Assembly: GCA_023382755.1 (NCBI GenBank)
Contig: JAHDWR010000001.1
Location: 65,381 to 114,323 of the forward strand
DNA: 48,943 nucleotides
Reading direction: 5' to 3'
Origin: Dehalococcoidia bacterium
GTDB lineage: Bacteria > Chloroflexota > Dehalococcoidia > Tepidiformales > Tepidiformaceae
Positions 1-48,943 of this stretch are shown here, piece by piece. The notes beneath the pieces are model-generated. The model ran no database searches, was not told the DNA's origin, and was given only the letters and a program-made list of their open reading frames with translations. How positions within the stretch are numbered: position 1 is the first letter of the stretch; every line of letters begins with the position of its first letter. A program made the position numbers and the translations under genes.

Positions 1-1
1 C

Positions 2-301
2 GCCGCTACAGGCGAGGGCTTCGGGACCGAGACCGGCGTCGCGGACCAGGGTTGGTGGGACAACGATCATGACGGCTGGGGCTGGGGAGGCTGGCTGGTG
101 ATGATGGGATTCATGGTGATCTTCTGGATTGTCGTCGCCGTCCTCGTTGTCTGGGCGGTCCGGTCCCTGGGCGGCGGTCGTCCGTCGCAGAGTCAGCCCG
201 AGCCGCCGCGGTCGCCCTTGGATATCGCTCGCGAGCGCTACGCCCGCGGCGAAATCAACGATGAGGAGTTCGAGCGCATAAAAGCTGGGCTCCAGCGCTG
301 A
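2..301 (+). CDS. SHOCT-domain small membrane protein, 5' end outside window
   Basis: The frame is open from the left window edge, so the gene is probably cut there; a GTG at 98 is only an internal candidate. The visible part has a Gly/Trp-rich stretch (GWGWGGWL), one membrane helix at about 98-165 and a C-terminal SHOCT motif (LDIARERYARGEINDEEFER). SHOCT is a short oligomerisation or targeting motif found at the ends of many bacterial membrane proteins, and small proteins of this layout are common near metal-resistance genes. Biochemical role unknown. It runs toward the minus-strand block that follows. The domain call is firm, the function is not. Confidence 0.75.
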   Translation, partial: AATGEGFGTETGVADQGWWDNDHDGWGWGGWLVMMGFMVIFWIVVAVLVVWAVRSLGGGRPSQSQPEPPRSPLDIARERYARGEINDEEFERIKAGLQR

Positions 302-328
302 CCGGCGTCCGGTTACCGCGCGGTCGTC

Positions 329-577
329 TTACTTCTCTCCATCTTGCATGGGCGGGCGGCGTGCGTGGCCGACTTCCCACACCCAGCCACCAGCGGCGGC
401 AAGCACGAGTATCAAGGTCAGGACGAGGAGCAGCCCCGCAAACAGGTTGTCGCGATCGTTCGACCACCAGACGACCGCGGTCGCGACCATCCCCACGCTG
501 AGCGCGAACAGGAATGGCCAGGGGCTCGCATCGGGGCGCTGAAGATCTGAAGGTCCGCCTTCGCCTGGCTGATCCAT
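329..577 (-). CDS. Small two-helix membrane protein of unknown function (SPWPF type, copy 1)
   Basis: 82 residues with a good ribosome site (GGGGAGGT, 5 bases before the ATG). After a polar N-terminus comes SPWPFLFALSVG, the start of helix 1, then a short WWSND loop, helix 2 and a GGWVWEV exit. A clear paralogue lies at 23997-24254 with the same SPWP, VVWWSND and AAGGWVW signatures. I do not recognise a named family. The SPWP opening and the copper-oxidase surroundings recall small subunit IV-like polypeptides of haem-copper oxidases, but that is a guess; no oxidase subunit I is in the window. Last gene of the minus block, 50 bases below the CDF exporter gene. Confidence 0.6.
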   Translation of the reverse strand: MDQPGEGGPSDLQRPDASPWPFLFALSVGMVATAVVWWSNDRDNLFAGLLLVLTLILVLAAAGGWVWEVGHARRPPMQDGEK

Positions 578-627
578 TGCTGACCTCCCCGTGATCGCCG
601 TATGGATCCACGCCGTGTCCCTTGGAC

Positions 628-1596
628 TTACTCCGCTCGTTGCCGCGCCCGGCGGACCTGCGCTGCTGAAGCGGACGGCGTCGGAAAGCAGTTACCGGAT
701 CCGGGCAGGCAAGGCTGCCCCAACACGTGTTCGATCTCCCCGGTCTCCATTTGGAGCGTGACATGGTCGACGTTGAATCGCTCCGTGAGCATGCGATGCA
801 GGTCAACCAGCACCTGCTGGCGGTCGGCGCGCTCCGGCACGTCGACGTGGCCGCTGAGGGCCACAAAGCCGCTCGTCACCGACCAGATATGCAAGTCGTG
901 CACCGACTGGACGTCGGGGACAGCTGCCATTGCTTCGGCCACTTCATCGAACTCCATGCCGCGGGGGGTGCCTTCCAGGAGGACATCAACCGCCTCTCTC
1001 ATCAGCCGGAATGTCCGAGGGAGGATGAAGAGGCCAACGCCCGCCGCGAAAAGCGGGTCGGCATAGCGCCAGCCCGTCGTCAGGAGGATAACTCCGGCCG
1101 CGATCGCCCCCAACGAGCCGAGGAGGTCGCCCGCGACCTCGAGGAAAGCGCCTCGTACGTTGAGACTTTCCTTCGCCCCCGACATCAGGATGGCCGCAGC
1201 AACGATGTTGACGGCCAGGCCCATGCTGGCAACCACAAGGAGCGGGACACTGCTCACATCGGGCGGGTCCGTGAAGCGGCCGTATGCCTCGTAGAGGATG
1301 TATCCGGACACCCCGAGGAGGAGGATGCCGTTGAAGAGGGCGGCGAGGATTTCGACGCGGTAGTAACCGTAGGTTTTGCCCACTGTGGCCGGGCGTTGGG
1401 CAAACCAGATTGCGATGAGGGCGAAGCTCAGGCCGGCGACGTCCGTGAGCATGTGCCCAGCGTCCGCGAGCAGGACGAGGCTGTTGGCAAGGTAGCCCAC
1501 CACGGCCTCGACGACCATGAACCCGCCCGTCAACACCAGGGCGAACATGAGCCTACGAGAGTGCCTCGCACCCGCGGAACCGTGGTCGTGGCTCAT
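628..1596 (-). CDS. Cation diffusion facilitator (CzcD/ZitB type) metal exporter
   Basis: A 322-residue CDF antiporter expected to expel Zn(II), Cd(II) or Co(II) in exchange for protons. The ATG at 1596 (MSHDHG, a His-bearing start typical of the family) overlaps the stop of the arsR gene by 4 bases (ATGA), so translation is coupled; the frame is open further upstream but that runs inside arsR. Six helices are followed by the cytoplasmic ferredoxin-like domain (VHDLHIWSVTSG). The first half-site is a standard HxxxD (DAGHMLTD), but in helix 5 the usual HxxxD reads ExxxD (LEVAGD). This His-to-Glu change could shift metal preference. Regulation by the adjacent SmtB-like repressor is very likely. 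Confidence 0.9.
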   Translation of the reverse strand: MSHDHGSAGARHSRRLMFALVLTGGFMVVEAVVGYLANSLVLLADAGHMLTDVAGLSFALIAIWFAQRPATVGKTYGYYRVEILAALFNGILLLGVSGYILYEAYGRFTDPPDVSSVPLLVVASMGLAVNIVAAAILMSGAKESLNVRGAFLEVAGDLLGSLGAIAAGVILLTTGWRYADPLFAAGVGLFILPRTFRLMREAVDVLLEGTPRGMEFDEVAEAMAAVPDVQSVHDLHIWSVTSGFVALSGHVDVPERADRQQVLVDLHRMLTERFNVDHVTLQMETGEIEHVLGQPCLPGSGNCFPTPSASAAQVRRARQRAE

Positions 1597-1952
1597 TCCA
1601 GGTCCTCCTGCACGTGGCGGAGCGTGTCGTCGAAGATGTGCCGGACGTGGGTGTCGTTGAGGCGGTAGAAGACCATCCGCCCATGCCGTTGAGCGCTGAC
1701 GATGTTCAGCAGTCGCAGCTCGCGCATCTGGTGCGAAACGGCGGACTCGGTCAGCCCGACGAGCTCGGCTATGTCGGCGTTGCAGAGCTCGGCAAGCGTA
1801 AGCGCATGGACGATCCGGGCTCGCGTAGGGTCGGCGAGGCTCCAAAAGACGCCGGCGACGCGGTCCGCGAGGTCGGCCGACAGGAGGTGCTCGCGCACCA
1901 TCTCCATCGTCTCCGGGTCATGCTGGTGAACGGGAACCGAGGCGTCCTCCAT
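1593..1952 (-). CDS. ArsR/SmtB-family metal-sensing repressor
   Basis: A winged-helix repressor of 119 residues. The recognition helix region is ELVGLTESAVSHQMREL, and the last helix carries Asp100, His102, His113 and Glu116 in the exact spacing D-x-H-x10-H-x2-E of the SmtB/CzrA alpha-5 zinc site. I chose the ATG at 1952 over a TTG at 1988: a -10 hexamer (TATAGT) ends 7 bases before it, which would make the mRNA leaderless, and the extra residues resemble no family sequence. Metal binding should release it from DNA and switch on the downstream CDF exporter, whose ATG overlaps its stop. Site residues are seen; the metal (Zn or similar) is inferred. Confidence 0.9.
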   Translation of the reverse strand: MEDASVPVHQHDPETMEMVREHLLSADLADRVAGVFWSLADPTRARIVHALTLAELCNADIAELVGLTESAVSHQMRELRLLNIVSAQRHGRMVFYRLNDTHVRHIFDDTLRHVQEDLE

Positions 1953-1958
1953 CTGCCC

Positions 1959-1988
1959 ACTATAAAACACAGTTCGAAGGTTGCTCAA
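1959..1988 (-). promoter_or_regulatory. Promoter of the arsR-CDF operon, probably leaderless
   Basis: On the minus strand TTGAGC (1988-1983) and TATAGT (1964-1959) are 18 bases apart. Six bases separate the -10 from the repressor's ATG at 1952, so transcription would start at or next to the start codon. A TTGACA lies slightly further upstream (1995-1990), but 25 bases from the -10, too far to pair. No perfect operator dyad is obvious. Confidence 0.5.
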
Positions 1989-2032
1989 CTGTCAATGATA
2001 TGAGACGGGGTATCGGCCGGCGCCGTCCTGGC

Positions 2033-2764
2033 TTATCGAAGCAACAACGTCAAGAAGCTCGCCGTGTTGAAGGCTGTATGGAATACGATTGGCTGCCGCA
2101 GCCCGCCGCTGGAAAGTGCAAGCCACGCGAGCACCACTCCGATCAGCGTGAACGGGACGAGGCTAGCCGCGTCGAAGTGCGGCGCCGCGAACAGAAAACC
2201 CGAGACGAAGGCCGCCGGCCAGAAGCCGAACCGCATGAGCCCGTTCAAGAGGAATCCACGGAAGATGAATTCCTCGCTCACAGGCGCGACAAGCACGGCC
2301 GAGATTCCGGCGAGGCCCAGAACCGGGAGCGAGCGCGTCACCTCCTCTCCTATCGTGCTCTGAGGGAGCAGGGCGTCGAGTCCGGCGAGTCGGAGCAAGA
2401 CGAGGTACGCAGCGAGCACCCCGTAGGTGGCCACCGCCCAGAGGAGGCCCCGGCCGATGTCCCGGCGAGTCCATGACTTCGGGCTCAGGTTCGCCAGCAG
2501 GTTAGCGGGAGCTCGAGTCCAGATGATGGCGAGCGCCGTAACCATCGCGAGCTGGCGAACGATGACGGTCGCGAAGGCGATGAAAAGCGCCGCCTGGTCA
2601 GCTCGCACGTTCGCTGCGTCCTCGATCTGGAAGCGGTGGCCAACAGCAGCCACCGTCGCCTGCAACGCCGCCGACGACAGCGTGAAGATCAGGACGACGA
2701 CGAAGAGCCCCGTACCGAGCGCGGGCAGGCTGGGCCGAGCTGTCGCGATGGAGATGCTGGTCAC
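2033..2764 (-). CDS. CPBP family intramembrane metalloprotease (CAAX-protease-like)
   Basis: 243 residues, seven or eight hydrophobic segments. All three CPBP (Abi) motifs are present in order: SEEFIFRG (glutamate pair plus arginine), FAAPHFD and HTAFN, so it looks active. The family cleaves membrane-embedded substrates or, in bacteria, serves less defined roles such as bacteriocin self-immunity; substrate here unknown. The GTG start overlaps the ctaG stop by 4 bases (GTGA), placing it at the end of the copper-assembly operon. A broken fragment of a second CPBP gene is at 37680-37781. Confidence 0.85.
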   Translation of the reverse strand: MTSISIATARPSLPALGTGLFVVVLIFTLSSAALQATVAAVGHRFQIEDAANVRADQAALFIAFATVIVRQLAMVTALAIIWTRAPANLLANLSPKSWTRRDIGRGLLWAVATYGVLAAYLVLLRLAGLDALLPQSTIGEEVTRSLPVLGLAGISAVLVAPVSEEFIFRGFLLNGLMRFGFWPAAFVSGFLFAAPHFDAASLVPFTLIGVVLAWLALSSGGLRQPIVFHTAFNTASFLTLLLR

Positions 2765-3819
2765 CGCGGACCGTCCGGTCCATGTTCGACCGGGGCACCC
2801 ACCGCCATCCTTGCCCGCTTTCGGGCGAGCGCCGCGTCGATGCGCTTTCCCTCCCGCTCGTCGGCGCTCGACCAGCGGACAGCGGCGATAAGCGTAGCGA
2901 TGATCCCGAGCATCTCACCGACGATGAACATCATCGCCCCAGCGATCTGCTGGTCGAGCAGCGGCGATGGCCCCCAGTAGCGAGGAAGCGCCTGGAGGTC
3001 TTCGAACATCACCCGCGAAGGCTCGTAGAAAAGCGAGCCGAGGAACGCGTGGATGGGGACGAGCGCGAAAAGATATGCCACCCGGATCGGATGCGAAAGG
3101 TTCCACCGCGATGGGTTCACCCCGACCACGGGCCACCAGTAGTGAATCCCGGCGAAGAGAAAGAGCGCGTAGCCGAGATAGTGCAGCCAGACGTTGGTCA
3201 AAGACTGTTCGAATGCCGGGGTGATGTACCAGCCGATCGGGATGACGGCGAAGAGCACGAGGCCAACCAGCGGGTTCGTGAATCCATGGAACCAGCGCGC
3301 GTGCAGCACCGGGTAGAGCCATCGGTCCCGTCGGTCACGCCCGGCGGAGACCAGCAGCAACGTCAGCGGGGCGCCCGCCAGGAGGAGAGGCGGCGCGATG
3401 GTGATCAGCACGAAGTGCTGGATCATGTGGGCGGTGAGGAAGGTGCTGCTGTAGGCGGCGAGCGGCCCGAAGACGGTCAGGAGGACGAGCACGAGCCCGC
3501 TGAGGAACGAGATGAGCCGCCCTCTCGACGCCAGGCGGCGCTGCGGGCTTGCCCGGACCGTCCGGAAGACGAGCAGGTAGCCGGCCCCTATCGCCAGCAG
3601 CACGAACACCGGGACCGGCTCGAACGCAAAGGTCGTCAGGACCCCGGGGAAGTCCGGTGCAGGCACGGCCGCGATCGTGCAGATGAACAGGAAGCCGACG
3701 GAGGTGCCCCCGCTCCCCATGCGAAGCGCTGCCGTGAGCGCAACGCTGAGCAAGAACCCGACCAGCCCCACCAGGACAAAGGCCCTCGGTCCAGGAAACA
3801 GCAGCGCAGACTGTCTCAC
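2761..3819 (-). CDS. ctaG: Cytochrome c oxidase assembly protein, CtaG (Caa3_CtaG) family, copy 1
   Basis: Polytopic membrane protein of about 352 residues with the family signature HMIQHFVLITIAPPLLL, later conserved aromatic segments (HYWWPVVG) and a C-terminal LLDQQIAGAMMFIVGE. CtaG is required for copper-oxidase maturation, probably copper delivery to subunit I. I place the start at the GTG at 3819 because a ribosome site (AGGGGAGAG) precedes it and it clears the upstream DsbA stop; an ATG at 3858 in the same frame would overlap that gene by 26 bases and has no such site. It sits with SCO and PCuAC genes. A second, frameshifted copy is at 30138. Confidence 0.88.
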   Translation of the reverse strand: MRQSALLFPGPRAFVLVGLVGFLLSVALTAALRMGSGGTSVGFLFICTIAAVPAPDFPGVLTTFAFEPVPVFVLLAIGAGYLLVFRTVRASPQRRLASRGRLISFLSGLVLVLLTVFGPLAAYSSTFLTAHMIQHFVLITIAPPLLLAGAPLTLLLVSAGRDRRDRWLYPVLHARWFHGFTNPLVGLVLFAVIPIGWYITPAFEQSLTNVWLHYLGYALFLFAGIHYWWPVVGVNPSRWNLSHPIRVAYLFALVPIHAFLGSLFYEPSRVMFEDLQALPRYWGPSPLLDQQIAGAMMFIVGEMLGIIATLIAAVRWSSADEREGKRIDAALARKRARMAVGAPVEHGPDGPR

Positions 3820-3832
3820 GGGTTGCTCTCCC

Positions 3833-4606
3833 CTACCCTGCTGCCTTGATCTGCTCATCCAGGAAGCTTCGCCATTCTGCGGGAGCGGTGGGCGGCCTGG
3901 TGACGGGCTCCCCGTTGATCAGGAACGACGGCGTGCCGCGGAGCCCAAGCGCGGCGGCCTCGCGGAGCTGAGCCGTTACTTTATCGGCGGCTGCCCGTGA
4001 CGTGAGGCACGCGTCGAACGCGCCTGGTTCAATTCCTCCCTCAGACGCATATCGCTGGAGGTTCGCCACCGAGAACCTGCCAACGTTCAGCTTCTCAGCC
4101 GTGAGCTGCCCGGCATCGAGCTGGACCAGGAACAGGCGCTTGTGAAAGGCCCAGAACTCCCCCTGCTCGGCGGCGCAGGTGGCGGCGATGGCCGCGGCCC
4201 CTGACTCGTCGCCAAGGATCGGAAAGTGCTTGAACTCGAATCGCACCTTCCCTGTCAGCACGTACTCCTCGATGATCACCGGCTCGCTGAGCAGCGTGAA
4301 CCTCAGGCAGAACGGGCACTGAAAGTCTTCGAAGACCGTCAGCGTGATCCGCGCGTCGGGCTTGCCGATCGCCTGGCCGTCCACGAGGTCAGCGGGGAAC
4401 TCGAGGTCCCTGAAGGCGGCCGCGGGATCAACCGTCGCCGTCGGCGTTGCGGGATCCGAGCCCGGATCTGCCGAACCGCCCGGGTTGTCGTCGTTCCCGC
4501 AGGCCGTTAGGAGGATTCCCAGCAGCGGCGCTATCAAGAACAGGAGGCGTCCCGGTCTCAGGAAGAGGGCGCCTGGTGACGAGGCCGGTAATGCAGTCGA
4601 GATCAT
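3833..4606 (-). CDS. DsbA-like thioredoxin-fold lipoprotein (CPFC)
   Basis: 257 residues: a lipoprotein signal ending in LLTACGN, a Pro/Thr-rich linker (DPATPTATVDP), then a DsbA-like domain opening with PDARITLTVFEDFQCPFC. The CPFC redox pair and the cis-proline loop LRGTPSFLINGEP are both present, so it should oxidise or isomerise thiols outside the membrane. Start: the ATG at 4606 has GGTGAG upstream and lies clear of the preceding gene, unlike an in-frame ATG at 4627. Within the copper-assembly operon it may keep the Cys residues of SCO or oxidase subunit II in the right redox state (inference). Related DsbA-like lipoprotein at 36487. Confidence 0.88.
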   Translation of the reverse strand: MISTALPASSPGALFLRPGRLLFLIAPLLGILLTACGNDDNPGGSADPGSDPATPTATVDPAAAFRDLEFPADLVDGQAIGKPDARITLTVFEDFQCPFCLRFTLLSEPVIIEEYVLTGKVRFEFKHFPILGDESGAAAIAATCAAEQGEFWAFHKRLFLVQLDAGQLTAEKLNVGRFSVANLQRYASEGGIEPGAFDACLTSRAAADKVTAQLREAAALGLRGTPSFLINGEPVTRPPTAPAEWRSFLDEQIKAAG

Positions 4607-4614
4607 CCCCGTTC

Positions 4615-5337
4615 TCACCCCGTACACGAGCCACTGCTCTTGCTGCAGGGCTCCGGCTCAGGTTGGTCAGGGATGCGGTCCCGGCAAAGCTCCGACGGAA
4701 TGCACGCCTGGTCTGTGACCGTCGGCCACAGTGTCTCCATGACCTCTTCGTCCGACTCCGGTCCGAACGTGATCAGCACTTTCCCGAGGTCGGCGATGTC
4801 CTGGAACATCAGCGTGTCGATGCGCGTGCCGTTGACAAAGAACTTGAGCGCCTCGCCGTTGCCGGTCATGTACTTCGTGCCGTCGGGGAGCGTGAGCGAG
4901 TTGTCGGTCAGTTCGAAGCCGAGCGAAGTGAGAAATTCGTCCCAGGTCGTCTGCTCGCGGTGCACATGGACGACGGTCGACCGCGGCTTGTGGATGTGCA
5001 CGTAGGGATGCCTCTCCTCGCCCTCGTCCGACCAGAACTGGTCCTGGGCGAAGTTGAACTGCTTTCCGCGGATGAAGAGGGCGAAGTCCGTGTGCCAGTG
5101 CACCGGCTGGCGCAGCGTCCCGTCGGCTGCGAGGACGGGCGCACCGGCATCGGCCGGCACGTCGTTGTCCCCGCTCAGCCACCAACCCAAACCGAGACCA
5201 GCCAGCGCCAGGACCGCGAGCAGCAGGCCGGTGATCCATACCCTCGGCCCCAGGTACCAGTCCCACGAACCGGACTCGAAGGGATCGTCGTCAACCTCGA
5301 GGTCCGCGATACCGTGTCCCGGACGCTGCTCCGTCAC
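4615..5337 (-). CDS. Membrane-anchored protein with HWH / HIH / HVH histidine motifs, family unknown
   Basis: 240 residues: a cytoplasmic acidic N-terminus, one helix (about residues 25-45), then an external domain. The domain has a striking set of histidines: HWHTDF, YVHIHKP and VVHVH, then a glycine-rich C-terminal half with LPDGTKYMTGNGE and a Cys-containing tail (CIPSELC ... CSKSSGSC). I do not know a named family with proven function; external proteins opening with HWH and an I/VHxH strand occur in archaea and Chloroflexi. The His arrangement suggests a metal site. The GTG at 5337 overlaps the preceding stop by 4 bases (GTGA), so it belongs to the SCO/PCuAC operon and may handle copper. 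Confidence 0.7.
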   Translation of the reverse strand: MTEQRPGHGIADLEVDDDPFESGSWDWYLGPRVWITGLLLAVLALAGLGLGWWLSGDNDVPADAGAPVLAADGTLRQPVHWHTDFALFIRGKQFNFAQDQFWSDEGEERHPYVHIHKPRSTVVHVHREQTTWDEFLTSLGFELTDNSLTLPDGTKYMTGNGEALKFFVNGTRIDTLMFQDIADLGKVLITFGPESDEEVMETLWPTVTDQACIPSELCRDRIPDQPEPEPCSKSSGSCTG

Positions 5338-6308
5338 TGGGCAACTCCTTCCAGGACGGCGAGCAGCTCCTCCAGCGTGTAGGGACCCTCGAACCGGGCT
5401 ACGACCGTGCCATCCGCGTCGACCACGAACACCCACGGCTCCGAAGGCAACCCCCAGGCGATACCGGCCTCGGCGAGCTGCCGTTGGTTCCCTGGCCCGA
5501 GCTCCAGCACGCCATCGCTATCGAGCTTGTAGGGCTCCACATGGACGAAGTTGGCCTTATCCCCGAACGTCGTCGCTGCCTCTGTGACGACCTCCATCGA
5601 CGGGCCGCAGGTACGGGTCTCGCAGAACGATGGTGTGGCGAAGGCGATGACCGACGGCTTCCCGGACGCCAACGCGTCGGCGATGCTGAGCTGGTGGAAG
5701 GGCTCGTCCGGATCCGGAGAGGTGTCGATCGCCTTGAGAGGCGCGTCCGCCAGCGTGAGGCTATCGACCGAGACCGCCTTGGCGCCGATGCCAGGCGCCG
5801 ACGGCTTCTGCTTGACCTCCATGGCGAGCCGCACCTCTCCCTGCTCGTCCAGGGCGTCGCCGAGGCTGACGCCGATACCCCATTGCCCTGGTTCGTCGAA
5901 GGCGATGTTGACGTAGTAGACGCCGGTGAGCTCCGTGTCGTTGTGGGCGCCGTGGTCCTCGGTGCTGTCCACGCCGAGAGGAGCCCATGGGATCGGGCCA
6001 CTACCTTTGAGCGTCGACTGGTTGTTGGCGCCGATCTTGAAGAACCGCACGAACGCCGCCGTGTCCGTGACCGGTACCTCATCCTTGAAGATCACGAACG
6101 CTACCCGCGCTTGACCGACGGCGAGGTCGGCCGTGGAGAGGACGACCGCGTAGCCGCCCGGCCCGGGCGTCGGCAGCGCGCCGGGGTTCGTGACTTCATC
6201 CTCGCCGCCCGAGTCGCCGGAGCTGTCGCCGCCGCAGGCGGCGGCGAGCAGCGCGGTGGCGGCCACCGCCGCGAGGGCGAACAGGAGCACGCGAACTCTT
6301 GATTTCAT
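5334..6308 (-). CDS. Lipoprotein with C-terminal thioredoxin-like domain (CxxxxCGP), copy 1
   Basis: 324 residues. Signal and lipobox LLAAACGG, then an extracellular beta-rich domain (about 45-190) with GQARVAFVIFKDEVPV and YYVNIAFDEPGQWGIGVSL, then a thioredoxin-like domain with VIAFATPSFCETRTCGPSM. The cysteines (about 228 and 233) are separated by four residues, followed by GP, unlike the CxxC of thioredoxin. LPSEPWVFVVDADGTVVARF is the usual beta-strand plus cis-Pro end. A close paralogue is at 26603. A ribosome site (GAAGGAGG) lies inside the preceding gene, whose stop overlaps the ATG by 4. Role probably electron or copper transfer to exported cytochrome oxidase domains; inferred from fold and neighbours. 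Confidence 0.8.
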   Translation of the reverse strand: MKSRVRVLLFALAAVAATALLAAACGGDSSGDSGGEDEVTNPGALPTPGPGGYAVVLSTADLAVGQARVAFVIFKDEVPVTDTAAFVRFFKIGANNQSTLKGSGPIPWAPLGVDSTEDHGAHNDTELTGVYYVNIAFDEPGQWGIGVSLGDALDEQGEVRLAMEVKQKPSAPGIGAKAVSVDSLTLADAPLKAIDTSPDPDEPFHQLSIADALASGKPSVIAFATPSFCETRTCGPSMEVVTEAATTFGDKANFVHVEPYKLDSDGVLELGPGNQRQLAEAGIAWGLPSEPWVFVVDADGTVVARFEGPYTLEELLAVLEGVAQ

Positions 6309-7300
6309 GGATTGCCTCCTTCAGTGGCCGTGAGAGCGCGCACCGGGACCTCCAGCGCCAGCATCCCCGCGACCTGAAACTGGAGTGTGATGTTGACCCT
6401 GTCCCCCGGCTCGAGCACTTCGCGCAGGCCGAGGAGCATGACGTGCAGGCCACCGGGCTTCAACTCCACATTGCCACCGGCGGGGATGTCCAGACCATCG
6501 AGTGGCTGCATGCTTGCCGTGGCGCCTTCGACCCGGTTCTCGTGGATCTGGACGTCGTCGGCCGCCGGTGTACTCCCACCCACCAGCCGGTCCGCCGCCC
6601 CGAAGTCCGCGATGACCAGGTAGACCGCGGCCTCTTCGCCTTCTGATTCCCGCGCGTAGGCGCCGGACACGATGATGTTGCCGGCCCGGCCCGAGGCGGC
6701 CGCCGGGGTGGCCTCGTGACCTTCCTCGTGCTCACCGCCCGAAGACGCCTCGTGCTCGTCTCCGCCGGCGGAGACGTGGCCACCGCCGCCTGAGGCGTCG
6801 ACGAGGCTGGCGGTGGTGAGCGTTGCCACCGCCACGGCCGAAATGCCGATGACCGCGGCCGCGATGGCCGGGCGCAATGTAAGGCGTTCGAGATGAGAGA
6901 GAGCGATCGCGGTCGACCCTAGCGCGATCGCGAGCTCGAATCCGGACGCGAGCGTGTCGATGAAGGCCGCATCCTCGGTCTCGCCGGAGGCCGGGCCTAG
7001 CGGGATTCCCGCCGTTCGAGTCAGTAGCCAGAGGGCTGCGATCGCGAGGTTGCCAACCGCCCCCGTGAGGAGGATGGGGCGGGACGGCCGCGAGGCCACC
7101 ACAGCAGCCCATGCAAGCTGGAGCCAGGCGGAGGCGCCAAAAAACAGGCCGTACCCCCACCATTCCTGCCAGTGCTCGCCGAGGACGGCGAAGTGAATGA
7201 CGGCCGCCCCCACGGAGAGGAGCGCGCACCCGATGGTGGCGGTCCTACGAAAATCAACCGGCCCCAGGCTGCGATAGCCCGCCGGCAACGCCATAGTCAT
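6305..7300 (-). CDS. Fusion of a multi-helix membrane domain with a PCu(A)C copper chaperone domain
   Basis: 331 residues in two parts. Residues about 15-170 form four or five helices and match closely the stand-alone protein at 17682-18260 (both share VIHFAVLG.HW.EWWGYGLFFG and LTRT.G.P.GP). After a His-rich loop comes a PCuAC domain holding the complete copper motif: IHEN, ten residues, Met, 21 residues, then HVM, matching H-x10-M-x21-H-x-M exactly. PCuAC proteins bring Cu(I) to the CuA centre together with SCO. They are normally free periplasmic proteins, so the membrane anchor is unusual. Its ATG overlaps the SCO stop by 4 bases. Confidence 0.88.
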   Translation of the reverse strand: MTMALPAGYRSLGPVDFRRTATIGCALLSVGAAVIHFAVLGEHWQEWWGYGLFFGASAWLQLAWAAVVASRPSRPILLTGAVGNLAIAALWLLTRTAGIPLGPASGETEDAAFIDTLASGFELAIALGSTAIALSHLERLTLRPAIAAAVIGISAVAVATLTTASLVDASGGGGHVSAGGDEHEASSGGEHEEGHEATPAAASGRAGNIIVSGAYARESEGEEAAVYLVIADFGAADRLVGGSTPAADDVQIHENRVEGATASMQPLDGLDIPAGGNVELKPGGLHVMLLGLREVLEPGDRVNITLQFQVAGMLALEVPVRALTATEGGNP

Positions 7301-7968
7301 GAAGGTCGTTTCCTTTCTTCGACGAGCGCCGCCAGGTCGGCGGCGTAGTCCTCCCAGGACATGTCGGCCGGGTAGACGAGGCTCGCCTTCTGATCCTCCG
7401 GCGTGAATGCCATGACATACGCGGCGTGGTTGACCGCATAGTTGCCTCCGCCGAGGTCTGTCTTAGAGGCCGGGTTCACGCCAAGGAGGAACTGCGCGCG
7501 GTTTATCTCTTCTCTCGTCCCAGTCAGCCCGATGAACCGGCTGTCGAAGAGGTCGAGCCATTCGCGCAGCACCTCGGGCGTATCGCGCTCGGGGTCGGTC
7601 GTGATGAACACCACACTGACCTGTGCCGCCGTGGACTCGGAAAGTGAATCCAGCGCGCGGGCAACGTCGGCCATGTGGGTCGGGCAAATGTCCGGGCAAT
7701 GGGTGTAGCCCAGGTACAGGAGCGTGAGCTTACCGGCAGTCTGCTCGCGCAGCCGGAACGGCCGATTGTCTGTGTCGGTCAGCGTCACGTCCGGCATCTC
7801 GAGGGGCGGCAGCTGGCGCACTCCGCGGAATTCCGCGGTCGCGGAAAAGTCTAGCTCGACCGTTTGGTTGTCCTTGCCCAAGCCGCCGCATGCTGACGAC
7901 GCCGCGGCGCCGGCAAGCGCAAGGGCGAGCAGCAGGACGGCCACCCGGACGGATCGTTGCCCATCCAA
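7297..7968 (-). CDS. SCO1/SenC family copper chaperone lipoprotein, copy 1
   Basis: 223 residues with a lipoprotein signal (ASSACGG) and the SCO fold. The copper ligands are in place: the CPDIC pair in LGYTHCPDICPTHMADV (about residues 92-96) and the distant His in NYAVNHAAYVMAF. SCO proteins insert copper into, or reduce the cysteines of, the CuA site of cytochrome c oxidase subunit II. Followed directly by the membrane-PCuAC fusion, its functional partner. The second SCO at 17029 is about as long and also has a membrane partner directly downstream, so the pair was duplicated or acquired twice. Confidence 0.95.
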   Translation of the reverse strand: MDGQRSVRVAVLLLALALAGAAASSACGGLGKDNQTVELDFSATAEFRGVRQLPPLEMPDVTLTDTDNRPFRLREQTAGKLTLLYLGYTHCPDICPTHMADVARALDSLSESTAAQVSVVFITTDPERDTPEVLREWLDLFDSRFIGLTGTREEINRAQFLLGVNPASKTDLGGGNYAVNHAAYVMAFTPEDQKASLVYPADMSWEDYAADLAALVEERKRPS

Positions 7969-7998
7969 GGTCTTCCTCCATGAAGGTATGTTGCTTCG

Positions 7999-8424
7999 TT
8001 AGGCGGAGGAGGTCAGCTTCGGCGGGGGGAACTGGGGAGCTGCGTCCCAGCCACTCAGGCTCCGCGTTTCATTTGGGATGCGCAGCCAGGCCGAGTCCGC
8101 TCCGAGGGCGGCGATGGCCTCGGCGAGATGTGCTACCGGGGCAACTGGGACTGCCGCAGCGTCAGCGCATGTCGCGGCGTTGGCGTGGCAGTGCTGCTCG
8201 TGGTCATGGCCCGAGCCTGAGTGCTCGCCCGAGGGCGCATCGTGGTGATGCGTGCCCTCAGCTTGGACCGCCCGCCCCGGAGGCCCGACGAAGTAGTCGG
8301 TACCTGGGATTTCGATGTGCAACGACCAGTGCCCGACAAAAAGGAGGGTCGGCAGCAGGGACAGGAAGAGCAGCTTCGAAGCAAAGCTACGGGCGCGGGT
8401 GGACTGGAGCCGCGAAGCGAGCAT
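7999..8424 (-). CDS. Histidine-rich single-helix protein, probable metal binder
   Basis: 141 residues: one N-terminal helix or uncleaved signal (KLLFLSLLPTLLFVGHW), then a stretch with HHH, HSGSGHDHEQHCH and two Cys, then a helical tail. I recognise no family. The His/Cys cluster suggests binding of copper or zinc outside the membrane, perhaps as a sink feeding SCO, whose gene begins 30 bases downstream. The ATG at 8424 is chosen because GAGGGA precedes it; in-frame ATGs upstream have no ribosome site. First gene of the copper-assembly operon, and so the one next to the palindrome at 8455. Confidence 0.55.
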   Translation of the reverse strand: MLASRLQSTRARSFASKLLFLSLLPTLLFVGHWSLHIEIPGTDYFVGPPGRAVQAEGTHHHDAPSGEHSGSGHDHEQHCHANAATCADAAAVPVAPVAHLAEAIAALGADSAWLRIPNETRSLSGWDAAPQFPPPKLTSSA

Positions 8425-8454
8425 CGGATCCCTCGCCCCCGACGGTACCACACT

Positions 8455-8470
8455 TGTGATTCGGTTCACA
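8455..8470. promoter_or_regulatory. CRP/FNR-type palindrome TGTGA-N6-TCACA
   Basis: A perfect 5+5 palindrome with six central bases (TTCGGT), identical to the CRP core consensus. It lies between the divergent copper-assembly operon (first ATG at 8424) and uppP (start 8586), where an operator would be expected. A CRP/FNR-family regulator would fit respiratory gene control, but none is encoded in this window. I found no second perfect copy in another gap. Confidence 0.5.
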
Positions 8471-8585
8471 CATGACCCGGGATACCTCATCTAGGTCTCG
8501 AACAAACCGCCGCCCGCGTTTGGAGGACGCTCCCTTCTGCTGCCGTCCGCTTGCCGCTAACCTCGGGACAGGTGACGGTCTGGCC

Positions 8586-9398
8586 GTGGACGACGTGCTC
8601 CAGGCCATCATGCTCGGGGCCACGCAGGGGCTGACCGAGTTCCTGCCCGTGTCATCGTCGGGCCACCTTATCCTCGTGTCGTCTTTCTTCGGCTGGGAGG
8701 ACCAGGGACTGGCCTTTGATGTCGGCCTGCATGCCGGGACGCTGGTAGTTCTGCTCGGGTACTTCTGGAGGGACTGGTGCCTGATGGTCTCCTCGGCTGT
8801 CGGCGACCTGCGGCGAAGAGGCGCAGCGCCGGCGCTCAGCCCTCCGACCGAGACCCTGCTGCTGATCGCGATCGGCTCGGTCCCGGTGGCCGTTGCTGGA
8901 TTCCTGCTAGACGACTGGATCGCCGCCAACCTCCGCCAGCCGTGGCTCGTCGCAACCATGCTCGCGCTCGTCGGCGCGGTAATGCTTGTGGTCGATCGAT
9001 GGTCCCGGGATCGGCGCCCGCTCGGGGACGTCCGCCTGGCGGATGTGCTGATCATCGGGCTTGCTCAGGCCATGGCGCTGGTTCCAGGCGTGTCGCGGTC
9101 GGGCGCCACGATGACCGCCGGGCTCGCGCGGGGACTCGACCGCGGCGACGCTGCCCGCTTCGCCTTCATCCTCGGCACACCGGCGTTCGCCGGAGCCGGA
9201 CTGCTGGAGCTTCCCGATCTGATGACAACAGGCGGCGAATGGGAACTTGCGCTGGTCGGCGCCACCGTCGCCGGGCTCGTTGGTCTCGCAGCGGTGCATT
9301 TCCTCCTGCGCTTTCTGCGCCAGCGGACGCTCAGCGCCTTCGTGGCCTATCGCGTTCTGCTTGCCGGCATTGTCTTCGCGGCGATCGCGGTCGGCTGA
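8586..9398 (+). CDS. uppP: Undecaprenyl-diphosphatase (UppP/BacA)
   Basis: 270 residues of a polytopic enzyme that dephosphorylates undecaprenyl diphosphate for reuse as lipid carrier in peptidoglycan synthesis. Both BacA catalytic motifs are present: GLTEFLPVSSSGHLIL near the N-terminus and PGVSRSGATM in the second half. Start chosen at the GTG at 8586 with AGGTGA upstream; the frame is open to 8472 but the extra residues are unlike the family, whose members begin just before the first helix. Monocistronic, convergent with the cupredoxin gene at 9433. Not obviously linked to the metal genes. Confidence 0.95.
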   Translation: MDDVLQAIMLGATQGLTEFLPVSSSGHLILVSSFFGWEDQGLAFDVGLHAGTLVVLLGYFWRDWCLMVSSAVGDLRRRGAAPALSPPTETLLLIAIGSVPVAVAGFLLDDWIAANLRQPWLVATMLALVGAVMLVVDRWSRDRRPLGDVRLADVLIIGLAQAMALVPGVSRSGATMTAGLARGLDRGDAARFAFILGTPAFAGAGLLELPDLMTTGGEWELALVGATVAGLVGLAAVHFLLRFLRQRTLSAFVAYRVLLAGIVFAAIAVG

Positions 9399-9432
9399 CC
9401 CTACGCGAGGCCGACGCCCGCGCTGACTGTGG

Positions 9433-9822
9433 TCACCGAACCGTGATCGTGGCACGCATCTGGGGATGATAGTCACAGGTGACCCGGTAGGTTCCCGCGC
9501 CCGGCGGGGTCCAGGCCAGCGTGTCGTCCTTCCTCATCACGCCGGACACGTTCTTGCCGTCGATCGTCACGGTGTGAACGGCTGACTCGCTGTTCTTGAG
9601 GTACATCGTGCCGCCGGCTGACACGGTCAGCTCTCCGGGTATGAAGGCGAGGTTGTCCTGGTCGATCAGCGGCGCCCCCTCCGGGATGGCGGTGACGCTC
9701 GTGGCATCCGGAAGGGACAGACCGTTCCCACCGTCGCTGGTGTCGTCGCCGCATGCGCCCACCGCCAGGAGCAGCGGAAGCACGGCCGCCATAGCCGCTG
9801 TGCGCCACCGAGAGGAGCTCAT
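9433..9822 (-). CDS. Cupredoxin-domain lipoprotein
   Basis: 129 residues: signal with lipobox LAVGACGD and one plastocyanin-like domain. Type I copper ligands are visible as His in SAVHTVTI, then Cys, His and Met in CDYHPQM near the C-terminus. Likely a small extracellular electron carrier or copper store. Start at the ATG at 9822; the frame is open further upstream but without a signal peptide in the right place. Transcribed toward uppP, stop codons 34 bases apart. One of several cupredoxin domains here (also 16478, 25833 and the N-terminus of the 40985 protein). Confidence 0.88.
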   Translation of the reverse strand: MSSSRWRTAAMAAVLPLLLAVGACGDDTSDGGNGLSLPDATSVTAIPEGAPLIDQDNLAFIPGELTVSAGGTMYLKNSESAVHTVTIDGKNVSGVMRKDDTLAWTPPGAGTYRVTCDYHPQMRATITVR

Positions 9823-9937
9823 GCGGTGGACGATACCGCAGGGTGAGTGGCCGAACCACCAATGACCGGCATGGCGGCGAGGTCGTAACGGCGCATGGTT
9901 GAGTCGGCGAATCCTGCGCACGAGAGCCGCTGCGCGA

Positions 9938-10630
9938 TCACGCCGGGGCGGTCCGCCCCTTCGCCAATGCGAACTCCGGCAGAGCAGCCCGGCCGATCAA
10001 GAAGGCCGACCGGAGGAACACGATTGCGATCAGCACGCCCACGGCGAGGTCGGGCCATGCATCCCCGGTCACGCCGACCCCGGCGGCGGCGACGAGGACG
10101 CCGACGTTCGCGATGACGTCGTTCCGCGAGCATTCGAAGGTGCTCGACATGTTGATGTCGTGAGCACGGAACCGCCAGAGCAGCCCCAGGCAGGTCAGGT
10201 TCGCCGCCAGGGCGAGGATCCCGACGGCGCCGATCGTGCCGGCATCGGGCGCGCCGCCGACGACGAGCCGCCGTCCCACCTCCGCGAGGATCCAGAGCCC
10301 GAAGGCGAAGATGATTGCGCTCTTGGCGAGCGCAGCCCCGGCGCGCCAGCGAACACCACGGCCCAGCGCGTAGAGGCTCAGCACGTAGACCGTTGCGTCG
10401 CCGAACATATCGACGGAGTCAGCCATCAGCGATGTTGAGCGGGCGATGATCCCAGCACCCATCTCGGCGACGAACATGGTGGCGTTGATGGCGAGGACAA
10501 TGAGCAGCACCCGGCGTTGCGCGGTCCGGGTCGCCAGCTGGGCGAGCTCGTTCGCTTTGTCCGCGCAGCAATCTTCGGCGCACACCTCGTCGGAGGGCTC
10601 CACGGTGTAGGACGTCTTGCCGAGCGCCAT
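9938..10630 (-). CDS. CDF-type cation transporter lacking the C-terminal cytoplasmic domain
   Basis: 230 residues, six helices. Metal-site residues are in helix 2 (ADSVDMFGDATVY, DxxxD-like) and helix 5 (ECSRNDVIANVG, where Cys stands four before Asp in place of His). An N-terminal CCADK cysteine pair may scavenge metal. The protein ends soon after helix 6, so it lacks the ferredoxin-like domain of CzcD. Expression appears controlled by the MerR protein encoded divergently at 10673: the promoter has the long spacer of MerR targets and ends 6 bases before this ATG. Probably a zinc, cadmium or cobalt exporter. Confidence 0.82.
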   Translation of the reverse strand: MALGKTSYTVEPSDEVCAEDCCADKANELAQLATRTAQRRVLLIVLAINATMFVAEMGAGIIARSTSLMADSVDMFGDATVYVLSLYALGRGVRWRAGAALAKSAIIFAFGLWILAEVGRRLVVGGAPDAGTIGAVGILALAANLTCLGLLWRFRAHDINMSSTFECSRNDVIANVGVLVAAAGVGVTGDAWPDLAVGVLIAIVFLRSAFLIGRAALPEFALAKGRTAPA

Positions 10631-10636
10631 AAGCGT

Positions 10637-10667
10637 ATGATCAAACCTCTAGCCACTGGAGAATCAA
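10637..10667 (-). promoter_or_regulatory. MerR-family (ZntR-like) promoter for the CDF gene
   Basis: Minus strand: -35 TTGATT (10667-10662), a 19-base spacer and -10 GATCAT (10642-10637). The spacer holds the dyad CTCTAG-CCA-CTGGAG (10647-10661, one mismatch), as in metal-responsive MerR promoters, where the overlong spacer is corrected by the activator. The -10 is only 6 bases from the ATG at 10630, so the transcript looks leaderless. Confidence 0.75.
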
Positions 10668-10672
10668 GCCCT

Positions 10673-11086
10673 ATGGGTGAAGAATTGCTATCCATCGGCC
10701 AGGTGGCGGCGCGGACGGGCTGCAAGGCGCCCACCATCCGTTACTACGAAGAACTAGGGCTCCTGGGGGCGCCGGCCAGGACGGCGGGAGGCCACCGGAC
10801 CTACTCGGGGCATGACGTGCGCCGGCTGAACTTCATCCGGCGAAGCCGGGACCTTGGCTTTTCGCTGGATACGATCCGGGATCTCCTCGACCTCGTGGCC
10901 AACCCGGAACGTTCGTGCGCCGATGTCGATCAGCTCGCCACCGAGCACTTGGGACAAATCGCGGAGAAGCTCCGGCTCCTCTCGGCGATGCAAGGTGCAC
11001 TGCAGGACATGCTCGACCAGTGTAGCCACACGACGATCCACGAGTGCCGGATCATCGAGGCGCTCTCTCCAGAAAGCGGACGCTGA
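10673..11086 (+). CDS. MerR-family metal-responsive regulator (ZntR-like)
   Basis: 137 residues with the MerR helix-turn-helix (LSIGQVAARTGCKAPTIRYYEELGLL). Cysteines at 82 (ERSCADVD), 117 and 125 (CSHTTIHEC) match the effector site; a Cys at the first position, with His between the other two, favours a divalent metal (Zn, Cd, Pb) over Cu(I), whose sensors carry Ser there. Start chosen at the ATG at 10673; an ATG at 10637 lies inside the divergent promoter. It should activate the CDF gene at 9938-10630. Confidence 0.9.
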   Translation: MGEELLSIGQVAARTGCKAPTIRYYEELGLLGAPARTAGGHRTYSGHDVRRLNFIRRSRDLGFSLDTIRDLLDLVANPERSCADVDQLATEHLGQIAEKLRLLSAMQGALQDMLDQCSHTTIHECRIIEALSPESGR

Positions 11087-11185
11087 CCCCGTCTGACGGG
11101 TGCGCGTGAACGGCCCGTATCCCGCGCCATCTAGGTTTGAACTACCGACCGGCGGGGTCGCCAAGACAGGAGCGCCACCCGGGGC

Positions 11186-11548
11186 TCACGACGGGCGGGG
11201 GGCGAACAGCATGATACCCATGCCGAGCACGGCCACGGCAGCGCCGGCAACATCCCACCGGTCCGGCCTCCATCCGTCGACCAGCACTCCCCAGCCGAGC
11301 GACAGGGCGATGAAGATCCCGCCATAGGCGGCGTAGACCCGGCCAAACTCCGCCTCCTTTTGTAGGGTGGCCACGACGCCATATGAGGCCAATACCAGGC
11401 CCCCAAGCAGGCCAATGGGCAGTGGTCGCCCCTCGCGGAGCCATTGCCAGACGAGCCATCCACCGCCAATCTCGGCGCAGCCTGCGACGAAGAAGACGGC
11501 GAGAGCGCGAACCACATCCTGCAAGTTGTCCTCCCGAGCCCCGGCCAA
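11186..11548 (-). CDS. ynfA: UPF0060 (YnfA) family small membrane protein
   Basis: 120 residues, four helices, with family landmarks AEIGGGWLVWQWLREG, FGRVYAAYGGIFIALSLGWG and a final ML-x-APR. YnfA-type proteins resemble small multidrug-resistance transporters; some relatives are linked to efflux. The first codon read here is TTG (11548), and a start a few residues further in is possible. To the left are 99 gene-free bases after merR; to the right the scar of broken genes begins. Confidence 0.88.
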   Translation of the reverse strand: MAGAREDNLQDVVRALAVFFVAGCAEIGGGWLVWQWLREGRPLPIGLLGGLVLASYGVVATLQKEAEFGRVYAAYGGIFIALSLGWGVLVDGWRPDRWDVAGAAVAVLGMGIMLFAPRPS

Positions 11549-11631
11549 GTTGCTCGACGCTCCGAGGTGCAGGTTCCGGCGACGGGGAAGCTACGGCAAG
11601 GGCAACGCGAGGGTTTATCCCGGCGAGTCGG

Positions 11632-11700
11632 GTGACGCCGGACGCGGCGGAACCGATCCGCTTCTACGAGCGCCAGGGCATCCTCCCGCGACCTCCCGCC
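11632..11700 (+). pseudogene. Fragment of a MerR-family regulator gene
   Basis: About 23 codons read VTPD...EPIRFYERQGILPRPP, clearly matching the helix-turn-helix and wing of the MerR protein at 23152 (LTPDTIRFYERKGVLPRPP). No start, no upstream half and no effector domain remain. The fragment abuts, on the opposite strand, the cut end of a methyltransferase gene. A recombination or deletion scar. Confidence 0.6.
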
Positions 11701-12022
11701 AGTCACGACTACCGCGTCGAACGAGTTGTCTGGGAACGGCATCGCCTGCACGTCGATGGGCCGGAGGTCCATAGACGGTCCCTCCTCGCGCGCGTGCCTC
11801 AGCGCTCGCTCCAGCATGGCCTCAATCGGTTCGATGCCGACGTACTCGATGTCGCTCGGGAGGTATGGGCCAGTTCGACCCCACGCCCACGCCTACCTCC
11901 AGGACGCGTCCATGAAGGTCGCCCGCGATCTCTCGGCGCAGCCGCTTCAGCCGCTTGCGCTCGTGGTGAGCCTGCCAGTCCCAGGTCACCGCAAACCACC
12001 GATCCCGTGCCATGTCAGACAC
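11701..12022 (-). pseudogene. Truncated, frameshifted class I SAM-dependent methyltransferase
   Basis: Two frames together encode the N-terminal half of a UbiE-like methyltransferase: RWFAVTWDWQAHHERKR, then the SAM-binding glycine loop VLEVGVGVGSNWP, and after a one-base insertion near 11868 (frame change at WP/YLPSD) IEYVGIEPIEAML, then DVQAMPFPDNSFDAVVVT. The frame then runs into the antisense of the MerR fragment, so the C-terminal half is lost. With two lesions it cannot be functional. Sequence from 11549 to 11631 holds nothing I can identify. Confidence 0.7.
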
Positions 12023-12061
12023 GTCCCTCCCGCCGGCTCGGGCCTAATGTCGGAGCGCGCC

Positions 12062-13015
12062 TTACGCCTGCATGTTCGTCCCGTCCGGACAGAACCAGTA
12101 CGACTGCCAGTCGGAGAGACCGGCTACGGCCACGAACATCATCGCCAAGACCAGCGATAGCCCGAGGACGAGCGCAGCTCGTTCGCTGGTGCCGACGACA
12201 AGGCCGTGGTCCCGGACCCGGCGCAGCGCCCGTTCCCGTTCGCTGGTGAGTCCGCACGAGCCTGGAACAGGCGACAGCGCATCGATCTTGAAGAGCGCCC
12301 GGAGCAGGGGCCGGTCGTCACCCATGCCTGCTGCCGCCACCGCGTCGGCCCGCGACTCACGCGCCGCCCGGTGGGCGAGGCCGAGCCATGATGTACGGGG
12401 GAACCAGAGGGACCAAACGGCAAGCTCGACGAGCCAACAACGTAGCGGATCTCGCCGCCGCACATGGGCCAGCTCGTGCAAAAGCGTGGCTTCCAGCTCC
12501 GGTCCCGAGACCCGGCGGAGGAGCGCCGGGCTGACGTAGATGTGAGGCCGAAGGAGCCCGGCCGTAAAGGCTGAGGCCGCGTCCATAGGCAGCAGGCGAA
12601 CCGTGACCGCCTTGCCCCCGGCGCAAAGCTCGACCGCCTGAGATTGACTGGCGAGGATCGCCGCCTGGCGGCGGACGCGGGCCAGATCTCGCGCCCCCCG
12701 CAAGATCAGCCGCGAAAGCACGACCGTCGCCCAACTCGTGAGCAGCGCGACCGCTGCGTAGCCGACGAGCACGAACGGCCCCCGCCGTACACCCTGCTGG
12801 CAAGCCTCGAGCAAGCGGTTGACGGGGTGCGCGTCGGGGGTCAACACGAAGGCGAGCCAGAGAGGCACCACCAGCGACGCGACCGCTGCCAGCACGCCGG
12901 CGACCGCGCCGAACTCGATGAGATGCCCGTCGTGGCGCCAGAATCGCCGGCCCGATTCGGTCCACGACCATAACCGCAGGCCGATAGTGCTCACAGGGTG
13001 ACTGCTACTCTCCAT
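12062..13015 (-). CDS. M56 family (BlaR1/MecR1-like) membrane metallopeptidase, copy 1
   Basis: About 317 residues: several N-terminal helices, a cytoplasmic or membrane-facing zinc protease domain with HELAHVRRRD (near residue 180), and a further helix near the C-terminus. There is no C-terminal penicillin-binding sensor domain, so it is not a full BlaR1. In the family the protease cleaves the partner BlaI repressor once activated. The ATG at 13015 overlaps the blaI-like stop by 11 bases; the frame is open further but inside blaI. The signal it senses is unknown; the operon content (TlpA, CcdA) suggests redox or metal. Confidence 0.85.
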   Translation of the reverse strand: MESSSHPVSTIGLRLWSWTESGRRFWRHDGHLIEFGAVAGVLAAVASLVVPLWLAFVLTPDAHPVNRLLEACQQGVRRGPFVLVGYAAVALLTSWATVVLSRLILRGARDLARVRRQAAILASQSQAVELCAGGKAVTVRLLPMDAASAFTAGLLRPHIYVSPALLRRVSGPELEATLLHELAHVRRRDPLRCWLVELAVWSLWFPRTSWLGLAHRAARESRADAVAAAGMGDDRPLLRALFKIDALSPVPGSCGLTSERERALRRVRDHGLVVGTSERAALVLGLSLVLAMMFVAVAGLSDWQSYWFCPDGTNMQA

Positions 13016-13430
13016 CGTCGCCTGACCCCGCGTCATTGTCCTCCGCAGCCGCCGCATCGTCTTCCAGGAGTCGCGCCACGACCGCGCGCTGCTCCGGAGA
13101 GAGGTGCCGGACGAACCCCAGCAACGCCGGCGCGCCGTATCTTTCCAGCGCTTCGCGGAACGCCCGTCCGCCAAGCTCGCCTGCTATTTCTGCCTCGTCG
13201 CGCGCCTCGTAGAGGTAAGCCTTCCCCTGGCGCCGCCGGAGGAAGTAACCCTTCTCGAAGAGCCTGGTCATGACGGTCATCACTGTGGTGTACGCCAACG
13301 GCCGCCCTGCGGCCACAAGCCCCTCCGCCACATCCGCAACGCTTGCGCGCCTGCTGGCCCGGACCGCGAGGAACACCTGGCGTTCGAGGTCAGCGAGGGA
13401 ATCGCCGATGTCGGGTCGGTTCGTCGTCAT
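13005..13430 (-). CDS. BlaI/MecI/CopY family repressor, copy 1
   Basis: 141 residues. The winged helix is recognisable (VADVAEGLVAAGRPLAYTTVMTVMTRLFEKGYFLRRRQGKAYLYEA), followed by a dimerisation region and an acidic tail. BlaI-type dimers bind palindromes and are inactivated by cleavage by an M56 protease, here encoded directly downstream. There is no beta-lactamase or PBP gene in the window. The likely operator is the CTAC/GTAG palindrome at 16245-16263 in front of this operon, and similar palindromes occur elsewhere (24427, 25770, 26454, 34991). Which of the two BlaI paralogues uses which site cannot be told from sequence. Confidence 0.9.
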   Translation of the reverse strand: MTTNRPDIGDSLADLERQVFLAVRASRRASVADVAEGLVAAGRPLAYTTVMTVMTRLFEKGYFLRRRQGKAYLYEARDEAEIAGELGGRAFREALERYGAPALLGFVRHLSPEQRAVVARLLEDDAAAAEDNDAGSGDDGE

Positions 13431-13432
13431 CG

Positions 13433-14158
13433 TCAGAGCACCAGGTTGAAGGCTTGAAAGTAGCGGAAGATATCGATCAGTGCCCCAGTGAAGATCAGGA
13501 TACCCATCCCGACCATGACCGTCCCGGAGGTCCGCTCGACGGCAACGTAGTGCCTCGCCAGGAACCCTCGCAACGCGGCCAGGCGCTCGAAGGCGAGGGC
13601 AGCGCCGATGTGAGGCACAGCCATACCCAGCGCGAACGCCGAGAGGAGCGCGACCCCGAGCCAGAAGTCCCCGAAGACGACCACGCTGGTGAGGATCGCT
13701 CCGAGCACCGGCCCGATGCAGGGCGTCCAGGCGATCGAATAGGTAGCGCCGACCAGGAACGACCGTGCGTAACCGGGAGTCGCGCTCTGGCCGAGGCGCA
13801 ACTCGAACGAACGCTGGAGCGCCGGCACACGCACCACCCCCATCTGGACGAGGCCGAAGGCGATGACGATCGTCCCGCCAACCTTGAACAGCTGCGAGCG
13901 CATGTCGGTGAGGGCGTAGCCAGCGAAGCTGAGCCCGGCGCCGATTGCCACGAACACCAGCGAGAAGCCGATCACGTAGACCAGCGCGTGCGTCAGGCGG
14001 ACCCGGCGCGAGGCCGAGTGGGCCTCGACCCCGGCAAGGTGGGCAAGGAAGGCGGGCGTCATCGCGAGGCAGCAGGGCGAGAGGGTGTTCACAGCGCCGG
14101 CCACGAAGGCGAGCGTGAGCCCCGGGGCCGCGCGGTCGAAGCCGAGGATCCAGTCCAT
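13433..14158 (-). CDS. ccdA: CcdA-type cytochrome c biogenesis / thiol reductant transporter
   Basis: 241 residues, six helices, with the two membrane cysteines of CcdA in the expected contexts: LSPCCLAMTPAFLAHL and SIAWTPCIGPVLGAIL. CcdA passes electrons from cytoplasmic thioredoxin to extracellular thiol proteins such as ResA/TlpA. The gene for such a protein precedes it, and the start at 14158 overlaps that gene's stop (TGATG). Together they form a thiol-reducing pair in the BlaI-controlled operon. Confidence 0.92.
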   Translation of the reverse strand: MDWILGFDRAAPGLTLAFVAGAVNTLSPCCLAMTPAFLAHLAGVEAHSASRRVRLTHALVYVIGFSLVFVAIGAGLSFAGYALTDMRSQLFKVGGTIVIAFGLVQMGVVRVPALQRSFELRLGQSATPGYARSFLVGATYSIAWTPCIGPVLGAILTSVVVFGDFWLGVALLSAFALGMAVPHIGAALAFERLAALRGFLARHYVAVERTSGTVMVGMGILIFTGALIDIFRYFQAFNLVL

Positions 14159-14880
14159 CAGCGGCAATCCTCCGGCTCGTGGCCGCCGGCCTGGATCCCC
14201 GCGACGATACAGCGCGCGACCTCAGGCTTGAGCTGGCCTATCCGATGGTCGCGGATGACCCCCTGCTCATCAAGAAAGAAGGTCTCGGGCAGGCCCCGCA
14301 GCTTGTACGAACCGGTGACCTCACCATAGGTGTCGAGCGGCGTCGGGTAGTTTACGGAGAAGTTGGTCGCAAACTCCTGGGCCACGTCAGGCGGCTCTGA
14401 GTAGTTCACCCCGATTACTTGCGCGGTGTCGCCCCACTCGGTTTGCAGCGCGACCAGGTCTGGCGTCTCCTTGCGGCAGGGGATGCACCAGGTCGCCCAG
14501 AAGTTGATGAGGACGGGCCGGCCCCGGAAGTCCTCCAACCGGATCATCTGGCCGCCGGGATCCAGGAGCTGGAAGCCCGGCGCAGGCTCGCCAACCTTCG
14601 GCCTCCCCTCTCCTGTAGACCCGAGGTCGAGCGTGGAGTACTCGCCGCCGATCGCGGGTGTGCTCGTCGCGTTGCGTTCGCGGAGCAACTGGACGAGGAC
14701 GATGCCCGCAACGACCGCGGCAATGGCGAGGACCGGGATCGCGAGGTCCACCACGGCATTCCTGCCGCTGCGCCTTCGAGCGTACCGCGGGGGGGTCGGT
14801 TCGGGCTCGTCCGTCTGGACGGTTTCGTCGTGCTCCGGATCCACCTCTGCGTTACCCCGCACCCCACGTTGCTCCACCAT
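14158..14880 (-). CDS. TlpA/ResA-type membrane-anchored thioredoxin
   Basis: 240 residues: a polar acidic N-terminus, one anchor helix (VVDLAIPVLAIAAVVAGIVLV), then an AhpC/TSA-like redoxin domain with VGEPAPGFQLLD, the active site NFWATWCIPCRKETPDL and the cis-Pro region RGLPETFFLDEQG. It should reduce apocytochrome c or copper-site cysteines using electrons from CcdA. Start at the ATG at 14880, overlapping the preceding gene by 29 bases; an ATG at 14910 is also in frame. Other TlpA-like proteins here: 22131 and 39490. Confidence 0.9.
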   Translation of the reverse strand: MVEQRGVRGNAEVDPEHDETVQTDEPEPTPPRYARRRSGRNAVVDLAIPVLAIAAVVAGIVLVQLLRERNATSTPAIGGEYSTLDLGSTGEGRPKVGEPAPGFQLLDPGGQMIRLEDFRGRPVLINFWATWCIPCRKETPDLVALQTEWGDTAQVIGVNYSEPPDVAQEFATNFSVNYPTPLDTYGEVTGSYKLRGLPETFFLDEQGVIRDHRIGQLKPEVARCIVAGIQAGGHEPEDCR

Positions 14881-15865
14881 CCCTGCTGCGGAAGACGTGA
14901 CCGGCGCCATCGTCCTGGACGGCGACGACGGTGACGTCCAGCCAGTCTGCCGGGTTCACCGCAGATACCAGCACCTGACCGCCGCCGGGGACCGTCTGGG
15001 CCCGCCAGGTCTTGCCACCGTCTATCGACGCGAACAGCCCGCTCTCGGTGCCCGCATAGACGATCTTCGGGTCGGTGGCAGACGCAGCCACGGTAAGCAC
15101 CGCTCCGGAGAGCTGTCCTGTGCCTTTGAACGTCGCGCCCGCGTCGTCGCTACGGAGCACACCGCCCTGCACGCTCGCGATGTACACGACCTCGCCGATC
15201 GATGCGCTGACCTGGATAACATCCGCCGGATACGCACCTGTCCCGGCCTTTGACCACGTTTTGCCGCCGTCCTCGCTGCGGTAGAAACCGTAGCGGACGA
15301 CGTTCGCGTACAGGCGGCCCGCCTTGTCCGGCGCTACCGCCATGCCGTGGATGTCGCGGCCGGGCAGGTCAGCCTTGAGCGACTTCCAGGTCTGCCCGCC
15401 GTCGGTGCTCCTGAAGAAGGTATCGTGTCCGGCAGCGTAAACGACGTTCGGCTCAGCCCCGGAGATGCCCATCCCCATGGCGTCGTCGGTAGCGCCCGTC
15501 AGCGTGGTCGTTAGCCAGGTCTGGCCCCCATCGATGCTCCGAAGGACACCGCCGTGATGCCCGTAGAGGATCAGGTCCGGGTCAGCCGGGCTCACCGCCA
15601 TCGAGTGGAAGTCGTTCGTCTTAATCTGCGACAGCTCTCCGCCTGCGCCAGAGCCGGATGCCGCGTTACCAGCCGGCTCACCGGGCTCAGACCCACCGCC
15701 CGATGAGGCAAGCCGTATCCCCACGACGATGGCGACCGCCAGGATGGCGACGCCGCCAGCAGCGAGCCAGGGCCACCCGGGGAAGCCCTTCGCTGGCCGC
15801 TGGGCCTTTCGCCGAGCCGCCCTGCGCTCCGCGTTGGTCGCAGTCCGAGCGCGCCGCGTGCTCAC
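14852..15865 (-). CDS. Asp-box (BNR) repeat beta-propeller protein, F510_1955-like
   Basis: 337 residues with a basic N-terminus, one anchor helix and a chain of at least six Asp-box units: SIDGGQTW, STDGGQTW, SEDGGKTW, SDDAGATF, SIDGGKTW and SRDGGATW, typical of sialidase/sortilin-like propellers. HSMAVSPADPDLILYGHHGG resembles the family called F510_1955 glycosylhydrolase, though no glycosidase activity can be assigned from the repeats alone. The GTG start overlaps the DUF2933 stop by 4 bases. Extracellular and membrane-tethered; job in this redox operon unknown. Confidence 0.82.
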   Translation of the reverse strand: MSTRRARTATNAERRAARRKAQRPAKGFPGWPWLAAGGVAILAVAIVVGIRLASSGGGSEPGEPAGNAASGSGAGGELSQIKTNDFHSMAVSPADPDLILYGHHGGVLRSIDGGQTWLTTTLTGATDDAMGMGISGAEPNVVYAAGHDTFFRSTDGGQTWKSLKADLPGRDIHGMAVAPDKAGRLYANVVRYGFYRSEDGGKTWSKAGTGAYPADVIQVSASIGEVVYIASVQGGVLRSDDAGATFKGTGQLSGAVLTVAASATDPKIVYAGTESGLFASIDGGKTWRAQTVPGGGQVLVSAVNPADWLDVTVVAVQDDGAGHVFRSRDGGATWGAG

Positions 15866-16224
15866 GAGGCGATCCGGGAAGCTGATGGGGAGGCCGTGGA
15901 GGCTAGCGGCTCCTCGGTGTTAGCGACGGTGCTCGCGGAGAGCTCCAGCTCGAGCCGCTGCCCCTCGTCCCTGAGCGCGGCGAGGCGAGCCCGCTTGGCC
16001 TCAATGGAGGCATCGCCCTCGGTGTGGCGGCATGACTCACCGCCGCCGCTATGGCCTCGCATCGCGAACATCATCACCACCATCGAGAGCGGGCAGGCCG
16101 CCAGCAGGAGCAGAGGCAGCACGGCGAGCGCTGCACTGGGGGCAATGAGGAGAATGCCCACCGCGGCGACGCCGAGGCCGACAAGTACCTTCCAGTTGAA
16201 ACACATCCCCAGTGCCGACTTCAT
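15862..16224 (-). CDS. DUF2933-like small membrane protein with coiled tail
   Basis: 120 residues. It opens with CFNWKVLVGLGVAAVGILL, followed by LPLLLLAACPLSMVVMMF: two helices with the Cys positions of the DUF2933 family, which is often found with copper-resistance genes. A short His/Cys segment (GHSGGGESCRH) and a charged helical tail follow (IEAKRARLAALRDEGQRLE). First gene of the six-gene BlaI/M56 operon, with a good ribosome site (GGAGGT) and the palindromic promoter 17-45 bases upstream. Confidence 0.82.
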   Translation of the reverse strand: MKSALGMCFNWKVLVGLGVAAVGILLIAPSAALAVLPLLLLAACPLSMVVMMFAMRGHSGGGESCRHTEGDASIEAKRARLAALRDEGQRLELELSASTVANTEEPLASTASPSASRIAS

Positions 16225-16240
16225 CGGGGGACCTCCGGGC

Positions 16241-16269
16241 GTTATACTACGGTCACGGTAGTAATTGAG
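16241..16269 (-). promoter_or_regulatory. Promoter with CTAC/GTAG palindrome for the DUF2933-BlaI-M56 operon
   Basis: The perfect palindrome TACTAC-GGTCACG-GTAGTA (16245-16263) fills the gap between a -10 TATAAC (16246-16241) and a weak -35 CTCAAT on the minus strand. A repressor bound here would block the polymerase. It resembles BlaI/MecI-type operators, and the operon encodes a BlaI protein, which points to autoregulation. The divergent cupredoxin-SCO operon starts 215 bases to the right and might share it. Confidence 0.7.
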
Positions 16270-16477
16270 TCCGCCTGCGTCAAGGCGCTCGGGATAGGGC
16301 CAGGGCGACGGCTTGGTGACCGCCGCCCGGAGGTCGTGGAAGGATGGCTGCCAATGGAGTCACGAATTGTTCGGGTTGCAATGCCACCCGCCGTCGTGAG
16401 AGCGGAGGTTCGCCGCGACTGGCGGTAGCGGCGCCAAAGACCTTGGTGCCCAGCCGCCTGGAAGGAGGCCAACAAAC

Positions 16478-16945
16478 GTGCAAGGCGCAGGACAACAGCG
16501 AGCACTCGTCAAGCTCCTTGGTGGCGCGGCCCTCGGTCTGCTCCTCGCGGTCCCGACTATGGGCGTGCTCCTAACAGCGGCGTGGGCTGGCAGCGGCTGT
16601 GGCGACGGCATGCCCATGATGATGAACAAGGAGGAGATGCGCGGGATGATGGGCGGAGGCCGCGACTCTTCGAACGACGACGCCGTGCGGGGGTCAGCTG
16701 TCGAGACGGTGGTTATCGAGGACTTCGCCTTCTCGCCGGGCAATCTCCATGTGCCGATGGGGACAAGCGTCACCTGGATCAACCGCGACGCAGCACTGCA
16801 CTCAGCGACCGATTCGGACGGCTCGTGGGATTCGGGCGTTCTCTCAGATGGCGAACGCGCGTCCCTGGTGTTCGACACGCGGGGCACGGTTGACTACTTC
16901 TGCACGCTGCACCCGAACATGAAGGCCCGGCTGGTGGTCGAGTGA
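16478..16945 (+). CDS. Exported cupredoxin with Met-rich N-terminal segment
   Basis: 155 residues from a GTG with a strong ribosome site (AAGGAGG). A signal segment ends near WAGSGCGDG; then a Met-rich stretch (MPMMMNKEEMRGMMGGG), as in Cu(I)-binding proteins, and a plastocyanin-like domain (VVIEDFAFSPGNLHVPMG) with His in ALHSATDS and Cys, His and Met in YFCTLHPNM. Likely a copper carrier outside the cell. It leads a plus-strand operon with the second SCO and its membrane partner, divergent from the BlaI operon. Confidence 0.9.
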   Translation: MQGAGQQRALVKLLGGAALGLLLAVPTMGVLLTAAWAGSGCGDGMPMMMNKEEMRGMMGGGRDSSNDDAVRGSAVETVVIEDFAFSPGNLHVPMGTSVTWINRDAALHSATDSDGSWDSGVLSDGERASLVFDTRGTVDYFCTLHPNMKARLVVE

Positions 16946-17028
16946 TCGCTGGCAACGGTGGCCGGCCGGGCCACAGTCCCACAGCATTCGCGCGCTTCGC
17001 CCGGTGAGCGCGCTCCGGAGGGAGGAGT

Positions 17029-17682
17029 ATGACTGAAAACAAGCTCACGGGGCTACTGGTCCTCTTCGCCTCTTTCTCGTTGCTGGCCCTGTCGGCCTGT
17101 ACGGGAGACGACGATGCTGGAACCGAGCTCATCCTGTCAGGCTCGTCTGAGTTCAGAGGTACCCGCCAGCTACCTCCGTTGGCGCTTCCCGATGTCACAC
17201 TCACCGACACCGATGGCCAACCCTATCGACTCCGCGAACAGGCAGCGGGGAAGGTCACGCTGCTCTACCTGGGCTACACCCATTGCCCCGACGTGTGCCC
17301 CACGCACATGGCTCAGATCGCCCGCGCCTTGGAGGAGGTGTCGCCGGAGACGGCCTCCGAGGTGCTTGTCGTCTTCGTGACGACCGATCCCGAACGCGAC
17401 ACGCCGGCTGCCCTGCGTGAGTGGCTCGATAACTTCGATCCGAGCTTCGTCGGCCTTACCGGCAATCAGGAGCAACTCGACGCCGTACACGCCGCGCTCA
17501 ACGCCAATCCTGCGGAGAAGACTCACCATGCTGGAGGCGGCTACGAGGTCGAGCACTCAGCCTACGTGTATGCGTTCACGCCCGAGCGACAAGACGCTCG
17601 GCTCGTCTATCCGTCCGCAACGACGTGGGAGGACTACGCCGCGGACTTCAGGGCTCTGATCGAGAAGGGGAGGCGACCCTGA
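17029..17682 (+). CDS. SCO1/SenC family copper chaperone lipoprotein, copy 2
   Basis: 217 residues; signal with lipobox ALSACTGD; copper motif CPDVC (about residues 86-90) in LGYTHCPDVCPTHMAQI and the distal His in VEHSAYVYAF. Strong ribosome site GGAGGAG. Much of it matches the first SCO at 7297 (both have FRG.RQLPPLE/ALPDVTLTDTD and YPA/S..WEDYAAD), so the two derive from one duplication or a shared transferred cassette. The next gene, starting on its stop codon (TGATG), is the stand-alone relative of the PCuAC-fused membrane domain. Confidence 0.95.
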   Translation: MTENKLTGLLVLFASFSLLALSACTGDDDAGTELILSGSSEFRGTRQLPPLALPDVTLTDTDGQPYRLREQAAGKVTLLYLGYTHCPDVCPTHMAQIARALEEVSPETASEVLVVFVTTDPERDTPAALREWLDNFDPSFVGLTGNQEQLDAVHAALNANPAEKTHHAGGGYEVEHSAYVYAFTPERQDARLVYPSATTWEDYAADFRALIEKGRRP

Positions 17683-18260
17683 TGACCGCCGCGATCTGGC
17701 CGACGAGCCAGCTTGCCGCTCCACTCACACTGCGCGCGGTTGTCGTGACCGCCTGTGCGCTCCTCTCGACCGGGGCGGCGGTAATTCATTTCGCGGTCCT
17801 CGGCGACCACTGGGACGAATGGTGGGGGTACGGGCTCTTCTTCGGCCTCGCCGCCTGGCTCCAACTCGCCTGGGCGGCTGCGATCGTCGCGCGCCCATCA
17901 TCGAAGCTCATGATCGCCGGAGCGGTTGGCAGCTTCGCTATCGCCGTTCTCTGGCTGGTCACCCGGACCGGCGGCGTCCCCGCCGGACCCGCGTTTGGCG
18001 AGAGAGAGACTGCTGCCTTCCCCGATGTGCTGGCGTCAGTGTTCGAGGTGCTGCTCGGGTTAAGCGCCTTCGCCGTCGTGGCCGCCCCTGCGACGAAGCT
18101 GACTCTGGGGCGCTGGGTTGGAGGTGTCGCCATCGTGGCGCTGGCAGCGGGCGTCGTGGCCCTGACCACCGTCGGCCTCATCGCCGCGTCGTCTGGTGGC
18201 GGCCACGGCGAGGAGGAAAGCACCGGGACCACTCACGAACACGGAGCAGACCAGCCCTGA
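17682..18260 (+). CDS. Multi-helix membrane protein, stand-alone partner of SCO
   Basis: 192 residues, five helices, His-rich tail (GGHGEEESTGTTHEHG). It lines up with the first half of the protein at 6305-7300 (ALLSTGAAVIHFAVLGDH, EWWGYGLFFGLAAWLQLAW), where a PCuAC domain follows; here the PCuAC part is absent and only the His-rich linker is left. Start at the ATG at 17682, overlapping the SCO stop. Being next to SCO twice, it is probably a membrane part of the copper-delivery system. I know no characterised member. The following 161 bases (18261-18421), before merB arrives from the other strand, hold nothing I recognise. Confidence 0.8.
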   Translation: MTAAIWPTSQLAAPLTLRAVVVTACALLSTGAAVIHFAVLGDHWDEWWGYGLFFGLAAWLQLAWAAAIVARPSSKLMIAGAVGSFAIAVLWLVTRTGGVPAGPAFGERETAAFPDVLASVFEVLLGLSAFAVVAAPATKLTLGRWVGGVAIVALAAGVVALTTVGLIAASSGGGHGEEESTGTTHEHGADQP

Positions 18261-18421
18261 AGCTTGGGCGCCTCCCCGATGCCGTGACCTGGCTCCGCGA
18301 CCCACGGCGGGACTCGACCTTCGGCAGCGAGCTCACTTCGAGCGTCCCACAGGCTGACGCCGCCACCAGGGCGCCGGCGCGCGTCTTCTTCCGTACTTGC
18401 CTTCGAGCGCAGCGTCTCTGC

Positions 18422-19003
18422 TCAGGACGAGCCATCCGGCGCCCCGTTCTCTGGCGCCGGGGCAAGCAGATCGCGCGCGAAGGACCAGGCCTGGGCAACG
18501 GACATCGCGACCGTCGTCGCTTCCGGGGTGCCGTCGGCCCAGCGCTGATACTCCGCGTGCGAGGGGAAGGCGTTCAAGTAAGGGCACAGCGTATCGAACA
18601 CCGACTCGCCATCTTCGTTTCGCAGGCCGAACGACATAACCGCCGACGATGGCTCTGCGGTCACGCCGTCGGCTCCGACTTCCAGCTTCACGACCGCACC
18701 GCTGAGGGGGCTCACGGATCGCACGGACGCGGTGGCGCCTTCGAGGGCCGCCAGGAGCAGCGTATCGAGGACACAGTGTGTCCGCCGCGTCACTCCGCCC
18801 ATCGCGATTTCGTGCTCGGCGTGGGTACCGCAGCACGATTGGGAGGAATCGCAGTACATCCCCGACGGGTCGATGAAGCTCCGGTGCCTGTCAGGTGCGG
18901 CCACGTACTCGCCGAGGGTCGTGGGGGCAGCCGCCAGGTGCTGCACTGCCCGGAGCCTGTCACCGAGGGCGGCTGGGAGGGCGATGGTTGCGTAGGTCGT
19001 CAT
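18422..19003 (-). CDS. merB: Organomercurial (alkylmercury) lyase MerB
   Basis: 193 residues. The catalytic set is complete and correctly spaced: Cys77 and Asp80 (RTHCVLDTL) and Cys140 (FDTLCPYLNAF), a 63-residue interval identical to Cys96-Cys159 of the classical enzyme. MerB protonates the carbon-mercury bond of methyl- and phenylmercury and hands Hg(II) to MerA. The N-terminal region is unusual in carrying extra cysteines (MYCDSSQSCCGTH). Last gene of the mercury operon; its ATG overlaps the previous stop by 4 bases. Confidence 0.92.
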   Translation of the reverse strand: MTTYATIALPAALGDRLRAVQHLAAAPTTLGEYVAAPDRHRSFIDPSGMYCDSSQSCCGTHAEHEIAMGGVTRRTHCVLDTLLLAALEGATASVRSVSPLSGAVVKLEVGADGVTAEPSSAVMSFGLRNEDGESVFDTLCPYLNAFPSHAEYQRWADGTPEATTVAMSVAQAWSFARDLLAPAPENGAPDGSS

Positions 19004-19281
19004 AGTTTTGCCTCCAGTGTATGGTGAACTTCTTCCGCCGCCTGCGGAGCGACTCTTCTGGCTGCGGCGTTCCGGACGAGGTCAAAGCCAGGCTTCCGTG
19101 TCTGGGCCTCCTGCACGGACACCGTTATACGGGTGACGAGCTCGTAGCGGACGAATTCGGTTGTCAGCCGGGAGGTCGGGCCTCCCGGCGGATAGCAGGC
19201 GGCAGCAAGCCACCCGGGCTGGACCGCGCACTCAGCCTTGACGAGGTCGGGCAGGACTGTCGCGTAGAACGTCTGATCGAA
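19000..19281 (-). CDS. Hypothetical protein in the mercury operon
   Basis: 93 residues from the ATG at 19281, which has AAGGAGA upstream; it begins inside the last 50 bases of the MerF-like gene and ends by overlapping merB by 4 bases, so it is clearly part of the operon. Two cysteines occur (KAECAVQPG, LAAACYPPGG), the rest is soluble and helical with many Val/Thr. I do not recognise the family. Its position between MerF-like and MerB could mean a role in Hg(II) transfer, but nothing in the sequence proves it. Confidence 0.6.
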   Translation of the reverse strand, partial: FDQTFYATVLPDLVKAECAVQPGWLAAACYPPGGPTSRLTTEFVRYELVTRITVSVQEAQTRKPGFDLVRNAAARRVAPQAAEEVHHTLEAKL

Positions 19282-19531
19282 CATCGGTCTCCTTTGCGCT
19301 GCCGGGCAGATCACAGCAGCTGGTTGCGTGGCGTCGCAGGCGCAGGACTATCAGCGCCGCGGCCACCGGGACGGCCGCCACGATGGCCAGCACCCACGGC
19401 ATCCCGAGTAGTCCAAGGACACCCGAGAACGCGCCGGCAGCGATCAGCGCCGCGGCGAGCGGGATAAGCAAGCAGGGGATGCACGTCACCACGACAGCCA
19501 GCGGGACGAACCAGGATCTGTTCATGCTCAC
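19232..19531 (-). CDS. MerF/MerT-like mercury transport membrane protein
   Basis: 99 residues with two helices. A cysteine pair lies in helix 1 (VVVTCIPCLLIPL) and a vicinal pair just after helix 2 (RRHATSCCDLPG), the arrangement used by MerF and MerT to relay Hg(II) across the membrane to MerA. The pair in helix 1 is CxxC rather than CC. Located directly downstream of merA. The C-terminal 17 codons overlap the next gene. Confidence 0.78.
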   Translation of the reverse strand: MSMNRSWFVPLAVVVTCIPCLLIPLAAALIAAGAFSGVLGLLGMPWVLAIVAAVPVAAALIVLRLRRHATSCCDLPGSAKETDVRSDVLRDSPARPRQG

Positions 19532-19541
19532 GTTCTCCTCG

Positions 19542-20933
19542 TCAGCCGATGCAGCAGGTCATCACCGAAACGTCGCGGGTGAAGGCCTGAGCGGCGAGCT
19601 TGATCGCCTCCGAGTACGTCGGGAAGACGTGCACGGTGTCGATAATGTCGTAGATGCTGAGGCCGTGCCGGACAGCAAGCGCCGCCTCGTGGATGATCTC
19701 CGCGGCGTTGGTGCCACACGCATAGGCGCCGCGGATGCGATTGTCGCGGTCGACGGTCAGCTTTACCGCCCCCTGTGTATCCTTTACAGCCATCGCCTTG
19801 GGCACCTGGGTGTAGTAAACGGTCCGGCAGTTGCAGTAGCCGGTGCGCGTCATCGACTCGGATTCCGTCAGGCCGACGCCGGCCAGTTGGGGTGAGGTGA
19901 AGACTGCCCAGGGCACGGCGTCGTAATTCAGAGACTCGCGCCGGCCTTCGAGCGCGTTGGCGGCTGCCAGCGCCCCTTCTTTGGCGGCCACCGTCTCCAG
20001 AGGCATGCGTCCCGTCACGTCTCCGGCCGCCCAGAGTCCCTGTCCAGCTTCATACCAGTTGGTGGTCTCGACGAACCCCGCCCGGGTCACCCGTCCGCCG
20101 GCGTTCTCCAGGCCCACTTCCTCCGTGTTCGCCCGGATGCCTGTGGCGACCAGGATCGCGTCGGCCTCGAAGCAGTCGCTCGCCTCCGGTCCGCACACGA
20201 TGGTCTTCGACGGTCCTGGCTCGACCCGTTCGATCCGCATGCCAGTCCGGATCTCGATCCCTTCGGCTTCAAGGGCTTCTTGCAGGACGGACGCGATCTC
20301 CGGCTCGGCCTTCGGGACGATCTGCGGCAGTGCCTCGAGGACCGTCACCTGGGAGCCGAAGCGGGCGAAGACCTGGGCAAACTCCAGGCCCAGCGGCCCT
20401 CCTCCGATCACCACAAGCTTCCCGGGAGCCTCGTCGAGTTGGAGCGCTTCAACGTTCGTGAGGTAGCCGGCCTCCGCGAGGCCGGGGATCGGCGGGATGC
20501 TGGCCCGGCTGCCCGTGGCGACGAGGATGTGGCGGCCCTCGATCACCTCGCCGCCGACGTCGACCTTCCCCGGAGCAACGATGCGCCCCCGGCCCTCGCG
20601 GAAGTCCACCTGGTCGAGCGACCGGAGGACCTCCTCATAGTTCCGGTGTCGAAGGCCCGCCACGAGGGCGTCCTTCTCCTGGCGAGCGGCTTTGACCGAG
20701 AAGGCCCCATTCGGGCTTAGCGGGCGCACCGAGTCGAACACCGAGTGCCTTGTGGCCGTCAGGGCCTCGGCGATGCCGAGGAGGTGCTTGGAGGGTATGC
20801 AGCCAACGTTGACGCAGGTTCCGCCGAGCGGCAGCCCCGCGTTGATCATAAGTGCCGTGGCACCGAGGTCGTTGGCTTTGGTGGCGGCCGAGAAGGCGGC
20901 CGCCCCTCCCCCGATGATGATAAGGTCGTTCAT
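19542..20933 (-). CDS. merA: Mercuric reductase MerA
   Basis: 463 residues, a flavin disulfide reductase that reduces Hg(II) to Hg(0) with NADPH. FAD-binding GGGAAAFSAA, redox pair Cys40/Cys45 (GGTCVNVGCIPSK), NAD(P)-binding VIGGGPLGLEFAQ, and the MerA-specific vicinal cysteines Cys460/461 at the very C-terminus (MTCCIG). The N-terminal HMA domain (NmerA) is absent. A ribosome site (AGGAAAGG) precedes the ATG. It lies between the CcdA-like and MerF-like genes. Confidence 0.97.
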   Translation of the reverse strand: MNDLIIIGGGAAAFSAATKANDLGATALMINAGLPLGGTCVNVGCIPSKHLLGIAEALTATRHSVFDSVRPLSPNGAFSVKAARQEKDALVAGLRHRNYEEVLRSLDQVDFREGRGRIVAPGKVDVGGEVIEGRHILVATGSRASIPPIPGLAEAGYLTNVEALQLDEAPGKLVVIGGGPLGLEFAQVFARFGSQVTVLEALPQIVPKAEPEIASVLQEALEAEGIEIRTGMRIERVEPGPSKTIVCGPEASDCFEADAILVATGIRANTEEVGLENAGGRVTRAGFVETTNWYEAGQGLWAAGDVTGRMPLETVAAKEGALAAANALEGRRESLNYDAVPWAVFTSPQLAGVGLTESESMTRTGYCNCRTVYYTQVPKAMAVKDTQGAVKLTVDRDNRIRGAYACGTNAAEIIHEAALAVRHGLSIYDIIDTVHVFPTYSEAIKLAAQAFTRDVSVMTCCIG

Positions 20934-20949
20934 TCTGTGGTTCCTTTCC

Positions 20950-21690
20950 TCAGGCCAGGTCTCGGGCGACGTAGTACCAGTAGGCGGTCAGGTACGCTCC
21001 TCCCAGCAGGAGCACGACCGCCGTGATCTGCGTGCTGTAGCGGAAGCTGCCTCGGATCAGCCGGACGACACCCTGACGGGAGAGGGCGATGGCGACACTG
21101 ACGCTCGTCACAACAAGGCCCATGCCGAGGGCGAAGTTCAGGAACTGGACGACCGACGTCAGCCACGAGGAGCTGGCACTTGCGGCTCCGACGACGACGA
21201 GGAAGATCGGCAGCGCACAGCCGAGGGACGCGACCCCGTAGGCGACGCCGTAGAGGAATATGCCACGGACGCTACCGGTGTCCGATAACGTGACACCCGG
21301 CACGCTCAGCTCGGGGATGCCCCTGCCGAGGAGCGTCGCCAACCCCGCGGCGATGAGCAGGACACCAACCACGAGCGACGTGTACGGGAAGTACTCGGAG
21401 AGCGCCCGCCCACCGGACGAGAACGCCACCCCCAGGACGCCGAAGAGCACGACGAACCCGGCCGTCATCGCGAGCCCGGCGACGAGGGCGCGCCGCAACT
21501 GGTACGCCACTGCAGGCCCTGACGTTCCCTGAGGACCTCGCACAAAGAGTGCCGCGTAGGTGGGCAACATCACGAAGCCGCACGGGTTAATGGACGCAAG
21601 GACACCTGCGCCCATCGCGTACGCGAGTGGCAGCCGATCGACCTGCTCATAAAGGGGATCCAGCCAGGTCAGGATCGACTCGAAGCTCAC
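20950..21690 (-). CDS. CcdA/DsbD-like transmembrane electron transporter in the mercury operon
   Basis: 246 residues, six helices with the CcdA cysteine contexts VLASINPCGFVMLP and YGVASLGCALPIFLV. The family moves reducing equivalents from cytoplasmic thioredoxin to external thiol proteins. Here it is flanked by merA on one side and a lipoprotein and a TlpA-like redoxin on the other, and its ATG overlaps the preceding stop by 4 bases. It may keep external Hg-binding cysteines reduced, or itself carry Hg(II) inward as a MerT substitute; both are inference. Confidence 0.88.
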   Translation of the reverse strand: MSFESILTWLDPLYEQVDRLPLAYAMGAGVLASINPCGFVMLPTYAALFVRGPQGTSGPAVAYQLRRALVAGLAMTAGFVVLFGVLGVAFSSGGRALSEYFPYTSLVVGVLLIAAGLATLLGRGIPELSVPGVTLSDTGSVRGIFLYGVAYGVASLGCALPIFLVVVGAASASSSWLTSVVQFLNFALGMGLVVTSVSVAIALSRQGVVRLIRGSFRYSTQITAVVLLLGGAYLTAYWYYVARDLA

Positions 21691-22124
21691 TTCGGCGCTC
21701 CTCGAGTCAGCGCCACGCCGAAGACTCGGACCCGGACCGGCCCCGGATGCCGTGGGTCGGGGTTCGTCTGCATTCCCTGCTTCACTACTGCCACCAGCCT
21801 GTCGAGCGAAACGATGGCCGGGTTGTACGTGAAACGAATCTCGACTGACTCGCGGCCCGGTCTCGCCGCAGTTGCGTAACTCCAGCCACCCTGGTCTCGC
21901 TCGGGTCGGAGGGTCTCCTGGACTTCGAAGAGCACCGCACCGGCGCAGTAGTCAGCCGCTCACCTGAAGGTGGGCGAGCGGAAGATCGCAAGCCCTTCAT
22001 GCGGCACCTCCACCTCCAGCGTGACCCCGGCCGGCTCGGCGATCGGTTCGGAGCGGCTCCCCGTACACGCGGTGAACGCTACGGCTAGGAACGTGAAGGA
22101 TGCCAGCAAGAGGACGGCGCGCAT
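21687..22124 (-). pseudogene. HMA-like mercury-binding lipoprotein gene split by an in-frame TGA
   Basis: Codons 1-54 (22124-21963) encode a lipoprotein start (lipobox AFTACTGS) and a first strand VTLEVEVP. A TGA follows at 21962-21960. Without any frame change the reading continues AADYCAGAVLFEVQETL, SYATA, SVEIRFTYNP, SLDRLVAVVKQGM and VRVRVF, the strand-helix pattern of an HMA (MerP-like) ferredoxin fold with one of the two usual cysteines. The second half has no ribosome site of its own (only a GTG at 21935), and its stop overlaps the CcdA-like ATG. So this is one gene interrupted by a stop: a nonsense mutation, a sequencing error or recoding. The short first part alone would be a 54-residue lipoprotein. 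Confidence 0.6.
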
Positions 22125-22130
22125 GCAGGA

Positions 22131-22742
22131 TCACCTCGCTTCGCCCAGGGCGCCGGCAAGAACCTCACGAAGCTCGTCGTTCGATGGCCGCACGCTCTGA
22201 TGCAGTTGGTTGCCCGCCGAGTCCAGGACGATCACGGTGTCGAGGTACCGTAATTCGAAGGTGGACGCGAAAGCCCCGTCGCTGTCGAAGGCCCACAGGT
22301 ACTCCGGGTTGCCGGCAGCTTCGCGGAAGCGCTCGAGGGTCTTCTCCGTTTCACCGGGGTCCACCGAGACGGCGATGACGTTGACGCGGTCGCCGAACTC
22401 TGCGTGCACTGCCTTGAGGTCTCGAGCGGGCCCAATACATGTCGGACACCAGCCCGCCATCGCCAGCACCACGGTCGGCTTGCCCGGCTGCGCGAGGTCC
22501 ACTGATCCCCCGCCACTCCAGCTGGCGAGCTTGACCAGCGCACCTCCGGCGGTCCCCACGGACTGCCCGTCGCTGACTCCGGTGCCTCCCGGAGCCGCCG
22601 TGGTGCTGTCGTCCGCGGCATAGCCAGCCACGACCACCCCGATGAGTGCGGCCGAGGCGAGCATCGCCCCAATCGCGACCAAGAGGCGGCGCTGGATTCG
22701 GCGGCGCGACGGCACGGTTTTGGCGCGCTTCGACGGCCTCAT
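22131..22742 (-). CDS. TlpA-like redoxin, membrane anchored, first gene of the mercury operon
   Basis: 203 residues: a basic N-terminus, one helix (LLVAIGAMLASAALIGVVVAG), then a thioredoxin-like domain with VLAMAGWCPTCIGPARDL. The CPTC pair and DTVIVLDSAGNQ are in the right places. The ATG at 22742 is preferred to one at 22805. First gene after the MerR promoter, with a leader of about 125 bases, and 6 bases ahead of the lipoprotein gene. Together with the CcdA-like protein it makes a thiol relay at the cell surface, not part of the classical mer set. Confidence 0.85.
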   Translation of the reverse strand: MRPSKRAKTVPSRRRIQRRLLVAIGAMLASAALIGVVVAGYAADDSTTAAPGGTGVSDGQSVGTAGGALVKLASWSGGGSVDLAQPGKPTVVLAMAGWCPTCIGPARDLKAVHAEFGDRVNVIAVSVDPGETEKTLERFREAAGNPEYLWAFDSDGAFASTFELRYLDTVIVLDSAGNQLHQSVRPSNDELREVLAGALGEAR

Positions 22743-22875
22743 GACCAACCTCCTTGCTCTCGTGCAACGTGCCGACCCGGGGGCGCTTCTGCTGGGCCGG
22801 CACAAACGGAACCGGTTCGCCCAGGGCGCAAGGCCGCGCTCGCGTCGGCGATCGCGTTCTGCTTCACTGACTATG

Positions 22876-22906
22876 AGGCTAGGGGTTGGAGCAACTCCAA
22901 TGTCAA
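22876..22906 (-). promoter_or_regulatory. MerR-type promoter/operator of the mercury operon
   Basis: Minus strand -35 TTGACA (22906-22901), 19-base spacer, -10 TAGCCT (22881-22876). The spacer contains a perfect dyad TTGGAG-TTG-CTCCAA (22900-22886). This is the classical mercury operator layout, in which MerR twists the DNA to correct the long spacer when Hg(II) is bound. It directs the TlpA-to-merB operon; the divergent small membrane protein and merR begin just right of it at 22931. Confidence 0.92.
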
Positions 22907-22930
22907 CAGACCCGTCGATGGGAGGGAAAG

Positions 22931-23155
22931 ATGGACGGTCTTACCGTCTTCGGAGCGGTGGCGGTCCCGGCGATGCTCGTGTTCTATGCGCTCGAACGAG
23001 AGGCGCGGGTGTTCGTGGTCGCCTTCACCGGCGCCCGTGTTGCGTCATCGGCTTACGGGTTCCTCGCGGGCACCTGGCCGTTCGGTGTGATAGAGGCTGT
23101 CTGGGCGGGCGTAGCGGCGAGGCGCTGGGCCACAACACAGGCTGGCGCGCCATGA
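22931..23155 (+). CDS. Small membrane protein co-transcribed with merR
   Basis: 74 residues, two or three helices (GAVAVPAMLVFYALE, FVVAFTGARVASSAYGFLAG, VIEAVWAGVAARRW). A ribosome site (GGGAGGG) precedes the ATG and its stop overlaps the merR start by 4 bases, so the two form one unit. I recognise no characterised family, though short proteins of this shape (integral, ending in an amphipathic W..VAARRW) are common in high-GC bacteria. No cysteines, so it is unlikely to carry mercury. Confidence 0.7.
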   Translation: MDGLTVFGAVAVPAMLVFYALEREARVFVVAFTGARVASSAYGFLAGTWPFGVIEAVWAGVAARRWATTQAGAP

Positions 23156-23580
23156 ACATCCAGGAGGCAGCCTCGCAGAGCGGCCTGACGCCTGACACGA
23201 TCCGTTTCTACGAGCGCAAGGGCGTCCTGCCGCGCCCGCCTCGGCAGGCCAACGGATACCGCAACTACACGCCCGACCACGTACGCACGCTCCGCCTGGC
23301 GAAGGGCTTGAGGCACCTGGCAGTGCCACTGGAGGCCGTCGCGCCAATGATCGCGGTCGCACACAGTGGGACTTGCGGCGAAGTCCGCGGCGACCTGACC
23401 GGCGCGCTGAACGAGGCGTTGGCCGAGACCGAGCAGCGGCTCAACGATCTCACCCACGTCCGCGAGCACCTGAGGCTCATCTTGGGCGGGCTTACCGCGA
23501 TGGACCCGGCCGCCACCGCCGTTCCCGGCATGGCGCCGTGCGAGTGCATTCGCCTCGTCACTGGCGTGGCAGACGAGTGA
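23152..23580 (+). CDS. merR: MerR-family mercury-responsive regulator
   Basis: 142 residues. Helix-turn-helix LTPDTIRFYERKGVLPRPPR, coupling helices, then Cys75 (HSGTCGEV), Cys130 and Cys132 (APCECIRL), which could give the three-cysteine Hg(II) site shared across the dimer. The last two are separated by one residue rather than the eight of Tn21 MerR, so it belongs to another branch. It sits divergently from the mercury operon with the 19-base-spacer promoter between. A fragment of a near relative remains at 11632. Confidence 0.92.
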   Translation: MNIQEAASQSGLTPDTIRFYERKGVLPRPPRQANGYRNYTPDHVRTLRLAKGLRHLAVPLEAVAPMIAVAHSGTCGEVRGDLTGALNEALAETEQRLNDLTHVREHLRLILGGLTAMDPAATAVPGMAPCECIRLVTGVADE

Positions 23581-23657
23581 ACCTGCCGCGAACTGCCGGA
23601 CCTGACGCTTGACTCTCAAGCCAGCTCGACGGTCTACGGTTATCGCGGAGGTGAGTC

Positions 23658-24176
23658 ATGGAAACTCGATTCAACCTGTGCCCCGACTGCGATCGCTGCC
23701 CCGAGGTCGTCATCACCGGCGAGCGCGTCCGCATCAGCGACGATAAGAACCTGCTGCGCGGGATCCGCACGTCTCGGGCCCAGGCGTGGTCGGTGCGCCC
23801 AGCAGTTTCGCAAGTAGAAGACATGATACCCACGGCGGAGAAGAAACCATGCCAGGCCAATGTCAACGGGCCGAATTGGGCCATGTCGGATCGAAGGCCG
23901 TATTGTCCTCACAGGGCTCTGGAGACGTCGGCAGCGGACCGGGGTGGAGGACACTTGATCGGTGGGGCGCGTGTCGCCGGCCGCCCTTCCGCTCGATCAA
24001 CGGCCATCCGCCTCGTCCGGACGACGGGACCGACTTACGTCCCAGACCCATCCGCCCGCGGCGCTCAAGACGGTCGCGAACGCCAGGACGAGAAGCCCAA
24101 TGGCGAAACCGTTACTCTGGTCGTTGGACCACCAGACGACCGCAGGCGCCAGAGCCCCCAGGCTGAGCGCCACTAG
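23658..24176 (+). CDS. Cysteine-rich small protein, probably truncated or decayed
   Basis: The ATG has a very good ribosome site (GGAGGTGA). The first 35 residues look like a real small protein, with CPDCDRCPEV (three cysteines) followed by VVITGERVRISDDKNLLR. After about residue 37 the frame stays open to 24176 but becomes low-complexity and overlaps the end of the minus-strand gene at 23997, so the rest is probably not original. It may be the front half of a short metal-binding protein cut by a rearrangement near 23765. No function assigned. Confidence 0.35.
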   Translation: METRFNLCPDCDRCPEVVITGERVRISDDKNLLRGIRTSRAQAWSVRPAVSQVEDMIPTAEKKPCQANVNGPNWAMSDRRPYCPHRALETSAADRGGGHLIGGARVAGRPSARSTAIRLVRTTGPTYVPDPSARGAQDGRERQDEKPNGETVTLVVGPPDDRRRQSPQAERH

Positions 24177-24254
24177 GACCGGCCAGGGGCTCACGGCGCG
24201 GGGCCTGATCGGCGACGGAGCTTCTCGTTGGCATTGAGGCTGGTGACCGTCCAT
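23997..24254 (-). CDS. Small two-helix membrane protein of unknown function (SPWP type, copy 2)
   Basis: 85 residues, clearly paralogous to the protein at 329-577: VSPWPVLVALSLGALAPAVVWWSND, then LSAAGGWVWDVSRSRRP. The N-terminal 20 residues differ. Both copies are in copper/redox neighbourhoods, on the minus strand and at the edge of a gene block. Function unknown; a structural subunit of a respiratory complex is one possibility. The gene faces away from the second BlaI operon. Confidence 0.55.
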   Translation of the reverse strand: MDGHQPQCQREAPSPIRPRAVSPWPVLVALSLGALAPAVVWWSNDQSNGFAIGLLVLAFATVLSAAGGWVWDVSRSRRPDEADGR

Positions 24255-24426
24255 CTGGTTAACCCAGTGCTATTTTCCGAAACCGCAACCACGCCGCGGG
24301 TGCCTGTCTCCGTTCGCGAATCGCGCCGCTCTCTCCGAAAGCCCGGGCTGCAAGCCTTGAGAGCCCGTGGCCTGGGCCTTCACACGCGGCGTCCTTTCGC
24401 CGGGTCGCGACGCTAAGACGGGTGCC

Positions 24427-24453
24427 ACTACTCAACGTAGTAGGTGATACGAT
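24427..24453 (+). promoter_or_regulatory. Promoter with CTAC/GTAG palindrome before the second blaI-like gene
   Basis: CTACT-CAACGT-AGTAG (24428-24443) is a perfect palindrome. A -10 TACGAT (24448-24453) ends 7 bases before the ATG at 24461, giving a leaderless transcript, and the palindrome would lie between the -35 and -10 positions. The CTAC-to-GTAG gap is 5 bases, shorter than the 7-8 of the other sites, so it may be bound differently. Confidence 0.6.
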
Positions 24454-24460
24454 ATGCGGC

Positions 24461-24841
24461 ATGGCCATCCGACGCAATTCGCTGGGCCTCGGTGAGCTGG
24501 AGGGCCTCGTCCTCGAGCGGTTGTGGGAGGAGGGCGAGTTGGCGACACCCGCCGTGCACGAGGCTGTCGGGCGGCCTCGTGGCCTGGCCTACACCACAGT
24601 CCTTACCGTCCTCCAACGGCTGCTCAAGAAGGGCCTCGTCGTGCGCCGTGAGCAAGGGAAGAGCCACAGCTACGCCCCGGCTTTGACCCGGGCCGAGTTC
24701 GCCCGGCGCCGGGGCATCGAACTGGCAGGCCTGGTGACCGAGCTCTCAACTGAAGGGTTGGCGGCCTTCCTGACCGAGGCACACCGCCTGGACCCCCAGG
24801 TGCTCGACGCCTTCAGGCAGCAACTCGAGGACGCAGAGTAG
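24461..24841 (+). CDS. BlaI/MecI/CopY family repressor, copy 2
   Basis: 126 residues: GLGELEGLVLERLWEEGELATPAVHEAVGRPRGLAYTTVLTVLQRLLKKGLVVRREQGKSHSYAP is the complete winged helix of the family. Start at the ATG at 24461, supported by the -10 hexamer just upstream; an ATG is in frame at 24422 but lies upstream of that promoter. The stop overlaps the start of the M56 gene by one base. With its partner it forms a second repressor/protease pair, homologous to 13005/12062. Confidence 0.9.
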   Translation: MAIRRNSLGLGELEGLVLERLWEEGELATPAVHEAVGRPRGLAYTTVLTVLQRLLKKGLVVRREQGKSHSYAPALTRAEFARRRGIELAGLVTELSTEGLAAFLTEAHRLDPQVLDAFRQQLEDAE

Positions 24842-25641
24842 TGTCACGCCAGATAGGAAAGATCGCCTTGCTGCTGGTGGCCGCCAGCGTCGGTCCCTTG
24901 TTGGCGGTCCACGCCGCGCTGGTGTACTTCGGCCTCGCACCGGGTAGAGGCATCCACATGGAGCTCTCGGAACCGGGCGGTCTTGCCTATCCGGTCCTCG
25001 CTGCCTTCTCATTGAGCACCGGCGCGGCGCTCCTCGTGGGGACGTGGCGGGTGTGGCGCGCCTGGCTGGCGAATCGCGAGATCCTGGCCCAGGCTTCATT
25101 GAAACGCTCCGACGGCGAGGAGTACTGGCGCGTGGCGCTGCCGGAGGTGATTGTCTTCTCCACAGGCGTCCGGCGAGCCCGGATCTTTGTCACGACCGGG
25201 GCTGAGGACGCGCTCTCGGAGGATGCGCTCGCGGCCGCCGTGCTGCACGAGCGAGCGCACATCGAGCGAGGCGACCTCGTCCTTCGGCCGGTGCTCGGGG
25301 TCGTAGAGCGAGCGTTGGGGTGGGAGCCCCTGATTCGATCCTGGATCGCGAGTGCGATCCTGCGGTCTGAATGTGAAGCGGACGCGGACGCTGTCAGGGC
25401 CGGTGCCAACCGCCGGGCGCTGTTCGATGCGATCGTGGCGGCCTCTTCGAGCTCCCTGGGCACTGCCTCGCTGGGAGGAGCCCCAGTGATGCCGCGACTC
25501 GAGCGCCTCGCCGACCCGTCGGTGCCCCTGCCGTCCGTCCCTCTGGCCGGGCCGCCCGTGATGTTCTTTTGGGTCCTGGCACCACCGATCGCGGCGCACG
25601 CCGCGCTCTGGATCGGATTGTTTTGCATCGGGCACGTCTGA
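24841..25641 (+). CDS. M56 family (BlaR1-like) membrane metallopeptidase, copy 2
   Basis: 266 residues: two N-terminal helices, a protease domain with HERAHIERGDLVLRP (near residue 136; Arg in place of Leu within the HExxH), a conserved ECEADADAVRAG (third zinc ligand region), and a C-terminal helix. It lacks an extracellular sensor domain. Expected to cut the BlaI-like repressor encoded just upstream when an unknown signal arrives. GTG start. The gene is followed by about 130 gene-free bases and then the next CTAC/GTAG palindrome. Confidence 0.85.
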   Translation: MSRQIGKIALLLVAASVGPLLAVHAALVYFGLAPGRGIHMELSEPGGLAYPVLAAFSLSTGAALLVGTWRVWRAWLANREILAQASLKRSDGEEYWRVALPEVIVFSTGVRRARIFVTTGAEDALSEDALAAAVLHERAHIERGDLVLRPVLGVVERALGWEPLIRSWIASAILRSECEADADAVRAGANRRALFDAIVAASSSSLGTASLGGAPVMPRLERLADPSVPLPSVPLAGPPVMFFWVLAPPIAAHAALWIGLFCIGHV

Positions 25642-25769
25642 GCCGCGGTGGTCACCTCATCCGTCTCCGAACGCCACGCGCTTGGCCTGTGTATGGACTG
25701 GTTCGCCTGGGAATGACATAGGCCGTCGGGACGCGGGGTAGTTCGTGCATGGCGGCGGCTGGACGAGAA

Positions 25770-25793
25770 GTTACTACAATTGGTCGTAGCAAC
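25770..25793 (+). promoter_or_regulatory. CTAC-N8-GTAG palindrome before the cupredoxin gene
   Basis: CTAC (25774-25777), eight bases, GTAG (25786-25789), extended outward by matching GTT and AAC at 25770 and 25793. It lies about 40 bases upstream of the cupredoxin GTG at 25833. Same core as the sites at 26454 and 34993. Confidence 0.6.
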
Positions 25794-25832
25794 TGTGATC
25801 AGGCCCGCACGCGCGGGCTCAGGAGATCGCTC

Positions 25833-26267
25833 GTGCCACACAACCAGACGAATCGCCGCATCGCTCGCCGACGCTTCCTGCTCGTATCGCTGGGCATGGC
25901 TTTCGCCGGGGCGCTAACCGCTGCTTGCGGTGACGGGGCCGACGGTGCGCGCTCGTCAAGTGGCGCAGCTGCAACCGGGGAACTCGAGATCGTCGCGGAG
26001 AGGATCGCGTTCGACAAGGACGAGCTCAGCGCTCCCGCGAGTCGGCCCGTGCGGCTCACCTTTCTCAACAAGGACGCAACCCTCCACAACGTCGCGTTCT
26101 ACAGGTCTGAGGATGCGGAGGACGAGATCTTCGTGGGGGAGATCTTCGGCGGTCCCGACAAGACGATCGTCTATGAGTTCGACGCCCCCGCCGAGGCTGG
26201 CGCCTACTTCTTCCGTTGCGACATCCATCCCGCTCAGATGAACGGCACGTTCGTCGTTTCCGAGTGA
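25833..26267 (+). CDS. Exported cupredoxin lipoprotein, Tat-like signal
   Basis: 144 residues from a GTG with AGGAGA six bases upstream. The leader has twin arginines (RRIARRRFLLVSLG) and a lipobox (LTAACGDG). The cupredoxin domain shows LTFLNKDATLHNVAFY (first His) and FFRCDIHPAQMNG (Cys, His, Met). Tat export would fit a protein folded with copper already in place. Preceded by a CTAC/GTAG palindrome, so probably under the BlaI-like control encoded just upstream. Confidence 0.88.
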   Translation: MPHNQTNRRIARRRFLLVSLGMAFAGALTAACGDGADGARSSSGAAATGELEIVAERIAFDKDELSAPASRPVRLTFLNKDATLHNVAFYRSEDAEDEIFVGEIFGGPDKTIVYEFDAPAEAGAYFFRCDIHPAQMNGTFVVSE

Positions 26268-26320
26268 GACGGGCCAGCTTGTGGCCTCCAGGCGACGGGC
26301 ACCCCCCTCGCGAAGCACCG

Positions 26321-26343
26321 CGCCGGGGCGCCGCGCCCCGGCG
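26321..26343 (+). terminator. Strong GC hairpin after the cupredoxin gene
   Basis: CGCCGGGGCG, loop CCG, CGCCCCGGCG: a perfect ten-pair stem 54 bases past the cupredoxin stop, without a T-run. Likely a transcription end or RNA-stability hairpin. The remaining sequence to 26602 holds a palindrome and a promoter but no gene. Confidence 0.6.
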
Positions 26344-26424
26344 AGAGGATAGAAGGAGGGGCCGCGAGCTGGACCCGCGAAAGCCGGCACGGAGGCGAGC
26401 GCCCAGGCTGCGTTAAGACTTGCT

Positions 26425-26469
26425 TTGCAGCGCGGGCTTTCATGGCTAGACTACTACGCACAGTCGTAG
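26425..26469 (+). promoter_or_regulatory. Promoter with CTAC-N8-GTAG palindrome before the redox lipoprotein
   Basis: TTGCAG (26425-26430), 16 bases, TAGACT (26447-26452), then CTAC-GCACAGTC-GTAG (26454-26469) over the expected transcription start. A repressor here would block initiation. It stands about 135 bases before the ATG at 26603. Same eight-base gap as two other sites. Confidence 0.6.
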
Positions 26470-26602
26470 ACGCTCCGCGCGGTGCGGAGACCGGCGACGT
26501 CAGCACTCGATGGGGACCGGTGGAGCAAGTCCAACCCGGTCGCCCTGTCCTATGGGGCGCCTCGCGCTTCGCGGCCTCAAGTCGGTTGAGGGAGGTTCGT
26601 CC

Positions 26603-27589
26603 ATGACCCGTCGATTCAACTCACTATCGGCAGCCGTTCTCCTGCTTGCTGCGCTCGCGCTCATCAGCGCCTGCGGCGGGGACGAGACGGCGGGAAGCAA
26701 GAGCCCGGGCGCAACGCCGGCGACCAACGGCGAAGCGGCAGTAGATGCGAGTGCGTCCGCTACGGGGGGTGTTAGCGGCGAAATCGAGGCGTTCGTAACA
26801 AGCTCGGACCTCTCGGTCGGCACACAGCGTTTCGCATTCGTCCTCATCAGAGACGGCGTGCCGGTTAGCGAGGAAGACGTGGCAGTCCGCTTCTTCAAGC
26901 TCAAAGACGAATCGAACCCGCAGATGGTGGGCGAGGGCCAGATTCCCTGGTCTCCACTCGGGATACCGGGGCTCACCGCCAGCACAGCCGAACTCACCGG
27001 CGTCTACTACGCGAACATCGCGTTCGACGAGCCTGGGACTTGGGGCGCCGGCTTCACGATCGGGCCCGAACCTGATCCTGACCGGGAGATAAGGATCAGG
27101 TTCGAAGTCAGGCCCGAGCCAATTACGGTCGGGGTCGGTGGGGTTGCGATCCCGGTCGATAACCCAACGCTCGACGACACTGGTATCAAACAGATCTGCT
27201 CCGCGCCGGAACCCAACGAAGCGTTCCATCAGCTCTCGGTTGCGGAAGCTCTGGCCGGCGGAAAGCCCACCGTGGTCGCGTTCACGACCCCGGCGTTCTG
27301 TGAGTCGCGCACCTGCGGCCCCGACATGGAGCTGGTGAACGCGGCTTATGAGGACTACGGCGATAAGGTGTCCTGGGTCCACGTCGAGCCCTTCGAACTT
27401 GACGAGAACGGGGCTCTCCTCCTCTCGAACGGCAACCGGGTCAACAGCGATGCCGGCAATCAGTGGCAGCTCCCATCGGAGCCATGGATCTTCGTAGTTG
27501 ATGCGACGGGAACGGTCGTCGCTCGCTTCGATGGCCCGGTCACGCTGGAGGAGTTGGAGTTCTTCCTCGACCAGGTGACGGCGCAGTGA
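26603..27589 (+). CDS. Lipoprotein with C-terminal thioredoxin-like domain (CxxxxCGP), copy 2
   Basis: 328 residues, the paralogue of 5334-6308. Lipobox ALISACGG, linker, beta-rich domain (GTQRFAFVLIRDGVPV; YYANIAFDEPGTWGAGFTI), and a thioredoxin-like domain with PAFCESRTCGPDM (Cys at about 233 and 238) and LPSEPWIFVVDATGTVVARFDG. A ribosome site (GGGAGG) precedes the ATG. The two copies share the four-residue gap between the cysteines, so this is a family trait. Likely a redox or copper-site assembly factor; it leads a plus-strand block with P19, DyP-like, CtaG and cydAB genes. Confidence 0.8.
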   Translation: MTRRFNSLSAAVLLLAALALISACGGDETAGSKSPGATPATNGEAAVDASASATGGVSGEIEAFVTSSDLSVGTQRFAFVLIRDGVPVSEEDVAVRFFKLKDESNPQMVGEGQIPWSPLGIPGLTASTAELTGVYYANIAFDEPGTWGAGFTIGPEPDPDREIRIRFEVRPEPITVGVGGVAIPVDNPTLDDTGIKQICSAPEPNEAFHQLSVAEALAGGKPTVVAFTTPAFCESRTCGPDMELVNAAYEDYGDKVSWVHVEPFELDENGALLLSNGNRVNSDAGNQWQLPSEPWIFVVDATGTVVARFDGPVTLEELEFFLDQVTAQ

Positions 27590-27641
27590 CCGGCCGGCTT
27601 GACGTGAAGCCTACGTTCGATACCCCGACGGAAGGTGCGGT

Positions 27642-28244
27642 ATGAGTTCAACTGGACAGTACGCAATCTGGGGGGCGACCTTCATCGCGATTATCGCGGC
27701 TTTCGGCGCATCGTCTTGCGACGGCGATTCAGACGACTCCGCCAGCGAGCCTCCTTCATCCATGGGGTCACCGACAGGTGAGGCAAACATGGACGGCATG
27801 AACATGGTCGGCAGGGCAATGCAAATGACTCCGCTGGACGAGACCACGTGGGAGGGCATGGTGATCCAGCTGGCGACCGCGCCGCCCGCCACGCACTCCG
27901 TCTTCCAGGGCGATGCACAAGGCATGATCACGCCGACCGCCGAGGACAGCATCCACCTCATGGCGGTCCTTGCAGATGAGGAGACGAGTGAACGAATCCC
28001 CTATGCCAATGTCTGGGTCACCGTCAAAGATCAGGATGGCACTGTGCTCTTCGATGAGCGGATGTGGCCCATGCTCTCGCAATCCATGGGAATGCACTAC
28101 GGAATCAATGTTCCGCTGCCGGGCCTGGGCCAGTACAAGGTGTCGCTGCTAGTGGGACCACCTCAGGCTGCGCGCCATCCGGAGTACATGGAACGCTGGC
28201 TCGAGTCGTTCACGTTCGAGACCACCTTCGAGTGGGGCGGGTAA
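27642..28244 (+). CDS. P19/Tp34-type periplasmic metal-binding lipoprotein (iron transport associated)
   Basis: 200 residues with lipobox FGASSCDG and a short linker rich in Met (NMDGMNMVGRAMQM). The domain shows DSIHLMAVLADEETSERIPYANV, then MGMHYGINVPLPGLGQYKV and LLVGPP, the landmarks of the P19/Tp34 family, dimeric proteins that bind copper and iron for high-affinity iron uptake. In other bacteria they accompany an FTR1 permease; none is here. A ribosome site (GGAAGGTG) is just upstream. Family call by motif, partner unknown. Confidence 0.8.
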   Translation: MSSTGQYAIWGATFIAIIAAFGASSCDGDSDDSASEPPSSMGSPTGEANMDGMNMVGRAMQMTPLDETTWEGMVIQLATAPPATHSVFQGDAQGMITPTAEDSIHLMAVLADEETSERIPYANVWVTVKDQDGTVLFDERMWPMLSQSMGMHYGINVPLPGLGQYKVSLLVGPPQAARHPEYMERWLESFTFETTFEWGG

Positions 28245-28247
28245 GCC

Positions 28248-29489
28248 ATGTGGCGCCGTATGAGTCGCCGTTCGCTTCTGCGAAGCGCCGGTGGATTGGT
28301 GGGAGCGGCGGTCGCCGGCGTGGCCGGAAAGGCCTTCTACGATACCGTCCGGCAGGATGACGAAGATCTCGTGCCACTCGGCGATTCTGCGGCGGGGCTC
28401 CCGCCGCGGCAACACGCGTGGAATGCATCGCTCGCCGTCGACGAGGCGGGAAACACTATCGCGCCTCGATTCCATCGTCTCCTCATGCTCGACGTTCGCA
28501 GTTCCGGCGACGACTCCGTCCGGCGGCTCGAGAGTGCGCTCCGGACCCTGGAGCGCACTCTCGACTGGGGGCCTGCCGGACTTCTCTTCGTACTGGGCTG
28601 GAGCGCGGGCTATTTCGAGCGGTGGGCGCAGATGGAGTCGCCCGTTCCCCGGCCCCGCCCGCTCAGTAGCTTCGAGGCGCCCGAGCTGGACGACTACGAT
28701 GCCTGCCTCCACCTCGCATCGAACGATGAGGCCCGGCTGGAAGAGGTGGAAGCCGCCCTTGTGCGCGGAGGCAGATTCGACGGAAGCGACGGCCCCGATC
28801 TCCGTGCCGTGTTCACGTTGCGAGAGACGCGCACGGGATTCATCGGAAACGGGCTGCCAGGCGACCGCATGAACGTTGCCGGGATCCCGGCGGCAGCGCC
28901 GATGGGGATGGGATTCAAGTCAGGGTTCAAGAAGAACCAGGCATCGGAAGACGACGTGACGATCGCGGATGGGCCGCTCAAGGGTGGGACAACCATGCAC
29001 GTGAGCCAGATCCGCACGCGCCTCGAAAGCTGGTACCGGTTGCTGGATGAGCAGCAACGCGTGGCGAGGATGTTTGCGCCGCAGCTGAGCCCGCACCAGG
29101 TTCGCTCGCTGGGTGACGAGGCGCCGACGTTTGCGGAGGCCCAGGATGCGACCGCGGAATCGTACGGCGTGGTCGGGCACCTGCAGACCACCGCCCAGGC
29201 ACGGCGGGACGGGCGGCCCGTCATCCTCAGGCGCGACTTTGACACGATCGACGGTGGGTCTACGGGTGTCCATTTCGTTTCCCTCCAAAGGAGTGTCGAT
29301 GACTTCATCGCAACGACTGAAGCGATGAATGCTGCTCACCTGTCGTACATCAACCCCTCAGTCAAGGGGACTGAGAACAACGGCATCAACGAGTTCCTGT
29401 TCTTCCAGCGGCGGGCTAACTACGCGGTGCCTTCGCGCTCGCAGCGTTCGTTCCCATTGTTGCAGGGGCGGGGGGCAGCATTGACGTGA
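28248..29489 (+). CDS. Tat-exported DyP-type peroxidase-like protein
   Basis: 413 residues: a Tat signal (MSRRSLLRSAGGLVGAAVAG), then two ferredoxin-like halves. The candidate haem-binding His is in VVGHLQTTAQARRDGRPVILRRDFDT, matching the DyP pattern of His followed by an ILRR arginine. The usual catalytic Asp motif GxxDG is not obvious: the corresponding place reads GFIGNGLPGD or MGFKSGFKK. It may therefore be an altered peroxidase or a haem-binding, non-peroxidase relative. It is 3 bases after the P19 gene, as EfeB-type DyP proteins sit with iron-uptake genes. Confidence 0.7.
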   Translation: MWRRMSRRSLLRSAGGLVGAAVAGVAGKAFYDTVRQDDEDLVPLGDSAAGLPPRQHAWNASLAVDEAGNTIAPRFHRLLMLDVRSSGDDSVRRLESALRTLERTLDWGPAGLLFVLGWSAGYFERWAQMESPVPRPRPLSSFEAPELDDYDACLHLASNDEARLEEVEAALVRGGRFDGSDGPDLRAVFTLRETRTGFIGNGLPGDRMNVAGIPAAAPMGMGFKSGFKKNQASEDDVTIADGPLKGGTTMHVSQIRTRLESWYRLLDEQQRVARMFAPQLSPHQVRSLGDEAPTFAEAQDATAESYGVVGHLQTTAQARRDGRPVILRRDFDTIDGGSTGVHFVSLQRSVDDFIATTEAMNAAHLSYINPSVKGTENNGINEFLFFQRRANYAVPSRSQRSFPLLQGRGAALT

Positions 29490-30037
29490 GCGTCCGAATC
29501 CTGCCCTTCGCCGCCTTACTGGCGTTGGCGGTCGCCGTCTCGGCCAGTGCTCACGGGGGATCGCAGGTGTACAGCGGTGAGGAAGGCCCATACCTCGCCT
29601 GGGCGTTCGCCTCTGAGGTTTCAGGAGTGGATGCAACGTCTGGCAAGGAGGTCGGGTACATCGACTACACGGTGGCGCTGCGCAATACAGCAACGGGTTG
29701 GGCTGAGGACAATGCAACGGTGAGGGTGACGGCGCGGACCGAGAGCGGCAGCATCGGGCCGGTCGACGCGCAGGCTTTTGCCAACCAGTACCAGGCGCTC
29801 TTCCCCTATAACGAGCCCGGCTCGTGGACGATGAAGGTGGACCTGACCGGACCGGCAGGTCCAGCCACTTTCGAACATTCAATGAAGGTCGGCACGGGCG
29901 GCGGGGGAGGACTCGACTGGGGGTGGTTGCTTTTCGGCCTCGCTGCCGTGGCGTTCGCCGCGCAGACGTTCGGCCGATGGTCCTGGCGCCAGCTTCGGCG
30001 GCGCTTATCGACGACGAAGGAACAGCAGGCGCGCTGA
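29486..30037 (+). CDS. Exported single-domain protein anchored by a C-terminal helix (YtkA/CopC-like)
   Basis: 183 residues: signal ending at SASAHGGSQ, so the mature protein starts with His as CopC-like proteins do; a beta-sandwich domain with YTVALRNTATGW and EPGSWTMKVDLTGPAGPATFEHSM; a Gly linker; one helix; basic tail. The GTG overlaps the DyP stop by 4 bases. The domain resembles FixH/YtkA-type modules, which are often near cytochrome oxidase assembly genes. An N-terminal His with a nearby second His (FEHSM) could bind Cu(II). Confidence 0.65.
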   Translation: MSVRILPFAALLALAVAVSASAHGGSQVYSGEEGPYLAWAFASEVSGVDATSGKEVGYIDYTVALRNTATGWAEDNATVRVTARTESGSIGPVDAQAFANQYQALFPYNEPGSWTMKVDLTGPAGPATFEHSMKVGTGGGGGLDWGWLLFGLAAVAFAAQTFGRWSWRQLRRRLSTTKEQQAR

Positions 30038-30137
30038 CGGCTCGACTCGAGTTGAACCGGAAGGACGAGCCGCGGACCGGAAGCCACATACCGAAGGAGG
30101 AGCGCTCATTGCCACACACTGCCACGCGGCGCACACC

Positions 30138-31176
30138 ATGGGCGTGGCCGCGGTAGCTCACACTGATCCGGGATTCGGAACGAGGCCGCCAGGACGGTCT
30201 GGCGACTACGGTTTGCCGACTCCGCGATCACGGCGGGCGCGGCTGCGGCGAAGCGTGCGGCGGACGGGGATCGTGCTGCTGCTGGCGGCCGGGCTTGAGC
30301 TTCTCCCTTCGGTTGCGTCGGCGCACGGTGCGACGGGTGCTCCGGGCATATCGACGCTATGGACCTGGGAGTTCGACCCCTACGCGCTGGTCCCCGGAGT
30401 CGTTGCCGCGACGCTGTACATGCGGCTCGTCGCAAGGGTCAACGCGCTTCATCCCGGCGCCCCGGTGCAGAAGCGCCGGATCGTGTCGTTTTACCTGGGG
30501 CTGGCTACGTTCGTCATTGCCGTCGCCTCGCCGATTGCCGTCTATGACGACGACCTCTTCTCGGCGCACATGATCCAGCACATGTTGCTGGTCTTCGCCG
30601 TGCCGCCGCTCCTGCTGCTATCCGCGCCCATGACGCTCCTCTTGCGCGCAGCCCAACCGCGACTGAGAAGACGATGGCTGCTGCCGCTCCTGCATAGCAC
30701 TGGCCTCAAGATCCTCTTGTTCCCCGTCGTAACGTGGCTCGCTTTCGTGGTCACGCTGTGGGGGACGCACTTCACGCAGATCTATGACGAGGCGGTCCAG
30801 AACCTTTGGCTGCATCGGCTCGAGCACTTCTTCTACGTTGGGACCGCCCTGTTGTTCTGGTGGCCGATCGTGCACGTCGATCCAGGCCCGTGGCGCATCC
30901 CGCATCCGGCGAAAATCATGTACCTGGCGCTAGCCATGGCGCAGCTCATCTTCTTCAGCCTGGTCCTGGTGAGTGTATTCCAGTTACGAGGCGAGTGGAC
31001 GTACGTGGGGACCGTCGGCCCTGACCGACCAGCAGGCTGGAGCAGCGCTCATGTGGATCATGGGCGTCATGGTGTTCATCGGGGGCATACTGCTGGTCGC
31101 CTACGACATGATGCGCACCGAAGAGCGCGTAACGGCGCAACGGGAGCGGCGCGAAGCCGCGCTCCGGAGCGATTGA
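30138..31176 (+). pseudogene. ctaG: Cytochrome oxidase assembly protein CtaG family, copy 2, frameshifted near its C-terminus
   Basis: Residues 1 to about 278 form a good CtaG protein (HMIQHMLLVFAVPPLLLLSAPMTLL; WLHRLEHFFYVGTALLFWWP). At about 30970 the frame turns into non-family sequence, while the next frame (from a GTG at 30973) reads VYSSYEASGRTWG and LTDQQAGAALMWIMGVMVFIGGILL, the missing CtaG end. One extra base would explain it: sequencing error or a real lesion. The start is not certain: ATG at 30138 has no ribosome site, but an ATT 30 bases upstream (30108) follows AAGGAGG. If the frameshift is real the last helix is lost. Confidence 0.8.
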
Positions 31177-31273
31177 GGCGTGTGCCAGCAATGACGCACG
31201 CTGCACGAACGCGAGGCGGCCTCGCGGCAACGGACCGCGGGGGAGGGCGCGGTTCGAATGGGAGGGTAACCGG

Positions 31274-32599
31274 GTGGACGATGTAACCGCCGCGCGGAGC
31301 CTGATGGGCCTCTCGCTCGCCTTCCACATCTCTTTCACGGCGATAGGCATCGGCCTGCCCCTGATGCTGTTCCTCGCGGAGGGACTGGCGTTGCGCACCG
31401 GCGACGAGTCCTATCGCCGGATGGCCCAACGGTGGACGAGAGTCGCCGCGGTCCTCTTTGCGATCGGTGCGGTATCGGGGACGATCCTGTCATTCGAGTT
31501 TGGACTCCTCTGGGCGCCCTTCATGGAGCAGTGGGGCGAGGTCTTCGGATTCCCGTTCGCCTTGGAGGGCTTCGCGTTCTTCACGGAAGCGATTTTCCTC
31601 GCGATCTACATCTTTGGCTGGGATCGCCTTTCGCCCCTGACCCACTGGCTGGTGACGGTGCCGATCATCGTCAGCGCCGCGGCATCGGCGTTCTTTGTCA
31701 TCAGCGCGAACGCGTGGATGAACCAGCCCGACGGCTTCGACCTCGTCGATGGCAAGATTACGAACGTGCGGGTGTGGGACGCGATGTTCAACCGCGCGAT
31801 GCCATACGAGGTGGTCCATGGCACCCTTGCCTCCTACGTGGCCACGGGGTTCGCGCTCGCCGGAATCTATGCCATCGCGATGCTGCGCGGTGACCGATCC
31901 AACTACAACCGCAAGGCCCTGTTGCTCTCGATGGTCGTCGGGGGGATAGCGATCCCTCTGCAGATCGTGAGCGGTGACTTCAGTGCTCGCTTTCTCGCCG
32001 AGTACCAGCCGGCCAAGTTCGCGGCGATGGAGGGCCAGTTCGAGACAGAAGCGGGCGCACCCCTGCGCATCGGCGGGCTTCCGTTTCCGGGTCAAGGCGA
32101 GACGCGCTACGCAATCGAGCTTCCACGCCTGGGTAGCTACCTCGCCTTCCGAGACCTCAACGCCGAGGTCCAGGGATTGAACGACTTCCCCGAAGACGAG
32201 AGACCCGATCCGCGGCTGGTGCACATCCCGTTTCAGATCATGGTCGCGAGTGGTCTCTTTATGCTCTTCGTGGCGATCGTGTTCTTCGTGCTCTGGTTCG
32301 GGCGTCGTTCCAGAGCGACCGCGAACGCAATGCTGGTCCTAATCGCTGCGACGCTCCCACTTGGCTTCGTCGCCATTGAGATGGGGTGGTTCGTGACCGA
32401 GTTCGGCCGCCAGCCGTGGATTGTCTGGCAGGTCATGCGAGTGTCCGAGGCCGCGACCCCGCAAGACGGGGTGGTCCTGTCCCTGCTGCTCCTGTCATTG
32501 GTTTACATCGCCTTAACGGCGGGTCTTCTGCTGCTGCTTCTGGCACCCAGTTTCCTGGGCAGACTGCGCAGGGCCGGGAGGGTGCCTGGTGTCGCTTGA
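31274..32599 (+). CDS. cydA: Cytochrome bd-type quinol oxidase subunit I
   Basis: 441 residues, about nine helices. Conserved positions include the early His in LAFHISFTAIG (haem b595/d region), MPYEVVHGTLASYV (a second haem His) and GWFVTEFGRQPW. The Q-loop region is short, as in the cyanide-insensitive (Cio/bd-II-like) branch. It reduces oxygen to water with quinol electrons without needing copper, unlike the oxidases served by SCO and CtaG in this window. The cydB GTG lies within its last 11 bases. Confidence 0.95.
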   Translation: MDDVTAARSLMGLSLAFHISFTAIGIGLPLMLFLAEGLALRTGDESYRRMAQRWTRVAAVLFAIGAVSGTILSFEFGLLWAPFMEQWGEVFGFPFALEGFAFFTEAIFLAIYIFGWDRLSPLTHWLVTVPIIVSAAASAFFVISANAWMNQPDGFDLVDGKITNVRVWDAMFNRAMPYEVVHGTLASYVATGFALAGIYAIAMLRGDRSNYNRKALLLSMVVGGIAIPLQIVSGDFSARFLAEYQPAKFAAMEGQFETEAGAPLRIGGLPFPGQGETRYAIELPRLGSYLAFRDLNAEVQGLNDFPEDERPDPRLVHIPFQIMVASGLFMLFVAIVFFVLWFGRRSRATANAMLVLIAATLPLGFVAIEMGWFVTEFGRQPWIVWQVMRVSEAATPQDGVVLSLLLLSLVYIALTAGLLLLLLAPSFLGRLRRAGRVPGVA

Positions 32600-33581
32600 C
32601 GCAGCTGCCGCCGGCATCCTTTTCAGCGGGATCGCGGCCTACGCCATCTTTGGCGGCGCTGACTTCGGGGCGGGTTTCTGGGACGCATTCGCGTTCGGCC
32701 CTCGCCGCGACGAAGTTCGCGAGGCGTTCTTCAAGGCGATGGGGCCGGTCTGGGAAACGAACCACGTCTGGCTCATCCTCGTGCTCGTCACCTTGTGGAC
32801 AAACTTCCCGCCTGCCTTCAGCGCCATCTTCATCAACCTCTACCTGCCGCTAACGGTGGCTCTGGTCGGGGTCGTGTTTCGCGGCGCCGCCTTCGCCTTC
32901 CGCCACTATGGGTACGAGGCCGGCGCTGAGCTGCCTGCGACCGGTCTGATTTTCTCGGTGGCGAGCATCGTGACGCCGTTCGCGATGGGCGTCGCCGTCG
33001 GCGCCGTGGCCGGCGGACACATCGAGCCGGACCGAACGCCTGGCATGTTCGAAGCCTGGCTGCGGCCCTTCCCGCTCCTCTGCGGCCTGATAGGTGTTGC
33101 TACTTCGGCGTTTCTCACGCCGTTCTACATGCTAATTCGCTCGGTCGGGGCGCTCCGGTCCGATTTTCGGCGCCTCGGGTTCGCAGCCAGCGTCGCGCTG
33201 GGCTCGCTCACGGCCCTGGCGATTCCAGTGGCTATGTGGGACGCGCCAGAGTTCGCCAATGGACTGCGGGATCCCGTCGCGATGGCGATAATTGCCGCTG
33301 CTGTCACGTTCGGGCTCCTGTCCCTCCTCGTGCTGTGGCTGCGGCGGGATTTCCTTGCGCCGCTGGCGGCAGCGGCAACGGTGGTCGCTCTCCTTGCCGG
33401 CTGGGCCTCCGCGCAATATCCCTTTGTCTTGCTGCCTGCCCTTGAGCTCGAAGAGGCCGCCGCCGGTAGCGCGACGCAGGAAGCGTTCCTCATAGCGATG
33501 GCGGCCGGCGCACTGATCCTCGTACCGTCGCTGCTGTGGCTATTCCGCCTCTTCGCTGGGGCCCGGCCAGAGGAGGTATGA
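32589..33581 (+). CDS. cydB: Cytochrome bd-type quinol oxidase subunit II
   Basis: 330 residues, about eight or nine helices, with family motifs FGGADFGAGFWDAFAFG, PVWETNHVWLILVLV and NFPPAFSAIF. Partner of CydA; the gene starts (GTG at 32589) 11 bases before the cydA stop. No cydC/cydD or cydX-like gene follows. The next 110 bases contain a hairpin (33617) and meet the FliL-like gene from the other strand. Confidence 0.95.
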   Translation: MSLDAAAAGILFSGIAAYAIFGGADFGAGFWDAFAFGPRRDEVREAFFKAMGPVWETNHVWLILVLVTLWTNFPPAFSAIFINLYLPLTVALVGVVFRGAAFAFRHYGYEAGAELPATGLIFSVASIVTPFAMGVAVGAVAGGHIEPDRTPGMFEAWLRPFPLLCGLIGVATSAFLTPFYMLIRSVGALRSDFRRLGFAASVALGSLTALAIPVAMWDAPEFANGLRDPVAMAIIAAAVTFGLLSLLVLWLRRDFLAPLAAAATVVALLAGWASAQYPFVLLPALELEEAAAGSATQEAFLIAMAAGALILVPSLLWLFRLFAGARPEEV

Positions 33582-33616
33582 GGAGCAATCGCTCGGTCTA
33601 TCCCGGTCATGCCATA

Positions 33617-33634
33617 CCAGGCGACAAGGCCTGG
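33617..33634. terminator. Hairpin between convergent cydB and FliL-like genes
   Basis: CCAGGC-GACAAG-GCCTGG: six perfect pairs with a six-base loop, 36 bases past the cydB stop and 61 before the stop of the opposite gene. Suits a bidirectional terminator although no T-run follows. Confidence 0.45.
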
Positions 33635-33694
33635 CCCCGGCCATCAGAAGTGGTGAGAGTGAGCAGGAAACGCCAAGCCAACGGATGATGGGAG

Positions 33695-34180
33695 CTACTG
33701 GGTGATAAATGTAGGGAGATAGACTGCGGTCGCGTCGCGCCCCTCGACGATTCGGTTGACCTCCGCCAGAAACTGCTCCTTAAACGGACCTGCGCTTGCA
33801 GCGGTAATGCCGCCATACTCGGGCGACCCCAGGACGCGATGCAGGGTATCCAGGATATCCGGCATGTAGCGGGCTAGCTCTTGGCGCAGTTCTTCGTTCT
33901 CAGCCGCCATCTGTTCGGCGGTCTTGCCAACGAGGACGTGGGCAGGGTCGTTGAACTCGAGGGCCAGTTCTAATTTCACGTAGCGCTCCCGTCCCTCTCG
34001 TGTTGCGGGCAGGTTCAGTATTCGCTCACCCAGTAGGAGCACCGGGCGGGGCGCGTTGTCGAGTTGTTCGTCCGTGTACGTGGGCGCCGGCTTCGCGTCG
34101 ATGTAATGTGGCTTCACGTAGAACCAAGCTGCGGCTGCAAGCAGGATCGCGATCCCGGCCAGTATTTTGCGATCCCTCAT
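33695..34180 (-). CDS. FliL-like membrane-anchored protein
   Basis: 161 residues: an N-terminal helix (ILAGIAILLAAAAWFYV), then a domain with YVKLELALEFNDPAH, a helical middle and a C-terminal VNRIVEGRDATAVYLPTFITQ, the outline of FliL, a ring-forming stomatin-like protein of the flagellar motor. No other flagellar gene is in the window, so it may be a FliL-domain protein with another role. Good ribosome site (AGGAGGT). It follows the sortase gene by 79 bases and may share its promoter. Confidence 0.7.
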   Translation of the reverse strand: MRDRKILAGIAILLAAAAWFYVKPHYIDAKPAPTYTDEQLDNAPRPVLLLGERILNLPATREGRERYVKLELALEFNDPAHVLVGKTAEQMAAENEELRQELARYMPDILDTLHRVLGSPEYGGITAASAGPFKEQFLAEVNRIVEGRDATAVYLPTFITQ

Positions 34181-34259
34181 GCGGACCTCCTCGCAAGTTG
34201 TCGCCGACGGCTGGGAAGATTATCGGACCGCGTCACGTCGGGGTTGAGGGCCGGGAGCC

Positions 34260-34949
34260 TCACCCGTCCACCCGCTCGGCGATGACGACGTTGCGATCGA
34301 GATACTCGCCCGGACCTGAGCCGTCGGGATTCAGCGCCCGGAAGCGCCCGCCGCACGTAATGAGCGTGATCCATTCGGCGCCCTCCGGCTTCGACGGTGC
34401 CTCGATGAGTTCGCCCATAGGAATGGACGCCACGTCGTATCGTTGCTTGAAAAAGACACGGTAGGTGTAGGTCTGCGCATTCGCCATTTCCACCAGGATC
34501 TCGTCGCCGGCTTCCGCCTTCGCCAGGTTATAGAAGGGACCCTTGATGTTCGGGTAGTAGTCGACGTGGGCAGAGAACACCGCGTTGCCCCCGAAACCTG
34601 GCCGGTCGTAGATCTCGTACCATCCCGTGTTCAGCGGATCCTTTGGCGCGTCCAACTGGTTCGCGCCCGGAACCAGTCCGATCGGCTCGACCGTGCTGTC
34701 GACGCCGAACCGGGGAATCAGCAGGCGCTGGACGGGACCGTCGAACGGAGTCGGCGTAGGCATGACGGTGACCGTCGAGACTGGGCTCGGGACGGCTGAC
34801 CGCGACGGCAGCGCTCGCGGCGACTCCGCAACCGCGAGGAAGTCGGGCGTCTCGACCACCTCTGGCGATCCCCGGCTCATCACGGCGAGCGCGAGGATGC
34901 CAACGCCGAGGACGAGGGATGCAATGGCACCGTAGCGAATCCAAGCCAT
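34260..34949 (-). CDS. Sortase family cysteine transpeptidase
   Basis: 229 residues: signal/anchor helix, Pro/Thr-rich linker (VMPTPTPFDG), then a sortase barrel. Catalytic residues visible: His in VFSAHVDYYP (about 125), Cys in ITLITCGGRF (about 197) and Arg in YLDRNVV (about 218). Sortases cleave cell-wall sorting signals and join the protein to peptidoglycan or to other pilins. No LPxTG-bearing substrate is seen nearby, so substrates lie elsewhere. Start ATG with GGGAG upstream. The promoter contains the CTAC/GTAG palindrome. Confidence 0.9.
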   Translation of the reverse strand: MAWIRYGAIASLVLGVGILALAVMSRGSPEVVETPDFLAVAESPRALPSRSAVPSPVSTVTVMPTPTPFDGPVQRLLIPRFGVDSTVEPIGLVPGANQLDAPKDPLNTGWYEIYDRPGFGGNAVFSAHVDYYPNIKGPFYNLAKAEAGDEILVEMANAQTYTYRVFFKQRYDVASIPMGELIEAPSKPEGAEWITLITCGGRFRALNPDGSGPGEYLDRNVVIAERVDG

Positions 34950-34986
34950 CGGTTGCTCCCAGGCGGCGACTTGAGGACCGCGTCAC

Positions 34987-35015
34987 ATCTTACTACCACG
35001 GGACGTAGTAGCTAA
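34987..35015 (-). promoter_or_regulatory. Promoter with CTAC-N8-GTAG palindrome for the sortase gene
   Basis: On the minus strand TTAGCT (35015-35010) and TAAGAT (34992-34987) are 17 bases apart. TACTAC (34991-34996), eight bases, GTAGTA (35005-35010) fill the spacer exactly, as in the DUF2933/BlaI promoter. The next 230 bases (35016-35245) up to the ccsA stop hold no gene I can support. Confidence 0.6.
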
Positions 35016-35245
35016 CCGGAAAGGCGAGTGATCGGAAGCATGGGGACGCTCCCCTCATTCCATCCGCGATGCTCCGGGTCAGTCTCGGCGCCGCGCGCAA
35101 CCAGGTAGTCGGTCGCTGCTACTTCCAGAGCCAGCGTCGCACTCGGCTGAGGCGCTCTACGTGCCGCACCCATCGGACCTCGCGAGCCGCGGGCGCCGTC
35201 GAATTCCATCTGCACCGCCCGAGGTCTTCGCTAAGGCTCGCGCAG

Positions 35246-36127
35246 CTAGGCGTACGAGTGGAGTCCGCTCACCCAGAAGTTCACGGCGACCATGTTGAAG
35301 ATGATGGAGCCGAACCCCAGTACCAGCGTCCATGCGGCACGCTGGCCCTTCCACCGTCGCAGGCCCTGCATGTGCATATATCCGACAAGCACGAGCCACG
35401 TGATCGCCGAAGCGGTTTCCTTCGGATCCCAGCCCCAGTAACGACCCCAGGCGCTGTTAGCCCAGTAGGCGCCGAGGGCGATACCGAGCGTGAGCGCGGG
35501 GAAGGCAATGATCGCCGCTTGGTGAGCAATCCGGTATGCCTTGTCGGGCGCCGGTAGTATCCGAAGGCCGGGCCAGCGGGTTCCCAGGAGGTACAGCACC
35601 GACCCAACAAAGGCGAGCGAGATCAGGGCGTAAGAGAGCATCATCGTGCTCACGTGCAGCGTGAGCAGCCGGTTGGCTTGTAGCGCAGGTATCAACGGGC
35701 GGATGTCGGCCTCGAAGTAGTAGTCGGAAGCCAGCAACGCGCCACCGACGATGAGCGCCACCAACACCACGATCGCCGGCTCATGGTATCGGGCCGCGAA
35801 CAGGGCACCCAGGAGGGAGATTCCTACGCCCAGCGTGAGGAAGTACCCCCACATATCGGCCATCGGTGGCGCCCCCGCCGCAATCGTGCGGGTCGCGGTA
35901 CTCGCCGCCAAGAGCGCGCCCGCCGTCGTCAAGGCGAACAGACTGGCGCGGAAGAGTTCCGGCCTGAAGCGGCGGAGCCGACCGTGAGGGACAGCAACCT
36001 GTGCCCCTTCGTTCGTGAGGGCAACCGCGCCGGGCGCGAAGGCTACCAGCGAAACGGCGCTGAGGCCAAGCGCGATCGCCACGCACACCAGGCCGCCCCA
36101 GAACGCATAGTAGAAGGCGTCAGCCAT
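35246..36127 (-). CDS. ccsA: System II cytochrome c biogenesis protein CcsA/ResC (CcsB type)
   Basis: 293 residues, eight helices. It bears the WWD signature in WGRYWGWDPKETASAITW and flanking histidines (LLTLHVSTM, GYMHMQGL, SGLHSYA) that hold haem during transfer to apocytochrome c with ResB. The ATG follows GGAAG. It is separated from ResB (37796) by a DsbA-like gene and two gene remnants, an unusual split of a normally joined pair. Confidence 0.93.
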   Translation of the reverse strand: MADAFYYAFWGGLVCVAIALGLSAVSLVAFAPGAVALTNEGAQVAVPHGRLRRFRPELFRASLFALTTAGALLAASTATRTIAAGAPPMADMWGYFLTLGVGISLLGALFAARYHEPAIVVLVALIVGGALLASDYYFEADIRPLIPALQANRLLTLHVSTMMLSYALISLAFVGSVLYLLGTRWPGLRILPAPDKAYRIAHQAAIIAFPALTLGIALGAYWANSAWGRYWGWDPKETASAITWLVLVGYMHMQGLRRWKGQRAAWTLVLGFGSIIFNMVAVNFWVSGLHSYA

Positions 36128-36174
36128 ATCGTACTTCCTTGACCGCCGCGTCAGCGTTGAGAGACCACGACAAG

Positions 36175-36191
36175 GCGTAGTAGGACTACGC
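36175..36191. promoter_or_regulatory. 17-base perfect palindrome upstream of ccsA
   Basis: GCGTAGTAGGACTACGC: two seven-base arms around AGG, about 50 bases before the ccsA ATG. It is built of the same CTAC/GTAG words as the putative BlaI-type operators but in the opposite order (GTAG first), so it may be a different site or a variant. Confidence 0.4.
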
Positions 36192-36227
36192 TACGGGCCA
36201 ACGTTCGGGCTGGCAAGCTCACCCTCC

Positions 36228-36470
36228 GAGGACTCCGTCCGCTCTCTAAGGACGTTAACGGGGGTCAATCTCGGATTCTGGCTCGTCAGGGGACGACCGG
36301 AACTGCTCCAACTCTCCCTGCTGGCCTTCACCGCCGGGATCCTCGCCGCCGTTGTGATTGAGGAGATCATGCCAGAGGCACATCGGGACGGAGAGGCTCG
36401 CTTCGCGGCCCTTGCCTTCGTTGGAGGTTTCGGCCTCCCCGCCGTGCTCGTCGCCTACCTCCCCGAGCGG
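36228..36470 (+). pseudogene. Remnant of a ZIP-family metal transporter gene
   Basis: An open stretch reads LGFWLVRGRPELLQLSLLAFTAGILAAVVIEEIMPEAHRDGEARFAALAFVGGFGLPAVLVAYL in pieces: the last two or three helices of a ZIP permease with the conserved EEIMPEAH metal site. No start, no N-terminal half; the frame then runs into the antisense of the next gene. Only the C-terminal part survives. Confidence 0.6.
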
Positions 36471-36486
36471 GGGCCGCCTGCGGCGG

Positions 36487-37230
36487 TCACCGCTCCAGGG
36501 CTTCGTCGATGGCCGCCTTCAACGCCTTGTAGCTCGGCTCGCTTATCCACTTGCCATCGACGAAAAAGGTCGGCGTCCCGCGCACGCCAAGTGCGGCCGC
36601 GTCCGCCTGGTCGCGTTCGGCCTTCTCCCGATAGTCAGGGTTCTTCATGGCCGCTGTGAACCTGTCGACGTCGAGGCCAAGTTCGCGGGCATATTCCACG
36701 AACAGCTCCTCCTGAGACTCATCCTTCTCGCCCCACTCCGGCTGGCGCTCGAAGAGGAGTTCCTGCATCTCCGCGTACTTGCCCTGCTCGCCGGCGGCCT
36801 CCGTCGCCTGGACCGCGAGGAGAGAGTTGCCATGCAACGGCAAGTACCGGACCACAAGGCGGATCTCCTCGGGGTACTCATCGAGCAGAGTCTTGACTAC
36901 CGGGAAGGCGGCGCGGCAATACTCGCACTCGGGATCGAGGAACTCGACGATGGTAACAGGGGCGCCGGCCGGGCCAAGCACCGGACTGTCTTCGCGTACG
37001 AGCCGTTCCGATTCCGCTGTTGCCCCAGCGGTGTTGGTCGACCCCTCATCGCCATCACCAGACCCCTCGGCGGATGACGCCGCCGGCGTCCCCCTAGGGG
37101 TGTCGGTCGGTGCACCGTCGCCATTGTTACCACAGGCGGCGGTCGCAAGTAGGACCAGGATTAGCGCAAACAGCGCGATCAGTCGTACTGCACCAGGATG
37201 AACTCCAAGCCTTCGGTCTCGTGTTGCCAT
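36487..37230 (-). CDS. DsbA-like thioredoxin-fold lipoprotein (CEYC)
   Basis: 247 residues: signal and lipobox ATAACGN, a low-complexity Ser/Gly/Asp linker, then a DsbA/VKOR-associated type domain with APVTIVEFLDPECEYCRAAFP and the cis-Pro turn VRGTPTFFVDGKW. The CEYC pair should take part in disulfide exchange outside the cell, possibly with cytochrome c apoproteins, since ccsA and resB flank it. Distinct from the DsbA-like protein at 3833 (CPFC), with only distant similarity beyond the fold. Confidence 0.88.
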   Translation of the reverse strand: MATRDRRLGVHPGAVRLIALFALILVLLATAACGNNGDGAPTDTPRGTPAASSAEGSGDGDEGSTNTAGATAESERLVREDSPVLGPAGAPVTIVEFLDPECEYCRAAFPVVKTLLDEYPEEIRLVVRYLPLHGNSLLAVQATEAAGEQGKYAEMQELLFERQPEWGEKDESQEELFVEYARELGLDVDRFTAAMKNPDYREKAERDQADAAALGVRGTPTFFVDGKWISEPSYKALKAAIDEALER

Positions 37231-37679
37231 CAGAGAAGAACCTACGGCCTGTCGCCAGTGCAGTCAGCTGCTCGGGGTAAAGCGCGATGAGCGCTTCCTT
37301 ACTACTCGGCTCGTCTTTCGTTGAACCGTGAAACCATCCCACCGGGGACGCCGGTGGAGGCTATGAGTGCTGCTGGAGTCCCTGCGACTCCCGATCGTGG
37401 TGCGCATGTCGACGCACCACGGAGCGACGATTCGCCGCCGCCCGCATCGGTCTGGCGGTGGTGCTGCGCCGCGCCTGGCACTCGTCTTCGCCATCTGGCT
37501 TTGCGCGAGCGCCTGTCCGGCAAATCCAGCTCCAACCCCCTTGCGGAGTGCGCGATGCTGCGCCGGTCGAGCGTCGCGTTGCCCTTCGGGCGGCCAGCAC
37601 GTGCGTGGCGATGCTCGCCCACCCGCCGGTCATCTCACAATCCGGCCATCGACTGCTCGAAATCTCTCGCGGACGAGAC
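37231..37679. other. Gene-free stretch before the resB gene end
   Basis: 450 bases between the DsbA-like gene and a CPBP fragment. Several long open frames exist on both strands because of high GC, but none has a ribosome site, a family motif or natural composition. A TTACTAC half-site at about 37300 lacks its partner arm. I see no promoter or repeat worth naming; it looks like decayed sequence. Confidence 0.5.
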
Positions 37680-37781
37680 ATGCTGCCTGGCGGCTCCGCT
37701 TTTGTCGTGGCGCCAGGCATTGAAGAGCTGCTGTTCCGCGGGATGCTCTTCGACGCCCTCACCGTCTTCGGTGCAGCATAA
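37680..37781 (+). pseudogene. Fragment of a CPBP intramembrane protease gene
   Basis: About 33 codons end in PGIEELLFRGMLFDALTVFG, the first CPBP motif (EExxxR) with its flanks, followed by a stop. The upstream helices and the later two motifs are missing. Compare the intact member at 2033-2764 (SEEFIFRGFLLNGL). Confidence 0.5.
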
Positions 37782-37795
37782 GAAGCGGATGGTCC

Positions 37796-39490
37796 TTACT
37801 CCTGGCGGTCCTCGGGCCGCACGGCATCAGGCGAACCCAACTCCCCACCCATCAGCCGCAGCTCACGGCCAAGCCGCGTCGTCCGCTCCGCTATCCCGGC
37901 GAGGAAGGTGCGGTCGCGCGTTACCTTCACCCAGATCCGCCGGCGAGGAACGTAGAACGTGATCCCCAGCCCGACCATCGCCATGGCGACGGCCACCCAG
38001 ATGAAGAAGTCTCCGGGGTCCCGGCGGACATCGAGCCCGGAAGCTTCAACTTGCCGGTCGAAGCGGTACGTATACCCGTTCGTCGCCGTGTACTCCTCGC
38101 CTGTCGCGAGTTCGACGTTCTCGTCCTCAATGCCGTTTAGGAACAACGACGTGCCGCCTGGTGACTGAATCATTTGCACGATGGCGCCATCGGGTGCTCC
38201 CGGCATGTCGTCGATCCGAATCGCGGGGACAGTGGTAGCGCCGGCGTAGCGCAGCGTTCCGTTGCCTACGGTCACTTCCTCCGTGGGCTTGAGATCTCTG
38301 GGCGCGAGATCTGGGCCAGACACGACAACTCGCAAGTCACCCTCGAGGACCCGCCAACCGATGAGATAGTCGCCTCGTTCCGTTTCGGGACTGTTGGCGC
38401 GCGGCAACGTCTCGACCACCGAGAGGGCGATGTCGTCCGCTCTTTGTTCGGTCGTGCCTCCGTCGGTCGCCAGCTGGGGCACAGGCCCGTCGTACTGGAC
38501 CCGCCCGTCGCGGTCGGTGAACACCAGGTACGGGACGCTGGTCGTCTGGCTGTCGAAGTCAAGGGGCTGGTCGAATGCGATCCGTCCGTCGGGCGCGACG
38601 ATGCGGATCTTCGCGAGGTCGTTAAACCACGCTGCCTGGTGGATGCGATAGCCAAACGCCTGGCACGGGTCGTTGACCGTCGTCTTGCACGAGATCACCT
38701 CAGTACCGCGCCGCACTTCGAGCATGCTGTAGTAATCGACGATGTTCCCCTCGGCGTCGAGGCCGCGGTAGGCGTCCAGCACCTCGATGAACAGCTGGCT
38801 GGGCCCGGGACGATCGAAGACCGGCGCAGCGCCCGCCGTTTCCGCGATGACCATGACCCGCGCAAACCCGCCAAAGACAGTGAGGACTCCACCTATGAGG
38901 AGCATGAGCAGGGCCAGGTGGCTGAGGAAGGTGCCGTAGGTCGTCCATGGGTATCGCTCCGCGAAGAGGTACACCGCCTCGGCGTCCATTCTCGTGCGTC
39001 GCACGGAGTAGCGACGCTTGCGCAGGGCCGACTCCACAGCTTCCGCCCCGCCCGGATGTGAGAAGTCGGCGCGATGGTGGGCTGTCGCGAAGTAGCGGTC
39101 GGGGACAATCGTCTGCGGGTGATGTACCGCCCGGGCGGTTGGCCGAAAACGGCTCACGGTACAAACCGTGACCGCCACGATGATCAGGCCCCAGAGCGCA
39201 TAGAACCAGGGCGCGTGGAAGATGTCGAACAGGTACCAGCGGTCCATGACGTCGGTGAACAGCCCGAACTGCTCCCGCTGCAGCTCCAGCCAGGCGCTGC
39301 GGGCCGCCGGATTGGCGCGCATCGGAATCGGCACTTGCGGAAGCAGCACTCCGAGCAGGCACGCGAGCCCTGCGATGCCGACCAGGAGCAGGGCGAACTT
39401 CACGTTGCACAGCAACGTCCACACAAGGCGGAGCGGGTCGAATCGGCGACCTTGCAACCCCGGTTCAGCGGCGCCTGCGCGGGTAGCCAC
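37796..39490 (-). CDS. resB: System II cytochrome c biogenesis protein ResB
   Basis: 564 residues: three N-terminal helices (VKFALLLVGIAGLACLLGVLLPQ; FHAPWFYALWGLIIVAVTVC), a large external domain, and a last helix (WVAVAMAMVGLGITFYV). It forms the haem-handling synthetase with CcsA. The GTG start shares one base with the stop of the TlpA gene upstream, so the pair is coupled. Length fits the family (500-600). Confidence 0.92.
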   Translation of the reverse strand: MATRAGAAEPGLQGRRFDPLRLVWTLLCNVKFALLLVGIAGLACLLGVLLPQVPIPMRANPAARSAWLELQREQFGLFTDVMDRWYLFDIFHAPWFYALWGLIIVAVTVCTVSRFRPTARAVHHPQTIVPDRYFATAHHRADFSHPGGAEAVESALRKRRYSVRRTRMDAEAVYLFAERYPWTTYGTFLSHLALLMLLIGGVLTVFGGFARVMVIAETAGAAPVFDRPGPSQLFIEVLDAYRGLDAEGNIVDYYSMLEVRRGTEVISCKTTVNDPCQAFGYRIHQAAWFNDLAKIRIVAPDGRIAFDQPLDFDSQTTSVPYLVFTDRDGRVQYDGPVPQLATDGGTTEQRADDIALSVVETLPRANSPETERGDYLIGWRVLEGDLRVVVSGPDLAPRDLKPTEEVTVGNGTLRYAGATTVPAIRIDDMPGAPDGAIVQMIQSPGGTSLFLNGIEDENVELATGEEYTATNGYTYRFDRQVEASGLDVRRDPGDFFIWVAVAMAMVGLGITFYVPRRRIWVKVTRDRTFLAGIAERTTRLGRELRLMGGELGSPDAVRPEDRQE

Positions 39491-40140
39491 TACTCCAGGT
39501 ACCCCGCTTCGAGAGCCAAGAGGTCTTCCTCATCGATGCGCCCGATCCGCAGCTCGCGAATCACACCGGTCGGATCGACCAGCATGGAGACCGGCAACCC
39601 TCGTCCGACGCGGTAGGCTGTTGACACCTCACCTGACAGGTCGAGCGCGATCGGGTACGTCAACTGGTACTCCTCTACGAACTCGGCTGCCGTATCCCTC
39701 GATTCCTGCTGGTTCACGCCCAGGACCACAAGCGTGTCAGGCCTTCGTGCCTGGAGCCGCTGCAGATGCGGCGTCTCTTGTCTGCAGGGGCCGCACCAAC
39801 TGGCCCAGAAGTTAAGGAGCACCCACTTTCCGCGGTACGCAGATAGCCGCTCTTCGCTTCCATCAGTCGAAGCGAGCAAGAAGTCCGGGGCCACGCGGCC
39901 CACCTCGGACGAAGGAGGCCGATCCGTAGGATTGAGATCGGCGGGCAGTGCGATGACGCCGTAGCCGTCGCTGGCCAGGCTGCTGTCGTCTTCACGGAAC
40001 TGGAACCACCAGATTGCGACTCCGACCGTGAGGATAATCAGGGCCGCAACGCCAAGCGTGGAGCTCGCTCCGCTGTACTCACGGCGCCGTTGGGGGCGCT
40101 CATCGACGTCGCCCGAAGGATCGTCCAGATTCACCGCCAC
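39490..40140 (-). CDS. resA: TlpA/ResA-type membrane-anchored thioredoxin
   Basis: 216 residues: a polar N-terminus, one helix (TLGVAALIILTVGVAIWWF), then the redoxin domain: VAPDFLLASTDG, LNFWASWCGPCRQETPHL and the cis-Pro loop GRGLPVSMLVDPTG. With ResB downstream it most likely reduces apocytochrome c haem-binding cysteines, the role of ResA. GTG start (weak ribosome site). Third TlpA-like protein in the window. Confidence 0.9.
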   Translation of the reverse strand: MAVNLDDPSGDVDERPQRRREYSGASSTLGVAALIILTVGVAIWWFQFREDDSSLASDGYGVIALPADLNPTDRPPSSEVGRVAPDFLLASTDGSEERLSAYRGKWVLLNFWASWCGPCRQETPHLQRLQARRPDTLVVLGVNQQESRDTAAEFVEEYQLTYPIALDLSGEVSTAYRVGRGLPVSMLVDPTGVIRELRIGRIDEEDLLALEAGYLE

Positions 40141-40281
40141 AACCTTACGACCTCACTGGTCAGGATAAAAGGTACGCCGCCCCGCGCTTCTTGATTGGAG
40201 CCGGGCGGCCCCGAGCAACAGCAACGCCATCCGTGGCCGGACCGGTAATCGGGACGCGACCGGCGTGCTGTCATTTTCCTT

Positions 40282-40691
40282 GTGACGCAACTGACGACTG
40301 CTGCTCTCGACCTCGCGATCCTCACCAAGTTCTACCGGGGCATGGCTGCCCCGTCCCGCCTCGCGATCATGTTGCGGACGGCGAGCAGACGTCGGGCGAG
40401 ATCGCCACCCGCACCGGGTTGTCGGCGAGCAACACGAGTCGCCACCTCGCCTGTCTTCGCGAATGCGGGCTCGTTGAGTCCCGGTAGGACTGGCGAACGG
40501 TGTACTACTGCCTCGCTCGCGGGGTCAGCGAGGTGCTCGAACACAACGCCGCCGTCGCGGCCGAGCTGGCAGAGCGCATCGCTGCTTGCGAGAACCCGGC
40601 GATGAAGGAAGTTTACGGTGCCGATTCGGTGCCGCTCATGGAGGACAGTTCCCGTATGACGACGACTGCGCCATCCGGAGGCAGCCGGTAA
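40282..40691 (+). pseudogene. Broken ArsR-family regulator gene (frameshift plus internal stop)
   Basis: The frame from 40282 gives TKFYRGMAAPSRLAIMLR, the first helices of an ArsR protein. Near 40378 the reading must shift by one base to continue SGEIATRTGLSASNTSRHLACLRECGLVESR (recognition helix and wing start), then meets TAG at 40485 where a residue is expected, and goes on DWRTVYYCLARGVSEVLEHN. The C-terminal half includes ACENPAMKEVYG. Two lesions make it non-functional. It stands upstream of the Cu-ATPase and was probably its regulator. Confidence 0.75.
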
Positions 40692-40705
40692 CGAGCCCCG
40701 GACCA

Positions 40706-40720
40706 TCTATCTGAGATAGA
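40706..40720. promoter_or_regulatory. 15-base perfect palindrome TCTATCT-G-AGATAGA
   Basis: Seven-base arms around one G, in the gap between the broken arsR and the Cu-ATPase, about 240 bases before the leader ORF. Far more AT-rich than its surroundings. Looks like an operator for a dimeric repressor, but I cannot name the family. The rest of the 250-base gap holds GCCGGCG repeats and one hairpin. Confidence 0.5.
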
Positions 40721-40765
40721 CATGCCGGCGCTTCGCGCAGCCGGCGTTGCCGGCGTTCTGCTGGT

Positions 40766-40782
40766 CGGCGGGCTCCCCGCCG
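40766..40782 (+). terminator. GC hairpin between broken arsR and Cu-ATPase
   Basis: CGGCGGG-CTC-CCCGCCG, seven perfect pairs, 75 bases past the arsR remnant. No T-run. Could end the arsR transcript, or act as an attenuator before the leader ORF at 40944. Confidence 0.4.
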
Positions 40783-40943
40783 GCCGCCTCCGCTCAGAAC
40801 CGCTTGCTGGCCATCGTAGGTAGGATGGTTGACGTTGCCGCCCCTCGCTGCGCACCTCGCCGTCCTGGGATGTGCTCGCTGGATCGGATACCTCTGACGC
40901 GAGCGGGCTGGTGACGATCAGGGTCGCCAGGGAGGAGATGCAG

Positions 40944-40988
40944 ATGGCTCACTTCACCGCCGCCAGGTTCCCGGGCGACGCGACATGA
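40944..40988 (+). CDS. 14-residue leader ORF overlapping the Cu-ATPase start
   Basis: ATG to TGA encodes [14 protein letters not shown]. The only good ribosome site here (GGAGGAG, about 6 bases ahead) serves this small ORF, not the ATPase, whose ATG at 40985 lies in its stop (ATGA) and has no ribosome site. So the ATPase is most likely translated by re-initiation after the leader. Confidence 0.45.
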
Positions 40989-43948
40989 ACGCAGCGGAAG
41001 TCAGCGTGACCCTGGGCGGGCTCGCCATCATCGCGATGCTTGCCTGGTTCTTCTTCGGTCCGAAGCAGGCGCGCCGGGCCGAACTGCGCGGCGGCGTCCA
41101 GGAGATCGCGATCACCGTGAAGGGCGGGTACTCGCCCGACCTGATCCGTGTGCTGCAAGGTGTTCCCGTCCGTCTCGTCTTCGACCGCCAGGAGGGCAGT
41201 GACTGCACCTCGCGGGTGGTCTTCCCGGACTTCCGGATAAGCAAGTCGCTCCCGGCCTTCCAGCGGACATCGGTGGAGTTCACGCCCGAGCGTACCGGTT
41301 CGTTCGGCTTCGCCTGCGGTATGAACATGGTGCACGGCACCATCGTGGTCGAGGAGGCAGCGACCGACGGGAGCGCACCCCCGGAGAAGCCGGCCAACGG
41401 CGAAAGTCATGAGCACGAGGTGGCGAGGGCGGTCGGCGTCGGACCGACGATACAAGTCGACGGGGTGTCCCGGGTGGAGTTCGCACTGCTGGGCGGAGGT
41501 GTGACCTGCCCCACATGCGTCACCAATATCGAGTCGTTCGTCGAGCAACTTCCGGGGATCGACCGCGTTGATGTGAACTTCGGAGCGGAGCGGGTGACCG
41601 TGGCCTTCGACCCGACGCAGGTATCGGTTGCAGAAATGAAGGCGGCGATTGAGTCGTCGGGATACAGGGTTCGCGAGCGCGAAGAGCCGGGCTCGGCTGA
41701 AACTGAGGACGCTGAAGCCTCGGCGCGCCAGGCCGAGATCCGGGACCTCACGCGGCGCGTGGTCTTCGGCGCGGTGCTCACCATCCCCGTCGCTTCGATG
41801 GTGATGCTCCACGAGTTCTTCGGCGCTGACTGGATCCCGGAATTCCTGCTCGACCGTTGGTTCCAATTGGCGCTCATCGCGCCGGTGATGGTGTACACCG
41901 GCTGGCCGATCCATGTCACGGGCTGGCTCACCCTGCGCCATCGCACAGCGGACATGAATACGCTGATCACGCTCGGCACGATCTCTGCGTTCGCGTACAG
42001 CCTTGTAGTGACCGTGGCACCCGATGCTCTTTCGGAAGACCTCCGCGAGGTCTACTACGAAGCGGTCGGAGTCATCCTCACGCTCATCCTCCTCGGCCGT
42101 TTGCTCGAGGCCCGGGCGAAGGCAGGGACCGGGGCGGCCATCCGCAAGCTCATCGGCCTGCAGGCGAAGACTGCGCGCGTCGTCCGGGACGGGCAGGAAG
42201 TCGAGGTTTCGCTCGTTGAGGTAATGCCGGGTGACGTCGTCGCCGTCCGGCCTGGCGAAAAGGTGCCGGTCGATGGCGAGTTGCTGGAGGGACGCTCGAG
42301 CATCGACGAGTCCATGGTGACCGGCGAGTCTCTCCCCGTGACGAAGGAAACCGGGGATACGGTGATCGGGTCGACCATCAACCAGACGGGCGCGTTCCGC
42401 TTCCGGGCGACAAAGGTCGGAAAGGACACGATGCTCGCCCAGATCGTCAGGCTGGTGGAGCAGGCCCAGGGCTCGCGGGCGCCGATCCAGCGCCTGGCGG
42501 ACGTGGTCGCGAGCTACTTCGTGCCGGCGGTGATCTTCATTGCGATTGCGACGTTCGTGGTCTGGTACGACTTCGGCTCGGAGCCAGCCTTCACCTTCGC
42601 CCTGGTCAGCGCGGTGTCGGTGTTGATCATCGCCTGCCCCTGCGCCCTGGGACTGGCGACGCCTCTCTCGATCATGGTGGGCACGGGCAAGGGCGCCGAG
42701 AACGGCATCCTCATCCGCTCGGCGGAGGCGCTCGAGACCGCTCACAAGCTCCAGACGGTGGTGCTGGACAAGACCGGCACGATCACCCGGGGCCAGCCCG
42801 CGCTCACCGACGTCATTGCCAATGGCGCGCTGCCGGAAGACGCGTTGCTGCGCCTGGTCGCATCCGCTGAACGCTCCTCCGAGCACCCGCTTGCCGAGGC
42901 CATCGTCCGCGGGGCGGAGGAGCGCGGCCTCGCGCTGGCGGAAGCAGGCACCTTCGAGTCCGTAACCGGCAAAGGGGTACGGGTCACTGTCGACGGACGC
43001 CAACTCCTAGTCGGCAACCGCCGCCTGCTGGTGGACGAGGGAATCGACATCGCCACGCTAGAAGGCGATGCCGAGCGGCTGGCGGGCGAGGGCAAGACGC
43101 CCATGTTCGTCGCGGTTGACCAGCGGACGGCCGGGCTCGTGGCCGTCGCCGACACGGTCAAGGAGGACTCGCGAAGAGCCGTGGCGGCGCTCCAGGGGCT
43201 TGGCCTCGAGGTAGTGATGATCACCGGCGACAACCGCAGGACCGCCGACGCGATCGCGGGCCAGGTGGGAATTACGCGCGTCCTTGCCGAGGTCCTGCCC
43301 GAGGACAAGGCGCTCGAGGTACGCCGGCTCCAGGACGAAGGCAGGCTCGTCGGGATGGTCGGCGATGGGATCAACGACGCCCCGGCCCTCGCTCAAGCCG
43401 ACGTCGGCTTCGCCATCGGGACAGGTACCGACGTGGCGATCGAGGCGTCGGACATCACCCTCATCTCGGGAGAGCTCCGGGGCGTAGTCACCGCCATCTC
43501 CCTGAGCCGGAGCACGATGCGCAACATCCGCGAGAACCTGTTCTTCGCGTTCGTCTACAACACGGTTGGCATCCCGGTTGCGGCCGGAGCGCTCTACCCA
43601 CTGCTCGGCTGGCAGCTCAGCCCGATGATCGCCGCCGCCGCGATGGCGCTAAGCTCGCTCTCGGTGGTCGCCAACGCCAACCGCCTCAGGACGTACGGGG
43701 TGCCGCCGCTCGCCAGCCCGGCTGCGGGCGCCGGTTCGCTGACGACAACGCCCGAGCCTGATCAGCAAACAACATATCCAGGAGGAACAGCCATGGCAGA
43801 GACAGTCAAAGACCCGGTTTGCGGGATGGATATCGACCCGGCGACCGCTGCCGCGAGCGAGGAGCACGAAGGCAAGACGTACTACCTCTGCTCACACGCC
43901 TGCCACCAGAAGTTCAAGACGGACCCAGCGCTGTACGTGAGCCAATGA
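40985..43948 (+). CDS. Cu(I)-exporting P1B-ATPase fused to cupredoxin, HMA and YHS domains
   Basis: 987 residues. (1) An N-terminal helix, then a cupredoxin-like domain (about 30-118) with Cys near 74 and CGMNMVHG near 111. (2) HMA domain with GVTCPTC (about 175). (3) P-type ATPase core: TGES (about 446), [12 protein letters not shown] (CPC near 550), DKTGT (about 594), SEHPLA (about 632), GDGIND (about 793), then YN (FVYNTVG) and MALSS in the last helices, the Cu(I) P1B-1 signature. (4) A C-terminal YHS domain ([10 protein letters not shown] ... [11 protein letters not shown]), a metal-binding treble-clef-like motif. CopA homologues normally lack parts 1 and 4. It exports Cu(I) with ATP. An internal start ahead of YHS is described separately. 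Confidence 0.93.
43793..43948 (+). CDS. Possible internal start giving a free YHS-domain protein
   Basis: Within the ATPase frame, AGGAGG (43780-43785) stands 7 bases before an in-frame ATG at 43793. The 51-residue product ([16 protein letters not shown]...) would be a complete YHS protein, the same size as stand-alone members. Either both forms are made, or the site is left over from two separate genes that fused after loss of a stop codon. The linker before it ([15 protein letters not shown]) looks like translated intergenic DNA. Confidence 0.45.
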
Positions 43949-44069
43949 TGGCTCAGTCGAGCACAGTCATCCCCGCGTCCGAGCCATCGGTGGGTGTGCG
44001 GGAGGTTGTCGGCAGCGCACCACTTACACGACGTCGGCCGTGTTCGGCGACGCCTCCTGGGAGGTGCTG

Positions 44070-45302
44070 ATGCTCCGCTCAATCGACCTTTCGCCGGTGT
44101 CGCTCGAACTGTACGAGGCCGCGCTCGGCCGCGAGGTCGTCGACGACCTGCGAGAGGCAGCCAGACCGCTGCGCGGCCGGCGCGTGGCACATGTCAACGC
44201 GACGGCGTACGGCGGAGGCGTCTCGGAGTTGCTGCGGTCCACCGTGCCGCTCTATCGCGCGCTGGGCATCGACGCCGACTGGCTCGTGATACCCGGCACG
44301 ACCGAGTTCTTCGAGGTGACCAAGGGCTTCCACAACGCGCTCCAGGGAGCAGAACTCGATCTGACGGACGAGGTCAAAGCCACCTACCTGAAGCAGAACA
44401 GGCTGATCGCCGAACGGTTCGACGGCGAGTATGACTTCGTCTTCGTCCATGACCCGCAGCCGGCGCCCCTTCGGACGCTGACCGGGGCCAAGAATGCCCG
44501 CTGGGTATGGCGCTGCCATATCGACACGTCCCAGCCGAACCCAGAAGTACTCGCCTTTCTCGAGCCGTTCATCACGCCCTACGACGCGGTTGTGTTCACC
44601 CTCCCGGACTTCATCCCGCCAGACCTTCGGCATCACCGGTTCGCGATCATGGCCCCCGCCATCGACCCGCTGAGCCCGAAGAACATGACCGTGCCCATGG
44701 AGCTCTGCCAGCGCATCGTCGCCTGGACGGGGGTGTCGCTGCAGCGGCCGCTGGTGACGCAGATTTCCCGGTTCGACCCATGGAAGGACCCCCTGGGGGT
44801 AATCGCGGTCTTTCAGGAGGTCCGCCAGCAGATACCGGGAGCACAACTCGCCCTCCTCGGACAGATGGCGCTTGATGACCCTGAGGGTTGGTCGATGTAC
44901 GACACGATCCAGGCAGAAGTGGCTAACGACGACGACATCCACGTTTTCACCAACTTCACCGGGATCGGCAACCTGGAGGTCAACGCCTTCCAGTGCTGCT
45001 CGCAGGTCGTCGTGCAGAAGTCGATCCGGGAGGGCTTCGGACTCGTGGTCTCGGAGGCACTGTGGAAGGGGACGCCCGTGGTCGCTGGGCGGGCCGGCGG
45101 CATTCCGCTGCAGATGGGCGAGGGCATCGGCGGCTTCCTGGCAAGCGGGACGACGGACTTCGTCGACCGCATCGTGCAGCTCCTGCGGGCCCCCAGGCTT
45201 GCGCAGGAGCTTGGCACATCGGGGCGCGCAAGTGTACGCGAGCACTTCCTGGTACCGCGGTTAATCCGCGAGGAGCTCGCCCTCCTCGCGTCACTGGCGT
45301 AG
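44070..45302 (+). CDS. treT: TreT-type trehalose synthase (GT4 glycosyltransferase)
   Basis: 410 residues. Start at the ATG at 44070 with GGGAGGTG just upstream (an ATG at 44040 has none). It shows HVNATAYGGGVSELL (acceptor/nucleotide loop), VWRCHIDTSQPNP, ISRFDPWKDP and the GT4 motif EGFGLVVSEALWKGTPVVAGRAGGIPLQ. These match trehalose glycosyltransferring synthases, which reversibly join glucose from ADP- or UDP-glucose to free glucose. The next gene, galT-like, begins 4 bases after its stop, suggesting a shared sugar-nucleotide pathway; trehalose is a common stress protectant. Confidence 0.85.
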   Translation: MLRSIDLSPVSLELYEAALGREVVDDLREAARPLRGRRVAHVNATAYGGGVSELLRSTVPLYRALGIDADWLVIPGTTEFFEVTKGFHNALQGAELDLTDEVKATYLKQNRLIAERFDGEYDFVFVHDPQPAPLRTLTGAKNARWVWRCHIDTSQPNPEVLAFLEPFITPYDAVVFTLPDFIPPDLRHHRFAIMAPAIDPLSPKNMTVPMELCQRIVAWTGVSLQRPLVTQISRFDPWKDPLGVIAVFQEVRQQIPGAQLALLGQMALDDPEGWSMYDTIQAEVANDDDIHVFTNFTGIGNLEVNAFQCCSQVVVQKSIREGFGLVVSEALWKGTPVVAGRAGGIPLQMGEGIGGFLASGTTDFVDRIVQLLRAPRLAQELGTSGRASVREHFLVPRLIREELALLASLA

Positions 45303-45306
45303 GCGA

Positions 45307-46347
45307 ATGGCGGAGCTCCGTCGGGACCCTCTGACTGGCGAGTGGGTCATTCTGGCCCCTGAACGAGCCGCACGGCCCCACGAGTTCGTCCACTCACGGC
45401 GAGGCAAGCCCGTGCCCCGGTACCGCAAAGACTGCCCGTTCTGCCCCGGCAATGAAGAGATGACCCCGGCCGCCTCGCTCGAGCTGACAGACGAGGCGAG
45501 AGCGAAGTGGTCCATTCGCGCGTTTCCGAACCGGTACGCCGTGCTGACGCCGAATCCCGAGGCACCGAGCGCCCAGAGCGACGACCGTTTGGTGCGGCTG
45601 CCAGCTCGGGGCGTGCACGAAGTGATCGTCGAGAGCCCGCTGCACAATCGCTTTCCCGATCGGCGGACCCCGGAGGAGTTCGTCGGACTCATCCGCGCCT
45701 ACCAGCTACGCAGCGCAGCTGCTATGGCGCTGCCCGGCGTCGCTTACGCGCTCGTCTTCAAGAACCACGGCGCCGGCGCGGGGACATCGTTGGTCCACCC
45801 CCATTCGCAGATTATCGCGACCCCGGTGCTGCCAGCGCGCGCTGAACGGACCGCGCAACGCGCTGACGAACACTGGCGCGACACGGGCCGGTGCCTGACG
45901 TGCGAGGTAGCCGACGGGGAGCTGACTTCGGGGAATCGGGTCGTACTGACGACCGACAATTTCGCGGTGGTCGAGCCCTTTGCGGCAGGACAACCGGCGG
46001 AGACGTGGATCATGCCCATCGCCCACGCGACCCCGTTCGTGACGATGGAGATCGAGACGATCAATGAGTTCGCGGGCGTTCTCCAAACCACGCTCCGGCT
46101 GGTTTCGGAGTGCTTCGGCGACCCGGATTACAACTACGCGCTCCACCAGGAGCCGCCGGACGAGACGGCCTGCCGCTGCCAGCATTGGTACCTCCAGGTC
46201 TTGCCGAGACTGAAGGAGCCGGCCGGCTTCGAGCTCGGCTCAGGGATGGCGATCAACACACTATCACCCGAGGTCGCCGCTGAACGCATGCGCGGCCCGC
46301 TGGGCGGGCGTGGAGCTGTCATCCCGCCGCAGGGCAAGGATGTGTGA
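45307..46347 (+). CDS. galT: Galactose-1-phosphate uridylyltransferase family protein (GalT-like)
   Basis: 346 residues with two GalT/HIT halves. Zinc ligands CPFCPGNE near the start; catalytic HPHSQ in SLVHPHSQIIATP (near residue 163); a Cys pair in GRCLTCEV. GalT moves UMP between hexose-1-phosphates; close relatives act as ADP-glucose phosphorylases. Next to treT, one possibility is that it links trehalose breakdown (NDP-glucose) to glucose-1-phosphate. Substrate cannot be fixed from sequence. ATG start 4 bases after treT. Confidence 0.88.
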   Translation: MAELRRDPLTGEWVILAPERAARPHEFVHSRRGKPVPRYRKDCPFCPGNEEMTPAASLELTDEARAKWSIRAFPNRYAVLTPNPEAPSAQSDDRLVRLPARGVHEVIVESPLHNRFPDRRTPEEFVGLIRAYQLRSAAAMALPGVAYALVFKNHGAGAGTSLVHPHSQIIATPVLPARAERTAQRADEHWRDTGRCLTCEVADGELTSGNRVVLTTDNFAVVEPFAAGQPAETWIMPIAHATPFVTMEIETINEFAGVLQTTLRLVSECFGDPDYNYALHQEPPDETACRCQHWYLQVLPRLKEPAGFELGSGMAINTLSPEVAAERMRGPLGGRGAVIPPQGKDV

Positions 46348-46357
46348 TGCTTTCAGC

Positions 46358-46370
46358 CTGCGTTTCGCAG
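46358..46370 (+). terminator. Weak hairpin after galT
   Basis: CTGCG-TTT-CGCAG, five pairs, 11 bases past the galT stop, with a few further pairs outside. Could end the treT-galT transcript. The remaining gap to 46573 contains no gene. Confidence 0.35.
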
Positions 46371-46573
46371 TAGGCGGGTAGTGGCCGGCGGAGACGAGTG
46401 TCGCCGGGAGGGACGAATCAAAGCCGGATGCCTGCCGGGACCGCTGGCCCGGGACCTTCTTGCCGTCCAGGACGAAGGCAGGGCCGCCCGCGTGCCTGCA
46501 GATTGTTCCGAGGGCTGAAATCGCGCGGCGACAATCGCTGAATCGTGCCTGGGGGCGGTCCGGCCGTTAGGGA

Positions 46574-47169
46574 CTACGCGAGCACGACGAGAAGCACGAA
46601 GACGGGATAGCCTAGGAGCAGCCCTGTACCAGCGAGGCGCTCGAGCCGGCGGGTGGGGATTGCGAGAGCGATCGTGCCGACGAAGAGCCCGATCATGATG
46701 AGCACGGGCACGTGGAGTCTGGTCGCGTCGGAGACCTGAATCCGGTTCACAAGGGCACCGGCTCCCAAGCTCATCGTGACGTTGTAGCCAAAGGATCCAA
46801 CCACTCTGGCGAGGGCCACATCGGTCGATCCTCTACGCACCGCCGACCAGACGAGCACCACCAGTTCGAAGGCAGTGGCGAAACCAACCACGGTCAGTCC
46901 CAGCTTGGTCTGGGTCTCCTCCACGCCCGTGATCTGGCGAACCGCCTCGACCAATCGAATGCGATGCCCGGCGCTCCACGCGCAGAGGCGGTGACCACGG
47001 TAGCCAACTCTTCGGGTTCAGCGCCCGCAAGGAGGAGTGCGAGGGCGAACGTGCCTACGCCGAGCCGAATCGCCGCTCTACCGAGATGCTCGGCAAAGGT
47101 TTCTGCACCCCACACGATCACCGCGACGCCCACTACGAGGGCTGGGAGCCAGATGAGCCACTCACCCAC
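46574..47169 (-). pseudogene. Decayed calcium/sodium-type cation antiporter (CaCA family)
   Basis: Two frames with similarity to the two repeats of CaCA exchangers. From 47169: helices and LLLAGAEPEELATVVTASARGAPGIAF (alpha-1 repeat), ending about 46950. In another frame: LGLTVVGFATAFELVVLVWSAVRRGSTDVALARVVGSFGYN (alpha-2 repeat) to 46574. The whole is about 600 bases, against more than 900 for a full gene, so the middle is deleted and the frame shifted. Probably non-functional. Confidence 0.65.
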
Positions 47170-47549
47170 CGCTGAACGCCCGGGGTCCCGGCATCGCGGG
47201 ACGAGCGGAAGATGCTGCGGCGGAGACCAGGCGAAAGATCACAGCGCCATCATCCGCGATTGTTCCGCAACGGCCGCGAGGAATCGGCGAGGATGCCGAC
47301 GTCAGGCAGGGCCTGTGCGGCTGCGGCGAGGACTAGCGGGACCGAGTCCAGCGTCGCCCGGTGGGTGAAGAGGGGTGCCTGGAACCAACTACCGCAAGAA
47401 CAACATACAGTTGCACTCCAATTCTGTTCCAATCGGCACGTCCTAACCTGACGTTGACCTACGCCCGCATGCCCTGGATGGGGCTTGGCGCAGCAACCTC
47501 GGCCTGCACACGCGGGGATGGGTCTGTTGGGAAGGGATAGGATGGCGGG
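47170..47549. other. Gap before the last CDF-like gene, with a likely leaderless promoter
   Basis: 380 bases without a supported gene. TAGGAT (47538-47543) ends 6 bases before the GTG at 47550, compatible with a leaderless transcript. TCTGTTCCAAT at 47423-47433 is an exact inverted copy of a word in the repeat cluster at 48374. Nothing else stands out. Confidence 0.45.
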
Positions 47550-48215
47550 GTGAGCCAGCTTCGGTCATACCCCTTCGCCTTCGCGCTTCTTGCGATCACG
47601 CTCCTTTACAACGTCGCTGAAGGCGTCATCGCCATCGCGAGCGGCCTGCGGGCGGGTAGCCTCGTGCTCCTGTCGTTCGGAGCGGACAGCTACCTCGAAG
47701 TGCTCGCCGCCGCGGCAGTGATGTGGCGCTTGTCCTACAGGGATGAGGAAGCGGGCGAGCGCGCCGAGGGGAAGGCACTGCGGTTCCTCGGCGTTACCTT
47801 CCTCACACTGGCTGCGGCGGTCGTCGTCCAGGCCGTAGTCGCTCTAGCCACGCGGGACGGGGCGTCAGAGTCACGCCTCGGGATCGCACTACTGACCGCA
47901 TCGCTCGTCATCATGCCCGTGCTGGCACTGGCGAAGCTTCGTACCGCCGCGAAGTCGAACCTCCCCGCGCTGGCAGCCGAAGCGAAGGAAACGGTGGCCT
48001 GCTCATACCTGAGCCTTACCGCACTCGCTGGATTGCTTGCGACTGCCATGTTCGGTGCTTGGTGGATCGACTCCTTTGCGGCACTCCTGATGGTGCCCTG
48101 GCTTGTTCGAGAGGGGCTGGAAGGCATCAGGGGAGACGCTTGCTTCGACGGTGCCAAGACGTGCTGGTGTCGCGAGTGCTGGTTTGGCCTTCGGGGCTGC
48201 ACGGACACCGCTTAG
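47550..48215 (+). CDS. CDF-like cation transporter with a cysteine-rich tail
   Basis: 221 residues, about five or six helices. Helix 2 has GADSYLEVLAAAAVMW (DxxxE instead of DxxxD), helix 5 starts AAEAKETVACSYLSL. The last 25 residues are CFDGAKTCWCRECWFGLRGC, five cysteines, where the ferredoxin-like domain would begin in CzcD. This tail may bind metal. Similar short CDF relatives are known in actinobacteria and Chloroflexi, but substrate is unknown. GTG start with a -10 hexamer 6 bases ahead. Confidence 0.75.
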   Translation: MSQLRSYPFAFALLAITLLYNVAEGVIAIASGLRAGSLVLLSFGADSYLEVLAAAAVMWRLSYRDEEAGERAEGKALRFLGVTFLTLAAAVVVQAVVALATRDGASESRLGIALLTASLVIMPVLALAKLRTAAKSNLPALAAEAKETVACSYLSLTALAGLLATAMFGAWWIDSFAALLMVPWLVREGLEGIRGDACFDGAKTCWCRECWFGLRGCTDTA

Positions 48216-48893
48216 AGGCTTGCTCTCGCCGCCATTCGCCAGGTCCCCCGATGGCATGGAGGTGTTTTCCCAAGCTCTCAGGATGGGTAAGTAGCCGCGC
48301 AGGCCACCGAGTCACGCACAGCTCTGGCACAGTGCGCCCCGCCGTGGCCGGTCTGGACTCGACTGGAACCCCAATTGGAACAGACCGGCACCATTTGGAA
48401 CGGATGGCCCGGAATCCTGGAACGGGATTGGAACGGTCACGGCTAGGCTGGCCTCCAGAAATCGCGACTTGCCGGTGTTGCCAGACCGAACTACCGGTAC
48501 GGAAAGCCCATCCGCGATGTCAGCAAGGATCTCCGCAAGGAAAACGAGCTCGCTCTCCAGGCTGAAGTCGAACCAGGGCAAGCAACTAAAGGAATCCAGT
48601 AGCAAGGAGTACCAGCCAACGACATCAATCCACCAGTCAACGAGAACGACAGCGAAAAGGAGACCAGCAGCCGATCAAACCATAGCCAACGATTCCGTCC
48701 CATCTGAACTCAAACCGGCCGTAGCCCACGCGCATCGCGCAAGGACTCGGTCGTGCAGTGCCCTTCCCGGTCATTGGCCGCGTTGAGGTCCTGCTCCAAC
48801 GAAAGCCTCACACGATCCCGCTTCTCTTCCCGAGATGCAGGAACCCGTGCGGGGCTTTCCCTGCGTCCGCCAGATCCCCGAAAGGAGAAAGCC
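48216..48893. other. 678-base stretch without a supported gene
   Basis: Left part holds the TGGAAC repeat cluster. Bases 48460-48700 are noticeably poorer in GC than the rest; a plus-strand frame there reads NYRYGKPIRDVSKDL followed by RKENELALQAEVEPGQ and a stop, protein-like but with no start or ribosome site I can find, so perhaps an eroded gene of foreign origin. The last 190 bases lead up to the next gene and have no clear promoter. Confidence 0.5.
48364..48434 (+). repeat. Cluster of five TGGAAC direct repeats
   Basis: TGGAAC begins at 48364, 48376, 48396, 48418 and 48429: intervals 12, 20, 22 and 11, close to whole helical turns. Three copies are preceded by T (TTGGAAC). The word ATTGGAACAGA at 48374 recurs inverted at 47423, on the other side of the CDF-like gene. 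Candidate protein-binding array. Confidence 0.5.
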
Positions 48894-48943
48894 ATGTCAT
48901 CGAGACCCTACCGGGTGCGGGAGGAGGGATGGCTCATGCGCCA
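48894..48943 (+). CDS. Start of a gene cut by the right window edge
   Basis: ATG at 48894 with a good ribosome site (AAAGGAGAAA). The visible residues are MSSRPYRVREEGWLMR. Too short to identify. Confidence 0.5.
   Translation, partial: MSSRPYRVREEGWLMR

Follow-up and report, generated by a model that had tools for sequence, protein, structure and literature searches.

Switches that pair a repressor with a membrane protease are best known from penicillin resistance, and BlaI–M56 gene pairs tend to carry the annotation of penicillin-resistance regulators. The nearest known system to the locus described here appears to be PetR/PetP of Synechocystis sp. PCC 6803, a BlaI-family regulator with a BlaR1/M56-type protease in which, according to two reports, copper switches on the breakdown of the regulator by proteolysis (PMC7896320, PMC13421787). 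The BlaI repressor of Staphylococcus aureus is cleaved at Asn101-Phe102 (PMC9834060), and BlaI of Clostridium thermocellum, with inverted repeats five nucleotides apart (PMC8457756), provides a precedent for the N5 spacing described below. A survey has also reported homologues of BlaR from marine heterotrophs, where their roles are unknown (PMC10141476).

The window, by which we mean the whole stretch of 48,943 nucleotides analysed, comes from the draft genome of a Dehalococcoidia bacterium (contig JAHDWR010000001.1, positions 65,381 to 114,323), for which contamination is estimated at 5% and the gene calls are home-made. An earlier note on this DNA had described two BlaI–M56 pairs and no beta-lactamase or penicillin-binding protein (PBP). 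Pfam supports both pairs (Table 1), and neither a beta-lactamase nor a PBP is present among the window genes scanned. All four BlaI genes of the genome, BlaI1 and BlaI2 of the window included, exceed the cut-off of 22.6 bits for PF03965 (Penicillinase_R), and each is followed by an M56 gene. The PF05569 cut-off is 31 bits; M56_1 lies above it and M56_2, at 28.6 bits, just under it, but M56_2 keeps the HExxH motif, which is invariant in 17 aligned M56 proteins.

Table 1. Genes and predicted operator sites of the window, numbered from its first nucleotide
Feature	Position	Strand	Remarks
BlaI1 repressor	13005..13430	-	PF03965 57.9 bits
M56_1 membrane metalloprotease, HELAH	12062..13036	-	PF05569 38.8 bits
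CcdA/DsbD_TM (BlaI1 operon)	13433-14158	-	
TlpA-type thioredoxin (BlaI1 operon)	14158-14862	-	
BNR-repeat protein (BlaI1 operon)	14852-15865	-	
DUF2933 (BlaI1 operon)	15862-16224	-	
BlaI2 repressor	24461..24841	+	PF03965 76 bits; nearest solved structure M. tuberculosis BlaI 2g9w
M56_2 membrane metalloprotease, HERAH, without sensor domain	24841..25641	+	PF05569 E 1e-6, below cut-off
Cupredoxin-type lipoprotein	25833..26267	+	PF13473
Lipoprotein, weak YtkA-like match	26603..27589	+	Homologue in TlpA-CcdA-sortase-CcsA cluster of G040
Sortase	34260..34949	-	PF04203
CcsA, cytochrome c assembly protein	35246..36127	-	PF01578
N7 palindrome TACTAC-GGTCACG-GTAGTA, predicted BlaI1 operator	16245..16263		20 bp before DUF2933 start
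N5 operator CACTAC-TCAAC-GTAGTA (predicted autoregulation site)	24426..24442		18 bp before blaI2
N5 operator TACTAC-AATTG-GTCGTA (predicted)	25772..25788		Before cupredoxin gene
N5 operator TACTAC-GCACA-GTCGTA (predicted)	26452..26468		Before redox-type lipoprotein gene
N5 operator TACCAC-GGGAC-GTAGTA (predicted)	34994..35010		Before sortase gene
Weaker N5 operator CACGAC-AAGGC-GTAGTA (predicted)	36166..36182		39 bp before ccsA

The proteases differ from BlaR1 and MecR1. M56_2, with 266 aa, stops after its last membrane helix and has no penicillin-sensor domain, and M56_1 scores 19.6 with the blaR1_generic model against a cut-off of 400. When M56_2 as modelled by AlphaFold (mean pLDDT 86) is compared with the PDB, the first fold matches are ZMPSTE24/Ste24 and BlaR1, with weak E-values. 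His24, His253 and Cys262 are conserved in 12–13 of 13 M56_2-class proteins; judged from the order of the helices, and with the protease domain in the cytoplasm, these residues are expected in the outer portion of the first and last membrane helices. On the repressor side, BlaI2, BlaI3 and BlaI4 have a recognition helix almost identical to that of Mycobacterium tuberculosis BlaI (LAYTTV), and a Phe aligned to the cleavage region of S. aureus BlaI is invariant in 15 BlaI proteins. Membership of the CopY/TcrY family (TIGR02698) was rejected: the scores are 25–34 bits against a cut-off of 121.95, and the four BlaI proteins contain no cysteine.

Other genes of the window also concern metals and respiration. 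A 987-aa copper P-type ATPase is encoded at 40985-43948 (+), with N-terminal cupredoxin and HMA domains and a C-terminal YHS domain, and no N5 site precedes its gene. An EfeO/Iron_transport-like protein and then a DUF7405 (Dyp-type peroxidase-like) protein are encoded at 27789-29489 (+), followed by CtaG and cytochrome bd genes (30273-33581), forming an iron/respiration block between operator-bearing genes.

Five CTAC...GTAG palindromes had been reported from the window and all are where they were said to be (16247-16261, 24428-24443, 25774-25789, 26454-26469 and 34993-35008). For CTACN{4,9}GTAG, these five matches compare with 0.69 expected, and none of 100 dinucleotide shuffles gave at least five. 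The 8-base gap ascribed to three of them does not stand, as the common register of the sites at 24426, 25772, 26452 and 34994 has a gap of 5. Because the TAC triplet is repeated, a 3-base misregister produces an apparent gap of 8; in a genome-wide search of gaps 3 to 10 most sites have gap 5, and many gap-8 matches overlap gap-5 sites. A gap of 8 was therefore ruled out as the operator spacing. When TACTAC/GTAGTA half-sites are scored at all gaps, the same four sites and a sixth at 36166 have a 5-base gap, usually with one half perfect, and TAC(T/G)AC-N5-GT(A/C)GTA or a near variant is common to five of the six window sites. All six are intergenic and 5' of genes; that before ccsA was absent from the earlier list. 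The palindromes before the sortase and DUF2933 genes had also been thought to fill the spacer between -35 and -10 elements. A consensus scan of 16200-36199 gave no sigma-70-like promoter, and although the -10-like hexamers TATAAC and TAAGAT touch the DUF2933 and sortase palindromes, a convincing -35 element is absent, leaving the case for this promoter geometry weak.

Specificity was judged from whole-genome pattern searches and fetched stretches. The loose word CTAC-N4to9-GTAG occurs at 69 places genome-wide and was dropped as an operator for its lack of specificity. TACTAC-N5-GTAGTA with at most one mismatch occurs 12 times and the corresponding N6 form not at all; with two mismatches allowed, there are 52 N5 sites and 11 N6 sites. 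An equal frequency in genes and in gaps, which by the earlier note's own account would have told against its proposal, is not what was found for the corrected motif: 10 of the 12 sites are intergenic (binomial p 1.8e-8, the sampled DNA being ~89% coding), and all 10 are at three BlaI–M56 loci or near a P-type ATPase. Among 186 control genes, none has an N5 site within 250 bp upstream. Being built from selected sites, the profile of the N5 site exaggerates how strong it is; it plays no part in the tests of gap length, intergenic position and recurrence across genomes. Palindromes of this kind could arise by chance in a GC-rich genome, and the many occurrences of the loose word would fit such an origin, as would the two-mismatch N5 matches, 28 of 38 of which are inside genes. 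The strict form, however, is not only mostly intergenic and absent at N6 but also locus-specific, and it is kept from one genus to another although the spacers differ; we find chance hardly credible as an explanation.

At the other BlaI loci of the genome, C158 and C64, the BlaI–M56 pair and a group of genes for small proteins (a 74-aa membrane protein and Met/His-rich, PCYCGC and SHOCT proteins) are divergently arranged. At C158 there are also genes for a copper P-type ATPase (TIGR01511), a cupredoxin and a His/Met-rich lipoprotein, all preceded by separate N5 sites, and a further N5 site precedes the small-protein set divergent from BlaI3. Apart from the N5 sites found at the divergent operons, near-N7 palindromes precede BlaI3 and BlaI4 (L050:7339, L051:9114); a genome of the same genus (G001) retains the one at BlaI3.

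The corrected operator recurs in relatives, the closest BlaI match being in a Dehalococcoidia MAG (PQAO01000005.1). Of ten His/Met-lipoprotein loci, nine have an N5 site before the lipoprotein gene and the remaining one has an N4 site. N5 sites beside BlaI–M56 also precede genes for Cu-ATPase, cupredoxin, TM74 and cytochrome c in other genera and families. One locus of a genome from another family (G040) brings together ResA, BlaI–M56, TlpA, CcdA, a homologue of the lipoprotein at 26603, sortase and CcsA, and N5 sites occur there at four positions, one of them before sortase-ccsA (L116:14483); in G014 an N5 site precedes ccsA (L231:3796). Sortase was ruled out as a family-wide conserved member, since none of the 29 sortase loci of same-family relatives has a site; its link to the regulon, carried by its own good site and by one distant genome (G040), is a weak one. 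Across 41 genomes, 30 strict sites fall in the 17 genomes with this BlaI and 6 in the 24 without (p 0.006, with relatives treated as independent), compared with p 0.33 for the reversed-pattern control. Several relatives that have this BlaI are without strict sites (G003, G010, G018, G019, G021), and some of these have variants instead, for example TACTAT or N4.

These counts also bear on the possibility that the palindromes are read by another copper or redox regulator, with BlaI merely one of its targets. A MerR-type regulator gene is nearby (23152-23580), and binding of BlaI at these sites is a prediction. Site counts nevertheless track the presence of BlaI across genomes, sites are present at the BlaI loci of families lacking the rest of the window (L092, L113, L117), and CopY, itself a BlaI-family protein, has an operator that the inner core KAC...GTM resembles. 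A reader other than BlaI is in our opinion very unlikely, and the linkage of the operator to BlaI–M56, as far as genome comparison can carry it, is well supported.

The spacing itself seems to drift among N4, N5 and N7. Perfect TACTAC-N4-GTAGTA palindromes, with the spacing of the CopY operator, are found beside BlaI–M56 in two relatives (L108:11354, L108:17008, L115:6999). The N5 operator extends beyond this class, because it is found before BlaI genes of the Actinomycetota Actinomadura and Geodermatophilus (L095:5821, L095:5935, L103:5875). MacB/FtsX-type permease pairs near N5 sites and BlaI–M56 in two relatives (L107, L108) may constitute an additional efflux branch.

The earlier note had assigned one motif to both BlaI paralogues of the window, and here the two part company, BlaI1 going with N7 and BlaI2, BlaI3 and BlaI4 with N5. 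The palindrome at 16245 is of the N7 form and perfect. G021, a genome of another genus, has the orthologous operon (DUF2933-BNR-TlpA-CcdA-BlaI1-M56_1, 63-83% identical) with a perfect N7 palindrome at L222:7675-7693, in which the spacer has changed while the distance to the start codon is again 20 bp; BlaI1 therefore probably reads a 7-bp spacing, different from that of BlaI2, BlaI3 and BlaI4. With at most one mismatch, the genome has one other N7 site, which adjoins BlaI3.

What survives of the original proposal is the BlaI/M56 regulon itself, its operator being nearly confined, once corrected, to BlaI–M56 and copper/redox genes and recurring beside BlaI–M56 in other genera and families; the 8-base gap, the common motif and the promoter geometry are given up. 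The regulon would probably respond to copper, or to a linked redox signal, that activates M56 to cut BlaI. Its predicted targets are the Cu-ATPase, cupredoxins and lipoproteins, with CcsA and sortase likely among them. The assignment of each site to a BlaI, the repression, the cleavage and the copper signal are inferred, and we picture them as follows. The palindromes would be operators of BlaI-type repressors, each encoded beside its own sensor-less M56 metalloprotease. BlaI2, BlaI3 and BlaI4, with their near-identical recognition helix, would bind TAC(T/G)AC-N5-GT(A/C)GTA and repress their own operons together with a few genes that serve copper transport or cytochrome c assembly or encode cupredoxins and copper/redox lipoproteins, and BlaI1 would most likely bind the N7 form before its own operon. 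A rise of copper, or a linked redox change, outside the membrane would activate the M56 partner, which would then cut BlaI in its C-terminal half, before the conserved Phe, and so free the promoters, in a manner resembling the removal of PetR by PetP in Synechocystis.

Copper is preferred as the signal mainly because the C158 neighbourhood is copper-rich, and gene content favours it over a general redox signal. With TlpA, CcdA and CcsA in the target set, a thiol or heme signal would also fit. The same BlaI–M56 regulon might answer to cell-envelope, thiol or respiratory-chain stress, the copper proteins then being members further downstream. Such a signal would suit the BlaI1 branch and the G040 cluster, which consist of TlpA, CcdA, CcsA and ResA genes, and in M. 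tuberculosis the ATP synthase and sigC genes are reportedly under the control of BlaI (PMC8265638, PMC12565901). The most recurrent targets are nevertheless copper proteins (Cu-ATPase, cupredoxin, His/Met-rich lipoprotein, zf_CopZ and DUF326), and sortase is the sole recurring cell-wall enzyme, making a non-copper signal unlikely in our judgement, if still worth bearing in mind. A more elaborate form of the copper-responsive regulon is conceivable but doubtful: four sensor-less BlaI–M56 copper/redox switches would share a spacing code, the N7 paralogue serving a thiol/cytochrome c branch and the N5 paralogues a copper branch, and the M56_2-class protease would itself sense copper at a His24-His253-Cys262 site near the outer face of its first and last membrane helices.

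Several described systems share parts of this arrangement. CopY/CopR of Firmicutes are BlaI-like winged-helix repressors of copper P-ATPase genes, as is proposed for the proteins here, and the inner KAC...GTM core is also that of RNYKACANNYGTMRNY, the operator of CopY (PMC7253601); CopY, however, senses copper through its own CxC motifs without an M56 partner, and its operator spacing is N4 rather than N5 or N7. M. tuberculosis BlaI (Rv1846c) provides the nearest solved structure, 2g9w, with a near-identical recognition helix, and its regulon includes respiratory genes (ATP synthase), but it also regulates blaC, unlike the repressors here. BlaI/BlaR1 and MecI/MecR1 of Staphylococcus likewise combine a repressor with an M56 protease; the Phe of the cleavage region is conserved, and BlaR1 is among the first fold matches of the M56_2 model, albeit with weak E-values. 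The present pairs differ from them in having neither a penicillin-binding sensor domain nor beta-lactamase or PBP targets, and in N5/N7 operators where the staphylococcal ones are of the TACA/TGTA type.

Likened by description, PetR/PetP appears closest, being a BlaI regulator with an adjacent M56 membrane protease, without beta-lactam targets, and having a small regulon around cupredoxin and c-type cytochrome function. Differences are the four paralogous pairs here, the wider set of copper and cytochrome-assembly targets, the two operator spacings and the host, a heterotrophic-type Dehalococcoidia relative; moreover, PetR both represses and activates, whereas repression alone is proposed here. 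For sensor-less BlaI–M56 pairs outside cyanobacteria, there is now a sharp predicted operator with a coherent copper/cytochrome target set, and the conserved membrane His/Cys residues are candidates for metal sensing by the M56 protease. The idea of a copper-activated protease, as in PetRP, thereby becomes testable more widely.

Follow-up and report, generated by a model that had tools for sequence, protein, structure and literature searches.

Why does a mercury-resistance operon of a Dehalococcoidia bacterium encode a transmembrane thiol carrier and a thioredoxin-like protein, and what does the lipoprotein encoded between them do? The window, that is, the whole stretch of DNA analyzed, was 48,943 nucleotides long. 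The operon lies on its minus strand, in the order MerR-type promoter, tlpA, merPU, ccdA, merA, a gene for a small four-Cys protein, a gene for a 94-residue protein, and merB. The name merPU was coined here for the HMA/MerP-like lipoprotein gene, and its protein is called MerPU. The features are as follows.

22876..22906, minus strand: MerR-type promoter; a matching element lies directly 5' of merA in locus L093
22131..22742, minus strand: tlpA, membrane-anchored thioredoxin-like protein (PF08534, 43.6 bits, above the gathering score)
21687..22124, minus strand: merPU, probable selenoprotein, a lipoprotein with an HMA/MerP-like domain (C20 in the lipobox, TGA-encoded U55, C60)
21960..21962, minus strand: TGA codon 55 of merPU, probable selenocysteine (Sec), first ligand of the U-x4-C loop (R-U-AADY-C-A)
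20950..21690, minus strand: ccdA, transmembrane thiol carrier of a mer-linked subtype; its GTG start overlaps the merPU stop
19542..20933, minus strand: merA, mercuric reductase (TIGR02053, 484.8 bits; cut-off 454.45)
19232..19525, minus strand: small membrane protein, MerF-like by layout alone (CIPC and CC pairs)
19000..19284, minus strand: 94-residue protein with two Cys; no family above cut-off
18422..19003, minus strand: merB, organomercurial lyase (PF03243, 87.6 bits; cut-off 27)
22931..23155, plus strand: small hydrophobic ORF overlapping merR; like ORFs occur in L093 (80%), L030, L039, and L081
23152..23580, plus strand: divergent MerR-family regulator (PF13411, 64.2 bits)

Organization of the mer operon

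The ORFs and family models agreed with the gene order that an earlier note on this DNA had read, and the MerR-type promoter it named was found. The promoter consists of a -35 element TTGACA (22901-22906), a 19-bp spacer with the dyad TTGGAG-TTG-CTCCAA (22886-22900), and a -10 element TAGCCT (22876-22881). With a merA above the MerA cut-off, this promoter, and a divergent MerR-family regulator, the locus was classed as a mer operon. The regulator passed Pfam's cut-off for MerR-family models but none of the cut-offs of the metal-specific equivalogs in NCBIfam, MerR and CueR among them.

The genes very likely form a single transcription unit, as had been claimed from ATGA overlaps, but an ATGA overlap was found only between the 94-residue-protein gene and merB. 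The merPU/ccdA junction is a GTGA overlap, the genes for the MerF-like and 94-residue proteins overlap each other, tlpA and merPU are 6 nt apart, and the remaining junctions are short gaps. Because the sister locus L093 has a like promoter directly 5' of merA, tlpA-merPU-ccdA looks like a cassette added between the MerR-controlled promoter and merA.

The only Cys residues of TlpA are C99 and C102, the CxxC (WCPTC) of its thioredoxin-like domain, and a transmembrane segment is present. CcdA is divergent, scoring 19.9 bits with PF02683, below the gathering score of 27.1. Its only two Cys, C37 and C158, fall one in each of two CcdA-like membrane motifs (NPCG...LP and SLGCALPIF), and it aligned at 33-39% identity with plasmid proteins annotated CcdA. 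Elsewhere, the window encodes a classic CcdA/TlpA pair (13448-14781) and a further TlpA next to an apparent cytochrome c biogenesis gene (37796-40140); the mer-linked pair is therefore an extra one.

MerA has no N-terminal HMA domain; it carries the GGTCVNVGC motif and a C-terminal CC. MerB lay far below the NCBIfam MerB cut-offs despite passing that of Pfam, and we take its C-x-x-D and second Cys motif to be the catalytic motifs. The small protein is called MerF-like for its Cys pairs and hydropathy alone, as no family model matched it. At E<=1e-3, the 94-residue protein had no homolog in any of the 79 other loci.

An in-frame TGA in merPU and the selenocysteine machinery

The earlier note had described an HMA-like lipoprotein; some HMA profile similarity was found. 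The in-frame TGA at codon 55 had been missed. The merPU frame is open on either side of this TGA, with a coding-like third-position GC of 0.85 and 0.74 on the two sides. All ten homologs kept have Cys in the residue-55 column, and R-[C/U]-x4-C-A is invariant. The genome encodes SelA (510 bits), SelB (301 bits), and SelD (362 bits), each above cut-off, and a tRNA-Sec with a TCA anticodon (69 bits). The machinery is native, since SelA was found in 26 of 38 genomes of the same family. SelD itself has a TGA at the usual Sec site (TTCGG-TGA-ASKAG) and served as the only Sec control, because the formate dehydrogenase genes of this genome have no in-frame TGA. Judged from the sequence, MerPU is very probably a selenoprotein, since TGA replaces the Cys of 10/10 homologs in a genome with Sec machinery.

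The TGA could instead come from a nonsense mutation or from faulty assembly, with the lipoprotein broken and ccdA and tlpA working without MerPU. The genomes sampled contained no other Sec-containing homolog; the TGA form occurs in one genome only, a draft of 380 contigs, and a single gene thus stands behind the Sec form. The possible hairpins 3' of the TGA folded no better than shuffles (z 0.68; 152/200 shuffles fold as well). Bacterial SECIS elements are short and loose, and folding after the SelD TGA of the same genome gave no sharper SECIS picture. Against a broken gene, the TGA hits one of the two loop-Cys columns; merPU has 11 other codons that are one step from TGA, and just two of these encode Cys, one being that of the lipobox. 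Apart from the TGA, the frame stays intact as far as the GTGA overlap with ccdA, and the genome has full Sec machinery with a Sec-type SelD. We therefore regard a broken merPU as improbable, and a Sec that would be inserted at codon 55 as the better reading.

Similarity of MerPU to HMA domains

In a profile search of the PDB, HMA domains came first and made up almost all of the leading matches (E from 1e-4 to 0.25). By hhalign, the U/C and the C of the loop were matched to both Cys of CxxC once a 2-residue insertion was allowed for (E 2.3e-4; probability 44%). The homologs reached MerP and CopZ models weakly (E about 3e-4); MerPU itself had no direct HMM match to any HMA family and lay below every MerP cut-off. 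A single-sequence structure model was too poor to use (pLDDT 44). The domain may thus be a divergent HMA/MerP-like one with a probable Sec-x4-Cys loop, as far as profile comparison can tell. Compared with MerP/HMA proteins, it would have a similar metal-site helix, its two ligands align with CxxC, and it is encoded with merA. Unlike MerP, it has the U/C-x4-C loop in place of the GMTCxxC metal motif, is a lipoprotein, and has TlpA-fused relatives.

Predicted Sec proteins of metal transport were compared. The Sec 'Mercuric transport protein MerP' of marine reads shares a predicted Sec with MerPU, and the GOS table lists no motif for it. The MerT-type 'putative mercuric transport protein', likewise predicted to contain Sec, has C/SxxU as against U-x4-C. 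The UxxU protein of NF041115 and the MerT/CopZ-like selenoprotein of NF045683 also have predicted Sec, but their motifs differ and MerPU did not match either model. The motif 'UxxxxC' is absent from the text of PMC13188914. MerPU would probably add a new family to the Sec proteins, one whose Sec would belong to a metal site and not to an enzyme.

Homologs of MerPU

A search of 148 relatives found MerPU in its own genome only. Among 400 genomes of the phylum (E<=0.01), 10 were listed; its own genome and G105 were kept, and eight were dropped by eye as chance. Among 393 genomes of the class, 12 were listed including its own; G009, whose match was a 32-residue stretch within another frame, was dropped, and 10 remain. 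Profile A2, an alignment of 11 rows, matched the genome of MerPU, G087, G105, G119, and G057 among 400 genomes; the last is an ordinary CxxC CopZ-like protein, which this profile also picks up, and was rejected. Scans of genome contigs and viral contigs with MerPU alone found no relative. With profile A1, the sole genome-contig match (L116) was judged chance and viral contigs gave no match, and both matches from a plasmid tblastn with MerPU were chance.

All ten homologs kept (L105, L129-L137), from the same class, are fusions in which TlpA comes first and the CxxxxC domain follows, the order seen in the operon. They differ in being one polypeptide with Cys for Sec. This fusion supports TlpA as the redox partner of MerPU. 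Nine of the ten are not near merA, so the general role of the domain need not be mercury; the L133 fusion lies 3 kb from a merA, behind same-strand CcdA and TlpA genes.

These fusions would also fit a relay that repairs extracytoplasmic thiols generally under Hg stress, with MerPU a redox (Sec) enzyme and not a metal carrier. Sec commonly serves redox catalysis. We hold this reading improbable in view of the HMA-type similarity with both ligands aligned, and of the place of merPU, which follows a MerR-type promoter together with merA and merB.

TlpA and CcdA at other merA loci

The earlier note had taken the CcdA/TlpA pair to set this operon apart from known ones. This did not hold: TlpA and CcdA next to merA is an already known arrangement, found on plasmids of S. 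aureus (merR-TlpA-CcdA-merT-merA-merB), Deinococcus, and Rhodococcus. The S. aureus operons of pSK62, pHKS3860, and p18809-P04, which we take to be of the pI258 type, are likewise under MerR control. In each, the TlpA gene runs with a 4-nt overlap straight into that of CcdA, merA follows, and 2/3 also carry merB. In contrast to the present operon, no HMA/Sec lipoprotein is annotated in them, and a predicted merT is present in 2/3. Among these systems, the MerA of L109 has an N-terminal HMA domain of its own, which the MerA here lacks.

The proposed look at other genomes found TlpA with CcdA at 12 of 78 further merA loci from Chloroflexota, and L104 has ccdA near merA with no TlpA match. The resulting 13/78 loci compare with about 0.07 expected, a rough estimate from round inputs (genomes of 3.7 Mb, loci of 13.4 kb, 79 such loci, and 52 CcdA matches in 201 genomes) and uncorrected for genome kinship. 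The count leaves out L093, whose match is a classic CcdA. Chance neighborhood of ccdA and merA was rejected on these numbers.

Could CcdA itself import Hg(II)? It would then stand in for MerT, TlpA and MerPU would be outside Hg-binding shuttles, and mercury, not electrons, would move along the Cys pairs. The family-model search found no merT or merP match in the operon, and mer-linked CcdA is distinguished by Cys motifs particular to it. A table in a 2025 review (PMC12195606) names actinomycete TrxA- and CcdA-type proteins 'mercury transporter' or 'mercury resistance operon ORF3'. We nevertheless think an importer unlikely: CcdA and a predicted merT occur together in S. aureus operons, a further 4-Cys membrane protein is present in the window, and CcdA proteins related to this one are found outside mer loci as well, where they accompany TlpA or a different redoxin.

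A proposed relay for mercury capture

The reading we prefer, to which we give an even chance, is a mer operon with a tlpA-merPU-ccdA cassette in which a relay would reduce the Sec/Cys pair of MerPU for Hg(II) capture. MerPU would be an outside-facing lipoprotein with U55 as first metal ligand and C60 as second. Electrons from cytosolic thioredoxin would pass through CcdA C37/C158 to TlpA C99/C102, which would in turn reduce an Se-S bond expected between U55 and C60 on the outer side of the cell. Once reduced, this Se/S pair would capture Hg(II) and hand it inward to MerA by way of membrane thiols, those of the small CIPC/CC protein and perhaps of CcdA, and MerB would release Hg(II) from organomercurials. 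The earlier suggestion that the relay serves surface Hg-binding thiols is partly supported, by the TlpA fusions and by the mer-linked pair being an extra one in the window.

Selenocysteine is a rare amino acid and a very tight mercury binder, and the probable selenocysteine is the most unusual part of this operon. More tentatively, and as a possibility we would not yet favor, mercury capture may be selenium-dependent, with a Sec metallochaperone that has its own transmembrane electron supply and the same UGA gating the operon: when selenium is lacking, ribosomes would stop at codon 55, and little CcdA would be made from its GTGA-coupled gene. This would then be, to our knowledge, the first operon in which a dedicated CcdA-TlpA reductase accompanies a Sec metal ligand. 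If the relay exists as proposed, it would give a testable reason for CcdA and TlpA in mer operons of several phyla, namely electrons for an outside Hg-binding thiol or selenol, and it would link selenium supply to mercury resistance.

The mer operon and its sister locus

The mer operon lies on the minus strand (22742 to 18422) and comprises, in order, tlpA, an HMA-like lipoprotein gene that we named merPU, ccdA, merA, a gene for a small membrane protein with four Cys, an unknown gene and merB, all joined by overlaps or short gaps. A MerR-family regulator gene with a small ORF upstream is divergent from it. The promoter consists of TTGACA, a 19 bp spacer containing TTGGAG-TTG-CTCCAA, and TAGCCT. 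The analysis bore out the earlier description of this gene order behind a MerR promoter.

The sister mer locus L093, which belongs to a different genus within the family, was compared with the window. MerR was present, and the small ORF, merA and merB were 80%, 82% and 56% identical, respectively. The L093 promoter (TTGACC-19 bp-TAGCGT) stands immediately upstream of merA, with no tlpA, merPU or ccdA in between, and merB immediately follows merA. Therefore, either the window lineage acquired the three genes that separate the promoter from merA and the two that separate merA from merB, or L093 lost them. The window also holds two copies of a pair consisting of a SCO-like lipoprotein gene and then a membrane protein gene (AVIHFAVLG), one of which adjoins merB; such a pair adjoins merB in L093 as well.
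17029-18260 (+), SCO-like pair
6305-7968 (-), SCO-like pair

An in-frame TGA in merPU

The merPU frame (22124-21687, minus strand), which ends in a GTGA overlap with ccdA, contains a TGA at codon 55 that the earlier note had missed. The frame is open on both sides (SPTFR-TGA-AADYCAGAVLFEV), and the third-position GC was 0.85 5' of the TGA and 0.74 3' of it, comparable to the neighbouring genes (0.72-0.84). The genome encodes SelB (301 bits; cut-off 242), SelA (510 bits; cut-off 268), SelD (362 bits; cut-off 125) and a tRNA-Sec with anticodon TCA (69 bits). Its own SelD gene carries a TGA (TTCGG-U-ASKAG) at the usual SelD Sec/Cys site. SelA was found in 26 of the 38 genomes of the family, so the Sec trait is native. 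All ten kept homologs have Cys at the TGA column, within the motif S-x-x-[LF]-R-C-x4-C-A. The RNA 3' of the merPU TGA, searched for a SECIS hairpin, folded no better than shuffled sequences. Taken together, the TGA is very probably read as Sec. Sec in mercury transport proteins has been published, but the motifs listed in the accessible parts of those papers differ from the U-x4-C of MerPU (PMC2398784, PMC9312934, PMC13188914).

The MerPU domain and its homologs

When the 11-row domain profile A2 was searched against the PDB, nearly all top matches were solved HMA domains (best E 1e-4; MerP 1osd, E 0.25). Profile-profile alignment with six HMA domains, mostly MerA N-termini, placed U/C and the second Cys on both Cys of CxxC, with a two-residue insertion (E 2.3e-4, probability 44%). 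Domain members gave weak matches to the CopZ and MerP models (E ~3e-4); MerPU itself matched neither. The domain is thus predicted to work like an HMA/MerP domain, and by its sequence MerPU cannot be classed as MerP, because it does not have the CxxC motif.

A search of 393 genomes of the class with a domain profile gave matches in 11 other genomes; one was dropped as a chance match. All ten kept homologs are TlpA proteins that carry the domain at their C-terminal end. The window has TlpA and the domain in the same order, encoded by separate adjoining genes. The L133 fusion is on the same strand as a merA 51% identical to that of the window and downstream of it, following a classic CcdA and another TlpA. 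For the other nine fusions, the 5-15 kb examined around each, in some cases cut short by a contig end, contained no nearby merA. These fusions (L105, L129-L137) form a family present in 10 or more genomes of the class, and their HMA-like CxxxxC domain, at the C-terminus, ends in DPLY.

CcdA and TlpA at mer loci

Two other loci with TlpA-like genes were present in the window:
13448-14781 (-), second CcdA and TlpA, classic type, in the same order as L093 1050-2473, adjoining a BlaI-like regulator (named by eye)
37796-40140 (-), large membrane protein gene (37796-39490), by eye a probable cytochrome c biogenesis gene, adjoining another TlpA-like gene

The mer CcdA/TlpA pair is therefore an extra one. 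Its CcdA, judged from motifs, belongs to a mer-linked subtype. Among 14 mer-linked homologs compared as ORFs (10 Chloroflexota and four plasmid; tblastn matches L048, L056 and L083, for which no ORFs were picked up, were left out), all carried SL[SG]C[TA]LPxF and 12 carried NPC[GA]; the other two had no NPC[GA] in the ORF as read (L030 ends at a contig end). The two classic CcdA proteins compared had SPC and W[ST]PCIGP.

The earlier note had taken TlpA and CcdA to set this operon apart from other mer operons. This did not hold, since both genes were found near mer genes on plasmids and in Chloroflexota. Leaving out L105 and the window's own locus, 14 of 78 Chloroflexota merA loci had a CcdA match, with a TlpA match near it at 13; L093, with a classic CcdA, is among the 14. 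Mer genes were close by in eight of 13 plasmid records examined (from 45 with a CcdA match) and not close by in four, and one record was unannotated. Both TlpA and CcdA were already known at mer genes in six (pSK62, pHKS3860, p18809-P04, Deinococcus pDrdI, Rhodococcus ruber and Rhodococcus WAY2). In a Paenibacillus plasmid CcdA precedes merA and no TlpA is annotated; in Nocardioides pNOCA01 merA is ~3 kb off and divergent.

The pDrdI locus has a CopZ-type gene, merB, and CcdA with a TlpA gene on either side; a gene annotated as lpdA comes next. At L031, a lipoprotein gene (3989-4654, minus strand; end VGCGCPLPP) adjoins MerF-like, TlpA and CcdA genes near merA and may encode a surface thiol protein.

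No study of a CcdA/TlpA relay in a mer operon was found among the matches listed, in a literature search outside which most subscription journals fall. As far as the available text goes, PMC12195606 lists actinomycete TrxA and CcdA proteins as mercury transporters, and PMC8261052 is a paper on mer diversity.

A possible role for the relay

The redox pairs are the only Cys in the mer-operon TlpA and CcdA, as expected for carriers. Selenolates bind Hg(II) tighter and exchange it faster than thiolates, but such a pair of Sec and Cys on the cell exterior would become oxidised and therefore need electrons, which the relay is proposed to supply to MerPU. The start of ccdA overlaps the stop of merPU, so a lack of selenium could reduce ccdA translation too.
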